Below, one piece after another: positions 1 through 58,967 of a DNA stretch of 58,967 nt (its first letter is position 1; every line of letters begins with the position of its first letter). The position numbers were made by a program, and so were the translations under genes. Source of the stretch: an uncultured bacterium (GTDB lineage Bacteria > Spirochaetota > UBA4802 > UB4802); the NCBI GenBank assembly GCA_937920495.1, contig CALEUQ010000026.1, positions 1-58,967 on the forward strand, in the 5' to 3' direction. The notes beneath the pieces are model-generated. The model was not told where the DNA came from. It did not search any database and saw only the letters and a program-made list of their open reading frames with translations.

Positions 1-30
1 ATTTTCATTTTTTATTTTCAATAATCTTTG

Positions 31-855
31 TTATGGGTTACTCCTCTTATATGTGCTAACTTCTTTTACAAACTCTTTGAATAGATTATCAAATAACGGA
101 TTTTCCTGGCGCATCATTTCAGGATGAAACTGTGTACCTACTATGAATGTTTCTCCTGTGTGTTCTATCCCCTCAACTGATCCATCAAGTGAGCGTGCAT
201 TTATTATAAAGCCTAAAGCTAACTTTTTTACTGCCTGGTGGTGATATGAATTTACTGAGATAGTATCGTTTTCCATGATTGTTCTCAAACGGCTGTTCTT
301 GAAAATGTTTATTTCATGGTAACATGGCATGGCATGTGTATATACATAAAGATTAAGACTTTTGCGATGGATTACCTTTTTGTCAGATTTAAATTGTGTT
401 GGTATATCCTGATATAATGAACCACCATACAACACGTTAAGCATCTGGCAGCCACGGCAAATTCCAAGTACTGGCATCTTATGTTTTTGTGCATATGCAA
501 GTACAAAGAATTCCAGCTCGTCAAGTTTTTTATCCACACTTTCCAGATATTTATATTCCGCTTCGCCGTATCGTGACGGGTGTATGTCAAAGCCACCAGG
601 GATAAGCAAACCGCTGATTTTTTGAAGCTTCTTAATAATATCCTGGTTACTATCGCTTACAAAAATCCGTATAACATTGGCCCGGTGAGCCTGCATGGCG
701 TGGATATAATCTTTATTGATATCAATTCCATATTTCAATAACCTGGTCTGAATTGTGCCATAGGTAATACCTATGCATGGTGCATCAGGGAATTCTTTAA
801 CCTGTGTACATGAAATTGTAATAGTGACCAGTAGCAACAACCATAAACGTTTCAT
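31..855 (-). CDS. Class I glutamine amidotransferase-like (peptidase C26) lipoprotein
   Basis: Encodes 274 residues resembling the gamma-glutamyl-GABA hydrolase (PuuD-like) branch of class I glutamine amidotransferases, which cleave gamma-glutamyl amide bonds. The nucleophile is Cys133 in GICRGCQML, and His244 and Glu246 of QFHPEM complete the triad. The PGGFD loop near residue 87 also fits. Unusually for a family that is mostly cytosolic, the N-terminus is a lipoprotein signal with lipobox ITISC (Cys16), so the enzyme should be anchored in the periplasm. A good ribosome site (GAAAGGAG) precedes the ATG. It is a single-gene unit facing the window edge. The substrate is not determinable; family assignment is firm, and the cell location rests on the signal peptide. 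Confidence 0.85.
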   Translation of the reverse strand: MKRLWLLLLVTITISCTQVKEFPDAPCIGITYGTIQTRLLKYGIDINKDYIHAMQAHRANVIRIFVSDSNQDIIKKLQKISGLLIPGGFDIHPSRYGEAEYKYLESVDKKLDELEFFVLAYAQKHKMPVLGICRGCQMLNVLYGGSLYQDIPTQFKSDKKVIHRKSLNLYVYTHAMPCYHEINIFKNSRLRTIMENDTISVNSYHHQAVKKLALGFIINARSLDGSVEGIEHTGETFIVGTQFHPEMMRQENPLFDNLFKEFVKEVSTYKRSNP

Positions 856-1183
856 ACGTTGCTCCTTTCACAATATGATAGGGTGCAATGGATTTTTGCT
901 TCTTTCAATGCACCTGTAAAAAACAGTTCACTATGTATTGATAATACTGGATAACTATCAATTATGCAATGCAAAATTATAAAAAATGCACCAATTATTC
1001 CTTATAATTATTTTGTGAATGATGATGTGTACACCTGACTGCATATGGCGTTAGTATTCTATGTTTCATTATCTGTATATATGTCTTGACAGGACATGAC
1101 ACAACAAATAGAAATGAAGCCTATTGTATAGTGTTGAAAAAAGTTTGTAATATGAATATGATTAAACTAGAGAGTGTATAGTT
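856..1183. other. Intergenic region with candidate promoter for the GDPD gene
   Basis: This AT-rich gap separates two divergent genes and holds no open frame I can support. A possible sigma-70 promoter on the plus strand is TTGACA at 1086-1091 with a weak TAGAAA at 1109-1114 (17-base spacing), about 70 bases before the downstream ATG. Confidence 0.35.
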
Positions 1184-1981
1184 ATGAAAAAGCCATTTTT
1201 TGAAAAACCAGCCCGTATCTTTGCTCACAGGGGATATTCAAAAGAATATCCGGAGAACACCGCACTGGCGTTTGAAAAAGCAATTGAGTTAGGTGCGGAT
1301 GTCATTGAAACTGATGCGCATATCACCAGGGATGGGTATGTGGTGATAGTTCATGATCAGGAACTATCGCACATAACAAATGGGAAGGGAAATGTAAATG
1401 AACTGACAGTAGAAGAAATTAAAAAGCTTGATGCTGCGTATTACTTTACAATTGATGGCCAGACCTATCCCTTCAGAGGCAAAGGTATAGCCATTATGAC
1501 GCTAGAGGAAATGCTGCACGCTTTTCCCAACCAGCGCTTTAATGTTGATCTGAAAGATAATAGCATTGTACTGGCAGAAAAATTTTGTGATACAGTGTTA
1601 AAACTAAAAGCAGAGCACAGAGTGCTTGGTGCATCTCAGCATGGGAAGAATTTGCAATATATCAGGAGGCGTATTCCAACAATGGCAACATCATTTGGGC
1701 TGTGGGGTGTACTGGCCTTTTACTTTTTATTCAGGTCCGGGCTTTTAGGGCTTTTTAAAAGTTTTCCAGGCGATGCACTGCAGATACCAGAATATATAGG
1801 GCCATCACATCTGGCAAATGGGGCACTGATACGTATGGCGCATGATCGCGGCATACAGGTTGATGTGTGGACAATAAACCATGAACGTGATATGCGCAGG
1901 CTGCTTGATGTTGACGTTGATGGAATAGTAACTGATGATATACCGCTTTTAAAGAAGGTGCTTGAGGATTATCCACTATAG
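1184..1981 (+). CDS. Glycerophosphodiester phosphodiesterase family protein
   Basis: A 265-residue GDPD-family TIM-barrel hydrolase that releases an alcohol and glycerol-3-phosphate from glycerophosphodiesters. The N-terminal signature is intact: AHRGYS with catalytic His15 and Arg16, PENT with Glu24, metal ligands in the IETDAH segment (Glu42, Asp44) and the second catalytic His57 in VIVHD. There is no signal peptide, so it is probably cytosolic. The hydrophobic patch near residues 168-190 could be an amphipathic membrane-contact helix, as in other long bacterial GDPDs. It stands alone, with an AGAGAG-type ribosome site. The coding sequence carries two near-copies of the GGCGATAG motif facing each other around 1350-1370. 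Confidence 0.9.
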   Translation: MKKPFFEKPARIFAHRGYSKEYPENTALAFEKAIELGADVIETDAHITRDGYVVIVHDQELSHITNGKGNVNELTVEEIKKLDAAYYFTIDGQTYPFRGKGIAIMTLEEMLHAFPNQRFNVDLKDNSIVLAEKFCDTVLKLKAEHRVLGASQHGKNLQYIRRRIPTMATSFGLWGVLAFYFLFRSGLLGLFKSFPGDALQIPEYIGPSHLANGALIRMAHDRGIQVDVWTINHERDMRRLLDVDVDGIVTDDIPLLKKVLEDYPL

Positions 1982-2082
1982 TGAGTGTTATGAAATGATA
2001 ATTTTTCACAATGTGTATACATCAGTGTGATTGGTTATGTGTAATCATAATTTTGTAAATAACACTGCTACAGGAAGAAGAT

Positions 2083-2431
2083 ATGGATGAGAATATACGC
2101 TGGCTGTAAAGGTTAGAGAATTTTGGGAAAGCTTTTGAGCAATTAAACGCAGCAGTTATTTCTTATAATACGCAAGGTTTAAATGAGCTTGAAAAGCAAG
2201 GAATGATTCAGGCTTTTGAATATACCTTTGAACTTGCCTGGAATTTAATAAGGTTCTGATATTGATATAGTGATTGTTGCTCCGCATATGGAGTTTTCTG
2301 AATATTTAAAGCTTTATTCTATGCTGGATGATCTGGAGATACCGTATACACTTGATGTAACAAAATATGAGCTGATTGATGAAAAGATGAAAGCTCATAT
2401 ACAACGGGTAGGCATAGAAATATACAGTTGA
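2083..2431 (+). pseudogene. Decayed HEPN/MNT pair remnant (substrate-binding protein fused to nucleotidyltransferase tail)
   Basis: From ATG 2083 the translation resembles the start of the HI0074-type protein encoded at 2750-3151 (matching the pattern KxGMIQxFEYTFELAW), but it has an in-frame TAA at codon 9 and ends at about codon 59. The next open stretch, in another frame from about 2250, begins GSDIDIVIVA and runs to TGA 2429-2431. It reads as the C-terminal part of an MNT nucleotidyltransferase: the DxD segment is present but the GSRAxG half is missing. The simplest reading is an internal deletion that joined the two genes of a HEPN/MNT pair, plus a nonsense mutation. No functional product is expected. 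Confidence 0.7.
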
Positions 2432-2486
2432 CAGCTATAAAAATCAATTTTACAACTATACAAATATAAATAAACATAATAAGTGT

Positions 2487-2762
2487 TTACAATATTTTTA
2501 CACCAACACGCTCTATGTGTTCAAGTAACTTTTTGTTTTTTATCTTCTCTATATTAATCACATCAAAAAAATAGGGCAATGTGGTTTCTTCATTGAGGTA
2601 ATATGATATCAGTCGCTCATCCCCAACAATGGCAAGATCAATATCGCTTGTTTTCTTATTGCATCCTTTGGCTCGAGAACCAAATATAATGCAGTGTGAT
2701 ACGCCATGTGCTTTTAAAACATCAATGATTTGCTTATATTCGTTTTCAGTTAATCCAAACAT
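2487..2762 (-). CDS. MNT-type nucleotidyltransferase domain protein (HI0073-like)
   Basis: A 91-residue minimal nucleotidyltransferase. The active-site signature is complete: Gly28-Ser29 in GSRAKG followed by Asp40 and Asp42 in SDIDLAI. Small proteins of this type are the MNT partners of HEPN proteins; in characterised pairs they add AMP to the HEPN toxin. The ATG lies inside the 3' end of the upstream gene (13-base overlap), so the two are translationally coupled. A good match to the tail of the decayed copy at 2083-2431 shows that such pairs were duplicated here. An antitoxin role is inferred from the family and not shown by this sequence. Confidence 0.85.
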   Translation of the reverse strand: MFGLTENEYKQIIDVLKAHGVSHCIIFGSRAKGCNKKTSDIDLAIVGDERLISYYLNEETTLPYFFDVINIEKIKNKKLLEHIERVGVKIL

Positions 2763-3151
2763 AATTTATTTTTAAATGTAATATATAAATTTTCCAGCAT
2801 CTCAAAATACTCTGTTTTGATTTTATTGTACACTTCATTGGCTATTTCTTCATCATATACATGGACTGTAATATTTCTAGTGTTCAAAGCCTTAATCCAT
2901 GTTTCAGCATCATTAATAATACTGGCGGTATATGCTGTTTTGATTGCTTCTCTTGGCGAATTAACAGTATAACCTTCAAATTCACAATAATCTTTTAAAA
3001 GTTTCCATCCAATTTCAAAGGTAAGCTCACAAAATTGAATAATACCTGCTTTTTCCACAATTGAAGGGTTATCAATTTGCAAGGAATCCTTAAGCATGTT
3101 AAATGCATTTTCATAATTTTGGAATCGTTGTTTATATCGTATATCCTTCAT
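2750..3151 (-). CDS. HEPN-like nucleotidyltransferase substrate-binding protein (HI0074 family)
   Basis: A 133-residue all-helical protein of the HI0074 family, the partner of the adjacent MNT nucleotidyltransferase. It carries the RNxxxH motif (Arg92, Asn93, His97 in TRNITVHVYDE) that forms the ribonuclease-type site of HEPN proteins, and the family signature ELTFEIGWKLLKDY near residues 42-55. It is the first gene of the two-gene operon and overlaps the next by 13 bases. The order HEPN then MNT is typical. The pair is likely a toxin-antitoxin module, but HI0074-type proteins have also been described only as substrate-binding subunits, so the toxic activity is an inference. Confidence 0.82.
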   Translation of the reverse strand: MKDIRYKQRFQNYENAFNMLKDSLQIDNPSIVEKAGIIQFCELTFEIGWKLLKDYCEFEGYTVNSPREAIKTAYTASIINDAETWIKALNTRNITVHVYDEEIANEVYNKIKTEYFEMLENLYITFKNKLCLD

Positions 3152-3280
3152 TTATGTCCTGATGTACGCTTTTTATGATAAAATATAAATTGAAATGAGC
3201 AATTGTCAAATAAAAATAAAAGATTAAGAGTGTATTCACAACAATAAAATTTTATTGACACAAAGTATTAAATTATTACT

Positions 3281-3308
3281 TTGACAAAATCATTTGCAGT
3301 GATATATT
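3281..3308 (+). promoter_or_regulatory. Sigma-70 promoter for the tRNA pair
   Basis: TTGACA at 3281-3286 and TATATT at 3303-3308 with 16-base spacing. Transcription would start about 20 bases before tRNA-Pro. Confidence 0.6.
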
Positions 3309-3334
3309 TCTTCACATACAATATGTATTCATTT

Positions 3335-3409
<75 letters not shown>

Positions 3410-3418
3410 ATTCTTTAC

Positions 3419-3492
<74 letters not shown>

Positions 3493-3811
3493 CATACCTT
3501 CCCTAAAAAGATTCTATAACAATCAGATTCAGATAATAAGCTACCTGTATGCGTTTTTTACATGAATAAAAGAAAAATCACGATTTCCTTAAATAAAATT
3601 TGTGAACAAAATAAACATAGTGTACACCCCTGCCGACTTTGGCGGCGGGGGTGTACGCCGTTTTATTAACAAAATATTTTTAAGGAATTATTAGAGAAGG
3701 AAAATCAAAGATGAAAACGCAATTGAAGGTGCTGTAGCCATTGGTGGGGCACAAGTAAATGAGATAGTTCTTAAAAGCGATGCCCTGTTAACGTACTAAG
3801 TGAAGATCTAT
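3493..3811. other. Intergenic region after the tRNA genes
   Basis: It contains the palindrome at 3622-3656. Beyond it, a stop-bounded plus-strand frame (about 3695-3799) has no start codon and translates to a short tail (with ENAIEGAVAIGG). That may be a gene remnant, but I cannot name it. Confidence 0.4.
3622..3656. repeat. GC-rich palindromic repeat, copy 1 (possible tRNA terminator)
   Basis: Arms GTACACCCCTGCCGAC and GGCGGCGGGGGTGTAC flank TTT and give a 16-base stem with two mismatches, followed by GCCGTTTTATT. It is strikingly GC-rich for this genome. Related copies lie at 11475-11505 and 35737-35765. It may terminate the tRNA transcript. Confidence 0.75.
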
Positions 3812-5065
3812 TTACGTATTCTTGAAACGTTTTGGACAGCCTTTAATTTCTGTATCCAGAAAATGTACAACACCATCCATTATCTCGATCGTTGCGTGTA
3901 CAACTTCGGGTTCAATGTGCTCTGTGGTGTCATTCATGGTGTGATACACACTATCTTCTTGTTCAACCTCAGTGGGCAATGCAATTAATGTTGTTGCCAC
4001 TGCACCGGCTTTAGCTAGTGGTGCTGCATCGGTGGCGCCGGTTCCAGGATACATGGCAAATGTGCTGGCAGGGTATCCCTTGCTATGAGCTATCGCCACA
4101 CATCTTTTTGCAAATTCTTCTGAAAGCTTTACAAAACCGTTCACATCACCTGTCAAAAATTTGACAAGCTTTTGTTTATACAGGCTGTCAATATTCAGGT
4201 GATACGTTGGCATGCTGCCTATGAGCTCTTTGTATTTGTGAGCAAATGCCTTTGATCCTTTAAGTCCACATTCCTCGCCATCAAAGCTTGCAAAAATTAT
4301 GCGGGTATATTGGGGGCGATAGTTACTGTAATATTTTGCCATCACTATAGTTAATGCGCTTGCTATAAGGTTATCTCCAGCACCTGGCGTTGCGTGTTTG
4401 CTTTTAAAAAAAAGCATCTGTAGGTTTGCAATACCAAGCAGAATGATTGCCACCATGAAAATGGTATGAGCTGTGTGTGAACCAAACCAGTAGTTGTTTG
4501 CAACTATCAGCCATCCAGTGACAAGCGACAGCACCATGGAAAGAATAATTGATGCAACGCGTATGCGATATAGCCGCGGGGTTGTGCGCATATACCGGAA
4601 CTCAAACGCACTGTCGTGATGTCCACTGATGATAATTTGCTGGCGCACTTCTTTTGTAGGCTGTATAATCCCAATTGCATTATAACCTTGTTGCGGTTTG
4701 TAAAGAAAATCAAATGTGCCTTTATAAAGAATAAATTGCTGTGTTGCAAAGATGTTGGCAAGAGTAAATACTATGGCAGCCAATATGTAGCATTGTAAAA
4801 AAATTAAGATAACTGCTGCTACAAACATCCATGGTACAATAGTAAGAAATCCTAAAAAAGCACCGGGATGAGTTACAAAGTACTGTATACGGGCTGAGTT
4901 GCAATATACACTATAAAGAATTTGTAATATTCGTGCAGTGACATACGAATCATTTGAGCAGGATGGTCGCGGGCCAATAGTGTCAATAATTGTCTCAACA
5001 ATGTCGAATGCATATCTGGTAAGTGAGTTTCGTATTCTTTTGTTCATCATCTTTTTCTTGTTCAT
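3812..5065 (-). CDS. Membrane-associated M28 family zinc aminopeptidase
   Basis: An M28-family metallopeptidase of about 417 residues. The di-zinc ligand set can be read in order: SGHHDS (His, Asp), PGAGDNLIAS (bridging Asp), DGEECGLKGS (catalytic Glu and ligand Glu), HLNIDS (Asp) and YHTMNDTTEHI (last His). Two hydrophobic blocks, one ahead of the peptidase core and one inside it after GHHDS, suggest four to five membrane spans, so the catalytic domain is membrane-tethered. The frame stays open upstream to a TTG at 5107; I prefer ATG 5065, but no clear ribosome site decides it. Codons of the gene include two exact GGCGATAG-type motifs (4090-4097 and 4315-4322). The substrate is unknown. Confidence 0.85.
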   Translation of the reverse strand: MNKKKMMNKRIRNSLTRYAFDIVETIIDTIGPRPSCSNDSYVTARILQILYSVYCNSARIQYFVTHPGAFLGFLTIVPWMFVAAVILIFLQCYILAAIVFTLANIFATQQFILYKGTFDFLYKPQQGYNAIGIIQPTKEVRQQIIISGHHDSAFEFRYMRTTPRLYRIRVASIILSMVLSLVTGWLIVANNYWFGSHTAHTIFMVAIILLGIANLQMLFFKSKHATPGAGDNLIASALTIVMAKYYSNYRPQYTRIIFASFDGEECGLKGSKAFAHKYKELIGSMPTYHLNIDSLYKQKLVKFLTGDVNGFVKLSEEFAKRCVAIAHSKGYPASTFAMYPGTGATDAAPLAKAGAVATTLIALPTEVEQEDSVYHTMNDTTEHIEPEVVHATIEIMDGVVHFLDTEIKGCPKRFKNT

Positions 5066-5138
5066 CTTATTACAGAGCACGTTGTTGCAAAGCATTTTTT
5101 CAAGCAATGAGTGTCAGCAATCATTACATCCAGGGTAA

Positions 5139-5146
5139 CTATCGCC
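5139..5146 (-). repeat. GGCGATAG motif (extended GGCGATAGTTAC), intergenic
   Basis: The plus strand reads GGGTAACTATCGCC, a full 12-base form of the dispersed motif described in the findings. It lies between the M28 gene and the efflux operon. Confidence 0.8.
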
Positions 5147-5242
5147 AGATTATAAGTAAAAGATACTACCATGACATAAACTTCAATAACTTTTTTTAAA
5201 AAACGAGTTTGTGTTCAATTTTTTATTGAAACTTTTTGGTTA

Positions 5243-5260
5243 TTTGGCTAAATTGCCAAA
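5243..5260. promoter_or_regulatory. ArsR-type operator candidate upstream of the RND operon
   Basis: The inverted repeat TTTGGC, spacer TAAATT, GCCAAA matches the core of the larger palindrome upstream of arsR (11564-11595) with the same six-base spacer and one spacer change. It implies control of the efflux operon by the ArsR protein encoded at 11627. Confidence 0.65.
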
Positions 5261-5339
5261 GATATGATATTGTTTAAATTATCAACAAGTTACTATCATT
5301 ATCACTAAACGATATTTAGATAGTACAATAAGGTTCCGG

Positions 5340-5372
5340 GGACACCTTTTAGCAAATGTGACGGCGGTGTCC
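5340..5372 (+). terminator. Hairpin with T tract in the efflux operon leader
   Basis: GGACACC pairs with GGTGTCC across a 19-base loop and is followed by TTTTCATT. It lies between the operator and the GTG start, so it could be a terminator for upstream transcription or an attenuator. The preceding GGTTCCGGGG makes the segment look like a small inserted element. Confidence 0.4.
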
Positions 5373-5454
5373 TTTTCATTACTAATAGCGAACTTTGTTC
5401 ATCAAGTCAATAACGTGGCGTGTGATCCTATTTCTTTTAATAAGGAGGTTGCGT

Positions 5455-6807
5455 GTGATTTCTGGTAAATACACACATCATGATAATATAGGTGTTAAAT
5501 GTGGAATATATTTTATGTGCCTTCTGTTGTGGTTATTTTCATTGCATACTGCTGCATACTCGCAGGAAAAGCACTATACATTACAAGAATGTGTAGCAAT
5601 GGGACTAAAAAGCAATAACGATGTATTGCTCCAGAGAAGCAAAGTTGAAGAAGCACGATATAAATATTATCAACAATTGGCGGCGTATCTACCCCAGATT
5701 GATGCAAGTCTTGCATATAAAAAATATGATAAGCTTCCGTTAACACAGAAAGAGCTTGCTGGAGTACAAAAAATAGGCTCAAGGCCCCCTTTTGATGATT
5801 ATATTGCAGGGCTGGTATTAAATCAGGTTGTTTTTTCAGGATCAAAGTGGTATCAGATCAAAGCTTTAAAGAGTGCGTATGATAATGAAATGATGAAGAT
5901 GGATCTTTTGGTTCAAAAAGTTAAATTGCAAATTGCTAAAGCTTTTTATGAACAATTACGCAGCACTATTGCTGTGAAAATTCAAAGTGAATTGAGTGAT
6001 AAACTTCAGGAGCAAAGAATTGTAACTGAATTATTATATAAAGGCGGCAAACTGACAAACATCGATTTTTTAAAAATACAAACTCAATTAGCTTCTTCGC
6101 TGGATGTTCTGGAAAATTTAAAGAATCTTGCGTATTCTAAGGCATTGATGTTAGGGCAGGTTATGGGTATTGATGAACCTGTATATGCACAGCATGAATT
6201 GACAGTACCCGATGATAACTTTTATGATATAACAAAGTGTAGCACGCTTCCCCGTAATCATCCTGAACTGGAAGTTGCACGGTTATTCAAAGAAAAAAGT
6301 GATATAGAAAAAGATCAGGCATACAGCACCTTTATGCCAACAATATATTTTAATGCCAATTACTATCGAGAAGAATCCAGATTTTTTCCCGGTTATCCCA
6401 ACTGGTATATTGGATTTATTGCCACAATGCCCATATTTCATGGTGGAAGTTTGTATACTGAAGTGAAGCAGGCGTATGCCCGATACGATCAGGCATATGA
6501 GCAGTTACGAAAGACTGAAATTGAATTTGGCGTGAAATATCAGGTTGCCTTAGCTACGCTTAAAGACAGAAAGAACAGGATAGTGACAACTCAAAAAACA
6601 CTGGATTTAGCCAGAGAAGCGCTGACCGCATCTGAGTTAAAATACAAAACAGGCAAATTAACCACTATTGAACTACTTGATGCCCACATTGTCTGGAACA
6701 ATGCATACCTGGCATATATGAATGGTTTAATTGATTTTTATATTGCATGCGAAGAGATGGAATATTTTTATATGGGAAGACAGATGGATAAGGAGGAAAT
6801 ACAATGA
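5455..6807 (+). CDS. TolC-like outer membrane efflux protein
   Basis: An outer membrane channel of the TolC family, 450 residues, that should complete a tripartite pump with the next two genes. The mature region has the repeated helical organisation of the family: YTLQECVAMGLKSNND near the N-terminus, long coiled helices, PEL-type motifs and a second half ending with AREALTASELKYKTGKLTT, the family's typical repeat. I chose the GTG start at 5455 because AAGGAGG sits at 5442-5448, six bases upstream; the frame is open further upstream but without such a site. From this start the protein begins with about 20 polar residues and then a hydrophobic signal segment ending at AAYSQ. The stop overlaps the next ATG by four bases. 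Confidence 0.88.
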   Translation: MISGKYTHHDNIGVKCGIYFMCLLLWLFSLHTAAYSQEKHYTLQECVAMGLKSNNDVLLQRSKVEEARYKYYQQLAAYLPQIDASLAYKKYDKLPLTQKELAGVQKIGSRPPFDDYIAGLVLNQVVFSGSKWYQIKALKSAYDNEMMKMDLLVQKVKLQIAKAFYEQLRSTIAVKIQSELSDKLQEQRIVTELLYKGGKLTNIDFLKIQTQLASSLDVLENLKNLAYSKALMLGQVMGIDEPVYAQHELTVPDDNFYDITKCSTLPRNHPELEVARLFKEKSDIEKDQAYSTFMPTIYFNANYYREESRFFPGYPNWYIGFIATMPIFHGGSLYTEVKQAYARYDQAYEQLRKTEIEFGVKYQVALATLKDRKNRIVTTQKTLDLAREALTASELKYKTGKLTTIELLDAHIVWNNAYLAYMNGLIDFYIACEEMEYFYMGRQMDKEEIQ

Positions 6808-7847
6808 GGCGGCTGGCTATTATTTTTATGATTATAGGACTATTTTTGGTATCAGGTTGCAAGGAAAAGCCAAAGCAGGAAGAAAAGATAATACCTGTTA
6901 AAACCATGATCATAAAACCAAAAGATATCCATTCACGTGTTTCAGTTATGGGAACTGTTGATTCAAAAGTACATACATGGATCAAAGCAACAACAGAAGG
7001 GTTTGTGAAGTCGCTTGCTGTGAAAGAAGGTTCTTATATTTATGAAGGACAGGTTGCCTGTTACATCATGCCTGTCGATTCACAGAATATGTTAGGACAG
7101 GCACAGCTGGAATATAACAGGGCAAAGCGTGAATATGAAAATGCTGATGAATCGCATAAAGAAATGGCAAAGATGAAGCTGGAAGAGATGCAGCGCATGC
7201 TGCAGTCCTCATACGACCTGTATAAGCCTGTTCCCGCAGTGAGTCCCGTAAGCGGAACGGTTCTGTCAAAAACTATCGAAAACGGGAGTATGGTAAGTTT
7301 AAAACAAAATCTCATTGAAATAGCGGATTTACAAAAATTGATAGTGAGATCCTCATTGCCTGAAGATCTGATTTCAAAAGTAAAGGTTGGAGACAGTGCC
7401 TGGGTGCATGTACAGAATGATAGCCAGAATATTAGCTTACAGGGGAGGATCACAGTAATAACGTTTGGCATAAACCCAATTTCCAAAACAGCTGGCGTTG
7501 AAATACAAATACAAAGAAATTCTCTGTTAAAACCAGGTATGACAGCTGTAGTTGATTTTATCACTGATCGTAGTGTCAAAACAATTGTTGTTCCTGTGGA
7601 ATCAGTGCTGATAGATTATCAGGGTAATAAAAAAGTATTTATAGTGCAAGAAGGAAAGGCTGTTGAAAAAAAGGTAATAACAGGGATAGAATCCAACACC
7701 GAAATTGAAATACGACAGGGATTATCATTTGGAGATGAACTTGTTGTGCTTGGTCAGGAAAACTGTAAAAACAATGCAAAAGTTAAGGTTATGAAGCAAC
7801 AACAGGAAAAACAAAGTCAAACCAGGAAAAAAATGCAAACTAAATAA
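6804..7847 (+). CDS. RND periplasmic adaptor (membrane fusion) lipoprotein
   Basis: A 347-residue HlyD/AcrA-type adaptor that bridges the inner membrane pump and the outer membrane channel. The signal peptide ends in a lipobox (LVSGC, Cys19), so it is lipid-anchored. The order then follows the family: a barrel/lipoyl half (VMGTVDSKVHTWIKATTEGFVKSL), a short helical hairpin at about residues 90-135, a second lipoyl half (VSGTVLSKTIENGSMV) and beta-barrel and membrane-proximal domains (GMTAVVDF, VPVESVL). It starts inside the tolC-like stop codon (ATGA) and precedes the transporter by 12 bases. The charged C-terminal tail rich in Lys and Gln is a minor oddity. Confidence 0.9.
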   Translation: MRRLAIIFMIIGLFLVSGCKEKPKQEEKIIPVKTMIIKPKDIHSRVSVMGTVDSKVHTWIKATTEGFVKSLAVKEGSYIYEGQVACYIMPVDSQNMLGQAQLEYNRAKREYENADESHKEMAKMKLEEMQRMLQSSYDLYKPVPAVSPVSGTVLSKTIENGSMVSLKQNLIEIADLQKLIVRSSLPEDLISKVKVGDSAWVHVQNDSQNISLQGRITVITFGINPISKTAGVEIQIQRNSLLKPGMTAVVDFITDRSVKTIVVPVESVLIDYQGNKKVFIVQEGKAVEKKVITGIESNTEIEIRQGLSFGDELVVLGQENCKNNAKVKVMKQQQEKQSQTRKKMQTK

Positions 7848-7859
7848 AGGCTATAGAAT

Positions 7860-10800
7860 ATGAATATAACAAATGAATCTGTTAAAAGGCCAGTTGCAGT
7901 AACGGTATTAATTATAGCTACTATAGTGATAGGTATATTTGGATTTTATCAGTTACCGGTTAACCTGCTGCCTGATATCACATATCCATTAATTAAAGTG
8001 TATGTTTCATGGCGCGGTGCAACACCTGAAGAGATTGAAGATAATATTGCTGAAATTATAGAACCAAAGATGGCCACTGTAGATGATCTTGATTATTTAG
8101 AATCGCAGTGTACCGATGGTCTATATACTCTGCTTGTTAATTTTGATTATTCTGCTGATAGGGATATTGCCTATCAGGACGTTACTGCTAAAATGGGTCT
8201 TGTTAAGAAAAAACTACCTGCCGATGCTGAAGAGCCTCTCATAATCAAAGCTGACCCCTCACAGCTTCCTGTTATGGATTTGCTGGTAACATCGCAAAAA
8301 ATGGATCTGGTGACTCTCAGATTATGGGTAGAAAATGAACTGCAAAAATATTTTGCCACTGTGGAAGGTACTGCGGGTACTGAAGTTACCGGTGGCTTGC
8401 TTCGTGAAATACGTGTTGTTGTTAATCCACATAAAATGCAGGCGTTGGGGATTACCATAGATATGTTAATGAAGATGCTGCGCGATGCAAATATTGAGCT
8501 GTCTGCAGGCAGAATTACCGGCGACACAAAAGAGTTTAATGTACGTACAATGGGAAGGTTTACTAACATAAGTGATATTAAAAATATAATTCTTAAACAG
8601 GATTCAAATGGCGGGTATGTATATTTACGTGATATTGCCCAGATTAAGGATACGTATGACGTGCAGCGAATCATTACACGGCTTAATGGTATTGAAGGTG
8701 TTAAACTCTCGATATTTAAGCAGGCAAATGCAAATACTGTTGAAGTAGAAAAGCGCGTACAACAGAAGATGGAAGAATTGAAATCTGTTCTCCCGGCCGA
8801 TGTTGCTATGAAAATTATATATAACCAGGCAGATTATATACGCGCAGCTGTGACCGGAGTACGAGATGCTGCAATTATTGCTGCTATTCTTGTTATATTG
8901 GTAACATGGTTTTTCTTAAGTGGATGGCGTCGTATATTAATTGTAACTGTATCTATTCCACTACCATTGCTTTTAACCTTTTTTAGCATGAATATGATGG
9001 GTTATTCTCTTAATATTTTATCACTGGGTGGTCTGGTTATAGCTATTACCGTGATCCTTGATCAGACAGTTGTTGTACTAGAAAACATTACACGCTTACA
9101 GGAAGAAGGTGTGGCAAACTTTGTTGAAGAGGGTGCCAATCAGGTAAATGTGGCTCTGGCATTTGCAACATTGACATTCATGGCATTATTCCTTCCATTT
9201 TTGATGGTACCGGGGTTAGTATCACTGTTATTTCATGAACTCATTATCGTAGTAGCGTTATCAATAGGATTTTCCATGCTTGTGGCGCTTACCGTTGCAC
9301 CCATGCTTGCAAATAGATTGTTGTTGAGACCTGTCATAAGTGAAGAAACAAAAAAGCAAGCTTTTAGCAAGAATGCACAAAAGGCTAACTATTCGCTGCG
9401 TGATAGGGTAATGCATGCATTGACGCAATGGTATGAAAAAAAATTACAATCTGCATTGCAGCACAAATACAGGATAATAACTATTACACTGATTATTTTT
9501 ATATCAGGGGTGGTATTTTTAAATTTTGTAGGCACTGAATTTTTACCACGTGCTGATGATGGTATGGTTACTGTTAAAGTAAAGATGCCAATAGGCACTG
9601 CAATGTCGCAAACTTTTCAGGTGGTTAAGAATTTAGAGCAGGAGTCGCTAAAACTTCCTTATGTTGAAAGTGCATTTGCACTGGCAGGCGGGAAAATATG
9701 GGGTCTTGTTACATCAGAGGTTGCAAATGAAGGCCAGGTTGATATACAGCTGGTGGCGGCTAATAAACGAGATGTAACAACCGATGAATTTGTGGAAAAA
9801 TACAGTGATCAATTACGTAAAGCTGCACGATATCCTGGTGCTAAAGTCAAAGTTTTCCATACCAAAATGAAAGGTGTGCGTCAGATAGGCGAATTTGATG
9901 TTGAGGTTGAAGTGAGAGCACCAAAAACTGTTGCAGTGAAGGATATGGCAATTACTGCGCAATCAATTATTGGCAAGATTAAAGATATTAATGGGCTTAC
10001 AAATATTGATATTTCTCTGGATGTAACTAAACCGGAGTATCACATTCTTGTCAACAGGGATAGGGTATCTGATTTAGGGCTTACCGTCAATCAGGTTGCT
10101 ACCACTGCAAGGATGCTTATCGACGGTTTAATTGCAACATACTATTTTGATGAAGGATATTATTACCCCATACGGGTGGTACTTGGTGAAGAACAATTTA
10201 AGGGTAAGATTGATCTTGGCAATATTCCTCTTTTTACTGTTGGTGGCCTGCCTATCTACATTTCAAGTATTGGCAAAGTTGAACGCTCACAAGGGCCAGT
10301 TCAGATAGATAGAATAGATCAGATGCGGCTTATTAAAGTAACTGCATCTGTTGTGGGACAATCTGTGGGTGATGTCAATAATGCTGTGCAACAGCGATTG
10401 CGTAATTTTCCATTGCCTGCCGGGTGGAATATATCCATGGGTGCTCAGGCGCGAATGATGAGTGAGAATTTCAAGAGCTTGATAGTGGTAATTACCCTGG
10501 CATTATTTTTTGCCTATGTTATTCTTGCCATACAGTTTGAGTCTTTCACCATTCCATTCCTTTTGCTTATACGAATACCTCTTTCGCTGGCAGGTATTTC
10601 TGTTATTATGTTTTTAACCTCAACACCAATTGGAGTAACAGTATTAATTGGGGTGATTATACTTTCTGGCATGGAACTTATTCATGGAGTTGTATTGATA
10701 ACATTTATACGTGAACTTGAACAAACCGTAAGCATTCAAAAAGCTATAATAATAGCTTCAACGCTTAGATTACGCCCAATCCTTATGACGGTGTTTGTGG

Positions 10801-10970
10801 GTGTTTTTGGATTATTGCCACTTGCCATGGGTTGGGGCCAGGGAACTGAATTGTTACAACCAATGGCAATAGCTGATATTGGAGGTCTTATCTATTCACT
10901 TTTTTTAACATTTTTCTTTATGCCTGTTGCGTATTACATGATACAGAGCAAGAAGGAAAGTGATGTATAA
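7860..10970 (+). CDS. RND-superfamily inner membrane efflux transporter
   Basis: A 1036-residue proton-driven RND pump with the usual two-fold repeat: an N-terminal membrane helix, a large periplasmic loop, a block of helices near 335-500, and the same pattern again. The opening (VKRPVAVTVLII, PDITYPLIKV, GATPEEIED) is typical of HAE1-type hydrophobe pumps; it does not look like a CzcA-type metal pump. Two key sites differ from AcrB. The helix-4 Asp pair reads Asp401-Gln402 (ILDQTVVVLENI), and the helix-10 Lys region reads MELIHGVVLI, with His942 where Asn usually follows Lys. The proton relay is therefore atypical, though the frame is intact throughout. The substrate is unknown; the operator upstream of the operon suggests induction by a thiophilic metalloid or metal. 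Confidence 0.93.
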   Translation: MNITNESVKRPVAVTVLIIATIVIGIFGFYQLPVNLLPDITYPLIKVYVSWRGATPEEIEDNIAEIIEPKMATVDDLDYLESQCTDGLYTLLVNFDYSADRDIAYQDVTAKMGLVKKKLPADAEEPLIIKADPSQLPVMDLLVTSQKMDLVTLRLWVENELQKYFATVEGTAGTEVTGGLLREIRVVVNPHKMQALGITIDMLMKMLRDANIELSAGRITGDTKEFNVRTMGRFTNISDIKNIILKQDSNGGYVYLRDIAQIKDTYDVQRIITRLNGIEGVKLSIFKQANANTVEVEKRVQQKMEELKSVLPADVAMKIIYNQADYIRAAVTGVRDAAIIAAILVILVTWFFLSGWRRILIVTVSIPLPLLLTFFSMNMMGYSLNILSLGGLVIAITVILDQTVVVLENITRLQEEGVANFVEEGANQVNVALAFATLTFMALFLPFLMVPGLVSLLFHELIIVVALSIGFSMLVALTVAPMLANRLLLRPVISEETKKQAFSKNAQKANYSLRDRVMHALTQWYEKKLQSALQHKYRIITITLIIFISGVVFLNFVGTEFLPRADDGMVTVKVKMPIGTAMSQTFQVVKNLEQESLKLPYVESAFALAGGKIWGLVTSEVANEGQVDIQLVAANKRDVTTDEFVEKYSDQLRKAARYPGAKVKVFHTKMKGVRQIGEFDVEVEVRAPKTVAVKDMAITAQSIIGKIKDINGLTNIDISLDVTKPEYHILVNRDRVSDLGLTVNQVATTARMLIDGLIATYYFDEGYYYPIRVVLGEEQFKGKIDLGNIPLFTVGGLPIYISSIGKVERSQGPVQIDRIDQMRLIKVTASVVGQSVGDVNNAVQQRLRNFPLPAGWNISMGAQARMMSENFKSLIVVITLALFFAYVILAIQFESFTIPFLLLIRIPLSLAGISVIMFLTSTPIGVTVLIGVIILSGMELIHGVVLITFIRELEQTVSIQKAIIIASTLRLRPILMTVFVGVFGLLPLAMGWGQGTELLQPMAIADIGGLIYSLFLTFFFMPVAYYMIQSKKESDV

Positions 10971-11103
10971 CTACCTGTTTTTTTTAAAATATGCTTTAGA
11001 TGTCTGTTGAGTTAGGCAGTGTTGATGCAATCTTGTATTGTACAATTGGCATTAATAATAAAGCGAATACATGTTTTGTATGCATTATGTGTTGTGCTGA
11101 TCA

Positions 11104-11472
11104 ATGAAGAAATGTATGGTAGCAAACTGTATGCTTTTTGTCAAAATTCATAAAATTAATGGAACGGTGACATTGGCTGATGCAATGTTTGATTTACGAA
11201 GTTCGGTACGGATGGTAATATCTATGGCACAAGCAGGCAATTGGAGTGGTGTGGATACGCACATTAACCAGTGTGAGTCATTAGTGCAGGCAATAAAAAC
11301 ACATTCCAAACATGCAAAGGTGGACACAGCTAAACAGGATGTTGCAAATAAAGTAGAAATATTATGGAATGAATTGAAGCCAATAGTGCTATCTCATGAT
11401 AAAAAAGCAATACAGCAAGGGATAAAAACCTTCTTAACACAATATAATGAAATATATTTCCAGGTGTTATGA
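11104..11472 (+). CDS. Hypothetical helical protein between efflux and ars clusters
   Basis: A 122-residue frame I do not recognise. After an N-terminal stretch with three cysteines or hydrophobic residues (MVANCMLFV), it is predominantly helical with many Ala, Lys, His and Gln (LRSSVRMVISMAQAGNWSGVDTHINQCESLVQAI). The spacing of the helices recalls four-helix-bundle periplasmic proteins, but there is no haem CxxCH motif. No ribosome site is evident before the ATG, so the start may be wrong or expression weak. It lies alone between the RND operon and arsR and ends just before a palindromic repeat. Confidence 0.5.
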   Translation: MKKCMVANCMLFVKIHKINGTVTLADAMFDLRSSVRMVISMAQAGNWSGVDTHINQCESLVQAIKTHSKHAKVDTAKQDVANKVEILWNELKPIVLSHDKKAIQQGIKTFLTQYNEIYFQVL

Positions 11473-11474
11473 AA

Positions 11475-11505
11475 TAGTACACGCCGCCTTTGGCAGTGTG
11501 CACTA
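11475..11505. repeat. GC-rich palindromic repeat, copy 2
   Basis: TAGTACACGCCGCC, TTT, GGCAGTGTGCACTA forms a 14-base stem with three imperfect pairs. It begins three bases after the stop codon of the upstream gene, the position of a terminator, and is related to 3622-3656 and 35737-35765. Confidence 0.7.
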
Positions 11506-11563
11506 TATCATTCATAAACTAAAAATGAATCATCGGTGATCACAAAATATTTTTTGAAAAAAT

Positions 11564-11595
11564 GTACTTATTTGGCTATATTGCCAAATAAGTAC
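11564..11595. promoter_or_regulatory. Operator palindrome upstream of arsR
   Basis: Perfect 13-base arms (GTACTTATTTGGC and its complement) flank TATATT, centred about 50 bases before the arsR ATG. The inner TTTGGC-N6-GCCAAA core is repeated at 5243-5260. The size and symmetry suit a dimeric winged-helix ArsR regulator acting on its own promoter. Confidence 0.75.
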
Positions 11596-11626
11596 CTGAT
11601 ACACACTCATAAGTTACGGTAATTAT

Positions 11627-11989
11627 ATGAATGCATTGATGAGTAAAAAACATCAGACTCGCGCTCTTATTATGAAGGCACTGGCACATCCAAGCAGGAT
11701 CATGATGATAGAGGAGTTGGGAAAAGGACCACGATGCGTGTGTGAACTACAAAGGCTCGTTGGTTCGGATATATCGACGGTGTCAAAACATCTATCGGTG
11801 TTAAAAAACGCAGGGCTGGTTTATGACATAAAGCAGGGAACAACTGTGTATTATAATCTCAAAGTGGAATGTGCACTTGATTTTATTGTATGCGTTGATA
11901 AGATTATAAATAGCTATACGACAAATACGGTTCATATATCTTTCCCTGAAGTGCCACGTGCAAAATGCTGTGCAAAGTTAAAACAGTAG
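11627..11989 (+). CDS. arsR: ArsR/SmtB family transcriptional repressor
   Basis: A 120-residue winged-helix repressor of the ArsR family. The hallmark runs MKALAHPSRIMMIEEL, then GPRCVCELQRLV with the Cys-Val-Cys pair that binds As(III) or Sb(III) in classical ArsR, then the recognition helix STVSKHLSVLKNAGLV and the wing KQGTTVYYNL. A C-terminal Cys-Cys pair (AKCCAKLKQ) may add a ligand. It begins just downstream of a 32-base palindrome and is followed 31 bases later by the permease gene, so it probably represses its own operon and, through the matching site at 5243, the RND operon. ATG 11639 is an alternative start. Confidence 0.92.
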   Translation: MNALMSKKHQTRALIMKALAHPSRIMMIEELGKGPRCVCELQRLVGSDISTVSKHLSVLKNAGLVYDIKQGTTVYYNLKVECALDFIVCVDKIINSYTTNTVHISFPEVPRAKCCAKLKQ

Positions 11990-12020
11990 ATTATTCTTTA
12001 ACGAAAAAGGAGATGCCTGT

Positions 12021-13319
12021 ATGGATTGGAAGAGTGAATTAAAGAAGCTTGTGTATATTCTTGCAGCTTTTTTTGTATTTTATTATTTACCGGTTGGTAA
12101 TGCACGTTTTGATAACGCGGTATTTGAAGCGTTGCAGCTATCAAAATGGTATGCTCAGGAGCATGTACTGCTGTGCCTGGTGCCTGCATTTTTTATTGCA
12201 GGAGCTATCGCCGCATTTGTAAGCCAGAATAGTGTCATGAAATATTTGGGCCCAACAGCGCCCAAGGTTTTGGCCTATGGAGTGGCATCGGTTTCCGGTA
12301 CAATACTTGCGGTATGCTCGTGTACAGTACTTCCGCTTTTTGCCGGTATTTATACCATGGGTGCTGGTTTGGGGCCGGCAACGGCGTTCTTGTATTCAGG
12401 ACCTGCAATTAATGTGCTGGCAATCATCTTAACGGCAAGGGTACTGGGATTAGAGATTGGAGTGGCACGAGCCGTTGGTGCAATAGCATTTAGCGTTGTG
12501 ATTGGTGCATTGATGTATCTTATCTTCCGAAAAGAGGAGATAGAAAAAGCCAACGCTATGATGAATATGCCAGAGCCTGAAACGCCGCGACCGCTGTGGC
12601 AAACCGCTATCTACTTTTTTTTAATGGTAGCAATACTGGTATTTGCCAACTGGGGAAAGCCTGCAAATCCTGAAGGGATATGGTATACTATTTATAGTTA
12701 TAAATGGGAAATAACTGCTATCTCTTCTGTGCTCTTTGGTCTTGTGCTTGGTGCATGGTTTGGTGTTAAGTGGTGGAAGATATTTGTTTCGTTTGCCGCT
12801 GTTGCTGCTCTGGGCTACTTGCAGCATGAACCCCAGATTCCATTTGCAGCAGGAGTAATTGCACTCACATTAATCACTGCAACCCAGAAGGGTGAAATGA
12901 CAACGTGGCTTGAGCAGACATGGTCATTTGCAAAACAGATTTTGCCACTGCTGCTTGGGGGTGTGCTTGTTGCAGGATTTCTGCTGGGGCGTCCAGGGCA
13001 TGAAGGAATCATACCTTCCGAATGGGTTTCTGCTGCTGTTGGTGGCAATTCGCTATTTGCAAACTTCTTTTCTTCGCTTGTGGGAGCATTCATGTATTTT
13101 GCAACACTTACCGAAGTGCCAATATTACAGGGCTTACTTGGTAACGGTATGGGGTATGGACCGGCTCTTGCGCTGCTTCTGGCAGGTCCTGCATTATCGC
13201 TTCCAAATATGCTTGTTATCCGCAGTGTCATTGGAACAAAAAAAACAGTTATTTACGTATCGCTGGTTGTAGTAATGGCAACAATCAGCGGGCTTATTTT
13301 TGGAATGTTTTATATGTAG
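12021..13319 (+). CDS. ArsP-like / DUF318 family permease
   Basis: A 432-residue polytopic permease of the DUF318 family, which includes the organoarsenical exporter ArsP. About ten hydrophobic segments are visible. The signature CSCTVLPLFAGIYTMGAGLG carries Cys99 and Cys101; a cysteine pair at this place is linked to trivalent arsenical transport in ArsP. A second, similar half (GPALALLLAGPALSLPNMLVI) supports an internal duplication. It is longer than the roughly 310-residue ArsP and resembles the long permeases found beside small CxxC redox proteins, one of which lies at 14568. A strong site (AAAAAGGAG) precedes the ATG. Substrate inferred from family and the arsR neighbour. Confidence 0.87.
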   Translation: MDWKSELKKLVYILAAFFVFYYLPVGNARFDNAVFEALQLSKWYAQEHVLLCLVPAFFIAGAIAAFVSQNSVMKYLGPTAPKVLAYGVASVSGTILAVCSCTVLPLFAGIYTMGAGLGPATAFLYSGPAINVLAIILTARVLGLEIGVARAVGAIAFSVVIGALMYLIFRKEEIEKANAMMNMPEPETPRPLWQTAIYFFLMVAILVFANWGKPANPEGIWYTIYSYKWEITAISSVLFGLVLGAWFGVKWWKIFVSFAAVAALGYLQHEPQIPFAAGVIALTLITATQKGEMTTWLEQTWSFAKQILPLLLGGVLVAGFLLGRPGHEGIIPSEWVSAAVGGNSLFANFFSSLVGAFMYFATLTEVPILQGLLGNGMGYGPALALLLAGPALSLPNMLVIRSVIGTKKTVIYVSLVVVMATISGLIFGMFYM

Positions 13320-13332
13320 GGGATAATAATGT

Positions 13333-13545
13333 ATGCTGAAGAAGATTGCCATTGTGGCTTTTATGTGTGCGATAGTTACCGGTAAAGTATTTGCAGAGGA
13401 AAGCAAGCTATTGGTAAATATTTCAGGTGTTGGCTATCGTTTTAGCAAGGATGTACGAACTATTGTATATTATCAGCATAAAAAGGACGATACCAAAACC
13501 AGGGCTGATGATGTTGTATATATCAAATGTGGTATAAGCTTTTGA
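13333..13545 (+). CDS. Small exported protein, probable remnant of an outer membrane porin
   Basis: A 70-residue protein with a clear signal peptide (cleavage after VFA, about residue 21). The rest reads as two amphipathic beta strands: ISGVGYRFSKDVRTIVYYQH, a polar turn, then VVYIKCGISF with the terminal Phe typical of outer membrane beta-barrels. This looks like a signal peptide joined to the last hairpin of a larger porin, so it may be an internal-deletion relic instead of a true small gene. It sits 13 bases after the permease stop with a GGGGAT-type ribosome site, and is probably cotranscribed. Confidence 0.55.
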   Translation: MLKKIAIVAFMCAIVTGKVFAEESKLLVNISGVGYRFSKDVRTIVYYQHKKDDTKTRADDVVYIKCGISF

Positions 13546-13567
13546 TTTATTCTGTAGGAGGAATGTT

Positions 13568-14017
13568 ATGAGCACAACAGTACTTGTTGCAATAGATTTT
13601 TCAGAATTTTCGCAGAAGATCCTTGATAGTGGTATTAAACTTGCAAAAGGTTTAAAAGGCAAGGTGGACCTTATCCATGTTGAAGAGGATGTATACAGGA
13701 TAAAGCGTTCGCATGAAACAACGCCAATGGATGAGGAATTTTTCCCGGTAATAGAAAAATTTCATCAAACACGTCTTGGGCAGTGCCAGAAAGAGCTGGA
13801 TAAGCTGTATAAAAAAATACCATCCGCGTTGAGGGGAAAAAAGATAATCGTTGAAGGACATCCAACAGAAGAGATTGTAAAATATATTGATAAAAATAAG
13901 GTGGCAGTTCTTGTTATGGGGTCGCATGGTTCAAGCAATCTTGCAATATCACGATTAGGTTCAACAACTGAGAAATTAGCACGCAAGGTTCCGTGTTCAG
14001 TGTGCATCATTAAATGA
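13568..14017 (+). CDS. Universal stress protein (UspA family), single domain
   Basis: A 149-residue UspA-fold protein. It opens with VLVAIDFSEFS and closes with the nucleotide-binding pattern G-x2-G-x9-G-S/T (MGSHGSSNLAISRLGST) followed by KVPCSVCIIK, so it belongs to the ATP-binding subgroup. Cytosolic; role probably in stress sensing. A strong TAGGAGGA site precedes ATG. Its place inside the arsenic cluster, with a tandem Usp at 16946, suggests use during metalloid or redox stress; that link is inference. Confidence 0.92.
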   Translation: MSTTVLVAIDFSEFSQKILDSGIKLAKGLKGKVDLIHVEEDVYRIKRSHETTPMDEEFFPVIEKFHQTRLGQCQKELDKLYKKIPSALRGKKIIVEGHPTEEIVKYIDKNKVAVLVMGSHGSSNLAISRLGSTTEKLARKVPCSVCIIK

Positions 14018-14108
14018 GTAGCTGATACTTCTGGTGATGAATGCAGTAACATGGTAGTGCGGTAAGAGTTTTTGTAATGTTAAATATTTTCATTTACGGA
14101 GGAAAAAT

Positions 14109-14420
14109 ATGCCGTGGTTAGCAGGGTATCCAAGAGAAAAGGTTAACTGGCATCCAACCATTGACCTTTCAAAGTGTGTAAAATGCGGTATGTGTATGAA
14201 TTGTGGCAGGCAGGTATATAAATGGACAAAGAATGGTCCTGTTGTAGAAAACCCGGTAAGTTGCATTGTGGGATGCAGTACGTGCGCAAATTTGTGTAAA
14301 GGGGATGCAATCACATTCCCTGATGTGAAAGAACTTAGAGCTTTATATGAACGTGAAAAGATCTGGGCGCACGTCACCAAACAGCTGAAAGAAGAAGGAA
14401 AGCTCACAGTTGTGGATTAG
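14109..14420 (+). CDS. Two-cluster ferredoxin-like 4Fe-4S protein
   Basis: A 103-residue protein with two cysteine sets: Cys23, 26, 29 and 32 (CVKCGMCMNC) and Cys52, 56, 59 and 63 (CIVGCSTCANLC). Both resemble 4Fe-4S ligation motifs, although the final Pro of classical ferredoxin clusters is absent. The C-terminal third is helical and charged. It has a good GGAGG site and lies between a Usp and a small disulfide protein, so it may pass electrons to the thiol-redox proteins of the cluster. Partner and direction are not determinable. Confidence 0.82.
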   Translation: MPWLAGYPREKVNWHPTIDLSKCVKCGMCMNCGRQVYKWTKNGPVVENPVSCIVGCSTCANLCKGDAITFPDVKELRALYEREKIWAHVTKQLKEEGKLTVVD

Positions 14421-14510
14421 ACATTGTGACAAAACATGGTGTCAAATAACACCTGAATACAAGATATTGTATGCAGGGTATATTTTTTAAGTTTATTGTA
14501 TGCATACATG

Positions 14511-14531
14511 ATTCCGGATTGGGTCCGGAAT
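14511..14531. other. Short perfect hairpin in the leader of the CxxC protein gene
   Basis: ATTCCGGA, loop TTGGG, TCCGGAAT. No T tract follows, so a regulatory or mRNA-stability role is as likely as termination. Confidence 0.4.
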
Positions 14532-14567
14532 ACAATGGGTAGAAGTTGTAATCTATGAAGGAGGCTA

Positions 14568-14804
14568 ATGATGAAAAAGTTTGAAATTCTGGGAACTGGT
14601 TGTCCAAAGTGTCATATGCTCCAAAATTTGACCGAACAGGCAGCAAAAGAATTGGGCCTGGAGTATGAAGTAAAAAAGGTTACAGACATCAAGCAGATAA
14701 TGAGCTATGGTGTTATGATGACACCGGCTCTGGTGGTTGATGGTCAGGTCAAAGTGGCTGGTAAGGTTCCTTCGCTTGATGAGATTAAGAAATTAATTCA
14801 GTAA
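14568..14804 (+). CDS. Small thioredoxin-fold redox-active disulfide protein (CPKC)
   Basis: A 78-residue mini-thioredoxin resembling redox-active disulfide protein 2. The active site is Cys12-Pro-Lys-Cys15 in GTGCPKCHML and the cis-Pro segment is MMTPALVVDG, as in thioredoxins. It is cytosolic and could shuttle reducing equivalents to the permease or to ArsC. Family members often lie beside arsR and long DUF318 permeases, as here. AAGGAGG at 14558-14564 serves either ATG 14568 or 14571. Confidence 0.9.
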   Translation: MMKKFEILGTGCPKCHMLQNLTEQAAKELGLEYEVKKVTDIKQIMSYGVMMTPALVVDGQVKVAGKVPSLDEIKKLIQ

Positions 14805-14845
14805 ACAATAAGTTAGCATGGCGGAGTGAGTAGATTGATAATGTA

Positions 14846-14873
14846 CTGCCAATCACATGAGTGTGGTTGGCAG
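14846..14873 (+). terminator. Rho-independent terminator-like hairpin
   Basis: CTGCCAA-T-CACA, loop TGAG, TGTG-G-TTGGCAG, then TTATTCT. It lies 42 bases after the mini-thioredoxin stop and should separate it from the lipoprotein thioredoxin unit. Confidence 0.65.
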
Positions 14874-15024
14874 TTATTCTATTCACAAAAAGTGGGTGAT
14901 GGAAAATCTTTGCTGGGTAAAAAATGTAGTATGAAACATTCATGAGCCAAACATGTCTTAATAACAGTGTGTAACAACCAAGAATGTTGTTATTTTTATA
15001 AAACTAACCATTCTGGAGGATAGG

Positions 15025-15441
15025 ATGAATAAATCGTTGTATGTATTGTTGGTTATTTTATCAGTTACTATCGCCTGTAAACAAAATAATGATGATATGC
15101 ACGCACAGCAAAACACGTCAGTGCACACCACAATGGTGGCTGAAACACAAAACAAGGCATTGGTAACATTTATTGAAATAGGCTCGGTTAATTGTATACC
15201 GTGCCGTATGATGCAACCGGTTATGGAAAAGGTAAAACAGAAGTATGGTAGCAAGGTCTCTATTCTATTTTATGATGTGTGGACACAGGAAGGGGCACCG
15301 TATGCGCAAACATACGGCATACGGGTAATCCCCACACAGGTTTTTTTAGACAGTAACGGCAAAGAGTTTTTTCGCCATGAAGGGTATTTTCCATTTGAGG
15401 CAATTGATGCACTTCTACAGCAGCATGGGGTAAAACCATGA
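15025..15441 (+). CDS. Periplasmic lipoprotein thioredoxin
   Basis: A 138-residue thioredoxin-fold lipoprotein. The signal peptide ends in lipobox VTIAC (Cys18); the codons of this lipobox contain the GGCGATAG motif in reverse. The active site is Cys57-Ile-Pro-Cys60 (SVNCIPCRMM), and GIRVIPTQVF supplies the cis-Pro. It faces the periplasm and overlaps by four bases the gene for a CcdA-like membrane protein, which is expected to reduce it with electrons from the cytosol. The likely job is to keep periplasmic thiols or a metalloid-binding target reduced. GGAGGATAGG precedes the ATG. Confidence 0.9.
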   Translation: MNKSLYVLLVILSVTIACKQNNDDMHAQQNTSVHTTMVAETQNKALVTFIEIGSVNCIPCRMMQPVMEKVKQKYGSKVSILFYDVWTQEGAPYAQTYGIRVIPTQVFLDSNGKEFFRHEGYFPFEAIDALLQQHGVKP

Positions 15442-16139
15442 TGGAGCTTTTTACATGGCTTACCAATGCTCTATATGATACAGTGTGGATTGCTATTGCT
15501 GCTTCGTTTTTATGGGGTGTATTATCAATACTATTATCGCCCTGCCACCTGGCAAGCATACCACTTATCATTGGATTCATTGACGATCAGGGCATCAGAA
15601 CAACTGCACGGGCATTTGTGGTTTCGCTCATGTTTTCGGTGGGAATACTGATAACAATTGCAGTTGTTGGTGTGCTCACAGCACTTGCCGGCAGAATGTT
15701 GGGCGACGTTGGTGTGTGGGGAAATATATTTGTGGCATCCATCTTTTTTGTAATTGGATTACACTTACTGGATATTATTCAACTACCGTTTTTACAGAAG
15801 AGCGCTAACCCCACAATAGCCCAGAAAGGACTTCTGTCTGCCTTTATGTTAGGGCTTGTGTTTGGAGTAGCGCTGGGGCCCTGTACCTTTGCATATATGG
15901 CACCGATGTTAGGAGTAGCATTTCAGGTGGCCAGTACAAAACTTTTATTTGCAGTAGCCCTGGTGGTTATGTATGCAATTGGTCATTGCAGCGTAATAGT
16001 CATTGCGGGTACCTCGTATGAAGTGGTACAGCGATATCTTAACTGGAATGAACGTGCAAAGGGGGCAGTGATCTTAAAAAAAATATGTGGAGTGCTGGTC
16101 ATCATTGGTGGTGTGTATTTAATTGTGAGCGTTTTATAA
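15438..16139 (+). CDS. CcdA/DsbD-type thiol:disulfide transporter
   Basis: A 233-residue inner membrane protein of the CcdA family with six membrane spans. The two conserved cysteines sit in Pro-Cys motifs of the two halves: Cys36 in LLSPCHLASIPL and Cys149 in LGPCTFAYMAP. These shuttle reducing power across the membrane. The ATG overlaps the stop of the lipoprotein thioredoxin (ATGA), so the two genes form a transfer pair. In this setting the pair more likely serves metalloid or thiol homeostasis than cytochrome c assembly, since no cytochrome genes are nearby. Confidence 0.9.
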   Translation: MMELFTWLTNALYDTVWIAIAASFLWGVLSILLSPCHLASIPLIIGFIDDQGIRTTARAFVVSLMFSVGILITIAVVGVLTALAGRMLGDVGVWGNIFVASIFFVIGLHLLDIIQLPFLQKSANPTIAQKGLLSAFMLGLVFGVALGPCTFAYMAPMLGVAFQVASTKLLFAVALVVMYAIGHCSVIVIAGTSYEVVQRYLNWNERAKGAVILKKICGVLVIIGGVYLIVSVL

Positions 16140-16197
16140 ATTACAATTTAAATCTTTAAAAAAAATTGCTTTGCATTGCATGTTGTGTTATCTTTAG

Positions 16198-16219
16198 TAT
16201 ATGAATGTTTGCTCATATA
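16198..16219. promoter_or_regulatory. Inverted repeat upstream of the second ArsR gene
   Basis: TATATGA, eight bases, TCATATA, centred about 55 bases before ATG 16265. It differs from the TTTGGC operator, so it may be the site of the second ArsR-type protein. Confidence 0.45.
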
Positions 16220-16264
16220 GTGATATAAAACGCTGTAATAGTGCATGTTTTGAAGGGTACACTA

Positions 16265-16539
16265 ATGATAGCCATTAAAATATCAGCGGATGCCAGCAGA
16301 TTACGTTTAATTAAAGAGCTATTGGAAACGGATTTGTATGTATACCATCTGGCTGATATACCCGGAATGTCACAAACCAACATATCTCATTATCTGGCAA
16401 AGCTATATGCAGCCAGTATGGTTCAATACCGAAAGGATGGGCTGAAGTATATTATCGCATCAATCAAGATTTTGTTAATGAAAATAAGAAATTATTTGGG
16501 TATCTTACGGATGTATTTTGTAAAGCATTGCTATTATGA
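16265..16539 (+). pseudogene. Second ArsR-family regulator with a frameshift
   Basis: The first part reads as an ArsR protein: ISADASRLRLIKELLE, then LADIPGMSQTNISHYLAKL as the recognition helix and MVQYRKDG of the wing. At the GGG run 16439-16441 the frame breaks. Adding one G restores DGAEVYYRINQDFVNENK and a normal ArsR end with TGA at 16537-16539. The uncorrected frame instead continues to about 16591 with an unrelated tail. Either a one-base deletion has inactivated the gene or this is a sequencing error in a homopolymer. The classical Cys-x-Cys metal site is missing (Tyr-Val-Tyr-His), so an intact form would sense something other than the first ArsR. Confidence 0.7.
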
Positions 16540-16631
16540 AGAAGACATACACACATTACGTACAACAGATTATTATCAGTGCATGACATAAGTTTTACTG
16601 TTAACAATTTCCGGATAAGGAGGAATGTTTT

Positions 16632-16841
16632 ATGCCAGCGTATGAATACCATTGTGATGATTGCAATGAAACCTTTACTGTCATTGCTACAGTAAGCCAG
16701 AAAGAAAAGGGATTGCAGGTAACATGCAGAATATGCGGAAGCTCTAATGTACGTCAGGTGTATACTGGAATTTCCGTGGGTGGTAAAAAGAAGACTCTTC
16801 CCATTATTGGCGGTGGATGTTCCTGTGGGGGAGCATGTTAA
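16632..16841 (+). CDS. FmdB family zinc-ribbon protein
   Basis: A 69-residue protein with the FmdB/CxxC_CxxC-SSSS zinc ribbon: MPAYEYHCDDCNETF followed by TCRICGSSNVRQVY supplies four cysteines for one zinc. The C-terminus adds GGGCSCGGAC, three more cysteines that could bind metal. Proteins of this family are thought to be regulatory but their function is not settled. AAGGAGGA precedes the ATG. It lies between the broken ArsR and the tandem Usp gene. Confidence 0.88.
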   Translation: MPAYEYHCDDCNETFTVIATVSQKEKGLQVTCRICGSSNVRQVYTGISVGGKKKTLPIIGGGCSCGGAC

Positions 16842-16945
16842 CTGGTATATATGATCACTGCGTATTGATAATGCACAATTAATGAGATTGGCTATAGCTT
16901 TTGTGTATGTAGATATGGCATTAAAAATTTATTTGGGAGGCTATA

Positions 16946-17818
16946 ATGTTTAGAAAGGTGATACTGGCTTCAGATCTGTCAGATGCGTCAACCCATGTTA
17001 TTGAATGCATAAAAGATTTGAAAGCGTATGGGACTAAAGAAGTAGTTTTGTTTCATGCATTAGGTCTTAAATATCTTGAAGATTTGCGGTATCAATTAAT
17101 AAAAGATGTGGAACCAATACTGCAAAAACAAAAAGCACTGCTTGAAAATTATGGTTATGCTGCATCAATTCACATTGCAAATGATGGTGTGCCCTATGAA
17201 TTGTGGAAGCTGGCAAAGCAGGATAATGCTTCTATGGTGGTAATAGGTACTCATGGACATGGGCTGGCTTTTGATGTTGTATTGGGTGGCACAGCACACA
17301 AAATAATACATACTATTGCAAAACCTTTACTTGTGGTGCGGTTAAGTGCTGAAAATAAAACAGTGCCTGTCTGCAAAGCAGAATGTATTGATATTAAAAA
17401 GCCACTGCTTTTTGCAACAGATTTTTCCGACACGGCTGAACTGGCATTTACCTATGTTGAAAAGATGGTAGAAAGTGGAACAAAAAATGTTATGCTAATA
17501 CACATACAGGATCAATTAATGATTGAGAAATATTTAAAAGACAGGCTTGATGAATTTGATACAATAGATACTGAAAGGCTTGAAATGCTAAAAGAAAGGT
17601 TACTTAAAAAAGGTGCAAAAAACGTTGATTGGATTTTAAAATATGGGAAACCGGTGGAAGAGATTATAAATGAATCAAGAGCAAAAGATTATTCTATGAT
17701 AGTTATGGGTGCATTGGGCAGAAGCCTTGTAAAGGATGTATTTATTGGGAGTGTAAGCTGGAATGTTCTTACACATGCTTTGCAACCTGTATTATTAATA
17801 CCTCCTTTAAAGAAATAA
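16946..17818 (+). CDS. Tandem universal stress protein (two UspA domains)
   Basis: A 290-residue protein with two Usp domains (about 1-135 and 150-288). Each ends in the nucleotide-binding pattern: GTHGHGLAFDVVLGGTA in the first and GALGRSLVKDVFIGSVS in the second. Each begins with a VILASDLS or LLFATDFS strand. The TTGGGAGG site supports the ATG. It is encoded directly before the arsenite exporter, 59 bases away, and may be cotranscribed with it. A stress role is inferred from the family only. Confidence 0.9.
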   Translation: MFRKVILASDLSDASTHVIECIKDLKAYGTKEVVLFHALGLKYLEDLRYQLIKDVEPILQKQKALLENYGYAASIHIANDGVPYELWKLAKQDNASMVVIGTHGHGLAFDVVLGGTAHKIIHTIAKPLLVVRLSAENKTVPVCKAECIDIKKPLLFATDFSDTAELAFTYVEKMVESGTKNVMLIHIQDQLMIEKYLKDRLDEFDTIDTERLEMLKERLLKKGAKNVDWILKYGKPVEEIINESRAKDYSMIVMGALGRSLVKDVFIGSVSWNVLTHALQPVLLIPPLKK

Positions 17819-17877
17819 CACCTATCCATAGTAAAATTAAGTGAAAAACTAATTAAACAGAGTAAAGAGGTATAACC

Positions 17878-18924
17878 ATGGCTTATAGTGTAGCTAAGAA
17901 ACTTTCGTTTGTTGACCGTTATTTAACATTGTGGATATTTTTAGCAATAGCATGTGGTGTTGCTATTGGATACTACATACCTGGTGTAAAGGAAATAATT
18001 AATACATTAAGTGTGGGAACAACCAATATCCCAATAGCTATTGGGCTTATACTCATGATGTATCCTCCGCTTGCAAAAGTTAAGTATGAAGAAATGGGAA
18101 AAATCTTTCAGAATAAGAAATTGCTGGGAATTTCATTATTAATGAACTGGGTTGTTGGTCCTGTTGTGATGTTTATATTAGCAGTGGTATTTCTGCGCTC
18201 ATATCCTGAATACATGATTGGCCTGATTCTGGTGGGGCTTGCTCGCTGTATTGCAATGGTAATTGTGTGGAATGAGCTTGCAGGAGGTGACCGCGAATTA
18301 GCAGTGGGAATGGTTGCGTTTAATGCGGTATTCCAGGTATTGTTCTATGCGGTGTATATATATCTGTTCATAACACTTGCACTAAACTGGTTTGGACTTG
18401 TGGAGGGTCTTAATATATCAGTATCAATGACTGAATCAGCCAGGACAGTATTTATATATTTAGGCATACCATTTTTAGGTGGTCTTATCACCAGGTTTGG
18501 CATGATAGCCCTTAAGGGGAAAGAGTGGTATGAAACAAGTTTCATTCCCAGAATTAGCCCCATTACACTCATTGCATTGCTGTTTACTATTGTGGTTATG
18601 TTCTCAATGCAGGGCAGTAAGATTATTGAACGCCCACAGGATGTTGTGATAGCAGCGTTTCCAATGCTTATATATTTTGTCCTGATGTGGTTTGTTACGT
18701 TTTATATTGTGCGCCGTATTACGGGTGATTATGCAAAGACAACTGCAGTGGCATTTACCGCGGGGTCAAATGACTTTGAACTGGCAATAGCAGTTGCCAT
18801 TGCAATATTTGGCATAAATTCAGGGCAGGCATTTGCTACTGTAATTGGGCCGCTGGTTGAGGTGCCGGTGTTGATTGGTCTTGTGAATGTGGCACTTGCA
18901 TTTAAAAAAAGGTATTTTAAGTAA
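17878..18924 (+). CDS. acr3: ACR3-type arsenite efflux permease
   Basis: A 348-residue carrier of the ACR3 (arsenical resistance-3) family with ten hydrophobic segments, which exports As(OH)3 or arsenite across the inner membrane using the proton gradient. The diagnostic helix-4 segment [13 protein letters not shown] holds Cys124, the residue required for transport in studied ACR3 proteins, and helix 9 has [17 protein letters not shown]. Full length for the family. AAAGAGG precedes the ATG. With arsC (21368) and arsR (11627) it completes an arsenate-to-arsenite detoxification route, although the genes are spread over 10 kb. Confidence 0.95.
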
Positions 18925-18948
18925 ACCAATACAGCTAAAGTTACAATT

Positions 18949-20037
18949 ATGCGCTTTGAATGGATGGGCAGGCAGGAAAGACAATATGTAGCTGATACAA
19001 TTAGTCAGGTATATATTGAGCTTTCCACTGCCTGTAATTTATCGTGTACCACCTGTGTACGACATTCTATCAAAAATTTTGAGATAGCTCATTTTAAAAA
19101 ATCAATGATGAAAGGGCTGATTGCGCAATTACAAAAGTTACAAAGCCTGAAGCGTATTGTACTTTTGGGTTTTGGCGAAGCATTATGCAATCCTGATATA
19201 CAGTGGCATTTGGAGCAATTGGGTACACTTAATGTGCCGATAGTTCTTGTTACAAATGGGATGCGTATTGATACAACACTGGCAACGCTTTTTGTTCATA
19301 TACCAATTGAAGCAGTATACATATCAATTGATGACATTTACGGGATAAATCCAGTAATACGTAAAGGTGGCAGTAGCGATGTGCCACTGTCAGCAATCAG
19401 ATTAATTAAAAAAATAAAACAAGAAGAAAATAACACCAAACCGTTAATTGGCATTGAAACTGTTGCCACTACACATAACATTGATAAAATTGATGCAATA
19501 ATCCTTACTGCAAAAGAAGCTGGAGCAGAGCATTGTATAGTGAGTAATGTATTTCCCTATACAGATGAAATGAGCAAGAATATCCTGTATACAATTGATG
19601 GCAGTGGAGACAGGTTGACATTAATTAGAAAAAAATTCTATAAAGATAAAAGTGTTACTATTGCAGGTGGAAGTGCTTCGGTTGCACGGCACTGTCCTTT
19701 TATTGAAAAGGGCACAATATTTATTACCGTCAATGGCCAAATTGCTCCCTGTCCGGAATTAGCTTATACGCATACGGCATATTACTTTGGCAATCCACGC
19801 GTACATCAGAAGCATTGGTTTGGCACTATCACAAAAGGTAATATTACTGATATATGGAACAGTAACGAGTATGTGAGCTTTAGGGACACGTTCAGATATT
19901 TTGAATTTCCTGATTGTACATTGTGTGTTGAACCAGATATGTGCTTTCACCGCACAGTGGAAAACAAAGATTGCTACTGGAATACATCACCCTGTGGTGA
20001 ATGTTTATGGGCAAAAGGTATAGTACTGTGCCCATGA
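18949..20037 (+). CDS. Radical SAM/SPASM protein, resembles tungsten aldehyde oxidoreductase maturases
   Basis: A 362-residue radical SAM enzyme. The 4Fe-4S site is Cys29-x3-Cys33-x2-Cys36 (ACNLSCTTCVRHS). A SPASM-like tail with many cysteines follows (CTLCVEPDMC, then DCYWNTSPCGECLWAKG). The TCVRHS run, the NVFPYTDEM stretch and the Cys-rich CGECLWAKG ending are what I recall of the maturases for tungsten-bispyranopterin oxidoreductases, but no aldehyde ferredoxin oxidoreductase gene lies in this window. It begins 24 bases after acr3 with no clear ribosome site, so it is probably cotranscribed and coupled. It could alternatively modify a peptide or an arsenical. The radical SAM call is firm; the subfamily is tentative. 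Confidence 0.75.
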   Translation: MRFEWMGRQERQYVADTISQVYIELSTACNLSCTTCVRHSIKNFEIAHFKKSMMKGLIAQLQKLQSLKRIVLLGFGEALCNPDIQWHLEQLGTLNVPIVLVTNGMRIDTTLATLFVHIPIEAVYISIDDIYGINPVIRKGGSSDVPLSAIRLIKKIKQEENNTKPLIGIETVATTHNIDKIDAIILTAKEAGAEHCIVSNVFPYTDEMSKNILYTIDGSGDRLTLIRKKFYKDKSVTIAGGSASVARHCPFIEKGTIFITVNGQIAPCPELAYTHTAYYFGNPRVHQKHWFGTITKGNITDIWNSNEYVSFRDTFRYFEFPDCTLCVEPDMCFHRTVENKDCYWNTSPCGECLWAKGIVLCP

Positions 20038-20051
20038 AGGTATTACATACA

Positions 20052-20091
20052 ATCACTGCAGAAAAGTATACATGTAAGTCTCTGCAGTGAT
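20052..20091. terminator. Inverted repeat between convergent genes
   Basis: ATCACTGCAGA and TCTGCAGTGAT, an 11-base perfect stem with an 18-base loop, lie between the radical SAM gene and the convergent outer membrane gene. Probably a bidirectional terminator, though no long T tract is seen. Confidence 0.55.
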
Positions 20092-20120
20092 ATATGATGA
20101 TGTAATAGTATTGTTTGTGT

Positions 20121-21077
20121 TTATAAGAAGGTTGTTACAGAAAAGTTGGCATACCAGTTTCTATCCGGTGTGTCGGTAAGATCTTTGTGATATTCAGTAT
20201 ATACAGGAATTGAAACACTAGCTTTTAGTGCTACCACTGAATAAATCCTGAACAGCGCTCCCACAATAACATCAGATGTTGTCAGTGAGTCATTTATTCC
20301 AGAAGATGAAGATCCACCGGAATAATGTATTGTTGTTTCATTTATATCTATGTAATTCATTTTTACAAAACCTTTTATCCAGTCCCAGGTATACTCAAAT
20401 CCCACCAGTGCACCATATACGTTTCCCCTATCAATTTTGTTTGAATCTATTTCTGCATTTTCATATACTATACCCAGCACACTGCCATAGAGGCGCAAGT
20501 ATTCAATTGGAACATACGAAAACGACTGAGAAATGGAATATGAACGCGCCCCACTTCCTAAAGGGGTTAAAGTACCATTATCTTCATCTTTTTCTTTTGC
20601 ATTTCCTGTGGGGAAAGTAACTGCTATTGAGGTTATACTGTCTAATGTATTTGAAAAAGAATGCATATACGAGGTACCAGCTTTAATATCACCCCATCCA
20701 CTTGCTTTTGATGTGGAAGAAGACCAGTTGCTTTTTATTTCCCTGTATACATACGGTATTGATAATTCAAATTTTAGCTTTGACCATAGTGTATATGAAA
20801 GTGGGATAGAATATATCTTGGTATAATCAGAATAATGAGATGCAATCCCCACACTTGTAGTTTTGCCAAGCTCCATTAAATCATGTGGCATTAATACTAC
20901 ATCATTAGTTATAATTGAATCAATAACAACTGTATCTGCCTTGTATAAGGTAGCTTCAGTAGAGCCTTCATTTTCAGGTAGAACATAATATTGAGCCAGC
21001 AGATTTTTTGATGGTAATAGAAAGATTATAGCAGCTACTAGAAACAAAATGAGTGGACAAAATTTTGTTTTAAACAT
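20121..21077 (-). CDS. Outer membrane beta-barrel protein, transporter-like
   Basis: A 318-residue exported protein. The signal peptide (residues 1-28, ending LLAQ) is followed by alternating amphipathic strands such as WGDIKAGTSYMHSF and SITSIAVTFPTGNAKEKDED, and the final residues NWYANFSVTTFL end with the pattern of an outer membrane barrel. The central PTGN motif is typical of the phenol-degradation MetA-like/transporter barrel group. AAAAGGAG precedes the ATG. It faces the ars genes on the opposite strand and the substrate is unknown. Confidence 0.75.
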   Translation of the reverse strand: MFKTKFCPLILFLVAAIIFLLPSKNLLAQYYVLPENEGSTEATLYKADTVVIDSIITNDVVLMPHDLMELGKTTSVGIASHYSDYTKIYSIPLSYTLWSKLKFELSIPYVYREIKSNWSSSTSKASGWGDIKAGTSYMHSFSNTLDSITSIAVTFPTGNAKEKDEDNGTLTPLGSGARSYSISQSFSYVPIEYLRLYGSVLGIVYENAEIDSNKIDRGNVYGALVGFEYTWDWIKGFVKMNYIDINETTIHYSGGSSSSGINDSLTTSDVIVGALFRIYSVVALKASVSIPVYTEYHKDLTDTPDRNWYANFSVTTFL

Positions 21078-21367
21078 AGATAGTCTCCTTTTAATAAATT
21101 TTAGAGATGGGATTATTAATAAAAAGATTTGTCAACCGGTAATTAAATTTTTCTTTGTATTCTTAAGGCAAATTGTGATATATATCTTTTTCATGGATAA
21201 TACAGTGAACATCCTTTCTGCCGATGGTGGTCAGCACGTTCACTATATAATTTAACAAAATATTTATATAGTATGCATAAAACATGTGATATTGAATATA
21301 TACGTGTGTCATCATGCTGATTGCATAAACTAATTTTACATATAGTATTATAATGAAGGAGAAAAGC

Positions 21368-21826
21368 ATGCAAAAGAAAATTTCCATCCTGTTTCTTTGT
21401 ACCGGCAACTCGTGCCGCAGTCAGATGGCTGAAGGGTTTGCAAATGCATTGCTCGGTGATGTAATAGAAGCATATTCAGCAGGTATTGATCCAAAAGGGC
21501 TTGACCCCAATGCTATTGTGGTAATGAAAGAAGCAGGTGTTGATATATCACATCATACTTCCAAGCATGTGAATGGATTAAAAGATAAACAGTTTGACTA
21601 TGTGATCACGGTGTGCGGACATGCAAACGAAAACTGCCCGCTTTTCCCGGGAAAAACAAAAGTGTTGCATCGTGGATTTGAGGATCCACCGCAGCTTGCA
21701 AAGAATGCAAAAACTCAGGATGAAGCATTGCAGTACTACCGCAGAGTACGCGATCAGATAAAAGAATTTATTCTTGAACTTCCGCGTTGGCTTGAAACGG
21801 AGCAGACGGAATTTTTTATAAATTAA
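21368..21826 (+). CDS. arsC: Arsenate reductase, thioredoxin-coupled low-molecular-weight phosphatase type
   Basis: Reduces arsenate to arsenite for export by ACR3. The 152-residue product has the LMW phosphatase P-loop CTGNSCRS (nucleophile Cys11, Arg17) and the redox pair Cys83 and Cys90 in TVCGHANENCPLFPG, the arrangement of thioredoxin-dependent ArsC. GFEDPP provides the catalytic Asp loop. I place the start at ATG 21368, seven bases after GAAGGAG; an in-frame ATG lies 15 bases upstream but overlaps that site. The thioredoxin-like proteins at 14568 or elsewhere may recycle it. It is a single gene in front of a convergent phosphatase gene. Confidence 0.94.
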   Translation: MQKKISILFLCTGNSCRSQMAEGFANALLGDVIEAYSAGIDPKGLDPNAIVVMKEAGVDISHHTSKHVNGLKDKQFDYVITVCGHANENCPLFPGKTKVLHRGFEDPPQLAKNAKTQDEALQYYRRVRDQIKEFILELPRWLETEQTEFFIN

Positions 21827-21833
21827 TTTCTGA

Positions 21834-23204
21834 TTATACTTCTATCACTATGATGCATATATCATCATTGATGTACTGGCTTGTATAGTGGCTGCTTAAG
21901 TATTCTTCAATTTTAGCTATTAATTCTTTTCCACTAAGTTTATGATATTTTTGTAATATCTCAAATAGTGTGGTACTATCCATATTGGTTTTAGTACCGG
22001 TATTATATAATTCAATAATTCCGTCCGTATATAGTACTACCTTTGAACCTTTTTTTAGTTTTATGGTGGAAACTGCAAAATTTCTGCCTTTTTTTAACAG
22101 TTCTCTCTTTTTCATAATACCAATTGGGAATGGTTTTCCCGTTTTAGGTAGTTCATACAAAGTGCCATCTTTATGAATAATGACGGGTGCATAGTGAGCG
22201 GCATTGCTGTAGTGTAATTCCATTTTAGTGAAGTCAACTATACAATAGAGGGCTGTCACAAAATTTGCACCAATATTTCCGGTAAGATATTCATTGAGAT
22301 AGTACAGCAATTTATCAGGTTTTAAATAATATTTTTTCCCAACTATAATATAGTGCTTGAGCAATGCTGTTATAAATGCTGATGAAATTCCATGACCTGT
22401 TACATCGCTTAAGAAAATGCCAATGTTATTTTTTGTTTTATCAAGAGTAATAAAATCGTAAAAATCCCCGCCTAAATTATAATATGGTCTATAATACAAA
22501 GAAATTTTAGGAACAGGTGGGTTTTGCGGCATGATAAAACGATGCAATTGCGATGCAAACGCTAATTCCTTTTCCATAGTAAATTTATAACTGCTGAGCA
22601 CTTCTTCATTTTCTTCAAGTTTATGATTTAATATGTAATCCTGAAAATTTCTGCGTTCGGTTATGTAGGCTAAAAGGCTTAAGAATAAAGCTGTTGCTAT
22701 GGGATTTGATAGAGTGGTCCACTCATGTGCAGTCATGTTTGTTTTGATTGCTGTAAGTAGAACCATAAGTGATAGGGGTACTGTCAACAATAATGGCATG
22801 TACCGTAATGCCCCTGATGCAATGAGGAATGCTACAATAAAGGCGGTCTGTATGCCCGTTGAAACATTGGATATGTGGTATTCGGTAAATGTGGGATTGT
22901 TAAAAATGTGATGCGCAATCCCTGTAATCATAAGTATACCTGATGCAAGAGTAACAGTGTACAGGGGAATAACGTAGCGTATGTATTTGTAAAGTATTGT
23001 CAATGATAGTATAGCGTATATTCCAAATAGAATTATGGGGATTAATCTGTACCACAGTGTAAAATCAAAGTGCAGAATATATATATCCTGATACAGGAAT
23101 AACGCAATAACGACAGCAACAAGTGGTGAAGTAATTTTGCTTATTGTTAATGTTTTGTAGCATTGATCAATGTAATATTTTTGTTTTAGATTTTGGGTTT
23201 CCAT
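21834..23204 (-). CDS. Membrane-bound SpoIIE/PP2C serine phosphatase
   Basis: A 456-residue protein with about seven or eight hydrophobic helices in the first 200 residues and a C-terminal PP2C phosphatase of the SpoIIE/RsbU group. The metal-binding motifs are GGDFYDFI and SDVTGHGISSAF, with VVLYTDGIIEL near the end. Such proteins dephosphorylate anti-anti-sigma factors in partner-switching regulation. The N-terminal helices may sense a membrane or ligand signal. A coiled linker near residues 190-215 joins the two. No anti-sigma gene is adjacent and no clear ribosome site marks the ATG. Its stop lies eight bases from that of convergent arsC. Confidence 0.88.
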   Translation of the reverse strand: METQNLKQKYYIDQCYKTLTISKITSPLVAVVIALFLYQDIYILHFDFTLWYRLIPIILFGIYAILSLTILYKYIRYVIPLYTVTLASGILMITGIAHHIFNNPTFTEYHISNVSTGIQTAFIVAFLIASGALRYMPLLLTVPLSLMVLLTAIKTNMTAHEWTTLSNPIATALFLSLLAYITERRNFQDYILNHKLEENEEVLSSYKFTMEKELAFASQLHRFIMPQNPPVPKISLYYRPYYNLGGDFYDFITLDKTKNNIGIFLSDVTGHGISSAFITALLKHYIIVGKKYYLKPDKLLYYLNEYLTGNIGANFVTALYCIVDFTKMELHYSNAAHYAPVIIHKDGTLYELPKTGKPFPIGIMKKRELLKKGRNFAVSTIKLKKGSKVVLYTDGIIELYNTGTKTNMDSTTLFEILQKYHKLSGKELIAKIEEYLSSHYTSQYINDDICIIVIEV

Positions 23205-23380
23205 ATACTGATATAAGATGAATGATTGCGATGATATCTATAACATACTGCAGATAAATAGTATTGTCAATAATACTATTAATTCCTTACAATTATTTCA
23301 CAGATGATGAAGTGTGATACACTTTTCCATACACATCACTGTGTAAATCCCACTTTTGGCAAAACACTGCAATTAATCTC

Positions 23381-23408
23381 TTGACAAAAATATGTATGAT
23401 TGTAATAC
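23381..23408 (+). promoter_or_regulatory. Promoter candidate for the MaoC-SDR-thiolase operon
   Basis: TTGACA at 23381-23386 and TAATAC at 23403-23408, 16-base spacing. A GGCGATAG motif in reverse (23430-23437) lies between it and the ATG at 23459. Confidence 0.5.
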
Positions 23409-23429
23409 ATAAAATGTTATTATCAGGTA

Positions 23430-23437
23430 CTATCGCC
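23430..23437 (-). repeat. GGCGATAG motif, intergenic
   Basis: The plus strand reads GGTACTATCGCCACC, in the 5' leader of the CoA operon, 22 bases before the ATG. Confidence 0.75.
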
Positions 23438-23458
23438 ACCCAAAAAAAGGAGGTAGGT

Positions 23459-24310
23459 ATGCCGCTTAATGAAAAAGTCATTGGTAAAAAATATACATCC
23501 GAACCTGTAAAAATATCGCAGCATGAAAGTATCTATTATGCCCTTGCCTATAATGAAGACAATGATGCCTATTTTGATAATCGCCGGCCGGGCGGGATTA
23601 TTGCGCCGCCCATGTATGCGGTATTTTACGGTGCTGGTCCCACTGCACAGATAATCTTTGATGCAGAGATTGGTATGAACATGATGTTTGTGGTGCATTA
23701 CAGCCAGTATTTTGAATGGTTGAAGCCCGTTAAGCCAGATGATGAAGTCACTTCTCAGGGAACTATCACCCATATTACAGTGAAAGAAAAGGGAAGTATT
23801 TTAGGCTGGGAGACAGTTACTAAAAATCAGCATGGTGAGGTTGTAGTGAAAGCACGGTGGGAATTTTTTGACAGGAGTGCAGGTTCAGGAAAACCAGATG
23901 CAAAACAGGAAGATGAAACCCCGGCGTCACAATTTGTGTTTGAAGATACAATGAAGGTAAAAAATGGGCAGACATACATCTATGCTGAGCCATCAGGTGA
24001 CCATAACCCCATACATGTTGATGATGATTTTGCTAAAAAGGTTGGATTGCCCGGTATTATACTACAGGGGCTATGCACCATGGCCTTTGCTCATAAGATG
24101 GCAGTGGACCATCTGACACCTGACCGCGACCCGCTAAAGGTAAGTGAATTATACGTACGATTTGCCCGTCCTGTGTTGCCCGGACAAACACTTACGTTTA
24201 AAGGCTATACAATAGAAAAGCTTGAACAAAAAACTAAATATGGGATACTGGCGTTAAATAATGATGGCAAGGATGTGCTGCGCAATGCGTGGTGCAGTGT
24301 TGCCGTATAA
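23459..24310 (+). CDS. MaoC-like double hot-dog acyl-CoA hydratase
   Basis: A 283-residue protein with two hot-dog domains. The N-terminal one (about 1-130) looks catalytically silent. The C-terminal MaoC domain holds the hydratase motif YAEPSGDHNPIHVDDDFA (Asp and His of the D-x4-H dyad), matching R-specific enoyl-CoA hydratase 2. ATG 23459 is preceded by AAAGGAGG; the frame is open upstream but without that site. It starts a four-gene operon with an SDR, an HMG-CoA-synthase-like protein and a thiolase. Together the MaoC and SDR genes resemble the split halves of the peroxisomal multifunctional enzyme type 2. Confidence 0.9.
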   Translation: MPLNEKVIGKKYTSEPVKISQHESIYYALAYNEDNDAYFDNRRPGGIIAPPMYAVFYGAGPTAQIIFDAEIGMNMMFVVHYSQYFEWLKPVKPDDEVTSQGTITHITVKEKGSILGWETVTKNQHGEVVVKARWEFFDRSAGSGKPDAKQEDETPASQFVFEDTMKVKNGQTYIYAEPSGDHNPIHVDDDFAKKVGLPGIILQGLCTMAFAHKMAVDHLTPDRDPLKVSELYVRFARPVLPGQTLTFKGYTIEKLEQKTKYGILALNNDGKDVLRNAWCSVAV

Positions 24311-24334
24311 AAACAATTCTCAAAGGAGGGTATT

Positions 24335-25237
24335 ATGGCTATACGATTTGATGGGAAAGTGGCTGTTATCACCGGAGCAGGTTCCGGTTTGGGACGCACC
24401 TACGCACTGGAGTTTGCAAAACGCGGTGCAATGGTGGTTGTCAATGACCTTGGCAGCTCTCGTGATGGTTCTGGTGCAAACAGCAGCGCTGCTGATGCTG
24501 TTGTGGAGGAGATAAAAAAAGGCGGCGGCAAGGCTGTTGCAAATTATGATTCGGTTGCCACCGTGCAGGGCGGAGAGAATATCATTAAAACCGCAATGGA
24601 TGCGTTTGGAAGAGTTGATATTGTAATCAACAATGCGGGGATACTGCGCGATAAAACATTTGTTAAAATGACCGAAGACGAGTGGGATATTGTGCTGGCA
24701 GTGCACCTGCGTGGAGCTTTTTGCGTGACTGCACCCGCATTTAAGATTATGCGCCAGCAAGGGTGGGGAAGGATTATCTTTACTGCATCAGGGGCAGGCC
24801 TGTATGGGAACTTTGGTCAGACTAACTATGCGTCGGCAAAAATGGCGCTTGTTGGCCTTATGAATGCACTCAAGCTGGAAGGGGCAAAATACAATATATT
24901 AGTTAACACGATAGCCCCGGTAGCAGCCTCACGTATGACTGAGGATGTACTGCCAAAAGAGATTTTTGAAAAGCTAAAACCTGAATTTGTGACGCCACTG
25001 GTAGTGTATTTATGTTCAGATGAATGCAAGGATACCGGGATGATATTTAACTGTGGCGGAGGATGGTATAGCCGCACAGCAATAATGTGTGCAAGCGGTA
25101 CGATAATACAGGGCAAAGATGAGATAACAGCTGAAGACATCATGGCACAGTGGAGCAAGATAACAGATTTAAGTGATGCAAAGCCGCTGAATAATATAGG
25201 CGATACATTTGCATATATGGCACCATTGTTAAAATAG
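24335..25237 (+). CDS. SDR-family dehydrogenase, MFE-2-like 3-hydroxyacyl-CoA type
   Basis: A 300-residue short-chain dehydrogenase. The NAD-binding motif GAGSGLGRTYALEF and VVNDLG, the NNAG segment and the catalytic Tyr-x3-Lys (NYASAKMAL) with Ser upstream (TASGAGLYG) are all in place. The long form with a C-terminal extension and the VVNDLGSSRDGSG stretch match the 17-beta-HSD4/MFE-2 dehydrogenase domain, which acts on R-3-hydroxyacyl-CoA. The ATG follows AAAGGAGGG 25 bases after the MaoC gene. Probably consecutive with hydratase 2 in a beta-oxidation-like or synthetic sequence. Confidence 0.92.
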   Translation: MAIRFDGKVAVITGAGSGLGRTYALEFAKRGAMVVVNDLGSSRDGSGANSSAADAVVEEIKKGGGKAVANYDSVATVQGGENIIKTAMDAFGRVDIVINNAGILRDKTFVKMTEDEWDIVLAVHLRGAFCVTAPAFKIMRQQGWGRIIFTASGAGLYGNFGQTNYASAKMALVGLMNALKLEGAKYNILVNTIAPVAASRMTEDVLPKEIFEKLKPEFVTPLVVYLCSDECKDTGMIFNCGGGWYSRTAIMCASGTIIQGKDEITAEDIMAQWSKITDLSDAKPLNNIGDTFAYMAPLLK

Positions 25238-25309
25238 TTGCGCTCATGATACATTGTGTAACTTCATTCTGAAATTTATTCAGAATTTATCCTGTGTTGA
25301 GTTCAGGAA

Positions 25310-25532
25310 TTACATCAATGATGTTACAGTGCATAATGACTGTGGGATCAAAACCGTTCCGATGCAAATGGGGATCTGTCCTGGCAAAACTCCAGATGCA
25401 ATTTCATAACGTGCAGTAAACGATGGGACTGTGCGTAATTTTATAAATCTAAAAGCTGGTCCCAAATCAATAGGATTTGAAACATTATAGAGGACTGTGC
25501 GTAATTTTATAAATCTAAAAGGAGGTTCGTCA
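25310..25532. other. Intergenic region with an unexplained antisense open frame
   Basis: Read on the minus strand, this gap is open down to a TAA at 25310-25312 for about 75 codons and continues open antisense to the downstream gene. The translation includes two in-frame copies of RFIKLRTV, from the direct repeat at 25426-25521. There is no start with a ribosome site, so I treat it as a gene remnant or chance. Confidence 0.3.
25426..25521 (+). repeat. Direct repeat of 30 bases at 66-base spacing upstream of an HMG-CoA-synthase-like gene
   Basis: Exact 30-base copies at 25426-25455 and 25492-25521 begin GGACTGTGCGTAATTTTATA. The second ends at the ribosome site (AAAAGGAGG) of the next gene, so a local duplication of the leader seems likely. 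Confidence 0.85.
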
Positions 25533-26975
25533 ATGATTGGTATTATATCGTATGGTGGGTATATTCCACTGCGGCGACTATCCCGCTTGCAGGTTGTACA
25601 GCAGATGGCATGGTATAATCCACTGCTCTATATGCTTATGGCAGGAGAGCGTTCGGTGGCAAACTGGGATGAGGATGCCATAACCATGGCTGTTGCAGCA
25701 TCGTATGATGCTTTGCACAATGTGGACACAAAACACATAGATGCAGTGTACGCTGCGTCAACCACATTTCCCTTTGATGACAGACAGAATGCTGCAATCA
25801 TTGCTGAAGCACTGAGTCTTAATGATGGAGTGCGTACTGTTGATATTACTGGTTCACGTAAAGCTGGTGTGTCTGCAATTGTGGCAGGGCTTGATGCTTT
25901 AGAATCTGATTCTGCACGCAAGGTTTTGGTGGCTGCCGGTGACAGACGCTATACCCGTGCTGCTTCCACACTGGAGCTTTTGTATGGTGATGGTGCTGCA
26001 GCGCTTGTGCTGGGAAGAGAACAGGTTATTGCCGAATTTTTGGGAGCCTGCGCATATCATGAGGATTTTATTGATCATTATCGTGGTGCTGAAAAACGTT
26101 ATGATTACCCGTGGGAAGAAAGGTTTATACGTGATGAAGGATATGGCAGAATTATCCCCGGAGCCATAAAAGCCTATTGTGAAAAATATCACACAGATAT
26201 TGCTGAATTTACCACTGTGATATATCCATGCCCGTTTTCACGGGAGCATGCAGGGATAGAAAAGAAGATCAAAGCTTCACATGTACATACCAATCTTCAT
26301 GAGGGAATAGGCGATACCGGTGCGGCACATCCACTGGTAATGCTTTCCCATGCACTTGATAGCGCAAAACCGGGTGATAAGATTTTGGTGTTAGGATTTG
26401 GACAGGGATGTGAAGTGGTTGCTTTTCAGGTAACCGATGCAATAGAGAATATTAAACGCCCCAAAGGAGTTACTCTGGGATTATCGCACAAAAAGGATAT
26501 AACATACGCAAAATATCTAAAATTCAGGAATTTAATAGATGCAGATATAAGCATACGTGCTGAGGCAATGCCCAATACTTCTCTCACTGCTCTGTGGCGG
26601 CATAGAAAGATGATACATGGTTTTACGGGGTATCGGTGCAAGGCGTGTGGTACCCCGCAATTTCCCCCCTATCCAATATGTGTTAATCCTGCATGTAACA
26701 AATCGGGAAATATGGAAGATTACACGTTTGCCAACAAGCCAGGCACGGTACTTATGTATACCGGTGATATGCTGGCAGCTTCTGTTGATCCACCTGCTAT
26801 CTATGGACTTGTGGAATTTGATGGCGGTGGCAGGACGCTTCTGGATTTTACTGATTGTGAATTGGAAAATCTTAAAGTGGGTTCACGGGTTGCCATGTCA
26901 TTTAGAATACGGCGGCAGGATGATACGCGAGGCTTTACAGGATATTTCTGGAAAGCAGTACCACTAATGGAGTAA
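25533..26975 (+). CDS. HMG-CoA synthase-like / DUF35 OB-fold fusion protein
   Basis: A 480-residue fusion. Residues 1-330 follow the ketoacyl synthase III/HMG-CoA synthase fold (VDAVYAASTTFPF, GDGAAALVLG, GDTGAAHPLVML). The C-terminal part (about 350-480) is a DUF35 rubredoxin-like zinc ribbon plus OB fold (CKACGTPQFPPYPICVNPAC, GTVLMYTGDM), found as a separate partner of HMG-CoA synthase and thiolase in archaea. The place of the nucleophilic Cys reads DITGSRKAG (Ser108-Arg-Lys), so no Cys is present. ATG 25533 has AGGAGG ahead; an in-frame GTG at 25497 lies inside the direct repeat. It is followed by a thiolase 11 bases later. Product unknown; perhaps scaffolding or a noncanonical condensation. 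Confidence 0.85.
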   Translation: MIGIISYGGYIPLRRLSRLQVVQQMAWYNPLLYMLMAGERSVANWDEDAITMAVAASYDALHNVDTKHIDAVYAASTTFPFDDRQNAAIIAEALSLNDGVRTVDITGSRKAGVSAIVAGLDALESDSARKVLVAAGDRRYTRAASTLELLYGDGAAALVLGREQVIAEFLGACAYHEDFIDHYRGAEKRYDYPWEERFIRDEGYGRIIPGAIKAYCEKYHTDIAEFTTVIYPCPFSREHAGIEKKIKASHVHTNLHEGIGDTGAAHPLVMLSHALDSAKPGDKILVLGFGQGCEVVAFQVTDAIENIKRPKGVTLGLSHKKDITYAKYLKFRNLIDADISIRAEAMPNTSLTALWRHRKMIHGFTGYRCKACGTPQFPPYPICVNPACNKSGNMEDYTFANKPGTVLMYTGDMLAASVDPPAIYGLVEFDGGGRTLLDFTDCELENLKVGSRVAMSFRIRRQDDTRGFTGYFWKAVPLME

Positions 26976-26986
26976 GGAGGAAAGTT

Positions 26987-28195
26987 ATGGCTACAGGAAT
27001 AAAAGACAAAGTTGCAATTATTGGTATGGGATGCACTAAATTTGGTGAACGATGGGATGCAGATGCCAATGCACTTATGGTGGAAGCATATAATGAAGCG
27101 ATAGCTGATGCAGGCATTGACCCCAAAGAAATACAGGCAGCCTGGCTTGCCACCTGCTTTGATGAGGTCAATGTGGGCAAAAGTGCACTGTCCGCATCAA
27201 TAGCATTGCGCCTGCCAAATATCGCAGTGACTCGTGTTGAAAACTTCTGTGCCAGTGGCACGGAGGCATTCAGGGCAGCCGTGTATGCAGTAGCATCCGG
27301 AGCGTATGATATAGTGCTGGCAATGGGGTGCGAAAAGCTTAAAGATATTGGATATGGCGGTTTGCCGGAATTCAGTCAGGCAATTGGCATTTTAAACAGC
27401 CTGTGGTTTCCCAATATTACTGCACCGGGATGCTTTGCCATGCTTGCAGGTGGATACTGTGCAAAGTATGGCTTAAAGATGGAAGATGTAAAAAGGGCCA
27501 TGGCGCATATATCAGTAAAAAGCCATGCAAATGGTGCGCTCAATCCCAAAGCGCATCTGCAGCGTCCGGTAACTGAAGAGCAGGTTCTGCAAGCGCCCAT
27601 GATTGCGTATCCTTTAGGACTTTTTGATTGCTGCGGCGTGAGTGATGGTGCGGCATGTGCCATAGTATGCAGTGTTGATGTTGCAAAGGCTTTAAAGAAG
27701 AAGGATTTTGTTACAGTCAAAGCACTGCAGATTTCGGTTTCCAATGGTGAGGAGATGGCATTCTCTAACTGGGATGGTGCACATGTAGTAAATACCGAGA
27801 AGGCAGCTGTTCGTGCATATCAGGAAGCTGGCATAAAAAATCCGCGTCAGGAGCTTAGCCTTCTTGAAGTGCATGATTGCTTTTCTATCACCGAGCTTGT
27901 GACCATGGAAGATCTTCATGTGTCTGAGCGGGGAAAGGCTGTGAATGATGTCATGGATGGATTTTTTGACAAAGACGGTACAATTCCCTGTCAGATTGAT
28001 GGAGGCCTTAAATGCTTTGGGCATCCAATAGGAGCATCAGGACTGCGGATGGTATATGAAATTTACCTGCAGCTGCATGGAAGGGCTGATAAGCGCCAGC
28101 TAAAAAATCCCGTGCTGGGATTGACGCATAATCTTGGAGGATTTCCTATGATGAATGTGGTAAGTGTAGCGATAGTAGGCCGCTATAAAGATTAA
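26987..28195 (+). CDS. SCP-x-like thiolase (acetyl-CoA acetyltransferase family)
   Basis: A 402-residue thiolase. The nucleophile is Cys88 in ENFCASGTEA and the second His sits in CFGHPIGASG. The C-terminal motif is LTHNLGGFP, as in SCP-x thiolases, in place of the usual CxGGG. This subgroup typically pairs with a DUF35 protein, which here is fused to the upstream gene. It should catalyse C-C bond making or breaking of an acyl-CoA, closing the MaoC-SDR-thiolase route. An AAGGAGG site precedes the ATG. The operon ends before the inverted pair at 28261-28288. Confidence 0.92.
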   Translation: MATGIKDKVAIIGMGCTKFGERWDADANALMVEAYNEAIADAGIDPKEIQAAWLATCFDEVNVGKSALSASIALRLPNIAVTRVENFCASGTEAFRAAVYAVASGAYDIVLAMGCEKLKDIGYGGLPEFSQAIGILNSLWFPNITAPGCFAMLAGGYCAKYGLKMEDVKRAMAHISVKSHANGALNPKAHLQRPVTEEQVLQAPMIAYPLGLFDCCGVSDGAACAIVCSVDVAKALKKKDFVTVKALQISVSNGEEMAFSNWDGAHVVNTEKAAVRAYQEAGIKNPRQELSLLEVHDCFSITELVTMEDLHVSERGKAVNDVMDGFFDKDGTIPCQIDGGLKCFGHPIGASGLRMVYEIYLQLHGRADKRQLKNPVLGLTHNLGGFPMMNVVSVAIVGRYKD

Positions 28196-28260
28196 ATGTG
28201 CTGTGTAAAAATATTCAGGCTTGACAAAATATTCTTGCTTTTAATTATTATGTATAGTAT

Positions 28261-28288
28261 AGGCGATAGTAACTATTAACTATCGCCT
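28261..28288. terminator. Inverted pair of GGCGATAG motifs, candidate terminator
   Basis: AGGCGATAGT, loop AACTATTA, ACTATCGCCT is a perfect 10-base stem followed by AAATTTTTTAT. Both arms are copies of the dispersed motif. It lies between the thiolase stop (28195) and the dapA ATG (28323), the position for termination of the CoA operon. A TTGACA at 28221-28226 without a good -10 is not convincing as a dapA promoter. Confidence 0.7.
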
Positions 28289-28322
28289 AAATTTTTTATA
28301 AAAAACTACAAGTGAGGATTTC

Positions 28323-29201
28323 ATGTTTGAAGGTGTTTTCACAGCACTGGTAACGCCTTTTAAGAATGGCACAATTGATTACGATTCTCTGGAAAAGATT
28401 ATTGAGCATCAGATTGCAGGTGGGGTTGATGGCGTTGTCCCCATGGGAACAACCGGCGAATCTCCAACGGTGAGTTATGAGGAGCATGAAGAATTTATCA
28501 TTCGTGTTGTAAAGATGGTAAATAAAAGAGTAAAGGTCATTGCCGGTACCGGTTCCAACTCAACGGATGAGGCAATCTATCTTTCAAAGGCAGCGCAGGA
28601 TGCAGGTGTGGATGGGGTGCTTCTGGTAAATCCCTATTATAATAAACCCCCGCAGCGCGGGCTTATTGCACATTTTGAAAAGGTGGCACAGTCAATTTCT
28701 ATTCCGGTTGTGTTGTACAATATACCCGGCAGGACTGGTATAAATTTTTTGCCCGAAAGCGTTGCAGAACTTGTGAAGCGCGCACCTAACATTGTTGCCA
28801 TGAAGGAGGCATCGGGTGACATTAATCAGATGATGAATCTCATTGAGTTATGTGGTGATAGTGTTACGCTACTTTCCGGAGATGATAATCTGCTATTGCC
28901 GGTGCTGGGTATTGGCGGGAAGGGTATAATCTCTGTTCTTTCAAATCTATTGCCTGCTGATGTCAAAGCAGTGGTATCGCAATTTACATCAGGTAATTTT
29001 GAAGAAGCAAAAAAAAGATTTTATAAATTATTACCGCTGTGCAGAGCAATGTTTTATGAAACAAATCCAATCCCAATAAAAGCAGCTATGGAGATGGCGG
29101 GATTCTGTTCTTCAGAGGTGCGATTGCCACTTGTTCCGTTATCTGACGATAATCGCAAAAAGCTTAAAAGTGCATTAATTGAGTATGGAGTAAAGCTATG
29201 A
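28323..29201 (+). CDS. dapA: 4-hydroxy-tetrahydrodipicolinate synthase
   Basis: Condenses pyruvate with aspartate semialdehyde, the first committed step to diaminopimelate and lysine. The 292-residue product has the whole active-site set: Thr43-Thr44 of PMGTTGESPT, Tyr132 in LYNIPGRTG and the Schiff-base Lys161 in VAMKEASGD. Length is normal. It overlaps dapB by four bases (ATGA), so the two are cotranscribed and coupled. Cytosolic. Confidence 0.97.
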   Translation: MFEGVFTALVTPFKNGTIDYDSLEKIIEHQIAGGVDGVVPMGTTGESPTVSYEEHEEFIIRVVKMVNKRVKVIAGTGSNSTDEAIYLSKAAQDAGVDGVLLVNPYYNKPPQRGLIAHFEKVAQSISIPVVLYNIPGRTGINFLPESVAELVKRAPNIVAMKEASGDINQMMNLIELCGDSVTLLSGDDNLLLPVLGIGGKGIISVLSNLLPADVKAVVSQFTSGNFEEAKKRFYKLLPLCRAMFYETNPIPIKAAMEMAGFCSSEVRLPLVPLSDDNRKKLKSALIEYGVKL

Positions 29202-29986
29202 GGATTGCGATATGTGGAATAGCTGGAAGGATGGGCAGGGCCATTTTATCTGTTGCAGTTGAAAAGGGGCATACGCTGTCGCAGGCACTGGATGCAGAGC
29301 AATGTCCTCTACTTGGCCAGGATGCAGGCAGTATGATTTCAAAGAAACTGGATGTTGAAATTGAATCATTGAAAAACGCAACACTTAATGCAGATGTGGT
29401 GATTGATTTTTCTGCACCGCCTGCCACTGAAATATTATTACAAAAAGCACTTGAACGGAAAATTCCCGTGGTGATAGGTACCACCGGATTTTCTGACACA
29501 CAAAAAGAAAAGATACAGCATGCAGCAGGTACAATTCCAATAGTATTTTCTCCTAATATGTCGGTGGGAGTTAATCTTTTATTCAAGCTCACACAGCTTG
29601 CGGCATCAGTGCTACAGGATGGGTATGATGTTGAAATATTTGAAGCTCATCACCGCTTAAAAAAAGATTCTCCGTCAGGTACTGCAAAAAAGCTCATTGA
29701 TATTGTGATGGAAACAAGAAAGGATTTACATGCTGCAAAGCTTATGCATGGCAGGGAAGGGATTATTGGCCAGCGTAGTAATAATGAGATCGGGGTCATG
29801 GTAATGCGCGGTGGTGACATCGTTGGCGAGCATACGGTATATTTTATTGCCAATGGTGAACGTGTTGAGCTTACTCATCGTGCCACAAGCCGCGATAATT
29901 TTGCGCGAGGTGCAGTCATGGCGGCAGAATTTGTGGCAAATAAAAGAGATGGGCTTTATACTATGTTTGATGTGTTGGGATTGTAA
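29198..29986 (+). CDS. dapB: 4-hydroxy-tetrahydrodipicolinate reductase
   Basis: Second step after DapA: NAD(P)H-dependent reduction to tetrahydrodipicolinate. The 262-residue protein shows the nucleotide-binding GIAGRMGR at residues 7-14, VVIGTTGFS, and the catalytic segment EAHHRLKKDSPSGTA with the His and Lys residues. The C-terminal domain follows the family (REGIIGQRSNNEIGVMVMRGGDIVGEH). Starts inside dapA. No other lysine genes are linked here. Confidence 0.97.
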   Translation: MRIAICGIAGRMGRAILSVAVEKGHTLSQALDAEQCPLLGQDAGSMISKKLDVEIESLKNATLNADVVIDFSAPPATEILLQKALERKIPVVIGTTGFSDTQKEKIQHAAGTIPIVFSPNMSVGVNLLFKLTQLAASVLQDGYDVEIFEAHHRLKKDSPSGTAKKLIDIVMETRKDLHAAKLMHGREGIIGQRSNNEIGVMVMRGGDIVGEHTVYFIANGERVELTHRATSRDNFARGAVMAAEFVANKRDGLYTMFDVLGL

Positions 29987-29991
29987 GAACA

Positions 29992-30951
29992 ATGGCTCAC
30001 GATGAAGCAAAAAAAGATACTGTGTCATTTGAAGAAAATCCTTACTCGCCTGAGATAAAAAAACCGGAAGACATTGTCAGGCTTTTCTATATTCACAATG
30101 TCCCAATTTTACCGGTAATATCAAAACGAGGGATATTATTGGGTATATTAAAAAAAGAGGATGTGATTGCTGAGCTCAGCGATATTGCACGCAGTGCAAT
30201 AAAGATTGATGAGTTTATCCAGAAGCTTGCCAAAAAGATGACCATGGACCAACTATTGCCATTGCTGACAAATGTGAAAGAGCTTATAGCCATTGACCTC
30301 TTTGGCGAGGTGCAGGGTCGTATGTCACGCCTGGATTTATTTATGGCAGCTGAAGGTCACTATGAAAAGAAGGAAAAAGAAAAGTCCAACCAGGAAAAGG
30401 ATGCCCAGCCAAAAGATACAGTGATAGAGTGGCTCATCTATATGGTGCTGGAGCATATTCCCCGGGCTTTGTACGCAGTAAACAGTAATGGTAAAACCAT
30501 ATTTTTTAATGGGCATTTTGAGGAATTATATCATAATGCGTTTACGGAATCAGACGATGTTGATATAGCAATAACCGAGAAAATACTCATGGATTCCACC
30601 ATAAACGATATATATACATCGTATGGTAGTAAGCGGCAGTTTTTCTATAATAAAGAATTGAAGGCGTACTATGAGAGAGTGCCGTTAAAAAGCCAGAATA
30701 AAACTGTAGGATACCTTTTCATGTTTGAAAGGGATATTACAAAGCAGGATTTGCTTGTGCCTGATATCATTTCTGACACGGACAGTATTGACGAACTGCT
30801 TTCACGTGCCGAACGTTCTATCCTTGTACAGGCGCTGACACAATCAGGTTATGATGTGGCACAGGCTGCAAAGATGCTTCATGTTACGGTTGCTGATCTA
30901 AAAAAAAGATTCAACAAGTATGATATTACAGTAACAAAAAAAGAAGGTTAA
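29992..30951 (+). CDS. CBS/PAS signalling protein with Fis-type HTH
   Basis: A 319-residue cytosolic regulator. The N-terminus resembles a CBS half (VPILPVISKRGILLGILKKEDVIAEL), followed by a charged linker (KKEKEKSNQEKD), a PAS-like domain around residues 155-245 (IPRALYAVNSNGKTIFFNGHFEEL, FERDIT) and a C-terminal Fis-family helix-turn-helix (VQALTQSGYDVAQAAKMLHVTVADLKKRF). It has the sensor and DNA-binding ends of a sigma-54 enhancer protein but no AAA+ core. It starts five bases after the dapB stop and nine bases before the next gene, so all four are probably one transcript. Target genes unknown. Confidence 0.75.
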   Translation: MAHDEAKKDTVSFEENPYSPEIKKPEDIVRLFYIHNVPILPVISKRGILLGILKKEDVIAELSDIARSAIKIDEFIQKLAKKMTMDQLLPLLTNVKELIAIDLFGEVQGRMSRLDLFMAAEGHYEKKEKEKSNQEKDAQPKDTVIEWLIYMVLEHIPRALYAVNSNGKTIFFNGHFEELYHNAFTESDDVDIAITEKILMDSTINDIYTSYGSKRQFFYNKELKAYYERVPLKSQNKTVGYLFMFERDITKQDLLVPDIISDTDSIDELLSRAERSILVQALTQSGYDVAQAAKMLHVTVADLKKRFNKYDITVTKKEG

Positions 30952-30959
30952 TTTTTTAG

Positions 30960-33041
30960 ATGGGCGATAGTTCATTGAAAAAAACAATTAACCTGTTACT
31001 TATTGAAGACCTCTACTATGATGCCCAGCTAGAAAAGACAATATTAGAAAAATCCAATCTGCATTGTAGCATTCAGTGGGTTTCAAATAAAGAAGAATTT
31101 TATAAAACCTGTGAGCATTTTATACCTGATGTTGTGGTGAGTGATTACCACCTGCCGGATATAACAACAGAAGAAATCCTTGAATATAGTAACAAAAATT
31201 TTACCTATGTGCCTGTTATCATTATCAGTGGTGCAATTGGTGAGGAGACCACAGTAGAAATAATTAAAAAAGGCGCTGTTGATGTTGTGTTAAAAGAGCA
31301 TTTATTTAAATTGCCTCAGGTAATAGAAAGGGCTCTTGCTGAATCACAAAAGCGCAGGGAACTGGATGATGCACTGGAAGTATTAACAAAAACCAGGCAC
31401 CTACAGGCATTAATACTTCAAAATATTCCTGTAGGAATAATTGTTGCAACAAAGGATGGTGAAGTTATTGAAATAAACAAACACGCGCTCAGTGTGCTTG
31501 GATATGATACAGAGAGCAAACCAGAGCATTTTTCTGCAAAAAGTTTTTTTGTTGAAGGTTCACAGCGCACCCATTTTTTTAAGGTTCTTAACGCAAAAGG
31601 AATAATTCAAAATTATGAAGCAAAAGTGTATCGTAAAGATGGTCGGGTCAGGATTTTTTCTTTTTATGCAGTGATGCATACAATTGATGAAGAGCAATAC
31701 ATACTCACAGCCATTATTGATGTGACCGAACAAAAAGCACTGGAAGAAAGGGTATTATTTCTTTCCTTTTTTGATCCCCTTACACAGTTACCAAACCGGG
31801 CACTTTTAAAGGATCGTATAGATCTGGCGTTAATGCGCGCACGACATAACAAACGGTATGTTGCTGTTATTGCACTTGATATTGACCGCTTTAAGTATGT
31901 AAACGATTCGTTAGGCCATAAAATTGGTGATGATATTTTGATTGAGATATCGCAAAAATTATCAAAATCATTACGTGACGGTGATGTGGTTGCCCGTATA
32001 GGGAATGATGAATTTGGAATTATGCTTATTGATATTGCCCGCAATGAAGATGTTATTGCTGTTATAAATAAAATTAGGAATATATTTACGCTCCCTTTTC
32101 ACGTTGATACCCATGAGTTATTAATTACCGCAAGTATGGGAGTTGCACTATTTCCTGACGATGGGAATAATGCTGAAGAATTGCTACAGAATGCTGATAT
32201 AGCGCTTGCAAAAGCTCGCCAGCAGGGTCGTTTCACCTGTGAATTTTACACAAAGGATTTGAATAAGAAGGTATCTGATTATATTAGTCTGGAGGCTAAA
32301 TTAAAAAGAGCTATCGCACAAAATGAATTTGAGCTGTACTATCAGCCGTACTTCAATATCAAAACAAGTAAACTGGCAGGAATGGAAGCTCTCCTGCGAT
32401 GGAATAGTGAAGGCAAGGTTGTATCGCCTGCAACATTTATTCCTATACTGGAGGATAGTGGACTGATCATTGATGCCGGAAGGTGGATTATAGAAGAGGT
32501 GTGTAGACAACTATCACTATGGAAGAATGCGGGATTACCGGTCAACCCAATTTCACTGAATGTATCGCCAATCCAGTTTCAACAGTCAGACTTTAAAGAT
32601 ATGGTAATGGATATTATTTCATCATATACAACCGATGCTGGCTATATTGTGCTTGAAATTACCGAAACCACCTATATGCGAAACATCGATTATACAAAAG
32701 AGGTCATGCAAAAACTCAAAGATGCCGGATTACATTTTGCCATTGATGATTTTGGAACAGGTTATTCATCATTGAGTTCTTTGTTAGCATTACCATTTGA
32801 TTATTTAAAGATAGATAGATCATTTGTAATGAATGTTGATGTTGAACCACATGCAACCGTATTGATACGTGCAATAAATACTATGGCACATACAATTGGC
32901 ATCAGGACAATTGCTGAAGGTGTGGAAACACAGGCGCAGCTTCATTCTTTATTGGATTTACGATGTGATTACGCACAGGGGTTTTATTTTAGTAGGCCAC
33001 TGCAGATTGATAAACTGGAAAAGTTATTATTGGAAAAATAA
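30960..33041 (+). CDS. REC-PAS-GGDEF-EAL protein, likely c-di-GMP phosphodiesterase
   Basis: A 693-residue response-regulator type protein: receiver domain (phospho-acceptor Asp in VVSDYHLP, Lys in VVLKEHL), PAS domain (about 150-260), GGDEF domain and EAL domain. The cyclase motif reads GNDEF (348-352), so cyclase activity is doubtful. The EAL motif (Glu476-Ala-Leu in MEALLRWN) and DDFGTGYSSLSSL are intact, pointing to c-di-GMP breakdown. No histidine kinase is adjacent; the PAS/CBS regulator just upstream may share its input. The first codons (ATGGGCGATAGTTC) contain the GGCGATAG motif. Confidence 0.9.
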   Translation: MGDSSLKKTINLLLIEDLYYDAQLEKTILEKSNLHCSIQWVSNKEEFYKTCEHFIPDVVVSDYHLPDITTEEILEYSNKNFTYVPVIIISGAIGEETTVEIIKKGAVDVVLKEHLFKLPQVIERALAESQKRRELDDALEVLTKTRHLQALILQNIPVGIIVATKDGEVIEINKHALSVLGYDTESKPEHFSAKSFFVEGSQRTHFFKVLNAKGIIQNYEAKVYRKDGRVRIFSFYAVMHTIDEEQYILTAIIDVTEQKALEERVLFLSFFDPLTQLPNRALLKDRIDLALMRARHNKRYVAVIALDIDRFKYVNDSLGHKIGDDILIEISQKLSKSLRDGDVVARIGNDEFGIMLIDIARNEDVIAVINKIRNIFTLPFHVDTHELLITASMGVALFPDDGNNAEELLQNADIALAKARQQGRFTCEFYTKDLNKKVSDYISLEAKLKRAIAQNEFELYYQPYFNIKTSKLAGMEALLRWNSEGKVVSPATFIPILEDSGLIIDAGRWIIEEVCRQLSLWKNAGLPVNPISLNVSPIQFQQSDFKDMVMDIISSYTTDAGYIVLEITETTYMRNIDYTKEVMQKLKDAGLHFAIDDFGTGYSSLSSLLALPFDYLKIDRSFVMNVDVEPHATVLIRAINTMAHTIGIRTIAEGVETQAQLHSLLDLRCDYAQGFYFSRPLQIDKLEKLLLEK

Positions 33042-33048
33042 ATATATG

Positions 33049-33056
33049 GGCGATAG
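33049..33056 (+). repeat. GGCGATAG motif (full GGCGATAGTTAC), intergenic
   Basis: Starts seven bases after the stop of the GGDEF/EAL gene and reads GGGCGATAGTTACCTG. Confidence 0.75.
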
Positions 33057-33107
33057 TTACCTGTAAAAAGTACCATTGACATGCAAAGCCACATTTCAAA
33101 AATTGTC

Positions 33108-33136
33108 TTGACTGCCTTTTATTCCAACTTTATAAT
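33108..33136 (+). promoter_or_regulatory. Strong sigma-70-like promoter upstream of lipoprotein gene
   Basis: TTGACT at 33108-33113 and a perfect TATAAT at 33131-33136 with 17-base spacing. It leaves a leader of about 190 bases before the ATG at 33333. Confidence 0.75.
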
Positions 33137-33332
33137 GAATCACAATGTTTTTAGCGTAAATTTTATAAGAGTGAGCTGACAATCTTACTGCGATTCTTTT
33201 TTCTGAATGGATGAAAATGATAAATGATGCGGACATGCTGTCTGCTATGCAAATAAAAGCAAGCAGATTGCATGTTGAATAGATGATGAAGAAAGTTTTA
33301 GCATTACAATCTGTATATCTGGAGGAGTTTTT

Positions 33333-33893
33333 ATGAAAAAGATATTTATTGTTTTGTTAGTACTGTATTTTAGTGTCATTTCCTGTGCTACAAAAAAAGG
33401 TATAGTTGCACGCAAAAGCACAATAAGCCCGGGCTCGCGTATAGTTGTTATTGCAAATCACCCCAACAATATTAAAAATGTGATCATTGCACGTTTTATG
33501 AATAAGAATTATTCGGTCAAGGCTTTTAATGCTTCGGATTTATATACTATTGAAGATGTCTATGATATTAAGGACTTTAAAAAAGTTGCCTATGTGCAGC
33601 CTTTAAAAAATGATAATATGATATCATTTGAAAAAGCAGTTGAGAATATCTATAAACTGCATATATATAACTATGAATTAAGTAAAGCCGAAGCATTAAG
33701 CGATATGCGCTCTAAATATGGCACACAATATTTGGTTTTAATGGAACTGAAAGAATGGCAAAAAGTATCCTGGGCACGAGCCATTGATTTAACTAACATG
33801 GAAGTGGTATGGGTTGAAAATTATCCTGCACAATATAAAGATACACTGGAAACAGTTGTTGACCATTTTATTTCCAGTATGAGTGGACAATAA
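33333..33893 (+). CDS. Lipoprotein of unknown function, paralogous to C-terminus of next gene
   Basis: A 186-residue lipoprotein (lipobox VISC, Cys18). I do not recognise a named family. The region from about residue 35 (GSRIVVIANHP) to the end (SKYGTQYLVLMELKEWQKVSWARAIDLTNMEV) aligns by eye with the last 200 residues of the protein encoded at 33905, including the YLV...ARAID...V..ENY pattern. The two may be subunits of one envelope complex. GGAGGAG precedes the ATG, and a good promoter lies at 33108-33136. Confidence 0.7.
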   Translation: MKKIFIVLLVLYFSVISCATKKGIVARKSTISPGSRIVVIANHPNNIKNVIIARFMNKNYSVKAFNASDLYTIEDVYDIKDFKKVAYVQPLKNDNMISFEKAVENIYKLHIYNYELSKAEALSDMRSKYGTQYLVLMELKEWQKVSWARAIDLTNMEVVWVENYPAQYKDTLETVVDHFISSMSGQ

Positions 33894-33904
33894 TAAATAC
33901 TGCC

Positions 33905-34966
33905 ATGAGAAAATTACGCATTATAGTATGCATTTGTGTACTTATGCTATCTGGAACAGTTTATGCCAGACCTACTGTTGCATTTGGGTATTTAGCAAAC
34001 AAAAGCGGTAATCCAAATTTTAATTACATGGAGATCATCTTCCCAAATTCTTTTGCGTCTTCTTTTGAAGCAGAGTATGATTGTAAGGTAGTTAAGCCAC
34101 TTAAATTAAATGAACTACTGGAAAAAAAGCAATTAACATTACAAAAATATTATCAAGATCATGAATTGCCCCAAATAACAAAAACAATAGGTTGTGACCT
34201 CTTTGTATTTGGATACTTTATACCATTGCCGGATAATACTATAAAGATTGTTTTGACATTATACGAAAGCGGTTCCAATCAGATTTTCACATTTACCAAT
34301 ATTGGTAGAATGGAAACAGAGATTTTCAAAATTATTGATAGAATAACCCTTGTGGTATTTGATTTCTTTGAAAAGAATGGCTTTTTTATGGCAAAACCTA
34401 TTATGCCAGGCAGTTCTGTTGGGCTTATTACAAACTTAAGCCCAACAGAACTCAATGTTATATATGCTGAATTTCTCAAAGCCGGGTATTCTGTTATTGC
34501 AATACAGGGTAATGAATTGGATTGTTACTATGCATGCGATAATAAGATTATGAGTTATTTTCAGTATATCACTACAGATGCCAACTCATATGATATAATC
34601 ACAGATTGGAGCAAATTTACAATGACGCTGGGAAGATGGGAGGGCAAAAAAAAGCAAGAATGGCAGGAAGATCTAAGAAAAATATATGATGTGTACGACC
34701 GCAACTATAAAGTTTTGAAAAATACCGCACTGGAAAAATACAAAAATGTATACCCCATGTGTGATTATTTACTTTTTGCTGTGTTTGATTCTTCACGTAA
34801 AAGCTGCTGGATACGTGCTATAGACGTAAAGACAAAACAATTAATATTAATGCATCCCAATATAGTGGCATCAGGCTTGAACACAGATCTAGAGAAAACA
34901 ACCCGCCAGCTTATAACGGTTATTCAGACACCAACAGCTCTTCCGCAGAAATCAAAGAAGAAATAA
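33905..34966 (+). CDS. Exported two-domain protein, FlgO/CsgG-like N-terminal half
   Basis: A 353-residue protein with a signal peptide (ends VYA, about residue 19). The first 150 residues (RPTVAFGYLANKSGNPNFNYME, TIGCDLFVFGYF) have the look of CsgG/FlgO/TolB-N type surface proteins that use an alpha-beta nucleotide-like fold. The second half, from SVGLITNLSP, is similar to the lipoprotein encoded just upstream. It begins 11 bases after that stop without a strong ribosome site, so coupling is likely. A role in outer-surface assembly or in forming a periplasmic complex is plausible but not shown. Confidence 0.65.
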   Translation: MRKLRIIVCICVLMLSGTVYARPTVAFGYLANKSGNPNFNYMEIIFPNSFASSFEAEYDCKVVKPLKLNELLEKKQLTLQKYYQDHELPQITKTIGCDLFVFGYFIPLPDNTIKIVLTLYESGSNQIFTFTNIGRMETEIFKIIDRITLVVFDFFEKNGFFMAKPIMPGSSVGLITNLSPTELNVIYAEFLKAGYSVIAIQGNELDCYYACDNKIMSYFQYITTDANSYDIITDWSKFTMTLGRWEGKKKQEWQEDLRKIYDVYDRNYKVLKNTALEKYKNVYPMCDYLLFAVFDSSRKSCWIRAIDVKTKQLILMHPNIVASGLNTDLEKTTRQLITVIQTPTALPQKSKKK

Positions 34967-34973
34967 CACACAA

Positions 34974-35552
34974 TTATTCGTAATTACTGGATAACGATCT
35001 GTTCTTGCCCCATACAGTAAAGCGAACTCCCACCAAAAACTGAAATCCGCCAATACTTGCATCTTTAAGATCAGTTGTATACATTGATCTTGAATAGCCA
35101 ATTTCAATAAATGGTGTTACCCACTGTGTAAGTATCCACTGAGTACCTAACCACAAACCGTAGCCAATACCTGTTTCTTCTAAATCTTTAAGCCCAGGTA
35201 CATCATTCTTTGGACTGATTTCTGTGCGGGATACTCCTACAGCGGCACTTAAGGAAATGGCAACGGGAAATTGCTGAATATAATAAAGATACTCACCTCC
35301 CAGCAGTCCCTGTATTTGGATATATTCAATTTCATTAATTGTGTTTGGATCCTCTGTTGTAGAAGATACTGTTGATCGTAAAACAACGTTGATATCGTCT
35401 CTGATGCTTGTTGCTATTTTGAGACCAAACCCACTCTGGCTTTTTGCATCGCCAGTGTTATTAAGAATGAACATGCCATCAACATACGTATTAGCCAATG
35501 CTATAGTGGTGCTTGTACATATCGTAAGTATAGTTATAATTATTCGTTTCAC
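34974..35552 (-). CDS. Small outer membrane beta-barrel protein
   Basis: A 192-residue exported protein with a signal peptide ending TIALA (about residue 20). The mature part alternates short amphipathic strands and turns (QSGFGLKIATSIRDDINVVLRSTVSS, GGFQFLVGVRFTVWG), consistent with an eight-stranded barrel of the OmpW/OprF-N kind. The VGVRFTVWGK segment just before the C-terminus would be the last strand. The stop lies eight bases from that of the convergent gene. Function not known. Confidence 0.75.
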   Translation of the reverse strand: MKRIIITILTICTSTTIALANTYVDGMFILNNTGDAKSQSGFGLKIATSIRDDINVVLRSTVSSTTEDPNTINEIEYIQIQGLLGGEYLYYIQQFPVAISLSAAVGVSRTEISPKNDVPGLKDLEETGIGYGLWLGTQWILTQWVTPFIEIGYSRSMYTTDLKDASIGGFQFLVGVRFTVWGKNRSLSSNYE

Positions 35553-35604
35553 AGTAACCTCCGTGAATAATAATGGCTTTATAGAAAAAATTATTTATTA
35601 ATAA

Positions 35605-35612
35605 CTATCGCC
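35605..35612 (-). repeat. GGCGATAG motif, intergenic
   Basis: The plus strand reads AATAACTATCGCCCAC, upstream of the small beta-barrel gene. Confidence 0.7.
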
Positions 35613-35736
35613 CACATTTATCTTGTATAAAGTGTACAGTAAGTAATATATTCATGTCAATAGAAAAATTGAAATTATACTGTTCTTTGTAATGTTATTT
35701 GATATCTATAATACCTTAGATTGTCAAAAAAGATAT

Positions 35737-35765
35737 ACCCCCTTGCCGCCAAAGGCGGCGGGGGT
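35737..35765. repeat. GC-rich palindromic repeat, copy 3
   Basis: ACCCCC-TT-GCCGCC, AAA, GGCGGCGGGGGT gives a stem of twelve pairs with a two-base bulge. GC-rich in a very AT-rich gap of about 370 bases that otherwise holds nothing I recognise. Confidence 0.75.
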
Positions 35766-35922
35766 GTACAAAATGTTTGTTATTATCACAAATTTGATTT
35801 AAGGAATAAATCGTGAATAAATGATAAAAATTACTTGATTACAAAGGATAGATAATACATTTAATATATTATCATTTTTATTCGAAATTATAAATATAGT
35901 TTATATAAAGGTAATGATTATA

Positions 35923-37590
35923 ATGAAAAAAATAACAGTAGTATCATTACTCATTGTTATATTGACATGTGCAGTATCTTTTGTGTATGCACAACAAGCT
36001 GACATTATCGCCACAATTATAAGTGAGGAGCAAGACAAAGAGCGTGTGGACCAGCTGCAGCAGATGCTGCAGTTTATGGATAATCTATATGATAATCTGC
36101 ACAATAGGGTAAAGAATGGTGAAAAGATAGTCATATTTTTTGACCCTGCACATGGTATTGATGATGACGGAAAGTGGGAAGGCGAAAAAACAGGAAGGTT
36201 AAGCTGCACAGGATTGCCCGAGGAACACTACTCGCTGTTAATTTCACGTAAGCTCTACCAGCTTTTAAAGAAAAATCCATATATACAGGTGGTAAGCACA
36301 CAGGATTATATTGATGCCCTTGAAGGCAAGACTGATACGTATAACAATATTACCTTCAGGGAAACGGTAGAACTTGCAAAGAATGCAAAGGCTGTTCTTG
36401 TTATTTCAGAACATCTTAACAATACGGCTTCAATATTTAAAGCATACGGGCTTGCAAACGTAAAAGGTATACATATTACATACAGCAACGGTAAGGCATA
36501 CTTAACCCATATACGGGAAGAACATAAAGGCTTTTTGACACTGTATAATAAATTTGATGCCAGTGGTTTTTCGTATATGGTGGCAAGCAAGGTTAAAGCA
36601 AAGCTAATGGCGTACAATTTGCGTGTTAACAGCTGGAACTATGGCACGGTAGCTGATGATCGGTTTACCTACTTTGTCAATTATCCCATATCCGTGATCT
36701 TTGAATCAGGCTTTATATCAAATCCCGAAGATGAAGCACTATTAAGTAATCCCGAGTATCAGAAGCTCATTGCACAATCACATTATGAGGCAATACTTGA
36801 AACCATTGCAGTGACATTTGGTGTTGATATATCCGGGTTCTTTAGTCCGCGTATTGTTGATGGTGTTAACCCAGCACGGAATCTGCTATTACTTAAATTG
36901 TCGCGCATTGCCTGTTATTACATCTCTAAGAATGATACTGACAAAGGTACACATGTTTTATCACTCCTGCTCAAAGAATGTGATCCGGCAAAGGATGCTG
37001 CAATTATAGAAAATATACAGGATATGAAATACCGTATTCAACGTTCAAAGGAGTTATATGCAAAAGCTTTAGCCCTGAAAAAAAAGGGGAAGATGCAAAA
37101 GGCCCGCTACTGTATGCGAAAAGCAATAAGCCTGATCAGCAGGTCACCTGTGTTTTACGAGATGCGCAAAACATATCGTGCTGAATATAAAGGATTGAAG
37201 GAAATAATAGAACAAAAATCAGTTGCCAGTACTTACTCCGCGCCCGACAGGGTGGTTAATCCTTTAGTTTCACGCATTACTACACCTGTACTGGTGGTCA
37301 TTGAACAACATATGACGCCGCAGGAGGCAATATATAATGCCCTGCAGTGCGATGAAGCATTGTTAAAAAAAATTTCAAGCCAGTTTATGCAAGCACACAT
37401 AAAAGTTGGCAAAAAAAGATTTGAAAAACCACAGGGAGAAGGTATATACATAGTACAGCTTACAGCAAAAGGCAACGTTAAGAATGTAAAGCGTGTTGCT
37501 ATTGTAAAACTTGATCCATATAAATATCAAAACCAGATGTATTTGAAGAATTCTTATTGTGCGCCAAAAGAAAGAAATAAATCATTATAA
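35923..37590 (+). CDS. N-acetylmuramoyl-L-alanine amidase (Amidase_3) with C-terminal extension
   Basis: About 555 residues. A signal peptide ending FVYAQ precedes an Amidase_3 catalytic domain that cuts the peptide from peptidoglycan glycan strands. The zinc and catalytic motifs appear as IFFDPAHGIDDDG (first His), EEHYSLLISRKL (Glu), VISEHLNNT (second His, where SIHAN is usual) and FESGFISNPEDEALL (catalytic Glu). The second half, with Lys-rich helices and a long low-similarity tail, is unusual for the family. ATG 35923 lies 11 bases after AAAGG; ATG 35914 is too close to it. The 3' end overlaps the next gene by 32 bases. Confidence 0.85.
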   Translation: MKKITVVSLLIVILTCAVSFVYAQQADIIATIISEEQDKERVDQLQQMLQFMDNLYDNLHNRVKNGEKIVIFFDPAHGIDDDGKWEGEKTGRLSCTGLPEEHYSLLISRKLYQLLKKNPYIQVVSTQDYIDALEGKTDTYNNITFRETVELAKNAKAVLVISEHLNNTASIFKAYGLANVKGIHITYSNGKAYLTHIREEHKGFLTLYNKFDASGFSYMVASKVKAKLMAYNLRVNSWNYGTVADDRFTYFVNYPISVIFESGFISNPEDEALLSNPEYQKLIAQSHYEAILETIAVTFGVDISGFFSPRIVDGVNPARNLLLLKLSRIACYYISKNDTDKGTHVLSLLLKECDPAKDAAIIENIQDMKYRIQRSKELYAKALALKKKGKMQKARYCMRKAISLISRSPVFYEMRKTYRAEYKGLKEIIEQKSVASTYSAPDRVVNPLVSRITTPVLVVIEQHMTPQEAIYNALQCDEALLKKISSQFMQAHIKVGKKRFEKPQGEGIYIVQLTAKGNVKNVKRVAIVKLDPYKYQNQMYLKNSYCAPKERNKSL

Positions 37591-38521
37591 ATATGGCAAG
37601 TGGTATGGCAAGCCATACCACTTCTTTGGCGATTATCTTTATCACAAATACAATGCAAAGATCCTGAAACTTACTATAAATGCTAATCTTGGTTGTCCAA
37701 ACCGTGATGGTACTATTGGTAGCAGTGGATGCATTTTCTGCTCTGAGGGCTCAGCTTCGCCTACTGCAGCAGGCAGCCTGTCAATTCACAAGCAGATGCA
37801 GGCGGCCATTGATGGATTTAATCGTGGTTTGTATACTCCAAAATATATTGCGTATTTTCAGGCATTCACCAATACATACGCAACGGCGGATGTGTTGAAA
37901 AAACTGTATGATTCTGCCATTGCGTTTGGCAATGTAGTAGGGCTTATGATAGGTACCCGCCCTGATTGCCTGCCGGATGATATACTGGATGTAATAGCCG
38001 GTTATAAAAAAAACAATTTTGAGCTGTGGCTTGAGATTGGCATGCAGAGTATGCACGATAGAAGTTTACAATTCTTACAGCGTGGGCACACACATGCACA
38101 CACCGTGAGCGCCATAAATAGGGCACGCGAGCGTGGTATCCCGGTCTGTGTTCATATCATACTTGGGATACCAAACGAAAGCTGGTATGATATGATGTCC
38201 ACTGCAATTGAAATAAGCAGGCTCCCGGTACAGGGTGTTAAGATACATCATCTTCATGTTATCAAAGGTACACCACTGGAAGTGTTGTATAATAAAGGCC
38301 AGGTGCCGCTGTTGTCGTGTAAACAGTATGTATCCTACACGTGCGATTTTATAGAACGCCTAAGAGGCGATATCATCATTCACCGGCTGCTTGGCGACCA
38401 ACCTAAAGATATGTTGATAGCACCTGCATGGGGATTGCATAAAGGTACGGTGCTAAAGGCAATAGAAGATGAATTGCTACGTCGCGGTACATTTCAGGGT
38501 TTTTTGTGCGATAGTTACTGA
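37559..38521 (+). CDS. Radical SAM protein of the YhcC (TIGR01212) family
   Basis: A 320-residue radical SAM protein. The 4Fe-4S motif has the characteristic wide spacing, Cys46-x11-Cys58-x2-Cys61 in GCPNRDGTIGSSGCIFC. The family signature FFGDYLYHKYNAKILKLTINANLGCPNRD at the N-terminus and HHLHVIKGTPLEVLY, LGDQPKDMLIAP at the C-terminus fit the YhcC group, whose substrate is not established. The start is a GTG inside the amidase gene; translation coupling is likely. Full-length and intact. Confidence 0.92.
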   Translation: MRQKKEINHYKYGKWYGKPYHFFGDYLYHKYNAKILKLTINANLGCPNRDGTIGSSGCIFCSEGSASPTAAGSLSIHKQMQAAIDGFNRGLYTPKYIAYFQAFTNTYATADVLKKLYDSAIAFGNVVGLMIGTRPDCLPDDILDVIAGYKKNNFELWLEIGMQSMHDRSLQFLQRGHTHAHTVSAINRARERGIPVCVHIILGIPNESWYDMMSTAIEISRLPVQGVKIHHLHVIKGTPLEVLYNKGQVPLLSCKQYVSYTCDFIERLRGDIIIHRLLGDQPKDMLIAPAWGLHKGTVLKAIEDELLRRGTFQGFLCDSY

Positions 38522-38687
38522 TGATTTTGTGATTGCATTTTTATGTAATGTTATAATAAACAATATAATGATATTTTGAATAATGTTTTGATGAGAATAT
38601 TTTAAATTTCAATTAGAAGGATGGATTACGAATCAACTTGGGAATGACTGTAGTGAGATTCTATTTTTATAGAAAGGGAGAAACACC

Positions 38688-39476
38688 ATGAATTTACGAC
38701 CTGACACTTATGCGCGTTCAACGTTAGAACGTTATACAGGTTCTGCAATTGATGATTTTGGCTCATATATCATATTGTGCAATTTCCAGAGGTATGTGGA
38801 CGATTTTGCATCAATGACCGGTGCAAAAGTTAGTGCGGGATACTGGAGCTGTGCACATAGCCGTGAGCGCAATATATCAATAATAAATTTTGGTGTTGGT
38901 TCTCCTTCTGCAGGTATTGTTGTCCATTGTTTATCGTATCTTGATAACATTCAGACAGTGCTAATGTTAGGGATGTGTGGTGGGATAGATGACAACCTGC
39001 AGGTTGGTGATTTTTTGATACCCACAGCAAGTGTACGGGATGAGGGAACAAGCATTCATTATATACCAAAAGATGTCCCTGCCCAGCCCAGTTTCTGGAT
39101 TAATAGAATCTGTGAAAAGGTTATTACAAAAGAAACAGGGGTTGCACCCAAGACTGGCATAATGCTCACTACCGATTACCGTATGTGGGAGTTTGACAAT
39201 GAATTTATTGAGTATATCCTGAAACACAGGATACTTGCAATAGATATGGAAATAGCCACATTATTTGCTGTAGCGTATGCAATGAATGTTCCTATAGGTG
39301 CTATTATGCTCATATCTGACCTGCCATTAAAAAAAGGTGGCATCAAGAGTAAAGAAAGTGCAAGCCTGATATTCAATGCTTTTACGCAAAAGCATCTCCA
39401 ATTAGGGATTGCAGTGATTGAAAATATTCAGCAGAAAAGTGGTGAGGGAATAACAAGATTACGTAGCGAGTGGTAA
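38688..39476 (+). CDS. amn: AMP nucleosidase, phosphorylase superfamily
   Basis: A 262-residue enzyme that probably hydrolyses AMP to adenine and ribose-5-phosphate. The fold is of the nucleoside phosphorylase superfamily: FGVGSPSAGIVVHCLSY, MLGMCGGIDDNLQVGDFLIP and AIDMEIATLFAVAYAMNVPIGAIMLISDLPL, the last being the substrate and catalytic Asp region. This is the short form without the regulatory N-terminal domain of the E. coli enzyme. GGGAGAA precedes the ATG. It may salvage purines; nothing in the flanks links it to another pathway. Confidence 0.82.
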   Translation: MNLRPDTYARSTLERYTGSAIDDFGSYIILCNFQRYVDDFASMTGAKVSAGYWSCAHSRERNISIINFGVGSPSAGIVVHCLSYLDNIQTVLMLGMCGGIDDNLQVGDFLIPTASVRDEGTSIHYIPKDVPAQPSFWINRICEKVITKETGVAPKTGIMLTTDYRMWEFDNEFIEYILKHRILAIDMEIATLFAVAYAMNVPIGAIMLISDLPLKKGGIKSKESASLIFNAFTQKHLQLGIAVIENIQQKSGEGITRLRSEW

Positions 39477-39515
39477 TTATTTTACTTGACGCAATAATGT
39501 GTAAATGATTACATT

Positions 39516-40016
39516 ATGTGTATGAATGTGAGTAGAATATTTTGTATCTTTATTATCTGTGTTTCAATAGGATGTGCATCAGCACCTATACCTGTCACTC
39601 ACACACCTGAAGAAGCTGCAGATGCGATAGCTAACCAGTTGATACCGGTGTTACAGAATCTGGCAAAACAAATAAATCCAACCATAGCAATAATCCCCTT
39701 TGGAGGACCTAAAGGCAAGCCAACCCCCTTTGGAAGGAAGATGGCTGCTTTATTGCAATCAAAAATTATTTCAAAGAATTGGCAATTAATTGAAAGAGAA
39801 CAAATAGACAAAATATTAAATGAGCAACATCTTACCACAACAGGTGTAGTTAAAGAAAATGATTACATACACGCTGGCACTGTGGCGGGCGCTGACTTTA
39901 TAATTGTGGGAACCACCTACTATGGCAAAAAAGCACTGGTTTCAGTAAAGATCGTAAATGTACGTACATCAACTGTTGAGGGCATTGCACAAACGTATAT
40001 CACCTTTGAGAAATAA
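39516..40016 (+). CDS. FlgO/CsgG-like lipoprotein
   Basis: A 166-residue lipoprotein (lipobox SIGC, Cys20). The mature domain (PTIAIIPFGGPKGKPTPFGRKMAALLQSKIISKNWQLIEREQIDKIL, GADFIIVGTTY) matches FlgO/CsgG-type outer membrane assembly proteins. It is related in fold to the N-terminal half of the 33905 gene. The ATG at 39516 or at 39522 may be used; neither has a clear ribosome site. Likely an outer membrane accessory protein with no known target here. Confidence 0.75.
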   Translation: MCMNVSRIFCIFIICVSIGCASAPIPVTHTPEEAADAIANQLIPVLQNLAKQINPTIAIIPFGGPKGKPTPFGRKMAALLQSKIISKNWQLIEREQIDKILNEQHLTTTGVVKENDYIHAGTVAGADFIIVGTTYYGKKALVSVKIVNVRTSTVEGIAQTYITFEK

Positions 40017-40164
40017 GGTAACTTATAAATAATAATACGTTTGTTTCTTTTTGGGCATATATAAAATGCACTGCTTTCTTTTTATTGGATTTTAAAATGA
40101 TAAAAAGGTTTTTAGATATGTCCATAAATATTTACTATAACATTCCTAAAGGCGGGAGGGTATT

Positions 40165-40671
40165 ATGCAGAATATAACGATTACTGCACATGGAAATCCG
40201 CTCACACTTGAGGGGCATATGCCTGAAGTGGGTGACAGAGCACATGATTTTACAGTATTGGATGCAAATTTTGCACCTGTGACCCTTTTGGATTTTAAAG
40301 GTAAAATTGTTATTATCAGTGCAGTCCCTTCTCTGGATACTTCCGTGTGTCAGTTACAGACAACCAGATTCAATCAGGAAGCTGGTGCACTTAATGCTGT
40401 GGTGCTGACCATAAGTATGGATTTGCCATTTGCTCAGAAGCGTTTCTGCGAATCATTTAATGTGCACAATATAAAAACGTTATCCGATTTCAAAGATAAA
40501 AGCTTCAGTTTAAGTTATGGTATTTACATAAGGGAATTGGGATTAATTGCCCGTTCGGTATGGATTATAGATAAAAACGGAACAATTACCTACCGCCAGA
40601 TTGTGCCTGATATTGCGCAAGAGCCTGATTACGATGATGTGTTAAAGGCTGCCAGAGTGTTAGGTGCGTAA
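40165..40671 (+). CDS. tpx: Thiol peroxidase
   Basis: A 168-residue atypical 2-Cys peroxiredoxin that reduces hydrogen peroxide and organic peroxides with thioredoxin. The peroxidatic Cys62 is in PSLDTSVCQLQT and the resolving Cys95 in KRFCESFNV, the same places as Tpx of other bacteria. The start is ATG 40165 after GGGAGGG. It stands alone, followed by a strong terminator-like hairpin. The small thioredoxins at 14568 and 15025 are possible partners in this genome. Confidence 0.95.
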   Translation: MQNITITAHGNPLTLEGHMPEVGDRAHDFTVLDANFAPVTLLDFKGKIVIISAVPSLDTSVCQLQTTRFNQEAGALNAVVLTISMDLPFAQKRFCESFNVHNIKTLSDFKDKSFSLSYGIYIRELGLIARSVWIIDKNGTITYRQIVPDIAQEPDYDDVLKAARVLGA

Positions 40672-40680
40672 CGTTAATAA

Positions 40681-40770
40681 AAGTGAGATTGCTTCAGCAC
40701 TTCCTACCACGCAATGACTGATACACAGTACAGCCATTGCGATTGGTAGCGAAGTAATCTTGCTTTTTTT
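40681..40770 (+). terminator. Long imperfect hairpin with T tract after tpx
   Basis: An outer stem pairs AAGTGAGATTGCTTC (40681-40695) with GAAGTAATCTTGC (40751-40763), and an inner stem pairs CTACCACGCAATG with CATTGCGATTGGTAG. It is followed by TTTTTTT. The GAGATTGCTTC...GCAATGAC layout is that of a dispersed intergenic repeat seen in many bacterial genomes, so the terminator may be an inserted repeat. Confidence 0.7.
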
Positions 40771-40791
40771 AAAAAGCCATCTATGTACACT

Positions 40792-43188
40792 TTAGGGCAC
40801 CAATGTCATAATGAATGAAGCTTTCCTCTGTATTATTTCAGCGTCAATATAGTCATTGTGATACTTCATGCCAACATACAATGGTGTTTGATCGCAATAG
40901 TATGGACTTGCGGTATGGCCACTGGTTCCTGTGGGAATAACCGTTAATGATTCGTTCAGATTGTGCATGGGGAATATGTGCCGTTCTGACGCGCCATCTG
41001 TTATTACAAATGGATTGGTTAGCTTATAGGAGTATGGGCACACTGTGTGAAAACTTCCGCCAACAGGATAAGGGCCACGGTTATATCTAAACAGCCAGTC
41101 TAAAAGCTTTACTTCGCCAAGCGGATGTTTTAATACCAGCTTGTGCGCCTTTCCCCATTTCCATTGTAAAGGATTATTGCCAAACTCATCCTTAAGAGAT
41201 GATACTGCATCTTTAAGCGATTTGGCAATCATATCATTGAATGTTTCTTTTGCTGATGTAGACACATCATCACACCATATAGAATCCTTATTAATACGTA
41301 TTGTGTCAATAAAAAGATTCACGAGCACTTTTTCTTTTGCTAATTCAGTGTAAATCTCATCGCCTAACTCATCATGGAAAATGTTGTATGTAAGTTTAAT
41401 GTAAAATGTATCAAATAATGTAGCGGCACTGCTGTCAACGCTGTAGCTGCAATCCCACTCTTTAAGCATAGAGTAAATGTCATTCAATGAATCTTTCAAG
41501 GAACTATCGCCCTCTATTGTTTGTACAAGCAGTGGTTTCCAGGTTGCTGCTAATTCTGAAACCTGATCAGTTTGAATTGCTTTGAAGTCATTAACTGATA
41601 ACTTATCTTTTTGCTTTAATAGTTTGGTGATTCGGTTATAACGCCATGGCATATCAAACCAGTAGCTGATATAATAGGGGTATTTTTCCATGAGTGTTTT
41701 ATTGTTTGCTGATGCCACATATCCTTCTTTAGGATTATATACATGGGGTTGCCGTTCAAATGGGACAATACCTTTCCAATCATACTCATCTGTCCATCCA
41801 GGATATACCATCATGGGAGTGCCCTTACGAATAGGTATTCCCACTGCGCAATATAATCCAATATTGCCATTTACATCAGCATAGACAATATTCTGACTTA
41901 CCGAACGAAAATGGCGAATAGCATTAGTAAAATCATTCCAGTTACGAGCCCTGTTGAGCATATACACAGTTAAAAGCTCATTGCTTGGCTCATTGCCCAT
42001 CCACCGCATGGATATAACATCATCCATTTTTTTGAAATCAGTCACCACAGGACCACGATGAGTGAAAAGAATTTCTTTTGTGACCAATTGGCCGCCTTTG
42101 ATTTTTATTTCTTCCTTTACTACAGTAAAGTTTTTCCATTGCCCATTAAACTGGTATTGTAGTTTGTTTGTGGGGTTTACCTTTTCAAGATAAAAATCCA
42201 TGTCATCAACCATCACATTGGTCATGCCCCACGCTATATGTTCATTGTGCCCGCACACCACACATGGTTCGCCTGGTATTGCAACTCCAGTAACATTAAG
42301 TTTCCCTTCAATTACCTGATGCATCTGGTACCATATACCGGGTATGAACAACCCTAAGTGCATGTCATTTGCTAAAATTGGTTTGCCAGTCACACTTTTT
42401 TTACCAGCCACTGCCCAGTTATTGCTTGCGGAAAAAATTCCAGCACCTATACGGGCAAGTTTCTGTGTTGCGTTAAGGATAGTGTTGGATAGATCGGGTA
42501 TATGTTCTGCTTTGGCAAATGATGGGTAGATGACATCAGTAATATGTTTTACATCAGGCGTTAAAGCCTTTGCATGATCAGCGTCAACCTTTTTAAAGAT
42601 TTTATAAAGCACTGTTTCAGTAGTCCAGGGCATTGTAAGATCCCATGCCATATACCCAATTAAATTGACCGAGTCTTCAACTTTCCAGTTTTCTGGTGTA
42701 TAGCCTAAAATCTTAAATTCCAGCGGAAGGTTATTTGCATGAAGTTGTAAATACTGATTGACACCATCAGCAAATGCCTGCAGATGGGAAATGACAGTTG
42801 GATCCGTGTGGGCTATTACATATTTTGATTTTTTTGTAATCTGCAACGCACGCATAAGCACATCAGTATCCACCATATCCTTGCCAAAAATTTCTGATAA
42901 CCTGCCAGTGGTAACGCGACGCAGTAAATCCATCTGCCACATCCTATCCTGTGCCATGACAAAACCTGTAGCTAAATACAGGTCTTTTTCATTTTTTGCA
43001 TAGATGTGGGGGATGCCGTATTCATCCCGGTACACGTTAACATTTTGAGAAAGCCCCTTGAGTTTAAGCTGACCTGAATACCGGGGCAATCCTGATTTTG
43101 CCAGATTATTGATATACAAAAATACAGCTATTGCCAGAAACAGTACCAGGATAATCAAACCAAAAATTATTTTCTTCCCTCTGTTCAT
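40792..43188 (-). CDS. Penicillin acylase family N-terminal nucleophile hydrolase
   Basis: A 798-residue amidohydrolase of the penicillin acylase (S45) family, which includes acylhomoserine lactone acylases. An N-terminal hydrophobic anchor (about residues 8-26) places it outside the cytoplasmic membrane. The precursor should be cut before the nucleophile Ser255 in FSASNNWAVAGKKS, the usual alpha/beta junction. GIPHIYAKNEKDLYLATGFVMAQDR and WTDEYDWKGIVPFERQP are family hallmarks. ATG 43188 has GGAGG ahead; the frame is open a few codons further. Substrate may be a lactone signal or cell-wall amide, which the sequence does not resolve. Bears an exact GGCGATAG motif. Confidence 0.92.
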   Translation of the reverse strand: MNRGKKIIFGLIILVLFLAIAVFLYINNLAKSGLPRYSGQLKLKGLSQNVNVYRDEYGIPHIYAKNEKDLYLATGFVMAQDRMWQMDLLRRVTTGRLSEIFGKDMVDTDVLMRALQITKKSKYVIAHTDPTVISHLQAFADGVNQYLQLHANNLPLEFKILGYTPENWKVEDSVNLIGYMAWDLTMPWTTETVLYKIFKKVDADHAKALTPDVKHITDVIYPSFAKAEHIPDLSNTILNATQKLARIGAGIFSASNNWAVAGKKSVTGKPILANDMHLGLFIPGIWYQMHQVIEGKLNVTGVAIPGEPCVVCGHNEHIAWGMTNVMVDDMDFYLEKVNPTNKLQYQFNGQWKNFTVVKEEIKIKGGQLVTKEILFTHRGPVVTDFKKMDDVISMRWMGNEPSNELLTVYMLNRARNWNDFTNAIRHFRSVSQNIVYADVNGNIGLYCAVGIPIRKGTPMMVYPGWTDEYDWKGIVPFERQPHVYNPKEGYVASANNKTLMEKYPYYISYWFDMPWRYNRITKLLKQKDKLSVNDFKAIQTDQVSELAATWKPLLVQTIEGDSSLKDSLNDIYSMLKEWDCSYSVDSSAATLFDTFYIKLTYNIFHDELGDEIYTELAKEKVLVNLFIDTIRINKDSIWCDDVSTSAKETFNDMIAKSLKDAVSSLKDEFGNNPLQWKWGKAHKLVLKHPLGEVKLLDWLFRYNRGPYPVGGSFHTVCPYSYKLTNPFVITDGASERHIFPMHNLNESLTVIPTGTSGHTASPYYCDQTPLYVGMKYHNDYIDAEIIQRKASFIMTLVP

Positions 43189-43901
43189 TGTAAAACCTCC
43201 ATTTAACATTTATGTTATTATATAACAAAGCATTGTAAAAAGTAAAGAAATTATTAAGAAAAATTCCAATCTTCCGGGACATTATTCACACTTACACCGT
43301 GAATATAAGTCCGTTGGTTAGATGGTTCGTTTTGCAAAACACGATTTGTTCTTTGCGTGCGCAATAAGGGTTTGTAGGGTTTGATACAAAGGATGTATCA
43401 TACATAAAGACACAACACCAGATACTGTCACGTCATCTTTCTATGATATTCTTTGTGGAATGCATCAATCATTTTGCAGTTCAAACTCAGCACTTAACAG
43501 TTTTTATGTAAGTATAAGAAAAAGCAAAGGCAAAAGTAAGGGGAAAGTAAGAATGGCAGAGTTATGATATTCCGGGGGCAGTAGTGTTAATGCTTACAGG
43601 AAACAAGCAGTGAAAAGGTTTGTTGTAACTATGTACAGATATTACACCTCAAACGTGAAGTTACAAGTTATCGGTTTAGACATTATACATTTATGTTTGA
43701 AAAGGTATATGGATTCTTTAGTTTTCAAATAATATGGGGGTTGCCACCCGAACTAATGGAAAAAACATAAGCTCACCCTCATCTTTTTGCATCGCCCTAC
43801 AATGGAATTCTGTAATCGCAGTGAACCTGCTTATAAGGCAGGGTGTTTGAAATATGTGGTAATGTATATTGATACATGATATATAGTAGGTGGAGGTTTA
43901 C
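43189..43901. other. Intergenic region of about 700 bases without a recognisable gene
   Basis: No open frame of useful length is seen on either strand. A short minus-strand frame ends VNNVPEDWNF near 43265, which could be a lost gene tail. The area is AT-rich with no clear repeat. Confidence 0.4.
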
Positions 43902-44129
43902 ATGTATAGTCACAAATCAATCAATTCAAATAAAAATATTAAGCTTCCTGCCATAAATCAACTGGGAATTATTGTTCCGGATATACATGAAGCCGTTTCT
44001 AACTATTCGCGCATACTGGGAATTGGGCACCGGTACAGGTCAAAGACCCTAACACATAACAATCCAAGTGCAACCAGCTCGCGCAGTGCTTTGGTGGAAT
44101 TAGCAAAATTAGAAAATGTTGGCAAGTAG
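43902..44129 (+). pseudogene. Truncated VOC (glyoxalase-fold) gene
   Basis: Starts with a good ribosome site (GGTGGAGG) and ATG 43902. The first 45 codons read INQLGIIVPDIHEAVSNYSRILGIG, the first beta-alpha unit of a VOC protein as in methylmalonyl-CoA epimerase or lactoylglutathione lyase. After RYRSK (near 44044) similarity ends and the frame runs antisense through the 3' end of the DUF218 gene to a stop at 44129. The most likely cause is a deletion that removed the rest of the gene. Confidence 0.7.
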
Positions 44130-44818
44130 CTGTAGCCAGTATACCGCAGATCTAATTTCGAATCGCAGAACACTGCTGATATCATTAATCCAGTTTTTTT
44201 AAAATATGTATATGCTCGTGGTATATGGTATGCAGATGTGACCAGTGCAATATGAGTAAAATTTTTTTTATTGCAGATCTGTGCCACATATTGTGCGTTA
44301 TCATCAGTATCCCTGCTTTTGTTTTCAATTATAATATCCTGTTGCAAAACATTAAGATGGCGCAATACCGAATACATAGTATAGCTTTCCTGAATATTGA
44401 AACCAGCCGATCCACCCGAAAGTATTACAGGTTTTTTTAATTGTGTATACAGCAAATAGCCTGCAAGCAATCTGTTTGCAGAATCTTCCTTAAAATTCCC
44501 ATTTTCATACACACCGCCTCCCAGAATAACGATAGCATCAATTTCTTTGACAGATACCATATCTTTATTCTTGCCGTTTGAATTATTTATATTATTAATA
44601 TGAATTAAAGGAACTATCTTCTTTGCTGAATTTTCAAGAGGCAAGTACAACAAGTCTTTTACTGGTTCAATTGATAGTGCATAGAGCATAACAGCGCATA
44701 CTAACGATAATATCGTAACAGCTTTTCTTTTTGCAAATGCTCCAATTGCAACAAAGATAATGATAATTAATCCTGGCGGTAATATTGCACTGGTCAAAAG
44801 CTTTTTTATAAAAAACAT
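44003..44818 (-). CDS. DUF218/SanA/ElyC-family membrane protein
   Basis: A 271-residue protein with two N-terminal membrane helices and a C-terminal DUF218 domain (IVILGGGVYENGNFKEDSANRL, KPVILSGGSAG, NKSRDTDDNAQYVAQI, HIALVTSAYHIPRA). The ElyC/SanA group takes part in envelope precursor metabolism. I take ATG 44818 as start because AGGTGA lies just ahead. The C-terminal 40 residues are encoded antisense to the truncated VOC gene and end VRVFDLYRCPIPSM, unlike the family, so its 3' end may also have been altered by the deletion at this place. Confidence 0.8.
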   Translation of the reverse strand: MFFIKKLLTSAILPPGLIIIIFVAIGAFAKRKAVTILSLVCAVMLYALSIEPVKDLLYLPLENSAKKIVPLIHINNINNSNGKNKDMVSVKEIDAIVILGGGVYENGNFKEDSANRLLAGYLLYTQLKKPVILSGGSAGFNIQESYTMYSVLRHLNVLQQDIIIENKSRDTDDNAQYVAQICNKKNFTHIALVTSAYHIPRAYTYFKKTGLMISAVFCDSKLDLRYTGYSYLPTFSNFANSTKALRELVALGLLCVRVFDLYRCPIPSMRE

Positions 44819-45230
44819 ATCAATCACCTGAAAATAGATTTAAGTATTAATGTGGTTTTAGGTTCTTGATTTATCAGTTTGATGAATCTTGCTTTATATA
44901 ATAGATTAACATTATTCGTCACTCTGCTCATGATAATGGTATGTACACAATATATTATATATTCATCACGCGTGTGCTCCAATACACTGATACTCCTTGT
45001 AATTTTTCATCAGACGCAGTTTATTAAGTTTGTAAAACTACTGAACAGCAACACATAATTTTAACAGTAACTATCGCCACAACTCAAATGAAAACAATTC
45101 TGTTGTAGGTGTGTATACTGTAAAGCATTAAATTTAACATGCATGTAACATTTATATCTACTTTTCAATTGAATATGATTGTATACGAGCTATCTATGGT
45201 AATTACCACTAAAAAATTCAAGAGGGTACT
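44819..45230. other. Intergenic region before the glutamate synthase genes
   Basis: About 400 AT-rich bases. It contains a full-length GGCGATAG-type site (45071-45078, in GTAACTATCGCC). No clear promoter or riboswitch is seen. Confidence 0.4.
45071..45078 (-). repeat. GGCGATAG motif (full 12-base form), intergenic
   Basis: The plus strand reads CAGTAACTATCGCCAC, 150 bases upstream of the glutamate synthase operon. Confidence 0.75.
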
Positions 45231-46286
45231 ATGTGTGGAATAGTTGGAATTATAAACACTGACCTAACCAAAATTGATGGAAGTTATATACGTGAAGCAA
45301 TACGCATTCAAAACGAGCGTGGCAATGGCCTTGGCGGAGGTTTTGCTGCGTATGGCATATATCCTGAACATAAGGATAATTATGCTGTCCATATTATGTA
45401 TCAGGCAGGCAGACACAGCGATGTTATAAAAAAGATTGAAAGCTATCTGGAACAAAAAACCAAGGTTCATCACTCTGAGGAAATACCGGTATATCCCACA
45501 AGCGTGATCCCTGCAGGACCATACTTTAAACGCTATTTTGTCAATCCGTTGAAAGAGCAGATACCTGTTGGAAAAAATGAAGATGATGCTATGGTAGACA
45601 TTGTGATGGCAATTAACAGGATGGGCTTTGCGTATGTACTATCGTCGGGTAAAGATATGGGTGTGTTTAAAGGTGTAGGGTTTCCGGAAGACATTGCAGA
45701 TTTCTTCAGAATACAGGATTATAAAGGATATATGTGGATTGCGCATAATCGTTTTCCCACCAATACTCCCGGATGGTGGGGTGGTGCACATCCCTTCACC
45801 ATACTTGACAAAGCTGTTGTGCACAATGGTGAGATAACAAGTTATGGTACAAACAAACGATGGCTTGAAATGTTTGGCTACTTCTGCATGCTTCAGACTG
45901 ACACTGAGGTAATCAGTTATATCTTTGACAAGCTGACTAGAAAAGATGGTCTCAGTGTTGATGATGCCTGTTTTGTGATGGCTCCATCACTGTGGGAAGA
46001 CATTGAATATGAAAACTCACACAAAAAAATGCTGCTCAGGCAATTATATGGACAGGCAATAGTGAATGGACCTTTTGGTATTGTATTAACACATTCCGGT
46101 GGGGCGATAGTTCTTAATGACAGGAACAAATTGCGGCCAGTAGTCTGCGCGCGCGTTGGTTCAACCTATTATGCATCATCCGAAGAATGCAGTATCAGGT
46201 TACTGTCGCCAAAGGTTGATGAGTTGTGGTCGCCAAAAGGTGGAGAAGCTGTTATTGTGAATTTAGCAAAACAGGAGGTGGCATAA
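45231..46286 (+). CDS. Glutamate synthase, class II amidotransferase subunit
   Basis: A 351-residue N-terminal-nucleophile amidotransferase (GATase II) that releases ammonia from glutamine. Cys2 of MCGIVGIIN is the nucleophile after Met removal. RFPTNTPGWWGGAHPF and HNGEITSYGTNKRW are the glutamine-binding and oxyanion residues. In most bacteria this domain forms the front of GltB; here it is a separate gene, as in archaeal and some anaerobic bacterial split synthases. AGAGGG precedes the ATG. Its stop overlaps the next ATG by one base. Confidence 0.92.
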   Translation: MCGIVGIINTDLTKIDGSYIREAIRIQNERGNGLGGGFAAYGIYPEHKDNYAVHIMYQAGRHSDVIKKIESYLEQKTKVHHSEEIPVYPTSVIPAGPYFKRYFVNPLKEQIPVGKNEDDAMVDIVMAINRMGFAYVLSSGKDMGVFKGVGFPEDIADFFRIQDYKGYMWIAHNRFPTNTPGWWGGAHPFTILDKAVVHNGEITSYGTNKRWLEMFGYFCMLQTDTEVISYIFDKLTRKDGLSVDDACFVMAPSLWEDIEYENSHKKMLLRQLYGQAIVNGPFGIVLTHSGGAIVLNDRNKLRPVVCARVGSTYYASSEECSIRLLSPKVDELWSPKGGEAVIVNLAKQEVA

Positions 46287-47812
46287 TGTCTTCAATGAAA
46301 AATAACTGGAAAACCATTCCTCCTTTTCATCCTGAAATTGATTATTCACGATGTGATTATAAAAATGGATGTAATATATGTGCGCACGAATGTTCGTGGG
46401 GCGAGATTGCATTAAAACCGGAGAAACTGGATAACGGAACAGTAGTATATAAGCCGGTTGCCAATCTTACATCGTGTGGTTCATGCCAGCGCTGTGTTAA
46501 GATGTGCCCATACAATGCTATTCATATTGTACACAGCCCTATGTATACCAGCCACGGTTACTGGACTCCAGAGTATGTAGGCAATATATGGAAGCAGTCC
46601 TCTTCTGAAGGAGGCGTGTTGCTGGTGGGTAATGGTGCAACAGGCCCTCAGCGACGTTACTTTGACCATCTCATGTTTGATGCCTGCCAGGTTACCAATC
46701 CTTCTATAGATCCTTTGCGTGAGCCAATGGAAATACGTACCTATTTGGGGAGACGACCTGCAAAATTGGGTGAAGATACATTCCCCCTCCTTAAGCTTGA
46801 AGTGCCTATAATGTTTGGAGCTATGAGCTTTGGTGCATTGAACTTACGGGTGCATCAGGCCGAAGCACAGGCAACTAAGGAAATTGGGACTTACTGGAAT
46901 ACTGGTGAGGGTGGATTTCACAGGTCATTACGCCAGAAGTATGGTGCTAACACAATAGTGCAGGTTGCATCAGGTCGTTTTGGAGTGAGTGAAGATTATT
47001 TGAAATCAGCTGCTGCTGTGGAAATTAAAATTGGACAGGGTGCAAAGCCAGGTATTGGCGGGCACCTCCCTGGTGAAAAAGTATCAAAGGCTATATCTGA
47101 AACACGCATGATTCCAGAAGGCAGTGACGCACTGTCACCTGCGCCTCATCATGACATATACTCAATCGAAGATTTACGACAGCTTATCTATGCAATAAAG
47201 GAAGCAACTGAGTATAAAGTGCCGGTAAGCGTTAAGATTGCTGCGGTACATAATGTTGCAGCAATTGTGAGTGGCATTGCACGTGCCGGTGCAGATATTA
47301 TTGCCATTGACGGCTTTAGAGGTGGTACAGGAGCAACTCCTCTGCAGATACGGCAGAATACTGGCATACCCATTGAACTTGCAATAGCTGCTGCTGACCA
47401 GCGCCTGCGAGAAGAAGGTATACGAAATCAGGTGAGCCTGGTGGCAAGCGGTGGTATTCAGTGTTCATCGGATGTACTCAAGGCAATATGCCTGGGGGCT
47501 GATGCAGTGTATATTGCCACACCTGTACTCATTGCACTGGGTTGTGGAATGTGTCAGCGATGTTTTACCGGAAAATGTGCATACGGTATCACAACAAATA
47601 AGCCGGGGCTGGCTGAACGTATTGATATTGATGAAGCGGCATGGGCATTGAAAAACCTTCTTCATGCCTGGGCTGAAGAAATAGAAGAACTAATGGGCTC
47701 TATGGGAATTAATGCAATCGAAGCACTAAGAGGAAACCGTGACAGGTTGCGAGGAGTTGGTCTCAATGAAGAAGAACTCAAGATTTTAGGCGTTAAGCAT
47801 GCTGGAGCGTAA
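46286..47812 (+). CDS. gltB: Glutamate synthase FMN-binding (GltB2) subunit with N-terminal ferredoxin domain
   Basis: A 508-residue protein. Residues 15-80 carry two cysteine clusters (CDYKNGCNICAHEC and CGSCQRCVKMCP) like a ferredoxin. The rest is the FMN TIM-barrel of glutamate synthase: KPGIGGHLPGEKVS, APHHDIYSIEDLRQLI, IDGFRGGTGATP and the 3Fe-4S loop CGMCQRCFTGKC. It joins ammonia to 2-oxoglutarate. The start is ATG 46286 after AGGAGG, overlapping the previous stop; the frame is open 60 bases upstream. The N-terminal ferredoxin suggests that reduced ferredoxin may be the electron donor. Confidence 0.95.
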   Translation: MSSMKNNWKTIPPFHPEIDYSRCDYKNGCNICAHECSWGEIALKPEKLDNGTVVYKPVANLTSCGSCQRCVKMCPYNAIHIVHSPMYTSHGYWTPEYVGNIWKQSSSEGGVLLVGNGATGPQRRYFDHLMFDACQVTNPSIDPLREPMEIRTYLGRRPAKLGEDTFPLLKLEVPIMFGAMSFGALNLRVHQAEAQATKEIGTYWNTGEGGFHRSLRQKYGANTIVQVASGRFGVSEDYLKSAAAVEIKIGQGAKPGIGGHLPGEKVSKAISETRMIPEGSDALSPAPHHDIYSIEDLRQLIYAIKEATEYKVPVSVKIAAVHNVAAIVSGIARAGADIIAIDGFRGGTGATPLQIRQNTGIPIELAIAAADQRLREEGIRNQVSLVASGGIQCSSDVLKAICLGADAVYIATPVLIALGCGMCQRCFTGKCAYGITTNKPGLAERIDIDEAAWALKNLLHAWAEEIEELMGSMGINAIEALRGNRDRLRGVGLNEEELKILGVKHAGA

Positions 47813-47826
47813 AGGAGGATGGTGAA

Positions 47827-50001
47827 ATGGTCCTGAATGCAGTATTAAATGCTAAAGGTATCTATTATAAAATGTTAAACCGCCAGATACGTGAACTTAT
47901 TGCAAAAGGCGAAACGGTCATAACACTTGAAAATGTATTGGGCCAGCGCTACATAGGAGGAGGGCTCAAGGCAAATGTTATTATAAATATTAATGGCACA
48001 CCGGGTCAGGATCTAGGTGCATTTATGAACGGTCCTGAGATAACTGTGCATGGTAATGTACAGGATGGTATTGGGAATACCATGAACAGCGGTAGCATCG
48101 TAGTTCATGGAAAAGCAGGCGAGATTCCTGGCCATTCAATGCGTGGTGGAAAAATTTTAATCCGCGATGATGTGGAGTATCGTGCAGGGATACACATGAA
48201 GGAATACGAACACCAGATTCCACGTATTGTTATTGGTGGTACGGCCAAAGATTACTGTGGTGAATACATGGCTGGTGGGCGCGTTGTTGTGTTAAACCGC
48301 TTTGATGAAAAAGAACCAGTGGGCAATGATATCGGTACCGGCATCCATGGCGGTGTAATTTACATTCGCGGTAATGTTGAAAAGCGTCGCCTTGGTGTGG
48401 GTGCTATTATTGCAGAGATGGATAATGAAGATGTGTTATTCTTACAAAACGTGTTGAATGATTTTACGGCAGCATTTCCTTATGTTGAACTATCGCACAT
48501 AACTATAAACGATTTTATGAAAATTACTAAAAAAGGGCACAGACCTTTTGCTAATCTATATGCTCCTGCAATGAATATTAAAACAAAAAAGCCTATTCAT
48601 CTTAACCTGACGCCGCCGTGTACGTATGCATGTCCAGGCGGAATTCCAACTCCTGTGTTTATAAACCTGATTAAAGACGGTAAGATTAAAGAAGCACAGT
48701 TGCTGATGGATGAGTACACCCCACTGCGGATGTCGGTGTGCGGCACGGTGTGTCCTGCACCATGTATGGATGCGTGTAGTCGCAACATGATAGATGGACC
48801 AATGAATATTCCGTATTTAGCGCGTGAATACTATCCTGATTTTAATCCTGCTGTGTATGGTAAACCAAAGGATAAAACAATAGCCATCATTGGTGCAGGC
48901 CCCGCAGGGCTTTCGGCTGCATGGCAGCTTGCTCGTAGAGGCTATAAGGTTACCGTTTTTGAAAAAACATCTGATATTGGCGGCAAAGTACGAATGGCAA
49001 TTCCTAAAGACAGATTGCCCGATGAAGTTCTGTATAAGGATCTCAATCGTATAAAAAGCTTACCCATTGCATTTAAGCTCAACACAGCGGTTGACAAACA
49101 ACTTTTTACAAAAATTCATGAAGAGTTTGACGCTGTATTGGTAGCAACGGGCGCGTATATTTCGCGAACGCTGCAGGTCAGAGGTGGTGAGCGCATTATA
49201 TCAGGTCTTGAATTTTTGGTTGGTATCAACGAAGGCAATCCAATGGACCTTACAGGAAAAGATGTTGTTATTATTGGTGCCGGTAATGTTGGTATGGATA
49301 TTGCATGTGAATCGTGGCGACATGGAGCAAAGAGTGTGACCGCAATAGACATTCAAAAGCCGCTTGCCTTTGGCAAAGAGCTGGACATGGCTAAAAGCTT
49401 TGGCACACAAATTGTTTGGCCACGGAATATCGAGTACATAGATGAAGGGTATGTTCATTTTACCAACGGCCAGGAGCTTAAGGCGGATGTTGTGTTTATA
49501 AGTATTGGTGAAAAACCGGATCTTTCATTTTTAGGTGACAGCGTAATGGTAAATGAAAGGGGGGCGATAGTAACCGGTCAAAAATCCTTCAAAAGTTCAG
49601 ATCCCAAAATATTTGCCTGTGGTGACATTGTGAAGCCCGGACTTATTACCGATGCAATTGGGATGGGAAGATTAGCTGGTATGGAGATACATGCAACGCT
49701 CTCGGATGAGGATTTTATCTATCCCGAAAAAACACTGGTGCCAAAACGGAGGATCAACATTGCGTACTTTGGCGGCGAGACACGTGAAGTGGACAGATGT
49801 ATAAGCTGTGGCACATGTATTTTCTGTGATAAGTGTGTGGAAGCATGCCCACAGGGAGCTATTACACGAAATGGCGAAATCTTTACCATTGACTCAGAGC
49901 TGTGTACCGCCTGTTATACCTGTGTCAATATATGCCCGCGTGGTGCATTGCAGCCTGGTGATTTTGATGCAGTGGTGCAGGATGTGCTTTTCAAGAAGTG
50001 A
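47827..50001 (+). CDS. Glutamate synthase GltB3-GltD fusion with ferredoxin tail
   Basis: A 724-residue fusion. Residues 1-230 form the GXGXG beta-helix of glutamate synthase (repeats such as GNVQDGIGNTMNSGSIVVHG). About 260-330 is the Cys-rich Fe-S domain of GltD (CTYACPGGIPTP, CGTVCPAPCMDACSR). Next is the FAD/NAD oxidoreductase with GAGPAGLSAAW and GAGNVGMDIACE. The end has two 4Fe-4S clusters (CISCGTCIFCDKCVEACP, CTACYTCVNICP). It should pass electrons from NAD(P)H or ferredoxin to the FMN subunit. AAAGGAGG precedes the ATG, 14 bases after the previous gene. One GGCGATAG motif lies in its codons (49563-49570). Confidence 0.93.
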   Translation: MVLNAVLNAKGIYYKMLNRQIRELIAKGETVITLENVLGQRYIGGGLKANVIININGTPGQDLGAFMNGPEITVHGNVQDGIGNTMNSGSIVVHGKAGEIPGHSMRGGKILIRDDVEYRAGIHMKEYEHQIPRIVIGGTAKDYCGEYMAGGRVVVLNRFDEKEPVGNDIGTGIHGGVIYIRGNVEKRRLGVGAIIAEMDNEDVLFLQNVLNDFTAAFPYVELSHITINDFMKITKKGHRPFANLYAPAMNIKTKKPIHLNLTPPCTYACPGGIPTPVFINLIKDGKIKEAQLLMDEYTPLRMSVCGTVCPAPCMDACSRNMIDGPMNIPYLAREYYPDFNPAVYGKPKDKTIAIIGAGPAGLSAAWQLARRGYKVTVFEKTSDIGGKVRMAIPKDRLPDEVLYKDLNRIKSLPIAFKLNTAVDKQLFTKIHEEFDAVLVATGAYISRTLQVRGGERIISGLEFLVGINEGNPMDLTGKDVVIIGAGNVGMDIACESWRHGAKSVTAIDIQKPLAFGKELDMAKSFGTQIVWPRNIEYIDEGYVHFTNGQELKADVVFISIGEKPDLSFLGDSVMVNERGAIVTGQKSFKSSDPKIFACGDIVKPGLITDAIGMGRLAGMEIHATLSDEDFIYPEKTLVPKRRINIAYFGGETREVDRCISCGTCIFCDKCVEACPQGAITRNGEIFTIDSELCTACYTCVNICPRGALQPGDFDAVVQDVLFKK

Positions 50002-50289
50002 GAATGTAAATAATTTCTTGCTAAATATACTGCACTGAAGTACTTTTTGTATCATACATTAATTATTCAATACATTACATCGTGTGGTTACAAAAAGTAT
50101 ATTCTATATATGCTGGGTGATAGTTACACTAAAATTATGGAATAAATATTGATTGTTACATACATGTTAAATAGTATAACTTTTATACAATATCGCTTAC
50201 TGCAAGATTGACTTTTTATAAGTAAAAATTTTAATGTAGCTACTTTGAGAAATTTATAATAAAGTTTGCATCTAAAGAGAGGTTTATGT
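50002..50289. other. Intergenic region before glnN with weak promoter
   Basis: Nearly 290 AT-rich bases. TTGACT at 50208-50213 with TTAATG at 50231-50236 (17 bases) is a weak promoter candidate. A near copy of the dispersed motif, GGTGATAGTTAC, lies at 50116-50127. No riboswitch is recognised. Confidence 0.35.
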
Positions 50290-52458
50290 ATGAAGCGTTT
50301 TATTAAGAATATTGCAACAGAGCGTGAGTATGTGGTAACACGTGAAAAGGAGATGCCTGTTTCTCAGTATTATGGAGAAGATACATTCAATTTTCAAGTG
50401 ATGCGTCAGAAATTGCCTGCCAATGTGTGTAAAAAACTGATGCGTATTATAAAAGAAGGCGACAGGTTAGATCCTGAAATTGCAGAAACTGTTGCACATG
50501 CAATGAAGGAATGGGCTATAGAAAAGGGAGCTACCCATTTTTGCCATTGGTTTCAGCCCATGACCGGTGCAACTGCTGAAAAGCATGATTCATTCCTGGA
50601 ATTTACTGAATATGGTGAGGCTATTGAAAGGTTCAGCGCAGAAACACTGGTGAAAGGAGAGCCTGATGCGTCAAGCTTCCCAAGTGGTGGATTGCGCTCA
50701 ACATTTGAAGCACGTGGATACACTGCGTGGGATCCTTCAAGCCCTGCGTTTATCCTGCGTAGCGGAATAGGTGCAACACTGTGTATACCAACTGTATTTC
50801 TTTCATATACTGGTGAAGCGCTGGATAAAAAAACGCCACTGCTTCGTTCCATTAATGCAATCAATAAAAGTGCACTGAGGGTGATGAGATTATTGGGTAA
50901 TGATAAGGCTACGCGTGTAATATCAACAGTGGGTCCTGAACAGGAATATTTTCTTGTTGATATGGACTTCTACTATAAACGCCCGGATCTGGTATTAACA
51001 GGTCGTGCGCTTTTGGGTGCTGCACCCACCAAAGGGCAGCAGCTGGAAGACCATTACTTTGGCAGCATCAAAGAAAGAATATTATCGTATATGCATGATG
51101 TTGAAGAGGAGCTTTACAAATTGGGTATACCTGCAAAAACACGGCACAATGAGGTAGCACCAAGTCAGTATGAGATAGCTCCCATATTTGAGGAGGCAAA
51201 TATTGCTGTTGATCATAACCATTTAATAATGGAAACTCTCAAACGGGTTGCTCAGAAACATAAATTAGCTGCCTTACTTCATGAAAAGCCATTTGCAGGC
51301 ATTAATGGGTCGGGCAAACACTGTAATTGGTCATTATCGGATAATTTAGGCAATAACCTGCTCAATCCCGGTCAATCACCGCAGGACAATGTACAGTTTC
51401 TGGTATTTCTGACTGCAACTGTTCGTGCGGTGTACTATCATGCTGATTTGCTGCGTGCGTCGGTAGCTTCCAGTGGTAATGATCACAGGTTAGGCGCAAA
51501 TGAGGCACCACCTGCCATTATCTCAGTATTTTTAGGCGAGCAGCTTACTAAAATACTCAATGATATTGAACAGGGTGTCATCAGCAAAGCAACCAACAAA
51601 GCAATTATAGATTTAGGCCTTTCATCACTGCCGGTCTTAAGCAAGGATAACACTGACCGCAACCGTACATCACCATTTGCATTTACCGGCAATAAATTTG
51701 AATTCAGAGCTGTTGGTTCTTCGCAATCAATCGCATTCCCTGTTACAATTATTAATACTATCGTTGCTGAAAGCTTAGATATACTTGCAGATAAAATTGA
51801 AACAAAGGGTGGAGATGTGCGCCAGGCAGCAATTGATGTGATTCGTGAAGAAATAAAGACAATAAAACCTATACTTTTTATGGGCGATAATTACTCAAAA
51901 GAATGGGAAGAAGAGGCAGCACGCAGGGGGTTGCCTAATAAAAAAGTAACAGTAGAGTCGTTGCCTGATCTGGTAACAGACAAGGCCAGAAAGCTTTTTG
52001 AAAAATATAATGTGCTTTCACCGGTAGAGCTTGAAGCACGATATGCCATACGTTTGGAACGGTATATCAAAGAAATGGATATTGAAGCCAAAACCATGCT
52101 TGATATGGTGCGTACCAAAATTATACCGGCAACAATGCGATATCAAAGTTCAATTGCGTCATCATGCATGCGTACGGTGGAACTGCTTGGGAAAGACGCA
52201 CCGGTTGATGCGCAGAAAAAATTGTGTGCTGCAATAACAGCGCTTAATAATGATGTAATCAAAGAAGCTGATACTCTTGATGAACTCATTGAAAAAGCTT
52301 GCGGTATTCATGATGAGCTTGAAAAGGCAAAATTTTATGCCTATACAATCAAAGATCAGATGAATACACTGAGGGCAAAAGCTGATATGCTGGAAGCACA
52401 TTCAAGTGATAACCTGTGGCCATTCCCACGATTCTGGGAGATGCTGTTTATGTCGTAA
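50290..52458 (+). CDS. glnN: Glutamine synthetase type III
   Basis: Makes glutamine from glutamate, ammonium and ATP. At 722 residues it matches the large type III enzymes (GlnN) and not the 450-residue type I. Signatures include HFCHWFQPMTGATAEKHDSF, GPEQEYFLVD, ARHNEVAPSQYE-like TRHNEVAPSQYEIAP, GINGSGKHCNWSL and NRTSPFAFTGNKFEFRAVGSSQ. I use ATG 50290, preceded by AGAGAGG; an in-frame start upstream lacks it. With the three preceding genes it makes a GS-GOGAT module, although it has its own leader. It ends 7 bases before a bidirectional terminator. Confidence 0.96.
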   Translation: MKRFIKNIATEREYVVTREKEMPVSQYYGEDTFNFQVMRQKLPANVCKKLMRIIKEGDRLDPEIAETVAHAMKEWAIEKGATHFCHWFQPMTGATAEKHDSFLEFTEYGEAIERFSAETLVKGEPDASSFPSGGLRSTFEARGYTAWDPSSPAFILRSGIGATLCIPTVFLSYTGEALDKKTPLLRSINAINKSALRVMRLLGNDKATRVISTVGPEQEYFLVDMDFYYKRPDLVLTGRALLGAAPTKGQQLEDHYFGSIKERILSYMHDVEEELYKLGIPAKTRHNEVAPSQYEIAPIFEEANIAVDHNHLIMETLKRVAQKHKLAALLHEKPFAGINGSGKHCNWSLSDNLGNNLLNPGQSPQDNVQFLVFLTATVRAVYYHADLLRASVASSGNDHRLGANEAPPAIISVFLGEQLTKILNDIEQGVISKATNKAIIDLGLSSLPVLSKDNTDRNRTSPFAFTGNKFEFRAVGSSQSIAFPVTIINTIVAESLDILADKIETKGGDVRQAAIDVIREEIKTIKPILFMGDNYSKEWEEEAARRGLPNKKVTVESLPDLVTDKARKLFEKYNVLSPVELEARYAIRLERYIKEMDIEAKTMLDMVRTKIIPATMRYQSSIASSCMRTVELLGKDAPVDAQKKLCAAITALNNDVIKEADTLDELIEKACGIHDELEKAKFYAYTIKDQMNTLRAKADMLEAHSSDNLWPFPRFWEMLFMS

Positions 52459-52465
52459 TATAATA

Positions 52466-52501
52466 ATAAATGTGGGGCGTAACCATACGCCCCACATTTA
52501 T
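52466..52501. terminator. Bidirectional terminator between glnN and the HDAC-like gene
   Basis: A perfect 16-base stem (ATAAATGTGGGGCGTA with its complement) around ACCA. A run of A and T on both sides serves both convergent genes. Confidence 0.9.
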
Positions 52502-53809
52502 CTAATACAATACGTATTTTTTATTTCTTCTATCTATAAGCTGCACGTATTTATATCTATCACCTGACAGAGCATGGTCAAGCAAACGGTATCCTTCTTT
52601 CTGGCATCTATCGCACGCATTAAGCGGTATCTCAATACCCAAGCATAACGGGTTCACAGTGGACGTTGTCTCAATTTTAAGTACCCCGCGGCATTCATCA
52701 CACACCATAATGGATTCAAGCTGCATTTCACGGATATTGTCGGTGTCATAATAAATTTCTTTTTTACGCACATCGTAATTACCAGGCATAAGTTTAAATG
52801 AAGGCTTTTTGCATTCTTCGTATCGCTTTAACACCTGGTCGCACAGCCTTTTAATATATTTTGTTATTTCTTTATCCTGGCTAAGGTCCTTCTGGGAATA
52901 ATCCGGCTCATGCACGTATGAATAATCCAGGCCTGCCATGGCAAGCGTTATGCCTAAGTTGACGTATGGCAATGCTCCCTGAATGGAATATCCACCTTCA
53001 AGAACTGCAATATCGGCATTGAGCATTTCGGTAAGCTGTGCATAACCTAATGCTGAAAAATTCATATTGGTAATAGGGTCCGAGTAGTGGTTATCCTGCC
53101 CTGCAGAATTAATAATTATATCCGGTTTAAAATCTTTCAATATGGGAAGTACTACGCGTTGCATAGCCATTAAGAATCCTTCGTCAGAAGTGTTGGGAGG
53201 TAAAGGAATATTAATGGTAGTACCCAATGCATTTGGACCACCTAATTCATGGATGGCACCGGTTCCAGGATAGAGAGTCCTGCCATCCTGATGCATGGAT
53301 ATATACAACACATCCCTATCATGCCAGTAGATATCCTGAGTGCCATCACCATGGTGGCAATCAGTGTCCACAATGGCTATCTTTTTTACAGGATAGTGTT
53401 CCCGTATATATTCCACCATCACTGCTTCAATATTTATGTTGCAGAAACCCCGTGCTCCGTGAACCACCTTCATGGCATGATGGCCCGGTGGGCGTACCAG
53501 TGCAAATGATTTATTTACTATGTGATCCATTACTAAGTTTGCAGCTTTTATGGTTCCACCGGCAGATATTAAATGCGACTGTGTGGTTACTTTTGAAACA
53601 TCAGGGAAGCAGAAGTGCGTGCGCATGATATCATCGTAACTGGCGATATCGGGTTTGTACTGGTAAATGCCTTCAATATCAAATACACCTTCTTCATTGA
53701 GCTGGTCAAGCGTGTATAATAACCGCTCCTCACGCTCGGGATGCAGCGGATGTATTGCCCAGTCAAATGCCGGGAAAAATACAACGCCCAATGTTGACTT
53801 TGCTTTCAT
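52502..53809 (-). CDS. Histone deacetylase-like amidohydrolase with C-terminal zinc ribbon
   Basis: A 435-residue protein of the HDAC/acetoin-utilisation family, acting on acyl-lysine or acyl-polyamine-like substrates. Metal and catalytic motifs are intact: RPPGHHAM (His pair), VDTDCHHGDGTQDIYW (Asp and His ligands), INSAGQDNHYSDP (Asp ligand) and VLEGGYSIQGALPY. After the core (about residue 350) comes a tail with two Cys pairs (VCDECRGVL, ACDRCQKEG), a zinc-ribbon-like extension I do not know from the family. I choose ATG 53809, which overlaps the upstream stop as ATGA. It shares a transcript with the hydantoinase. Confidence 0.88.
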   Translation of the reverse strand: MKAKSTLGVVFFPAFDWAIHPLHPEREERLLYTLDQLNEEGVFDIEGIYQYKPDIASYDDIMRTHFCFPDVSKVTTQSHLISAGGTIKAANLVMDHIVNKSFALVRPPGHHAMKVVHGARGFCNINIEAVMVEYIREHYPVKKIAIVDTDCHHGDGTQDIYWHDRDVLYISMHQDGRTLYPGTGAIHELGGPNALGTTINIPLPPNTSDEGFLMAMQRVVLPILKDFKPDIIINSAGQDNHYSDPITNMNFSALGYAQLTEMLNADIAVLEGGYSIQGALPYVNLGITLAMAGLDYSYVHEPDYSQKDLSQDKEITKYIKRLCDQVLKRYEECKKPSFKLMPGNYDVRKKEIYYDTDNIREMQLESIMVCDECRGVLKIETTSTVNPLCLGIEIPLNACDRCQKEGYRLLDHALSGDRYKYVQLIDRRNKKYVLY

Positions 53810-55476
53810 ATCTTCAGTATATCTCTGCATTGATGTAAGATCCCTGGCTTAACCTGGCAGTGTACTCGTATATTTTTGCCAGTAGTTTCAAAACCATCCA
53901 CCATGTTGAATGCGTACACCTGTAAAATTTCAATCTGGCGTTCACGCTCATCAACGCCTATTGATTCTAAAAACTGCATCATGTAGTTGGTTGCATCCTC
54001 AATAGCATTATCAACGTCATAATCCTGTGGTATACGGATATTGACATTAAGGTTTGGTACAAGTAACCTGCATCGCTGAGTATCAGCAAATAGCTCAATA
54101 TCAACAGTGGTGCGTGCAACCGCTGCACCAATAGCATTGGCAACCTGGCTGTACGGTGGCACCTTAACGTTCCATCCAAACCTCTGCGTAATGTGAAAAG
54201 CCAGTGTTTTTGCCGGTCCTCCAATAAGGTAGATTGTTTTTGGTTGCAGCACTTTGCCTTTAAGAAATTCATGAATGGTATAGACCGGACGTGAATTAAC
54301 CTCATCAATCATTGCCATGACTTCATTGTAGATAATGTCAAGGGCGTATGTAATTGCCTGCTGAGCTATAGTCTGTGCAGGTATTCCTGATTTTTTTTCA
54401 AGGGATGATAATCCTTCCTGTGAACGGGCGGTATTCTTGAAGTTGATTGTCCCTATGACGTTGAGTGCATCAATGATTGTTGGGTTCTGACCACCTTCAG
54501 CCATGGACATACCTAAACGCTGTGGTCCGGCAGTAACTGCAGTGCCATCAACTTTTATTGCCGAATCCCCGCCAATACCAATTGATTTTGTTTTGAGTGA
54601 ACGCACCAGCGTATTGTGTGTATTTAATCGTATGCCGTCCTTTTCAATTAATGGAGCGCCGTCAGCAAATAAGGCAATATCGCAGGATGTGCCACCAATA
54701 TCAAGCATAACCGCATCCTGCGTAATATTACACAGCGCCATGGTGCCAATCACGCTTGCAGCAGGCCCCGATAAAATTGATTCAACCGGGATTGAGCGTG
54801 ATACATGTAGCGGGATAGTTCCGCCATCGGCTTTGAGTATATTAACCGGAGCTATCACCCCCAGCGATTTCAGGCTTTCTTCAATGGCGTAAGAAAAGGT
54901 ATTGTACAGGCGCCACACTGCTGCATTGTAGTATGCTGTTGCAATACGCCGTGGGAAATTAAGATTGCCGGACATAGTATGGCCCACACTGACAAAGTCA
55001 GCATCGGAAAGTTTTTGCTGTATATACTGTTCGTGGATGGGGTTTCGTGTGGAAAATTTAGATACAACAGTATACACTTTTATATCTTTTTTGCGGCATT
55101 TTTTTAAAGCTTTTTCAAGCTGATGAAGATTAAGCAAGGTAATTTCAGTGCCCCTGTGGTCAATCTGCCCGTCTATGATGAAGTAGTAGTTGCCAATAGA
55201 GTAGTGGGCAGGATTAATGCCAGGACCACCTGATACAAATATGCCCACTTCTTCACATTTGTTTTCAATAATTGCATTGGTGGTAAGTGTGGTACTTAAG
55301 TTAACCCGCTTAATATGGGAAGGGTCAATGCCGGTTAATACATTCTTGAATGCTTCATTAATGCATTCTAAAAGGTTGTGGTGTGTGGTGGCAACTTTAG
55401 TGTGTGCAATAACACCAGATTTGTCTATAATAACCGCATCGGTATGTGTTCCGCCTACATCAAGACCTAAGTACAT
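53806..55476 (-). CDS. Hydantoinase/oxoprolinase family ATPase (HyuA-like)
   Basis: A 556-residue protein of the HyuA branch with the actin-like ATPase fold (GLDVGGTHTDAVIID and the later GGPAKTLA and DIGGTSCDIALF phosphate loops). Members open cyclic amides or carboxylate ketones (acetone carboxylase, hydantoinase, oxoprolinase), always with partner subunits. No HyuB-type partner lies in this window. It is shorter than the 700-residue stand-alone forms. The stop overlaps the deacetylase start; ATG 55476 lies six bases after the previous stop. The physical link to a deacetylase is unusual. Confidence 0.85.
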   Translation of the reverse strand: MYLGLDVGGTHTDAVIIDKSGVIAHTKVATTHHNLLECINEAFKNVLTGIDPSHIKRVNLSTTLTTNAIIENKCEEVGIFVSGGPGINPAHYSIGNYYFIIDGQIDHRGTEITLLNLHQLEKALKKCRKKDIKVYTVVSKFSTRNPIHEQYIQQKLSDADFVSVGHTMSGNLNFPRRIATAYYNAAVWRLYNTFSYAIEESLKSLGVIAPVNILKADGGTIPLHVSRSIPVESILSGPAASVIGTMALCNITQDAVMLDIGGTSCDIALFADGAPLIEKDGIRLNTHNTLVRSLKTKSIGIGGDSAIKVDGTAVTAGPQRLGMSMAEGGQNPTIIDALNVIGTINFKNTARSQEGLSSLEKKSGIPAQTIAQQAITYALDIIYNEVMAMIDEVNSRPVYTIHEFLKGKVLQPKTIYLIGGPAKTLAFHITQRFGWNVKVPPYSQVANAIGAAVARTTVDIELFADTQRCRLLVPNLNVNIRIPQDYDVDNAIEDATNYMMQFLESIGVDERERQIEILQVYAFNMVDGFETTGKNIRVHCQVKPGILHQCRDILKI

Positions 55477-55481
55477 AATTA

Positions 55482-56303
55482 TCACCAGCTACCAGATGAT
55501 CCTCCGCCGCCAAAACTGCCACCACCACCGCTAAAACCACCAGAAGAAAAACCACCACCAGAAGAAAAACCACCTCCAGAATATCCACCGCCACTGTGTG
55601 CTAATAATGTAGCCATAATACCTGCAAAAAAGCCAATACACAATAAAATGACCAATGCTGAAAAGCCAAAACCAAATAAAGCTCCTATGATTGGCAGCAC
55701 AATAGCACCAATAATCCCGCTTTTAAGCGGGCCTAATGAGCCTAAAAATGATAATATAATTATTGCAATCAAAAAAAATGCACCATAATCAGGAGCTGAC
55801 TTTTGCGGCTTTAGGCTGCTGGCATCAAATTTTCCTTTTACAATATCAATGATGGCATCAACAGCCTTTGCAATGCCAGCATCGTAATCGCCATTTTTAA
55901 ATTCAGGGATAATGATATAATCAATGATCCTTCCCGCAAGTAGATCAGTCAGTGTTTCTTCAAGGCCCCTGCCAACCTCAATGCGTACCTTGCGGTTATC
56001 CCGTGCAACTAAAATAATGACGCCATTATCAAGACCTTTCTGGCCAATCTTCCATTTTTCAGCCAGGCGGATTGAGTAGCTTTCAATATCTTCATTGCCA
56101 ATGGATGGTACTGTTGCTACCACCACCTGCGTTGAATCTTCCTTTTCCAGTTGCGTTAATTTAGCTTCTATTTCAGCTTCAACAGTCTCTGAAAGCATAT
56201 CAGCATAATCGTTGACGTGGGCTTTCAAGGGCGGTATATCCTCCCGGGCAAAGACGCCTGAGAATATGGCACAGGCCATACATATAGCAGTTACCCATCT
56301 CAT
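55482..56303 (-). CDS. TPM-domain membrane protein (YgcG-like)
   Basis: A 273-residue protein with signal peptide (cleaved after VFA, about residue 19), an extracytoplasmic TPM phosphatase-like domain (HVNDYADMLSETVEAEIEAKL, GQKGLDNGVIILVARDNRKVRIEVGRGLE), membrane helices (about 185-240) and a Gly/Ser-rich tail of FSSGGGFSSGGFSGGG type. This is the YgcG architecture, commonly encoded beside LemA. It overlaps the previous gene by four bases. Function in the envelope is unknown. Confidence 0.92.
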   Translation of the reverse strand: MRWVTAICMACAIFSGVFAREDIPPLKAHVNDYADMLSETVEAEIEAKLTQLEKEDSTQVVVATVPSIGNEDIESYSIRLAEKWKIGQKGLDNGVIILVARDNRKVRIEVGRGLEETLTDLLAGRIIDYIIIPEFKNGDYDAGIAKAVDAIIDIVKGKFDASSLKPQKSAPDYGAFFLIAIIILSFLGSLGPLKSGIIGAIVLPIIGALFGFGFSALVILLCIGFFAGIMATLLAHSGGGYSGGGFSSGGGFSSGGFSGGGGSFGGGGSSGSW

Positions 56304-56959
56304 TGGTTATCACCAATAATTATATTTTTAAGCTCATCAACATCGTCGGCTTTGTAAGGATACTCTTTAGAAAGGCGCACAGCGATGGTGTCGATGGTTG
56401 CACACAGCGCAGGCACAAATTGCTTTTGCTTTATACCAGCAATAATCATCTTTACACAATTGTCCCAGAATTCAGGTTCAATCTTTTTGTGGGCATCTTC
56501 GTCAGCAAGAATCCAGACCTTTTTTTCCAGAAGCGATATATAGATGAGCACACCATTTTTATCGGCTGTTTTGTACAGGCCATTTTTATAAAATGCAGTG
56601 ATGGCGGCTTCGCGCACCTCGGCGTCAACCTGGCGCGGGCTTAAAAAAAAGCGGGTTAAGGTAATACTATGTGCGATAGTTACTTTGAAAATAATAAACA
56701 GTATAGAAAAAAACACAATGAAGATCCACAGGTTATCTTTGTGAAAGTAAAAAAGCGGCGCAATATAATACGTTAATGCAATTGCAATCGGAAGCGAGAA
56801 GAGTGCTGCTGCATACACCTTTGCAAGCGGGTAGGTGTAGCTTGCATTGACAATCATTGGAACAATCTCTGCGCTTGTCTTTTTCTCGGCTTGTTTCACT
56901 GCATCGATAATACACTGCGCATCAGACTGCGATATTATTCTGGCAATAAGGTCTTTCAT
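56300..56959 (-). CDS. TPM-domain protein with two membrane helices
   Basis: A 219-residue relative of the preceding TPM protein. It starts AIIDAVKQAEKKTSAEIVPMIV, then has two membrane spans (about 45-100) before a second TPM half with VLIYISLLEKKVWILADEDAHKKI. It lies between LemA and YgcG in a LemA-TPM-TPM operon, the common order. Its ATG is 13 bases after the LemA stop with the GGCGATAG motif in between. Role unknown. Confidence 0.88.
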   Translation of the reverse strand: MKDLIARIISQSDAQCIIDAVKQAEKKTSAEIVPMIVNASYTYPLAKVYAAALFSLPIAIALTYYIAPLFYFHKDNLWIFIVFFSILFIIFKVTIAHSITLTRFFLSPRQVDAEVREAAITAFYKNGLYKTADKNGVLIYISLLEKKVWILADEDAHKKIEPEFWDNCVKMIIAGIKQKQFVPALCATIDTIAVRLSKEYPYKADDVDELKNIIIGDNQ

Positions 56960-56965
56960 CGGTAA

Positions 56966-56973
56966 CTATCGCC
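56966..56973 (-). repeat. GGCGATAG motif between lemA and TPM gene
   Basis: The plus strand reads CGGTAACTATCGCCTAC, filling most of the 13-base gap between the two genes. Confidence 0.75.
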
Positions 56974-57566
56974 TACTCAAATGAAACTTTGGGGGCTTCT
57001 TTTGCTCCCTCTTCAGCCTTGAAGTATTCTTTGCGTTCCAGATGAAGTAGCAGGCTGTTTGTTATGTTATATGGAAAAATCCTGATGGATGAGTTGAATT
57101 CCTTTACTGCCTGGTTATACCGCTGTCGTGCTACATTGATGCGGTTTTCCGTTCCTTCAAGCTGGTGCATAAGGTCGGTAAAGTGCGCATCGGCTTTCAA
57201 GTTGGGGTAGCGTTCAATGACCACCATAAGTCGTGCTAAGGCGCTTGAAAGCTCGCCCTGTGCAGCCTGAAATTTTGCAATCTTCTCAGGGTTGCTTAAG
57301 TCTTTGGGCGATAGTTGAACGGAAGTGGCTTTTGCCCGCGCTTCAATGACTGCCTGCAGAGTCTGCTTTTCGTGCGCGGCATAGCCCTTCACAGTGGCTA
57401 CCAGGTTTGGAATAAGGTCAGCCCTTCGCTGCAGCGCCGATTCTAAATCGCCATACGCCTTGAATACCTCTTCTTCCTGCATCTGCAATTTATTGTATCC
57501 GCATCCTGTAAATGATACAAGTGACAAAGCAACAAACACTAACAGAATGTAAGAAAATTTTTTCAT
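56973..57566 (-). CDS. lemA: LemA family lipoprotein
   Basis: A 197-residue LemA protein: lipoprotein signal with lipobox SFTGC (Cys22), then the coiled helical core with [41 protein letters not shown] and [15 protein letters not shown], full family signatures. It should be attached to the outer face of the inner membrane or to the outer membrane. It opens the lemA-TPM-TPM operon and is probably cotranscribed with the hydantoinase and deacetylase genes that follow. Includes an exact GGCGATAG motif (57307-57314). Confidence 0.95.
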
Positions 57567-58002
57567 AAAGCCTCCAGATTAAAATATAAATATAGTAACC
57601 TCACTCCATCCCCTCTCCAGAGTAAGGAGAGGAGCGTTATCTGATGTGAATGATTTCATGTTCAGTAATAATTGGCGCTTTTATAATAGCGTCAGTTTAC
57701 CATCAATATGTGTACAACCTGTAGCATTAAGAATGAAAGATACACATCAAAGAAAAGAATGTCAAGAATAAAAATTATAGAGGAAAACTAAAAGTATGTC
57801 TTCCCGATCCGGATCCTTAGTGCACCCTGCGTGAGGAAAAAAATACATCACACAGAGTGCACATAAAAGTGATCAAAACTATGATAAATATTGCTTGCAA
57901 TTTTATTGTTTTTGATTACTTTAAATAAAAGGTAATTTAGAAAATCCTGTAATTGTAAATGGCAATGTACTAACATAATCGTTTTAATGGGAATTAAGAA
58001 TA
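57567..58002. other. Intergenic region with hairpins, no gene seen
   Basis: A CCTCTCC-loop-GGAGAGG hairpin at 57612-57632 lies in the lemA leader. A 15-base inverted repeat with two mismatches occupies 57820-57834 and 57848-57862 (GTGCACCCTGCGTGA). Nothing else is recognised. Confidence 0.5.
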
Positions 58003-58401
58003 ATGAAAACCAGTACAATTGAAAAAAGAAAACAATTACTGTATATAGAGTTAAAGAAAATTATTGATATTCTAATACAAGAATATGAACCTGAAAAAGT
58101 AATACTGTTTGGTTCTATGGCAGATGGAAATATCCATGAATATAGTGATATAGATTTATTAATTATAAAAAAAACGCAAAAACGCCCTATTGATAGGATA
58201 ATGGAAGTAACGCACATTATTAATCCGTCGTTAGGAGTTGATTTATTTGTGTATACTCCTGAAGAATTTGAAATAATGGTAAATGAAAAATACACTTTTA
58301 TTGATGCTATTATTAAAAATGGCAAAGTAATCTATGAAAAAAGAAACACTGCCATCCCTGGCCATCTTGATATATTCATTGCTGGCGCCTGTAACACTTG
58401 A
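58003..58401 (+). CDS. MNT-type nucleotidyltransferase domain protein
   Basis: A 132-residue minimal nucleotidyltransferase with complete active site Gly37-Ser38 (LFGSMADG) and Asp49, Asp51 (YSDIDLLII). It is the third locus of this fold in the window. The last 20 residues (RNTAIPGHLDIFIAGACNT) look unlike the family, and no HEPN partner follows, so the pair is probably broken, with the tail read from downstream sequence. Confidence 0.8.
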   Translation: MKTSTIEKRKQLLYIELKKIIDILIQEYEPEKVILFGSMADGNIHEYSDIDLLIIKKTQKRPIDRIMEVTHIINPSLGVDLFVYTPEEFEIMVNEKYTFIDAIIKNGKVIYEKRNTAIPGHLDIFIAGACNT

Positions 58402-58788
58402 TAACTGCGGGGAACCCTCAGTGAAGCGTGTTTTAAGCACTTGTATCCAGACGAGCGTTAAAAAAAACCGTCCAGAAATATTCAATATTTATTAAAATAT
58501 TATAAAAAAGTGTTGCCATATTATTGTTTTTTTGCACTTATATGAGTATATTGTAGTAATTAATTTACAAATAACAGTGTATGCTGTTGTTTGCAAAAGT
58601 TCTTTTTAATTAACGTGTTATGTATTTTATATAATGGTAGCGGAAGTTATACAATATATATAAGCGTTGTCATACTACTTTTTCCTGCATTAATTGCTGT
58701 TATATATAATGAAAAATAACTTTTATAGCTACCTGCAGATACTAAAAGTAAGCATGCACTTACTAATTACACACAATGGAGGAAAATC
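58402..58788. other. Intergenic region before the terminal lipoprotein gene
   Basis: AT-rich and without an open frame I can support. A possible -10 such as TATAAT at 58630-58635 is seen, but no convincing -35 match. Confidence 0.3.
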
Positions 58789-58967
58789 ATGAAACGCCAC
58801 ACATTATTAATAGCAGTAGTAATGATAGCAACAGCATTTGTTAGCTGCAGCTACGAAAATACTGCCACGGTAACAATAGACACAGGCATACGAGCGCAGG
58901 CACACATAAACTGGTTTGACAGGGTGCTTGCCTTCCTTAGCCTTTCACAGCCACTGCAGGCGGACCC
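58789..58967 (+). CDS. Lipoprotein, partial (runs off the window)
   Basis: An open frame of 59 codons cut by the window end. GGAGGA at 58778-58783 precedes ATG 58789. The start is a lipoprotein signal peptide with lipobox FVSC (Cys20), then SYENTATVTIDTGI. No family is recognisable from this fragment. Confidence 0.65.
   Translation, partial: MKRHTLLIAVVMIATAFVSCSYENTATVTIDTGIRAQAHINWFDRVLAFLSLSQPLQAD

Follow-up and report, generated by a model that had tools for sequence, protein, structure and literature searches.

A short asymmetric motif of about 20 bp recurs throughout the spirochaete genome analysed here and is most likely, if only tentatively so, an uptake-like self-DNA recognition tag kept by molecular drive. 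The motif far exceeds its expected count, is restricted to one genus within the phylum sample, has a well-defined logo and tolerates substitutions unevenly. It is also conserved in place between species, shows no strand bias and lies in less constrained sequence.

Abundance and Form of the Motif

The window, i.e. the whole 58,967-nt stretch of DNA analysed, contains the 8-mer GGCGATAG 17 times (7 on the plus strand and 10 on the minus strand), whereas 100 dinucleotide shuffles give a mean of 0.65 and a maximum of 4, none reaching 17. The preliminary description of this DNA had given all 17 positions exactly and had called the word overrepresented against about one expected copy, as is confirmed here. 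With up to two mismatches, the 12-mer has 27 matches against 2.74 expected, including the near-copies already named at 13368, 38507, 56672 and 50116. The sites are listed in Table 1. Over the whole 3.02-Mb genome, the 12-mer GGCGATAGTTAC occurs 156 times (74 plus, 82 minus) and its reversed control 0 times, a count far above expectation.

Table 1. Sites of the 9-bp core in the window, scored with a position weight matrix (PWM) that was trained on the same sequence in which the sites are counted.
Site	Position	Strand	PWM (bits)	Remark
core variant	648..656	-	17.8	
core variant GTGATAGTT	1343..1351	+	16.4	inverted pair with 1362
core	1362..1370	-	24.4	inverted pair with 1343
core variant GCGATAGCT	4088..4096	-	19.2	exact 8-mer
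core	4316..4324	+	25.6	exact 12-mer
core	5137..5145	-	21.1	intergenic; exact 12-mer
core variant GCGATAGCT	12203..12211	-	21.3	
core	13369..13377	+	26.4	
core variant GCGATAGTA	15066..15074	-	22.2	
core variant GAGATAGCT	19081..19089	+	16.5	
core variant CCGATAGTT	19237..19245	+	19.5	
core variant GCGATAGTA	23428..23436	-	24.7	
core variant GTGATAGTT	23761..23769	-	20.4	
weak core GAGACAGTT	23810..23818	+	13.2	
core	28263..28271	+	20.4	intergenic inverted pair with 28278
core	28278..28286	-	18.4	intergenic inverted pair with 28263
core	30964..30972	+	23.4	ORF start (codons 2-4)
core variant GCGATAGCT	32309..32317	-	20.5	
core	33050..33058	+	26.1	intergenic, with A-tract; exact 12-mer
core	35603..35611	-	23.0	intergenic
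core	38508..38516	+	24.3	
core	41502..41510	-	22.4	
core	45069..45077	-	27.5	intergenic; top score of window; exact 12-mer
core	46104..46112	+	20.7	
core	48488..48496	-	17.4	
core variant GCGATAGTA	49564..49572	+	24.1	
core variant GTGATAGTT	50117..50125	+	15.8	
weak core GAGATAGCT	51172..51180	+	13.7	
weak core GCGATAATT	51884..51892	+	15.8	
weak core GCGATAGAT	52606..52614	-	13.7	
core variant GTGATAGCT	54850..54858	-	19.9	
core	56673..56681	+	24.2	
core	56964..56972	-	23.6	between two genes 13 bp apart; exact 12-mer
core	57308..57316	+	17.3	

Statistics were computed on a sample of 859 kb of the genome. The 9-bp core GCGATAGTT occurs there 185 times against 12.6 expected, and each of 40 sampled 20-kb stretches holds at least one GGCGATAG. 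The number of copies per genome is estimated at more than 1000, a total extrapolated from the sample. The full motif reads approximately TGKG(C/A)GATAG(T/C)TMCTGnnAA, and some 10 positions beyond the core carry information. Its logo is nearly identical in three species, with MCTG following the core and A at +15 and +16.

The excess drops as mismatches accumulate, from 36 exact 12-mers against 0.0 simulated to 21-, 4.0- and 1.1-fold. The tolerance of individual positions should be noted. At G0, changes to T, C and A are found at 5.3, 3.3 and 1.0 times expectation, and at C1, changes to A and T at 4.7 and 1.7 times. The transversion variants C1A, T8A and G0T are enriched, while G0A and C1T are enriched little or not at all; the transition variants T7C (4.9-fold) and T4C (9 against 2.3) are enriched as well. 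Enriched variants GCGATAGTA, GCGATAGCT and GAGATAGTT retain most of the flanking logo. On contig C11 the exact core is scarce (16 against 30.2 expected), and the count including tolerated variants is 67 against 72.5.

Conservation and Genus Restriction

Alignments with four congeners cover 228 kb, 138 kb of it from one genome, G002. Of the 56 own sites in the alignments, 30 have an identical core in the other species, compared with 246 of 2408 (10%) for permuted words; 11 other sites differ by one base, 11 by two to four, and 4 by a gap. Identity is 0.90 in the core and 0.746 in the flanks. The latter value is lower than at random positions (0.777 ± 0.009, P 0.0006), indicating that the sites lie in less-conserved sequence. 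Among the variants, only 2 of 34 GCGATAGTA sites are unchanged in the partner, compared with 10 of 21 for GTGATAGTT, which is little enriched.

Each of the five genus genomes carries 159–308 copies of GGCGATAGTTMC. The conservation in relatives to which the preliminary description had looked is confirmed. In 251 other Spirochaetota genomes, drawn from the larger phylum, the word occurs 0–4 times. The motif is a ready computational marker for DNA of its host genus.

No dialect of the motif was found in the other genera sampled. No word with a motif-like count and ratio appears in four further families of the order (G006–G009, one genome each, 100–180 kb), and none matches the motif in both count and ratio in G010, G011, G012 and G015 (20–40 kb each). 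Rare words with a high ratio do occur, namely CACCGTCCC in G007 (7 against 0.2) and TAACCACGA in G011 (7 against 0.11). A sister-genus dialect was considered for G005, where GGTGTGTC(A) seemed enriched in a 72-kb sample, and was rejected, the whole genome containing only 10 copies of GGTGTGTCAC; word statistics of G005 are biased because two of its contigs, C15 and C623, came from that list of matches.

Placement of the Sites

Gene calls were made with our own hexamer caller and not with a standard annotator. About half of the copies had been thought to lie between genes. By these calls, 7 of the 17 GGCGATAG copies in the window do so, and 32 of the 185 core sites in the 859-kb sample are non-coding (31 intergenic and 1 at a gene edge), where 11.7% of the bases are non-coding. 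What remains of the claim is a modest non-coding excess (3.08 against 2.02 core sites per 10 kb); most motif copies are within genes. Coding core sites use five of the six frames, in line with the several frames described earlier, and the sixth is empty because TAG would fall in frame. Both directions relative to the gene are used (68 and 85 sites).

With strands assigned from GC skew, 78 core sites are on the leading and 83 on the lagging strand, a count that omits 24 of the 185 sites in five low-skew stretches. The 12-mer gives 16 and 15. The lack of a Chi- or KOPS-type bias noted in the window is confirmed. Spacing is under-dispersed (variance/mean 0.70 in 10-kb bins, P 0.002), but the evenness loses significance when only the core is counted or when the bins are 20 kb wide (P 0.058), and it is weak overall (0.70–0.85). 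Close inverted pairs show no excess: 7 opposite-strand pairs lie within less than 80 bp (14 of 412 sites), compared with 7.5 at random.

Search for Uptake Machinery

The five genus genomes are drafts of 93–99% completeness. In four of them the only T2SSE-family ATPase above the cut-off is a single GspE of the type II secretion system (T2SS), and PilB and PilT were not found; the fifth, G002, has no T2SSE match above it, its locus being cut by a contig end. A T2SS operon is present in the genus, and the N-methyl pilins of the same four genomes sit in the T2SS cluster, as detected with a 27-residue model that could miss divergent pilins.

The com genes for which the preliminary description had suggested looking are partly present. 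ComEC is found in four of the five genus genomes (28 of 29 over all genomes searched) and DprA in all five (14 of 14). Since ComEC, DprA and T2SS also occur in motif-free genera of the order, none of them alone is the specificity factor. No full-length HHH_3/ComEA match above the cut-off was found in the genus; partial ComEA-type matches lie in a 427-aa frame of G004, above the cut-off, and in an 89-aa frame of G002 located at the end of a contig, below it. The ComP_DUS model (PF16732) has no match in any of 13 genomes, nor in any of its 14 controls. A small barrel-like protein is encoded adjacent to comEC.

Comparison with Known Uptake Sequences

Uptake sequences have been described in Pasteurellaceae and Neisseriaceae, two families that take up DNA with the help of type IV pilins; no report of them from Spirochaetota was found in the open PMC literature. 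According to PMC1939737 and PMC7811141, the uptake signal sequences (USS) of Pasteurellaceae (e.g. AAGTGCGGT of H. influenzae) resemble the motif in their 9-bp core with less conserved AT-rich flanks, in a density of about one site per 1–2 kb in both orientations, in the many sites within genes beside a non-coding excess, and in an excess that falls with mismatch load. They are likewise relatively even and rarer in constrained sequence, in H. influenzae in constrained coding sequence, as drive predicts (PMC7811141). About 10% of USS sites are in inverted repeats, a usual rather than defining trait (PMC1939737); the spirochaete motif differs in having no excess of close inverted pairs. It also differs in its unrelated sequence and its phylum, and neither a type IV pilus motor nor a clear ComEA was found. 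The uptake-sequence reading proposed earlier agrees with the sequence properties tested, except for inverted pairs; the machinery agrees with it only in part, as neither PilB/PilT nor a full-length ComEA was found above the cut-off.

The DNA uptake sequences (DUS) of Neisseriaceae and their dialects, as described in PMC3630211, are similarly clade-specific, highly repeated 10–12-mers in which the inner core is strict and the ends vary more. Both DUS and the motif contain CTG, probably by chance. The motif is otherwise unrelated in sequence, and no ComP homologue was detected with the ComP_DUS model, which is blank in its controls too. We do not assign the motif to DUS or USS.

If the motif is a self-DNA tag, cells would preferentially import, and then recombine, DNA that bears it over DNA that lacks it, and this preference would let the motif accumulate by molecular drive. 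A putative surface or periplasmic DNA receptor may read GATAG in the core together with the two A bases that follow roughly one helical turn downstream, and imported strands would pass through ComEC and then be handled by DprA. An equally strong, conserved and drive-like motif in a spirochaete genus whose genomes yielded no pilus motor would point to natural transformation by another route, or to another purpose for such motifs. It is conceivable, though doubtful, that self-DNA uptake sequences arose independently in Spirochaetota and work without type IV pili. DNA would then cross the outer membrane by some other means, for which the type II pseudopilus and the barrel-like protein beside comEC are possible candidates, and a candidate receptor would read GMGATAGYT plus the downstream A bases.

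Alternative Explanations

The main rival, which we consider less likely, is that the motif is bound by a DNA-binding protein peculiar to the genus, which organises the chromosome or divides it into segments; selection for even coverage would then keep the sites in place. The genome-organising role raised in the preliminary description is consistent with in-place conservation, somewhat even spacing and the presence of GGCGATAG in every 20-kb stretch sampled; the asymmetric logo with downstream A bases would suit a bending protein, and the pilus motor was not found. However, the evenness is weak, the sites avoid constrained sequence, as expected of a passenger that carries a cost, no candidate protein emerged, and no nucleoid protein is known to have more than 1000 specific asymmetric sites. 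A drive-like pattern without pili would also be explained if the motif were a signal preferred for packaging or transfer, by a gene transfer agent or through vesicles, since preferential export of motif fragments would drive the motif as biased uptake would. A gene transfer agent is known among spirochaetes, namely VSH-1 in Brachyspira, but the proposal is purely inferential and improbable. Chi, KOPS and AIMS are short, frequent, strand-polar chromosomal words. The motif is also short, frequent and located in genes, yet it has no polarity against local GC skew or genome-wide, which makes it very improbable that a DNA translocase or RecBCD/AddAB reads it as a polar signal. Repeats exist in the genome, e.g. 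around 35721–35849 of the window, but spread of the word by a mobile repeat or a single protein family, as with REP or MITE elements, is refuted for the bulk of the sites: flanks are not shared beyond the ~20-bp logo, five frames are used, and aligned sites are mostly identical or differ by point changes, with only the four gapped ones departing from this, rather than by insertion and deletion between relatives.

HIP1 of cyanobacteria (GCGATCGC) is likewise an interspersed short word far above expectation, and repair bias has been proposed for such overrepresentation (PMC4390886). By this precedent, a methyltransferase or mismatch repair of the genus might bias mutation in favour of the motif, no selection for a function being involved. 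Sites that come and go by point change, and the transitions among the enriched variants, agree with such a by-product. HIP1, though, is an eight-base palindrome associated with methyltransferases (same source), whereas the spirochaete motif is asymmetric, with a long informative flank, and some transversions are enriched while G0A and C1T are enriched little or not at all. Kinship with HIP1, suggested earlier, is unlikely, and we give the by-product explanation little weight.

EbfC-type proteins bind GTnAC. Such a site was considered because the 12-mer contains GTTAC, and was set aside, GTTCC being almost as frequent.

Excess and distribution of the motif

The preliminary description had placed 17 copies of the 8-mer GGCGATAG in the window. 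All are confirmed at those positions, 7 on the plus and 10 on the minus strand, and shuffled sequences give 0.65. In the source genome (G000, 3.02 Mb in 86 contigs), the 12-mer form GGCGATAGTTAC occurs in 74 forward and 82 reverse copies, against none of the reversed control. Statistics were calculated on 859 kb of this genome, consisting of the window and 40 stretches of 20 kb. The core GCGATAGTT is the strongest 9-mer there, with 185 sites against 12.6 expected from an order-4 Markov model. A position weight matrix finds 520 sites above 12 bits against 52 in simulated sequence; the window holds 34 such sites, of which the simulated rate puts 3 or 4 down to chance. The excess is 540–630 matrix sites per Mb across cut-offs from 6 to 12 bits, and the genome therefore contains roughly 1,650–1,900 sites by extrapolation. 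The words GGGGTCAGAGC (18 copies) and CTTCGACAAGCT-type (14 copies), which we presume to resemble REP/RAYT elements, are likewise in excess in the sample.

The motif is concentrated in one genus. The 12-mer is present in 132–183 copies in each of its five genomes and in 0–2 copies in the other 54 of 59 genomes. Among 256 genomes sampled from the phylum, GGCGATAGTTMC occurs 159–308 times in the same five and 0–4 times in the 251 others. An 18-base form matched 32 stretches in a named genome collection, in a scan that may omit records close to the window's own genome. Spirochaetota bacterium A05DMB-I-13 accounts for 17 of these and Spirochaetia bacterium UBA2205 for 8, with 7 spread over five other organisms, one or two apiece. 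The sister genus (G005) has a local cluster of GGTGTGTC on contigs C1, C2, C4, C5, and C268, though the 10-mer GGTGTGTCAC is rare across its whole genome. Searches of open PMC papers for uptake sequences together with spirochaetes or MAGs found no report of spirochaete uptake sequences.

Base tolerance and conservation

The logo (183 aligned sites) is one-sided and longer than the core, with G/T at −3 to −1, [A/C] C T G after the core, and A at +15 to +17 (0.57, 0.65, and 0.52). These downstream A bases lie about 12 bp from the center of GATAG, roughly one helical turn. The logo is nearly identical in two other species, G003 (64 sites) and G002 (97 sites); A at +15 and +16 is common to all three, whereas +17 is flat in G003 and T in G002.

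Enriched single variants of the core (numbered G0 to T8) are G0T (5.3×), G0C (3.3×), C1A (4.7×), T7C (4.9×), T8A (5.5×), and T8C (3.1×), while G0A (1.0×) and C1T (1.7×) show little or no enrichment. Inside GATAG, T4C alone stands out (9 against 2.3 expected). The flanking logo is mostly kept by the enriched variants but not by GCAATAGTT; the unenriched ACGATAGTT and GCGATAATT retain part of it. This pattern looks more like the work of a sequence reader than simple decay of old copies, because decay would favor transitions everywhere. However, the enriched T7C and T4C are themselves transitions.

Alignments with four congeners (228 kb, at 74–82% identity) cover 56 core sites of G000. The partner carries the same core at 30 of these, and permuted words match at 246 of 2408. 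By species the counts are 3/6, 16/32, 8/14, and 3/4, against 8–19% for random 9-base windows. Identity is 0.82–0.92 across the core and about 0.73 in the surroundings, and the surroundings of 53 sites fall below random positions (0.746 versus 0.777 ± 0.009, P 0.0006). The 26 non-identical sites comprise 11 with a one-base difference, 11 with 2–4 differences, and 4 with gaps. Counted in both directions, variants are unevenly conserved: they are identical in the partner at 18/33 (GCGATAGCT), 8/21 (GAGATAGTT), 6/15 (TCGATAGTT), and 10/21 (GTGATAGTT) sites, and ACGATAGTT at 0/11. GCGATAGTA is identical at 2/34, and the partner reads GCGATAGTT at another 9/34.

Placement, strand, and spacing

The 185 core sites comprise 153 in called genes, 31 intergenic, and 1 at a gene edge. 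Density is 3.08 per 10 kb in non-coding and 2.02 in coding DNA (57× and 28× the order-3 expectation, respectively). Coding sites use five frames; the sixth would contain TAG. Orientation is 68 sense and 85 antisense to the gene, and 78 leading and 83 lagging by local GC skew, a count omitting 24 of the 185 sites in 5 low-skew stretches.

No departure from random spacing is seen for the cores by themselves (CV 0.968 versus 1.025, P 0.22). Matrix sites above 10 bits (1,090 sites, 1.50 Mb, three species) are under-dispersed, with variance/mean of 0.849, 0.729, and 0.702 at 2, 5, and 10 kb (P 0.000, 0.000, and 0.002 as printed from 500 simulations per bin size); P is 0.058 for 20-kb bins. Pairs of sites within 80 bp number 12, of which 7 are on opposite strands; neither count exceeds the random expectation (15.2 and 7.5, respectively).

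Locations of individual features in the source genome and related loci
Feature	Location	Particulars
Stretch of contig C11, G000	1-140000 (L014-L020)	16 exact cores, 30.2 expected; with tolerated variants 67, 72.5 expected
Tandem 19-bp units with GCGATAGTTCCCC	L034:12292-12407	Flanked by two ORFs, presumably RsmD-like and rpmB-like
~90-bp interspersed repeat	window 35721-35849	At least 43 further matching pieces in G000 (73–90% identity); weaker matches in G003; no motif site >12 bits within it
comEC with the overlapping upstream ORF of ~195–206 aa	L212:15498-17982; L044, L043, L045	

DNA-import genes

The sequence properties tested, except inverted pairing, match those of uptake sequences under molecular drive. 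The motif remains a candidate uptake sequence, and a search for a defining machine, a type IV pilus with PilB/PilT motors, found no such motor over the cut-off in the genus. ComEC is present in 28 of 29 genomes (4/5 of the genus) and DprA in 14 of 14 (5/5). Of 14 genomes, 12 have exactly one match to the T2SSE ATPase above the cut-off, and further matches are weak and partial; the genus shows 4/5, and the missing match in G002, where a contig end breaks the T2SS locus, may not be a true absence. The match in G000 is GspE of a T2SS operon, in which the secretin and a PilM-like protein are identified by Pfam and the rest by position; in three other genomes of the genus it adjoins N-methyl genes. 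N-methyl pilins number four per genome in four genomes of the genus, all within the T2SS cluster, and the search found none in G002 or G005. HHH_3 gave only partial matches in the genus, and the ComP_DUS search was blank, as it was in the control genomes. Pilus-driven uptake of the Haemophilus or Neisseria type is thus not supported. PMC6299819 describes other Gram-negative routes, with T2SS-related and T4SS-related proteins.

The ORF upstream of comEC has no Pfam match in G000. Visual inspection suggests a small barrel protein of the outer membrane that ends in GR(L/I). Wherever that strand was read, in four loci (from G000, G001, G006, and G010), the ORF–comEC pair is present; this count leaves out L041 and L046.
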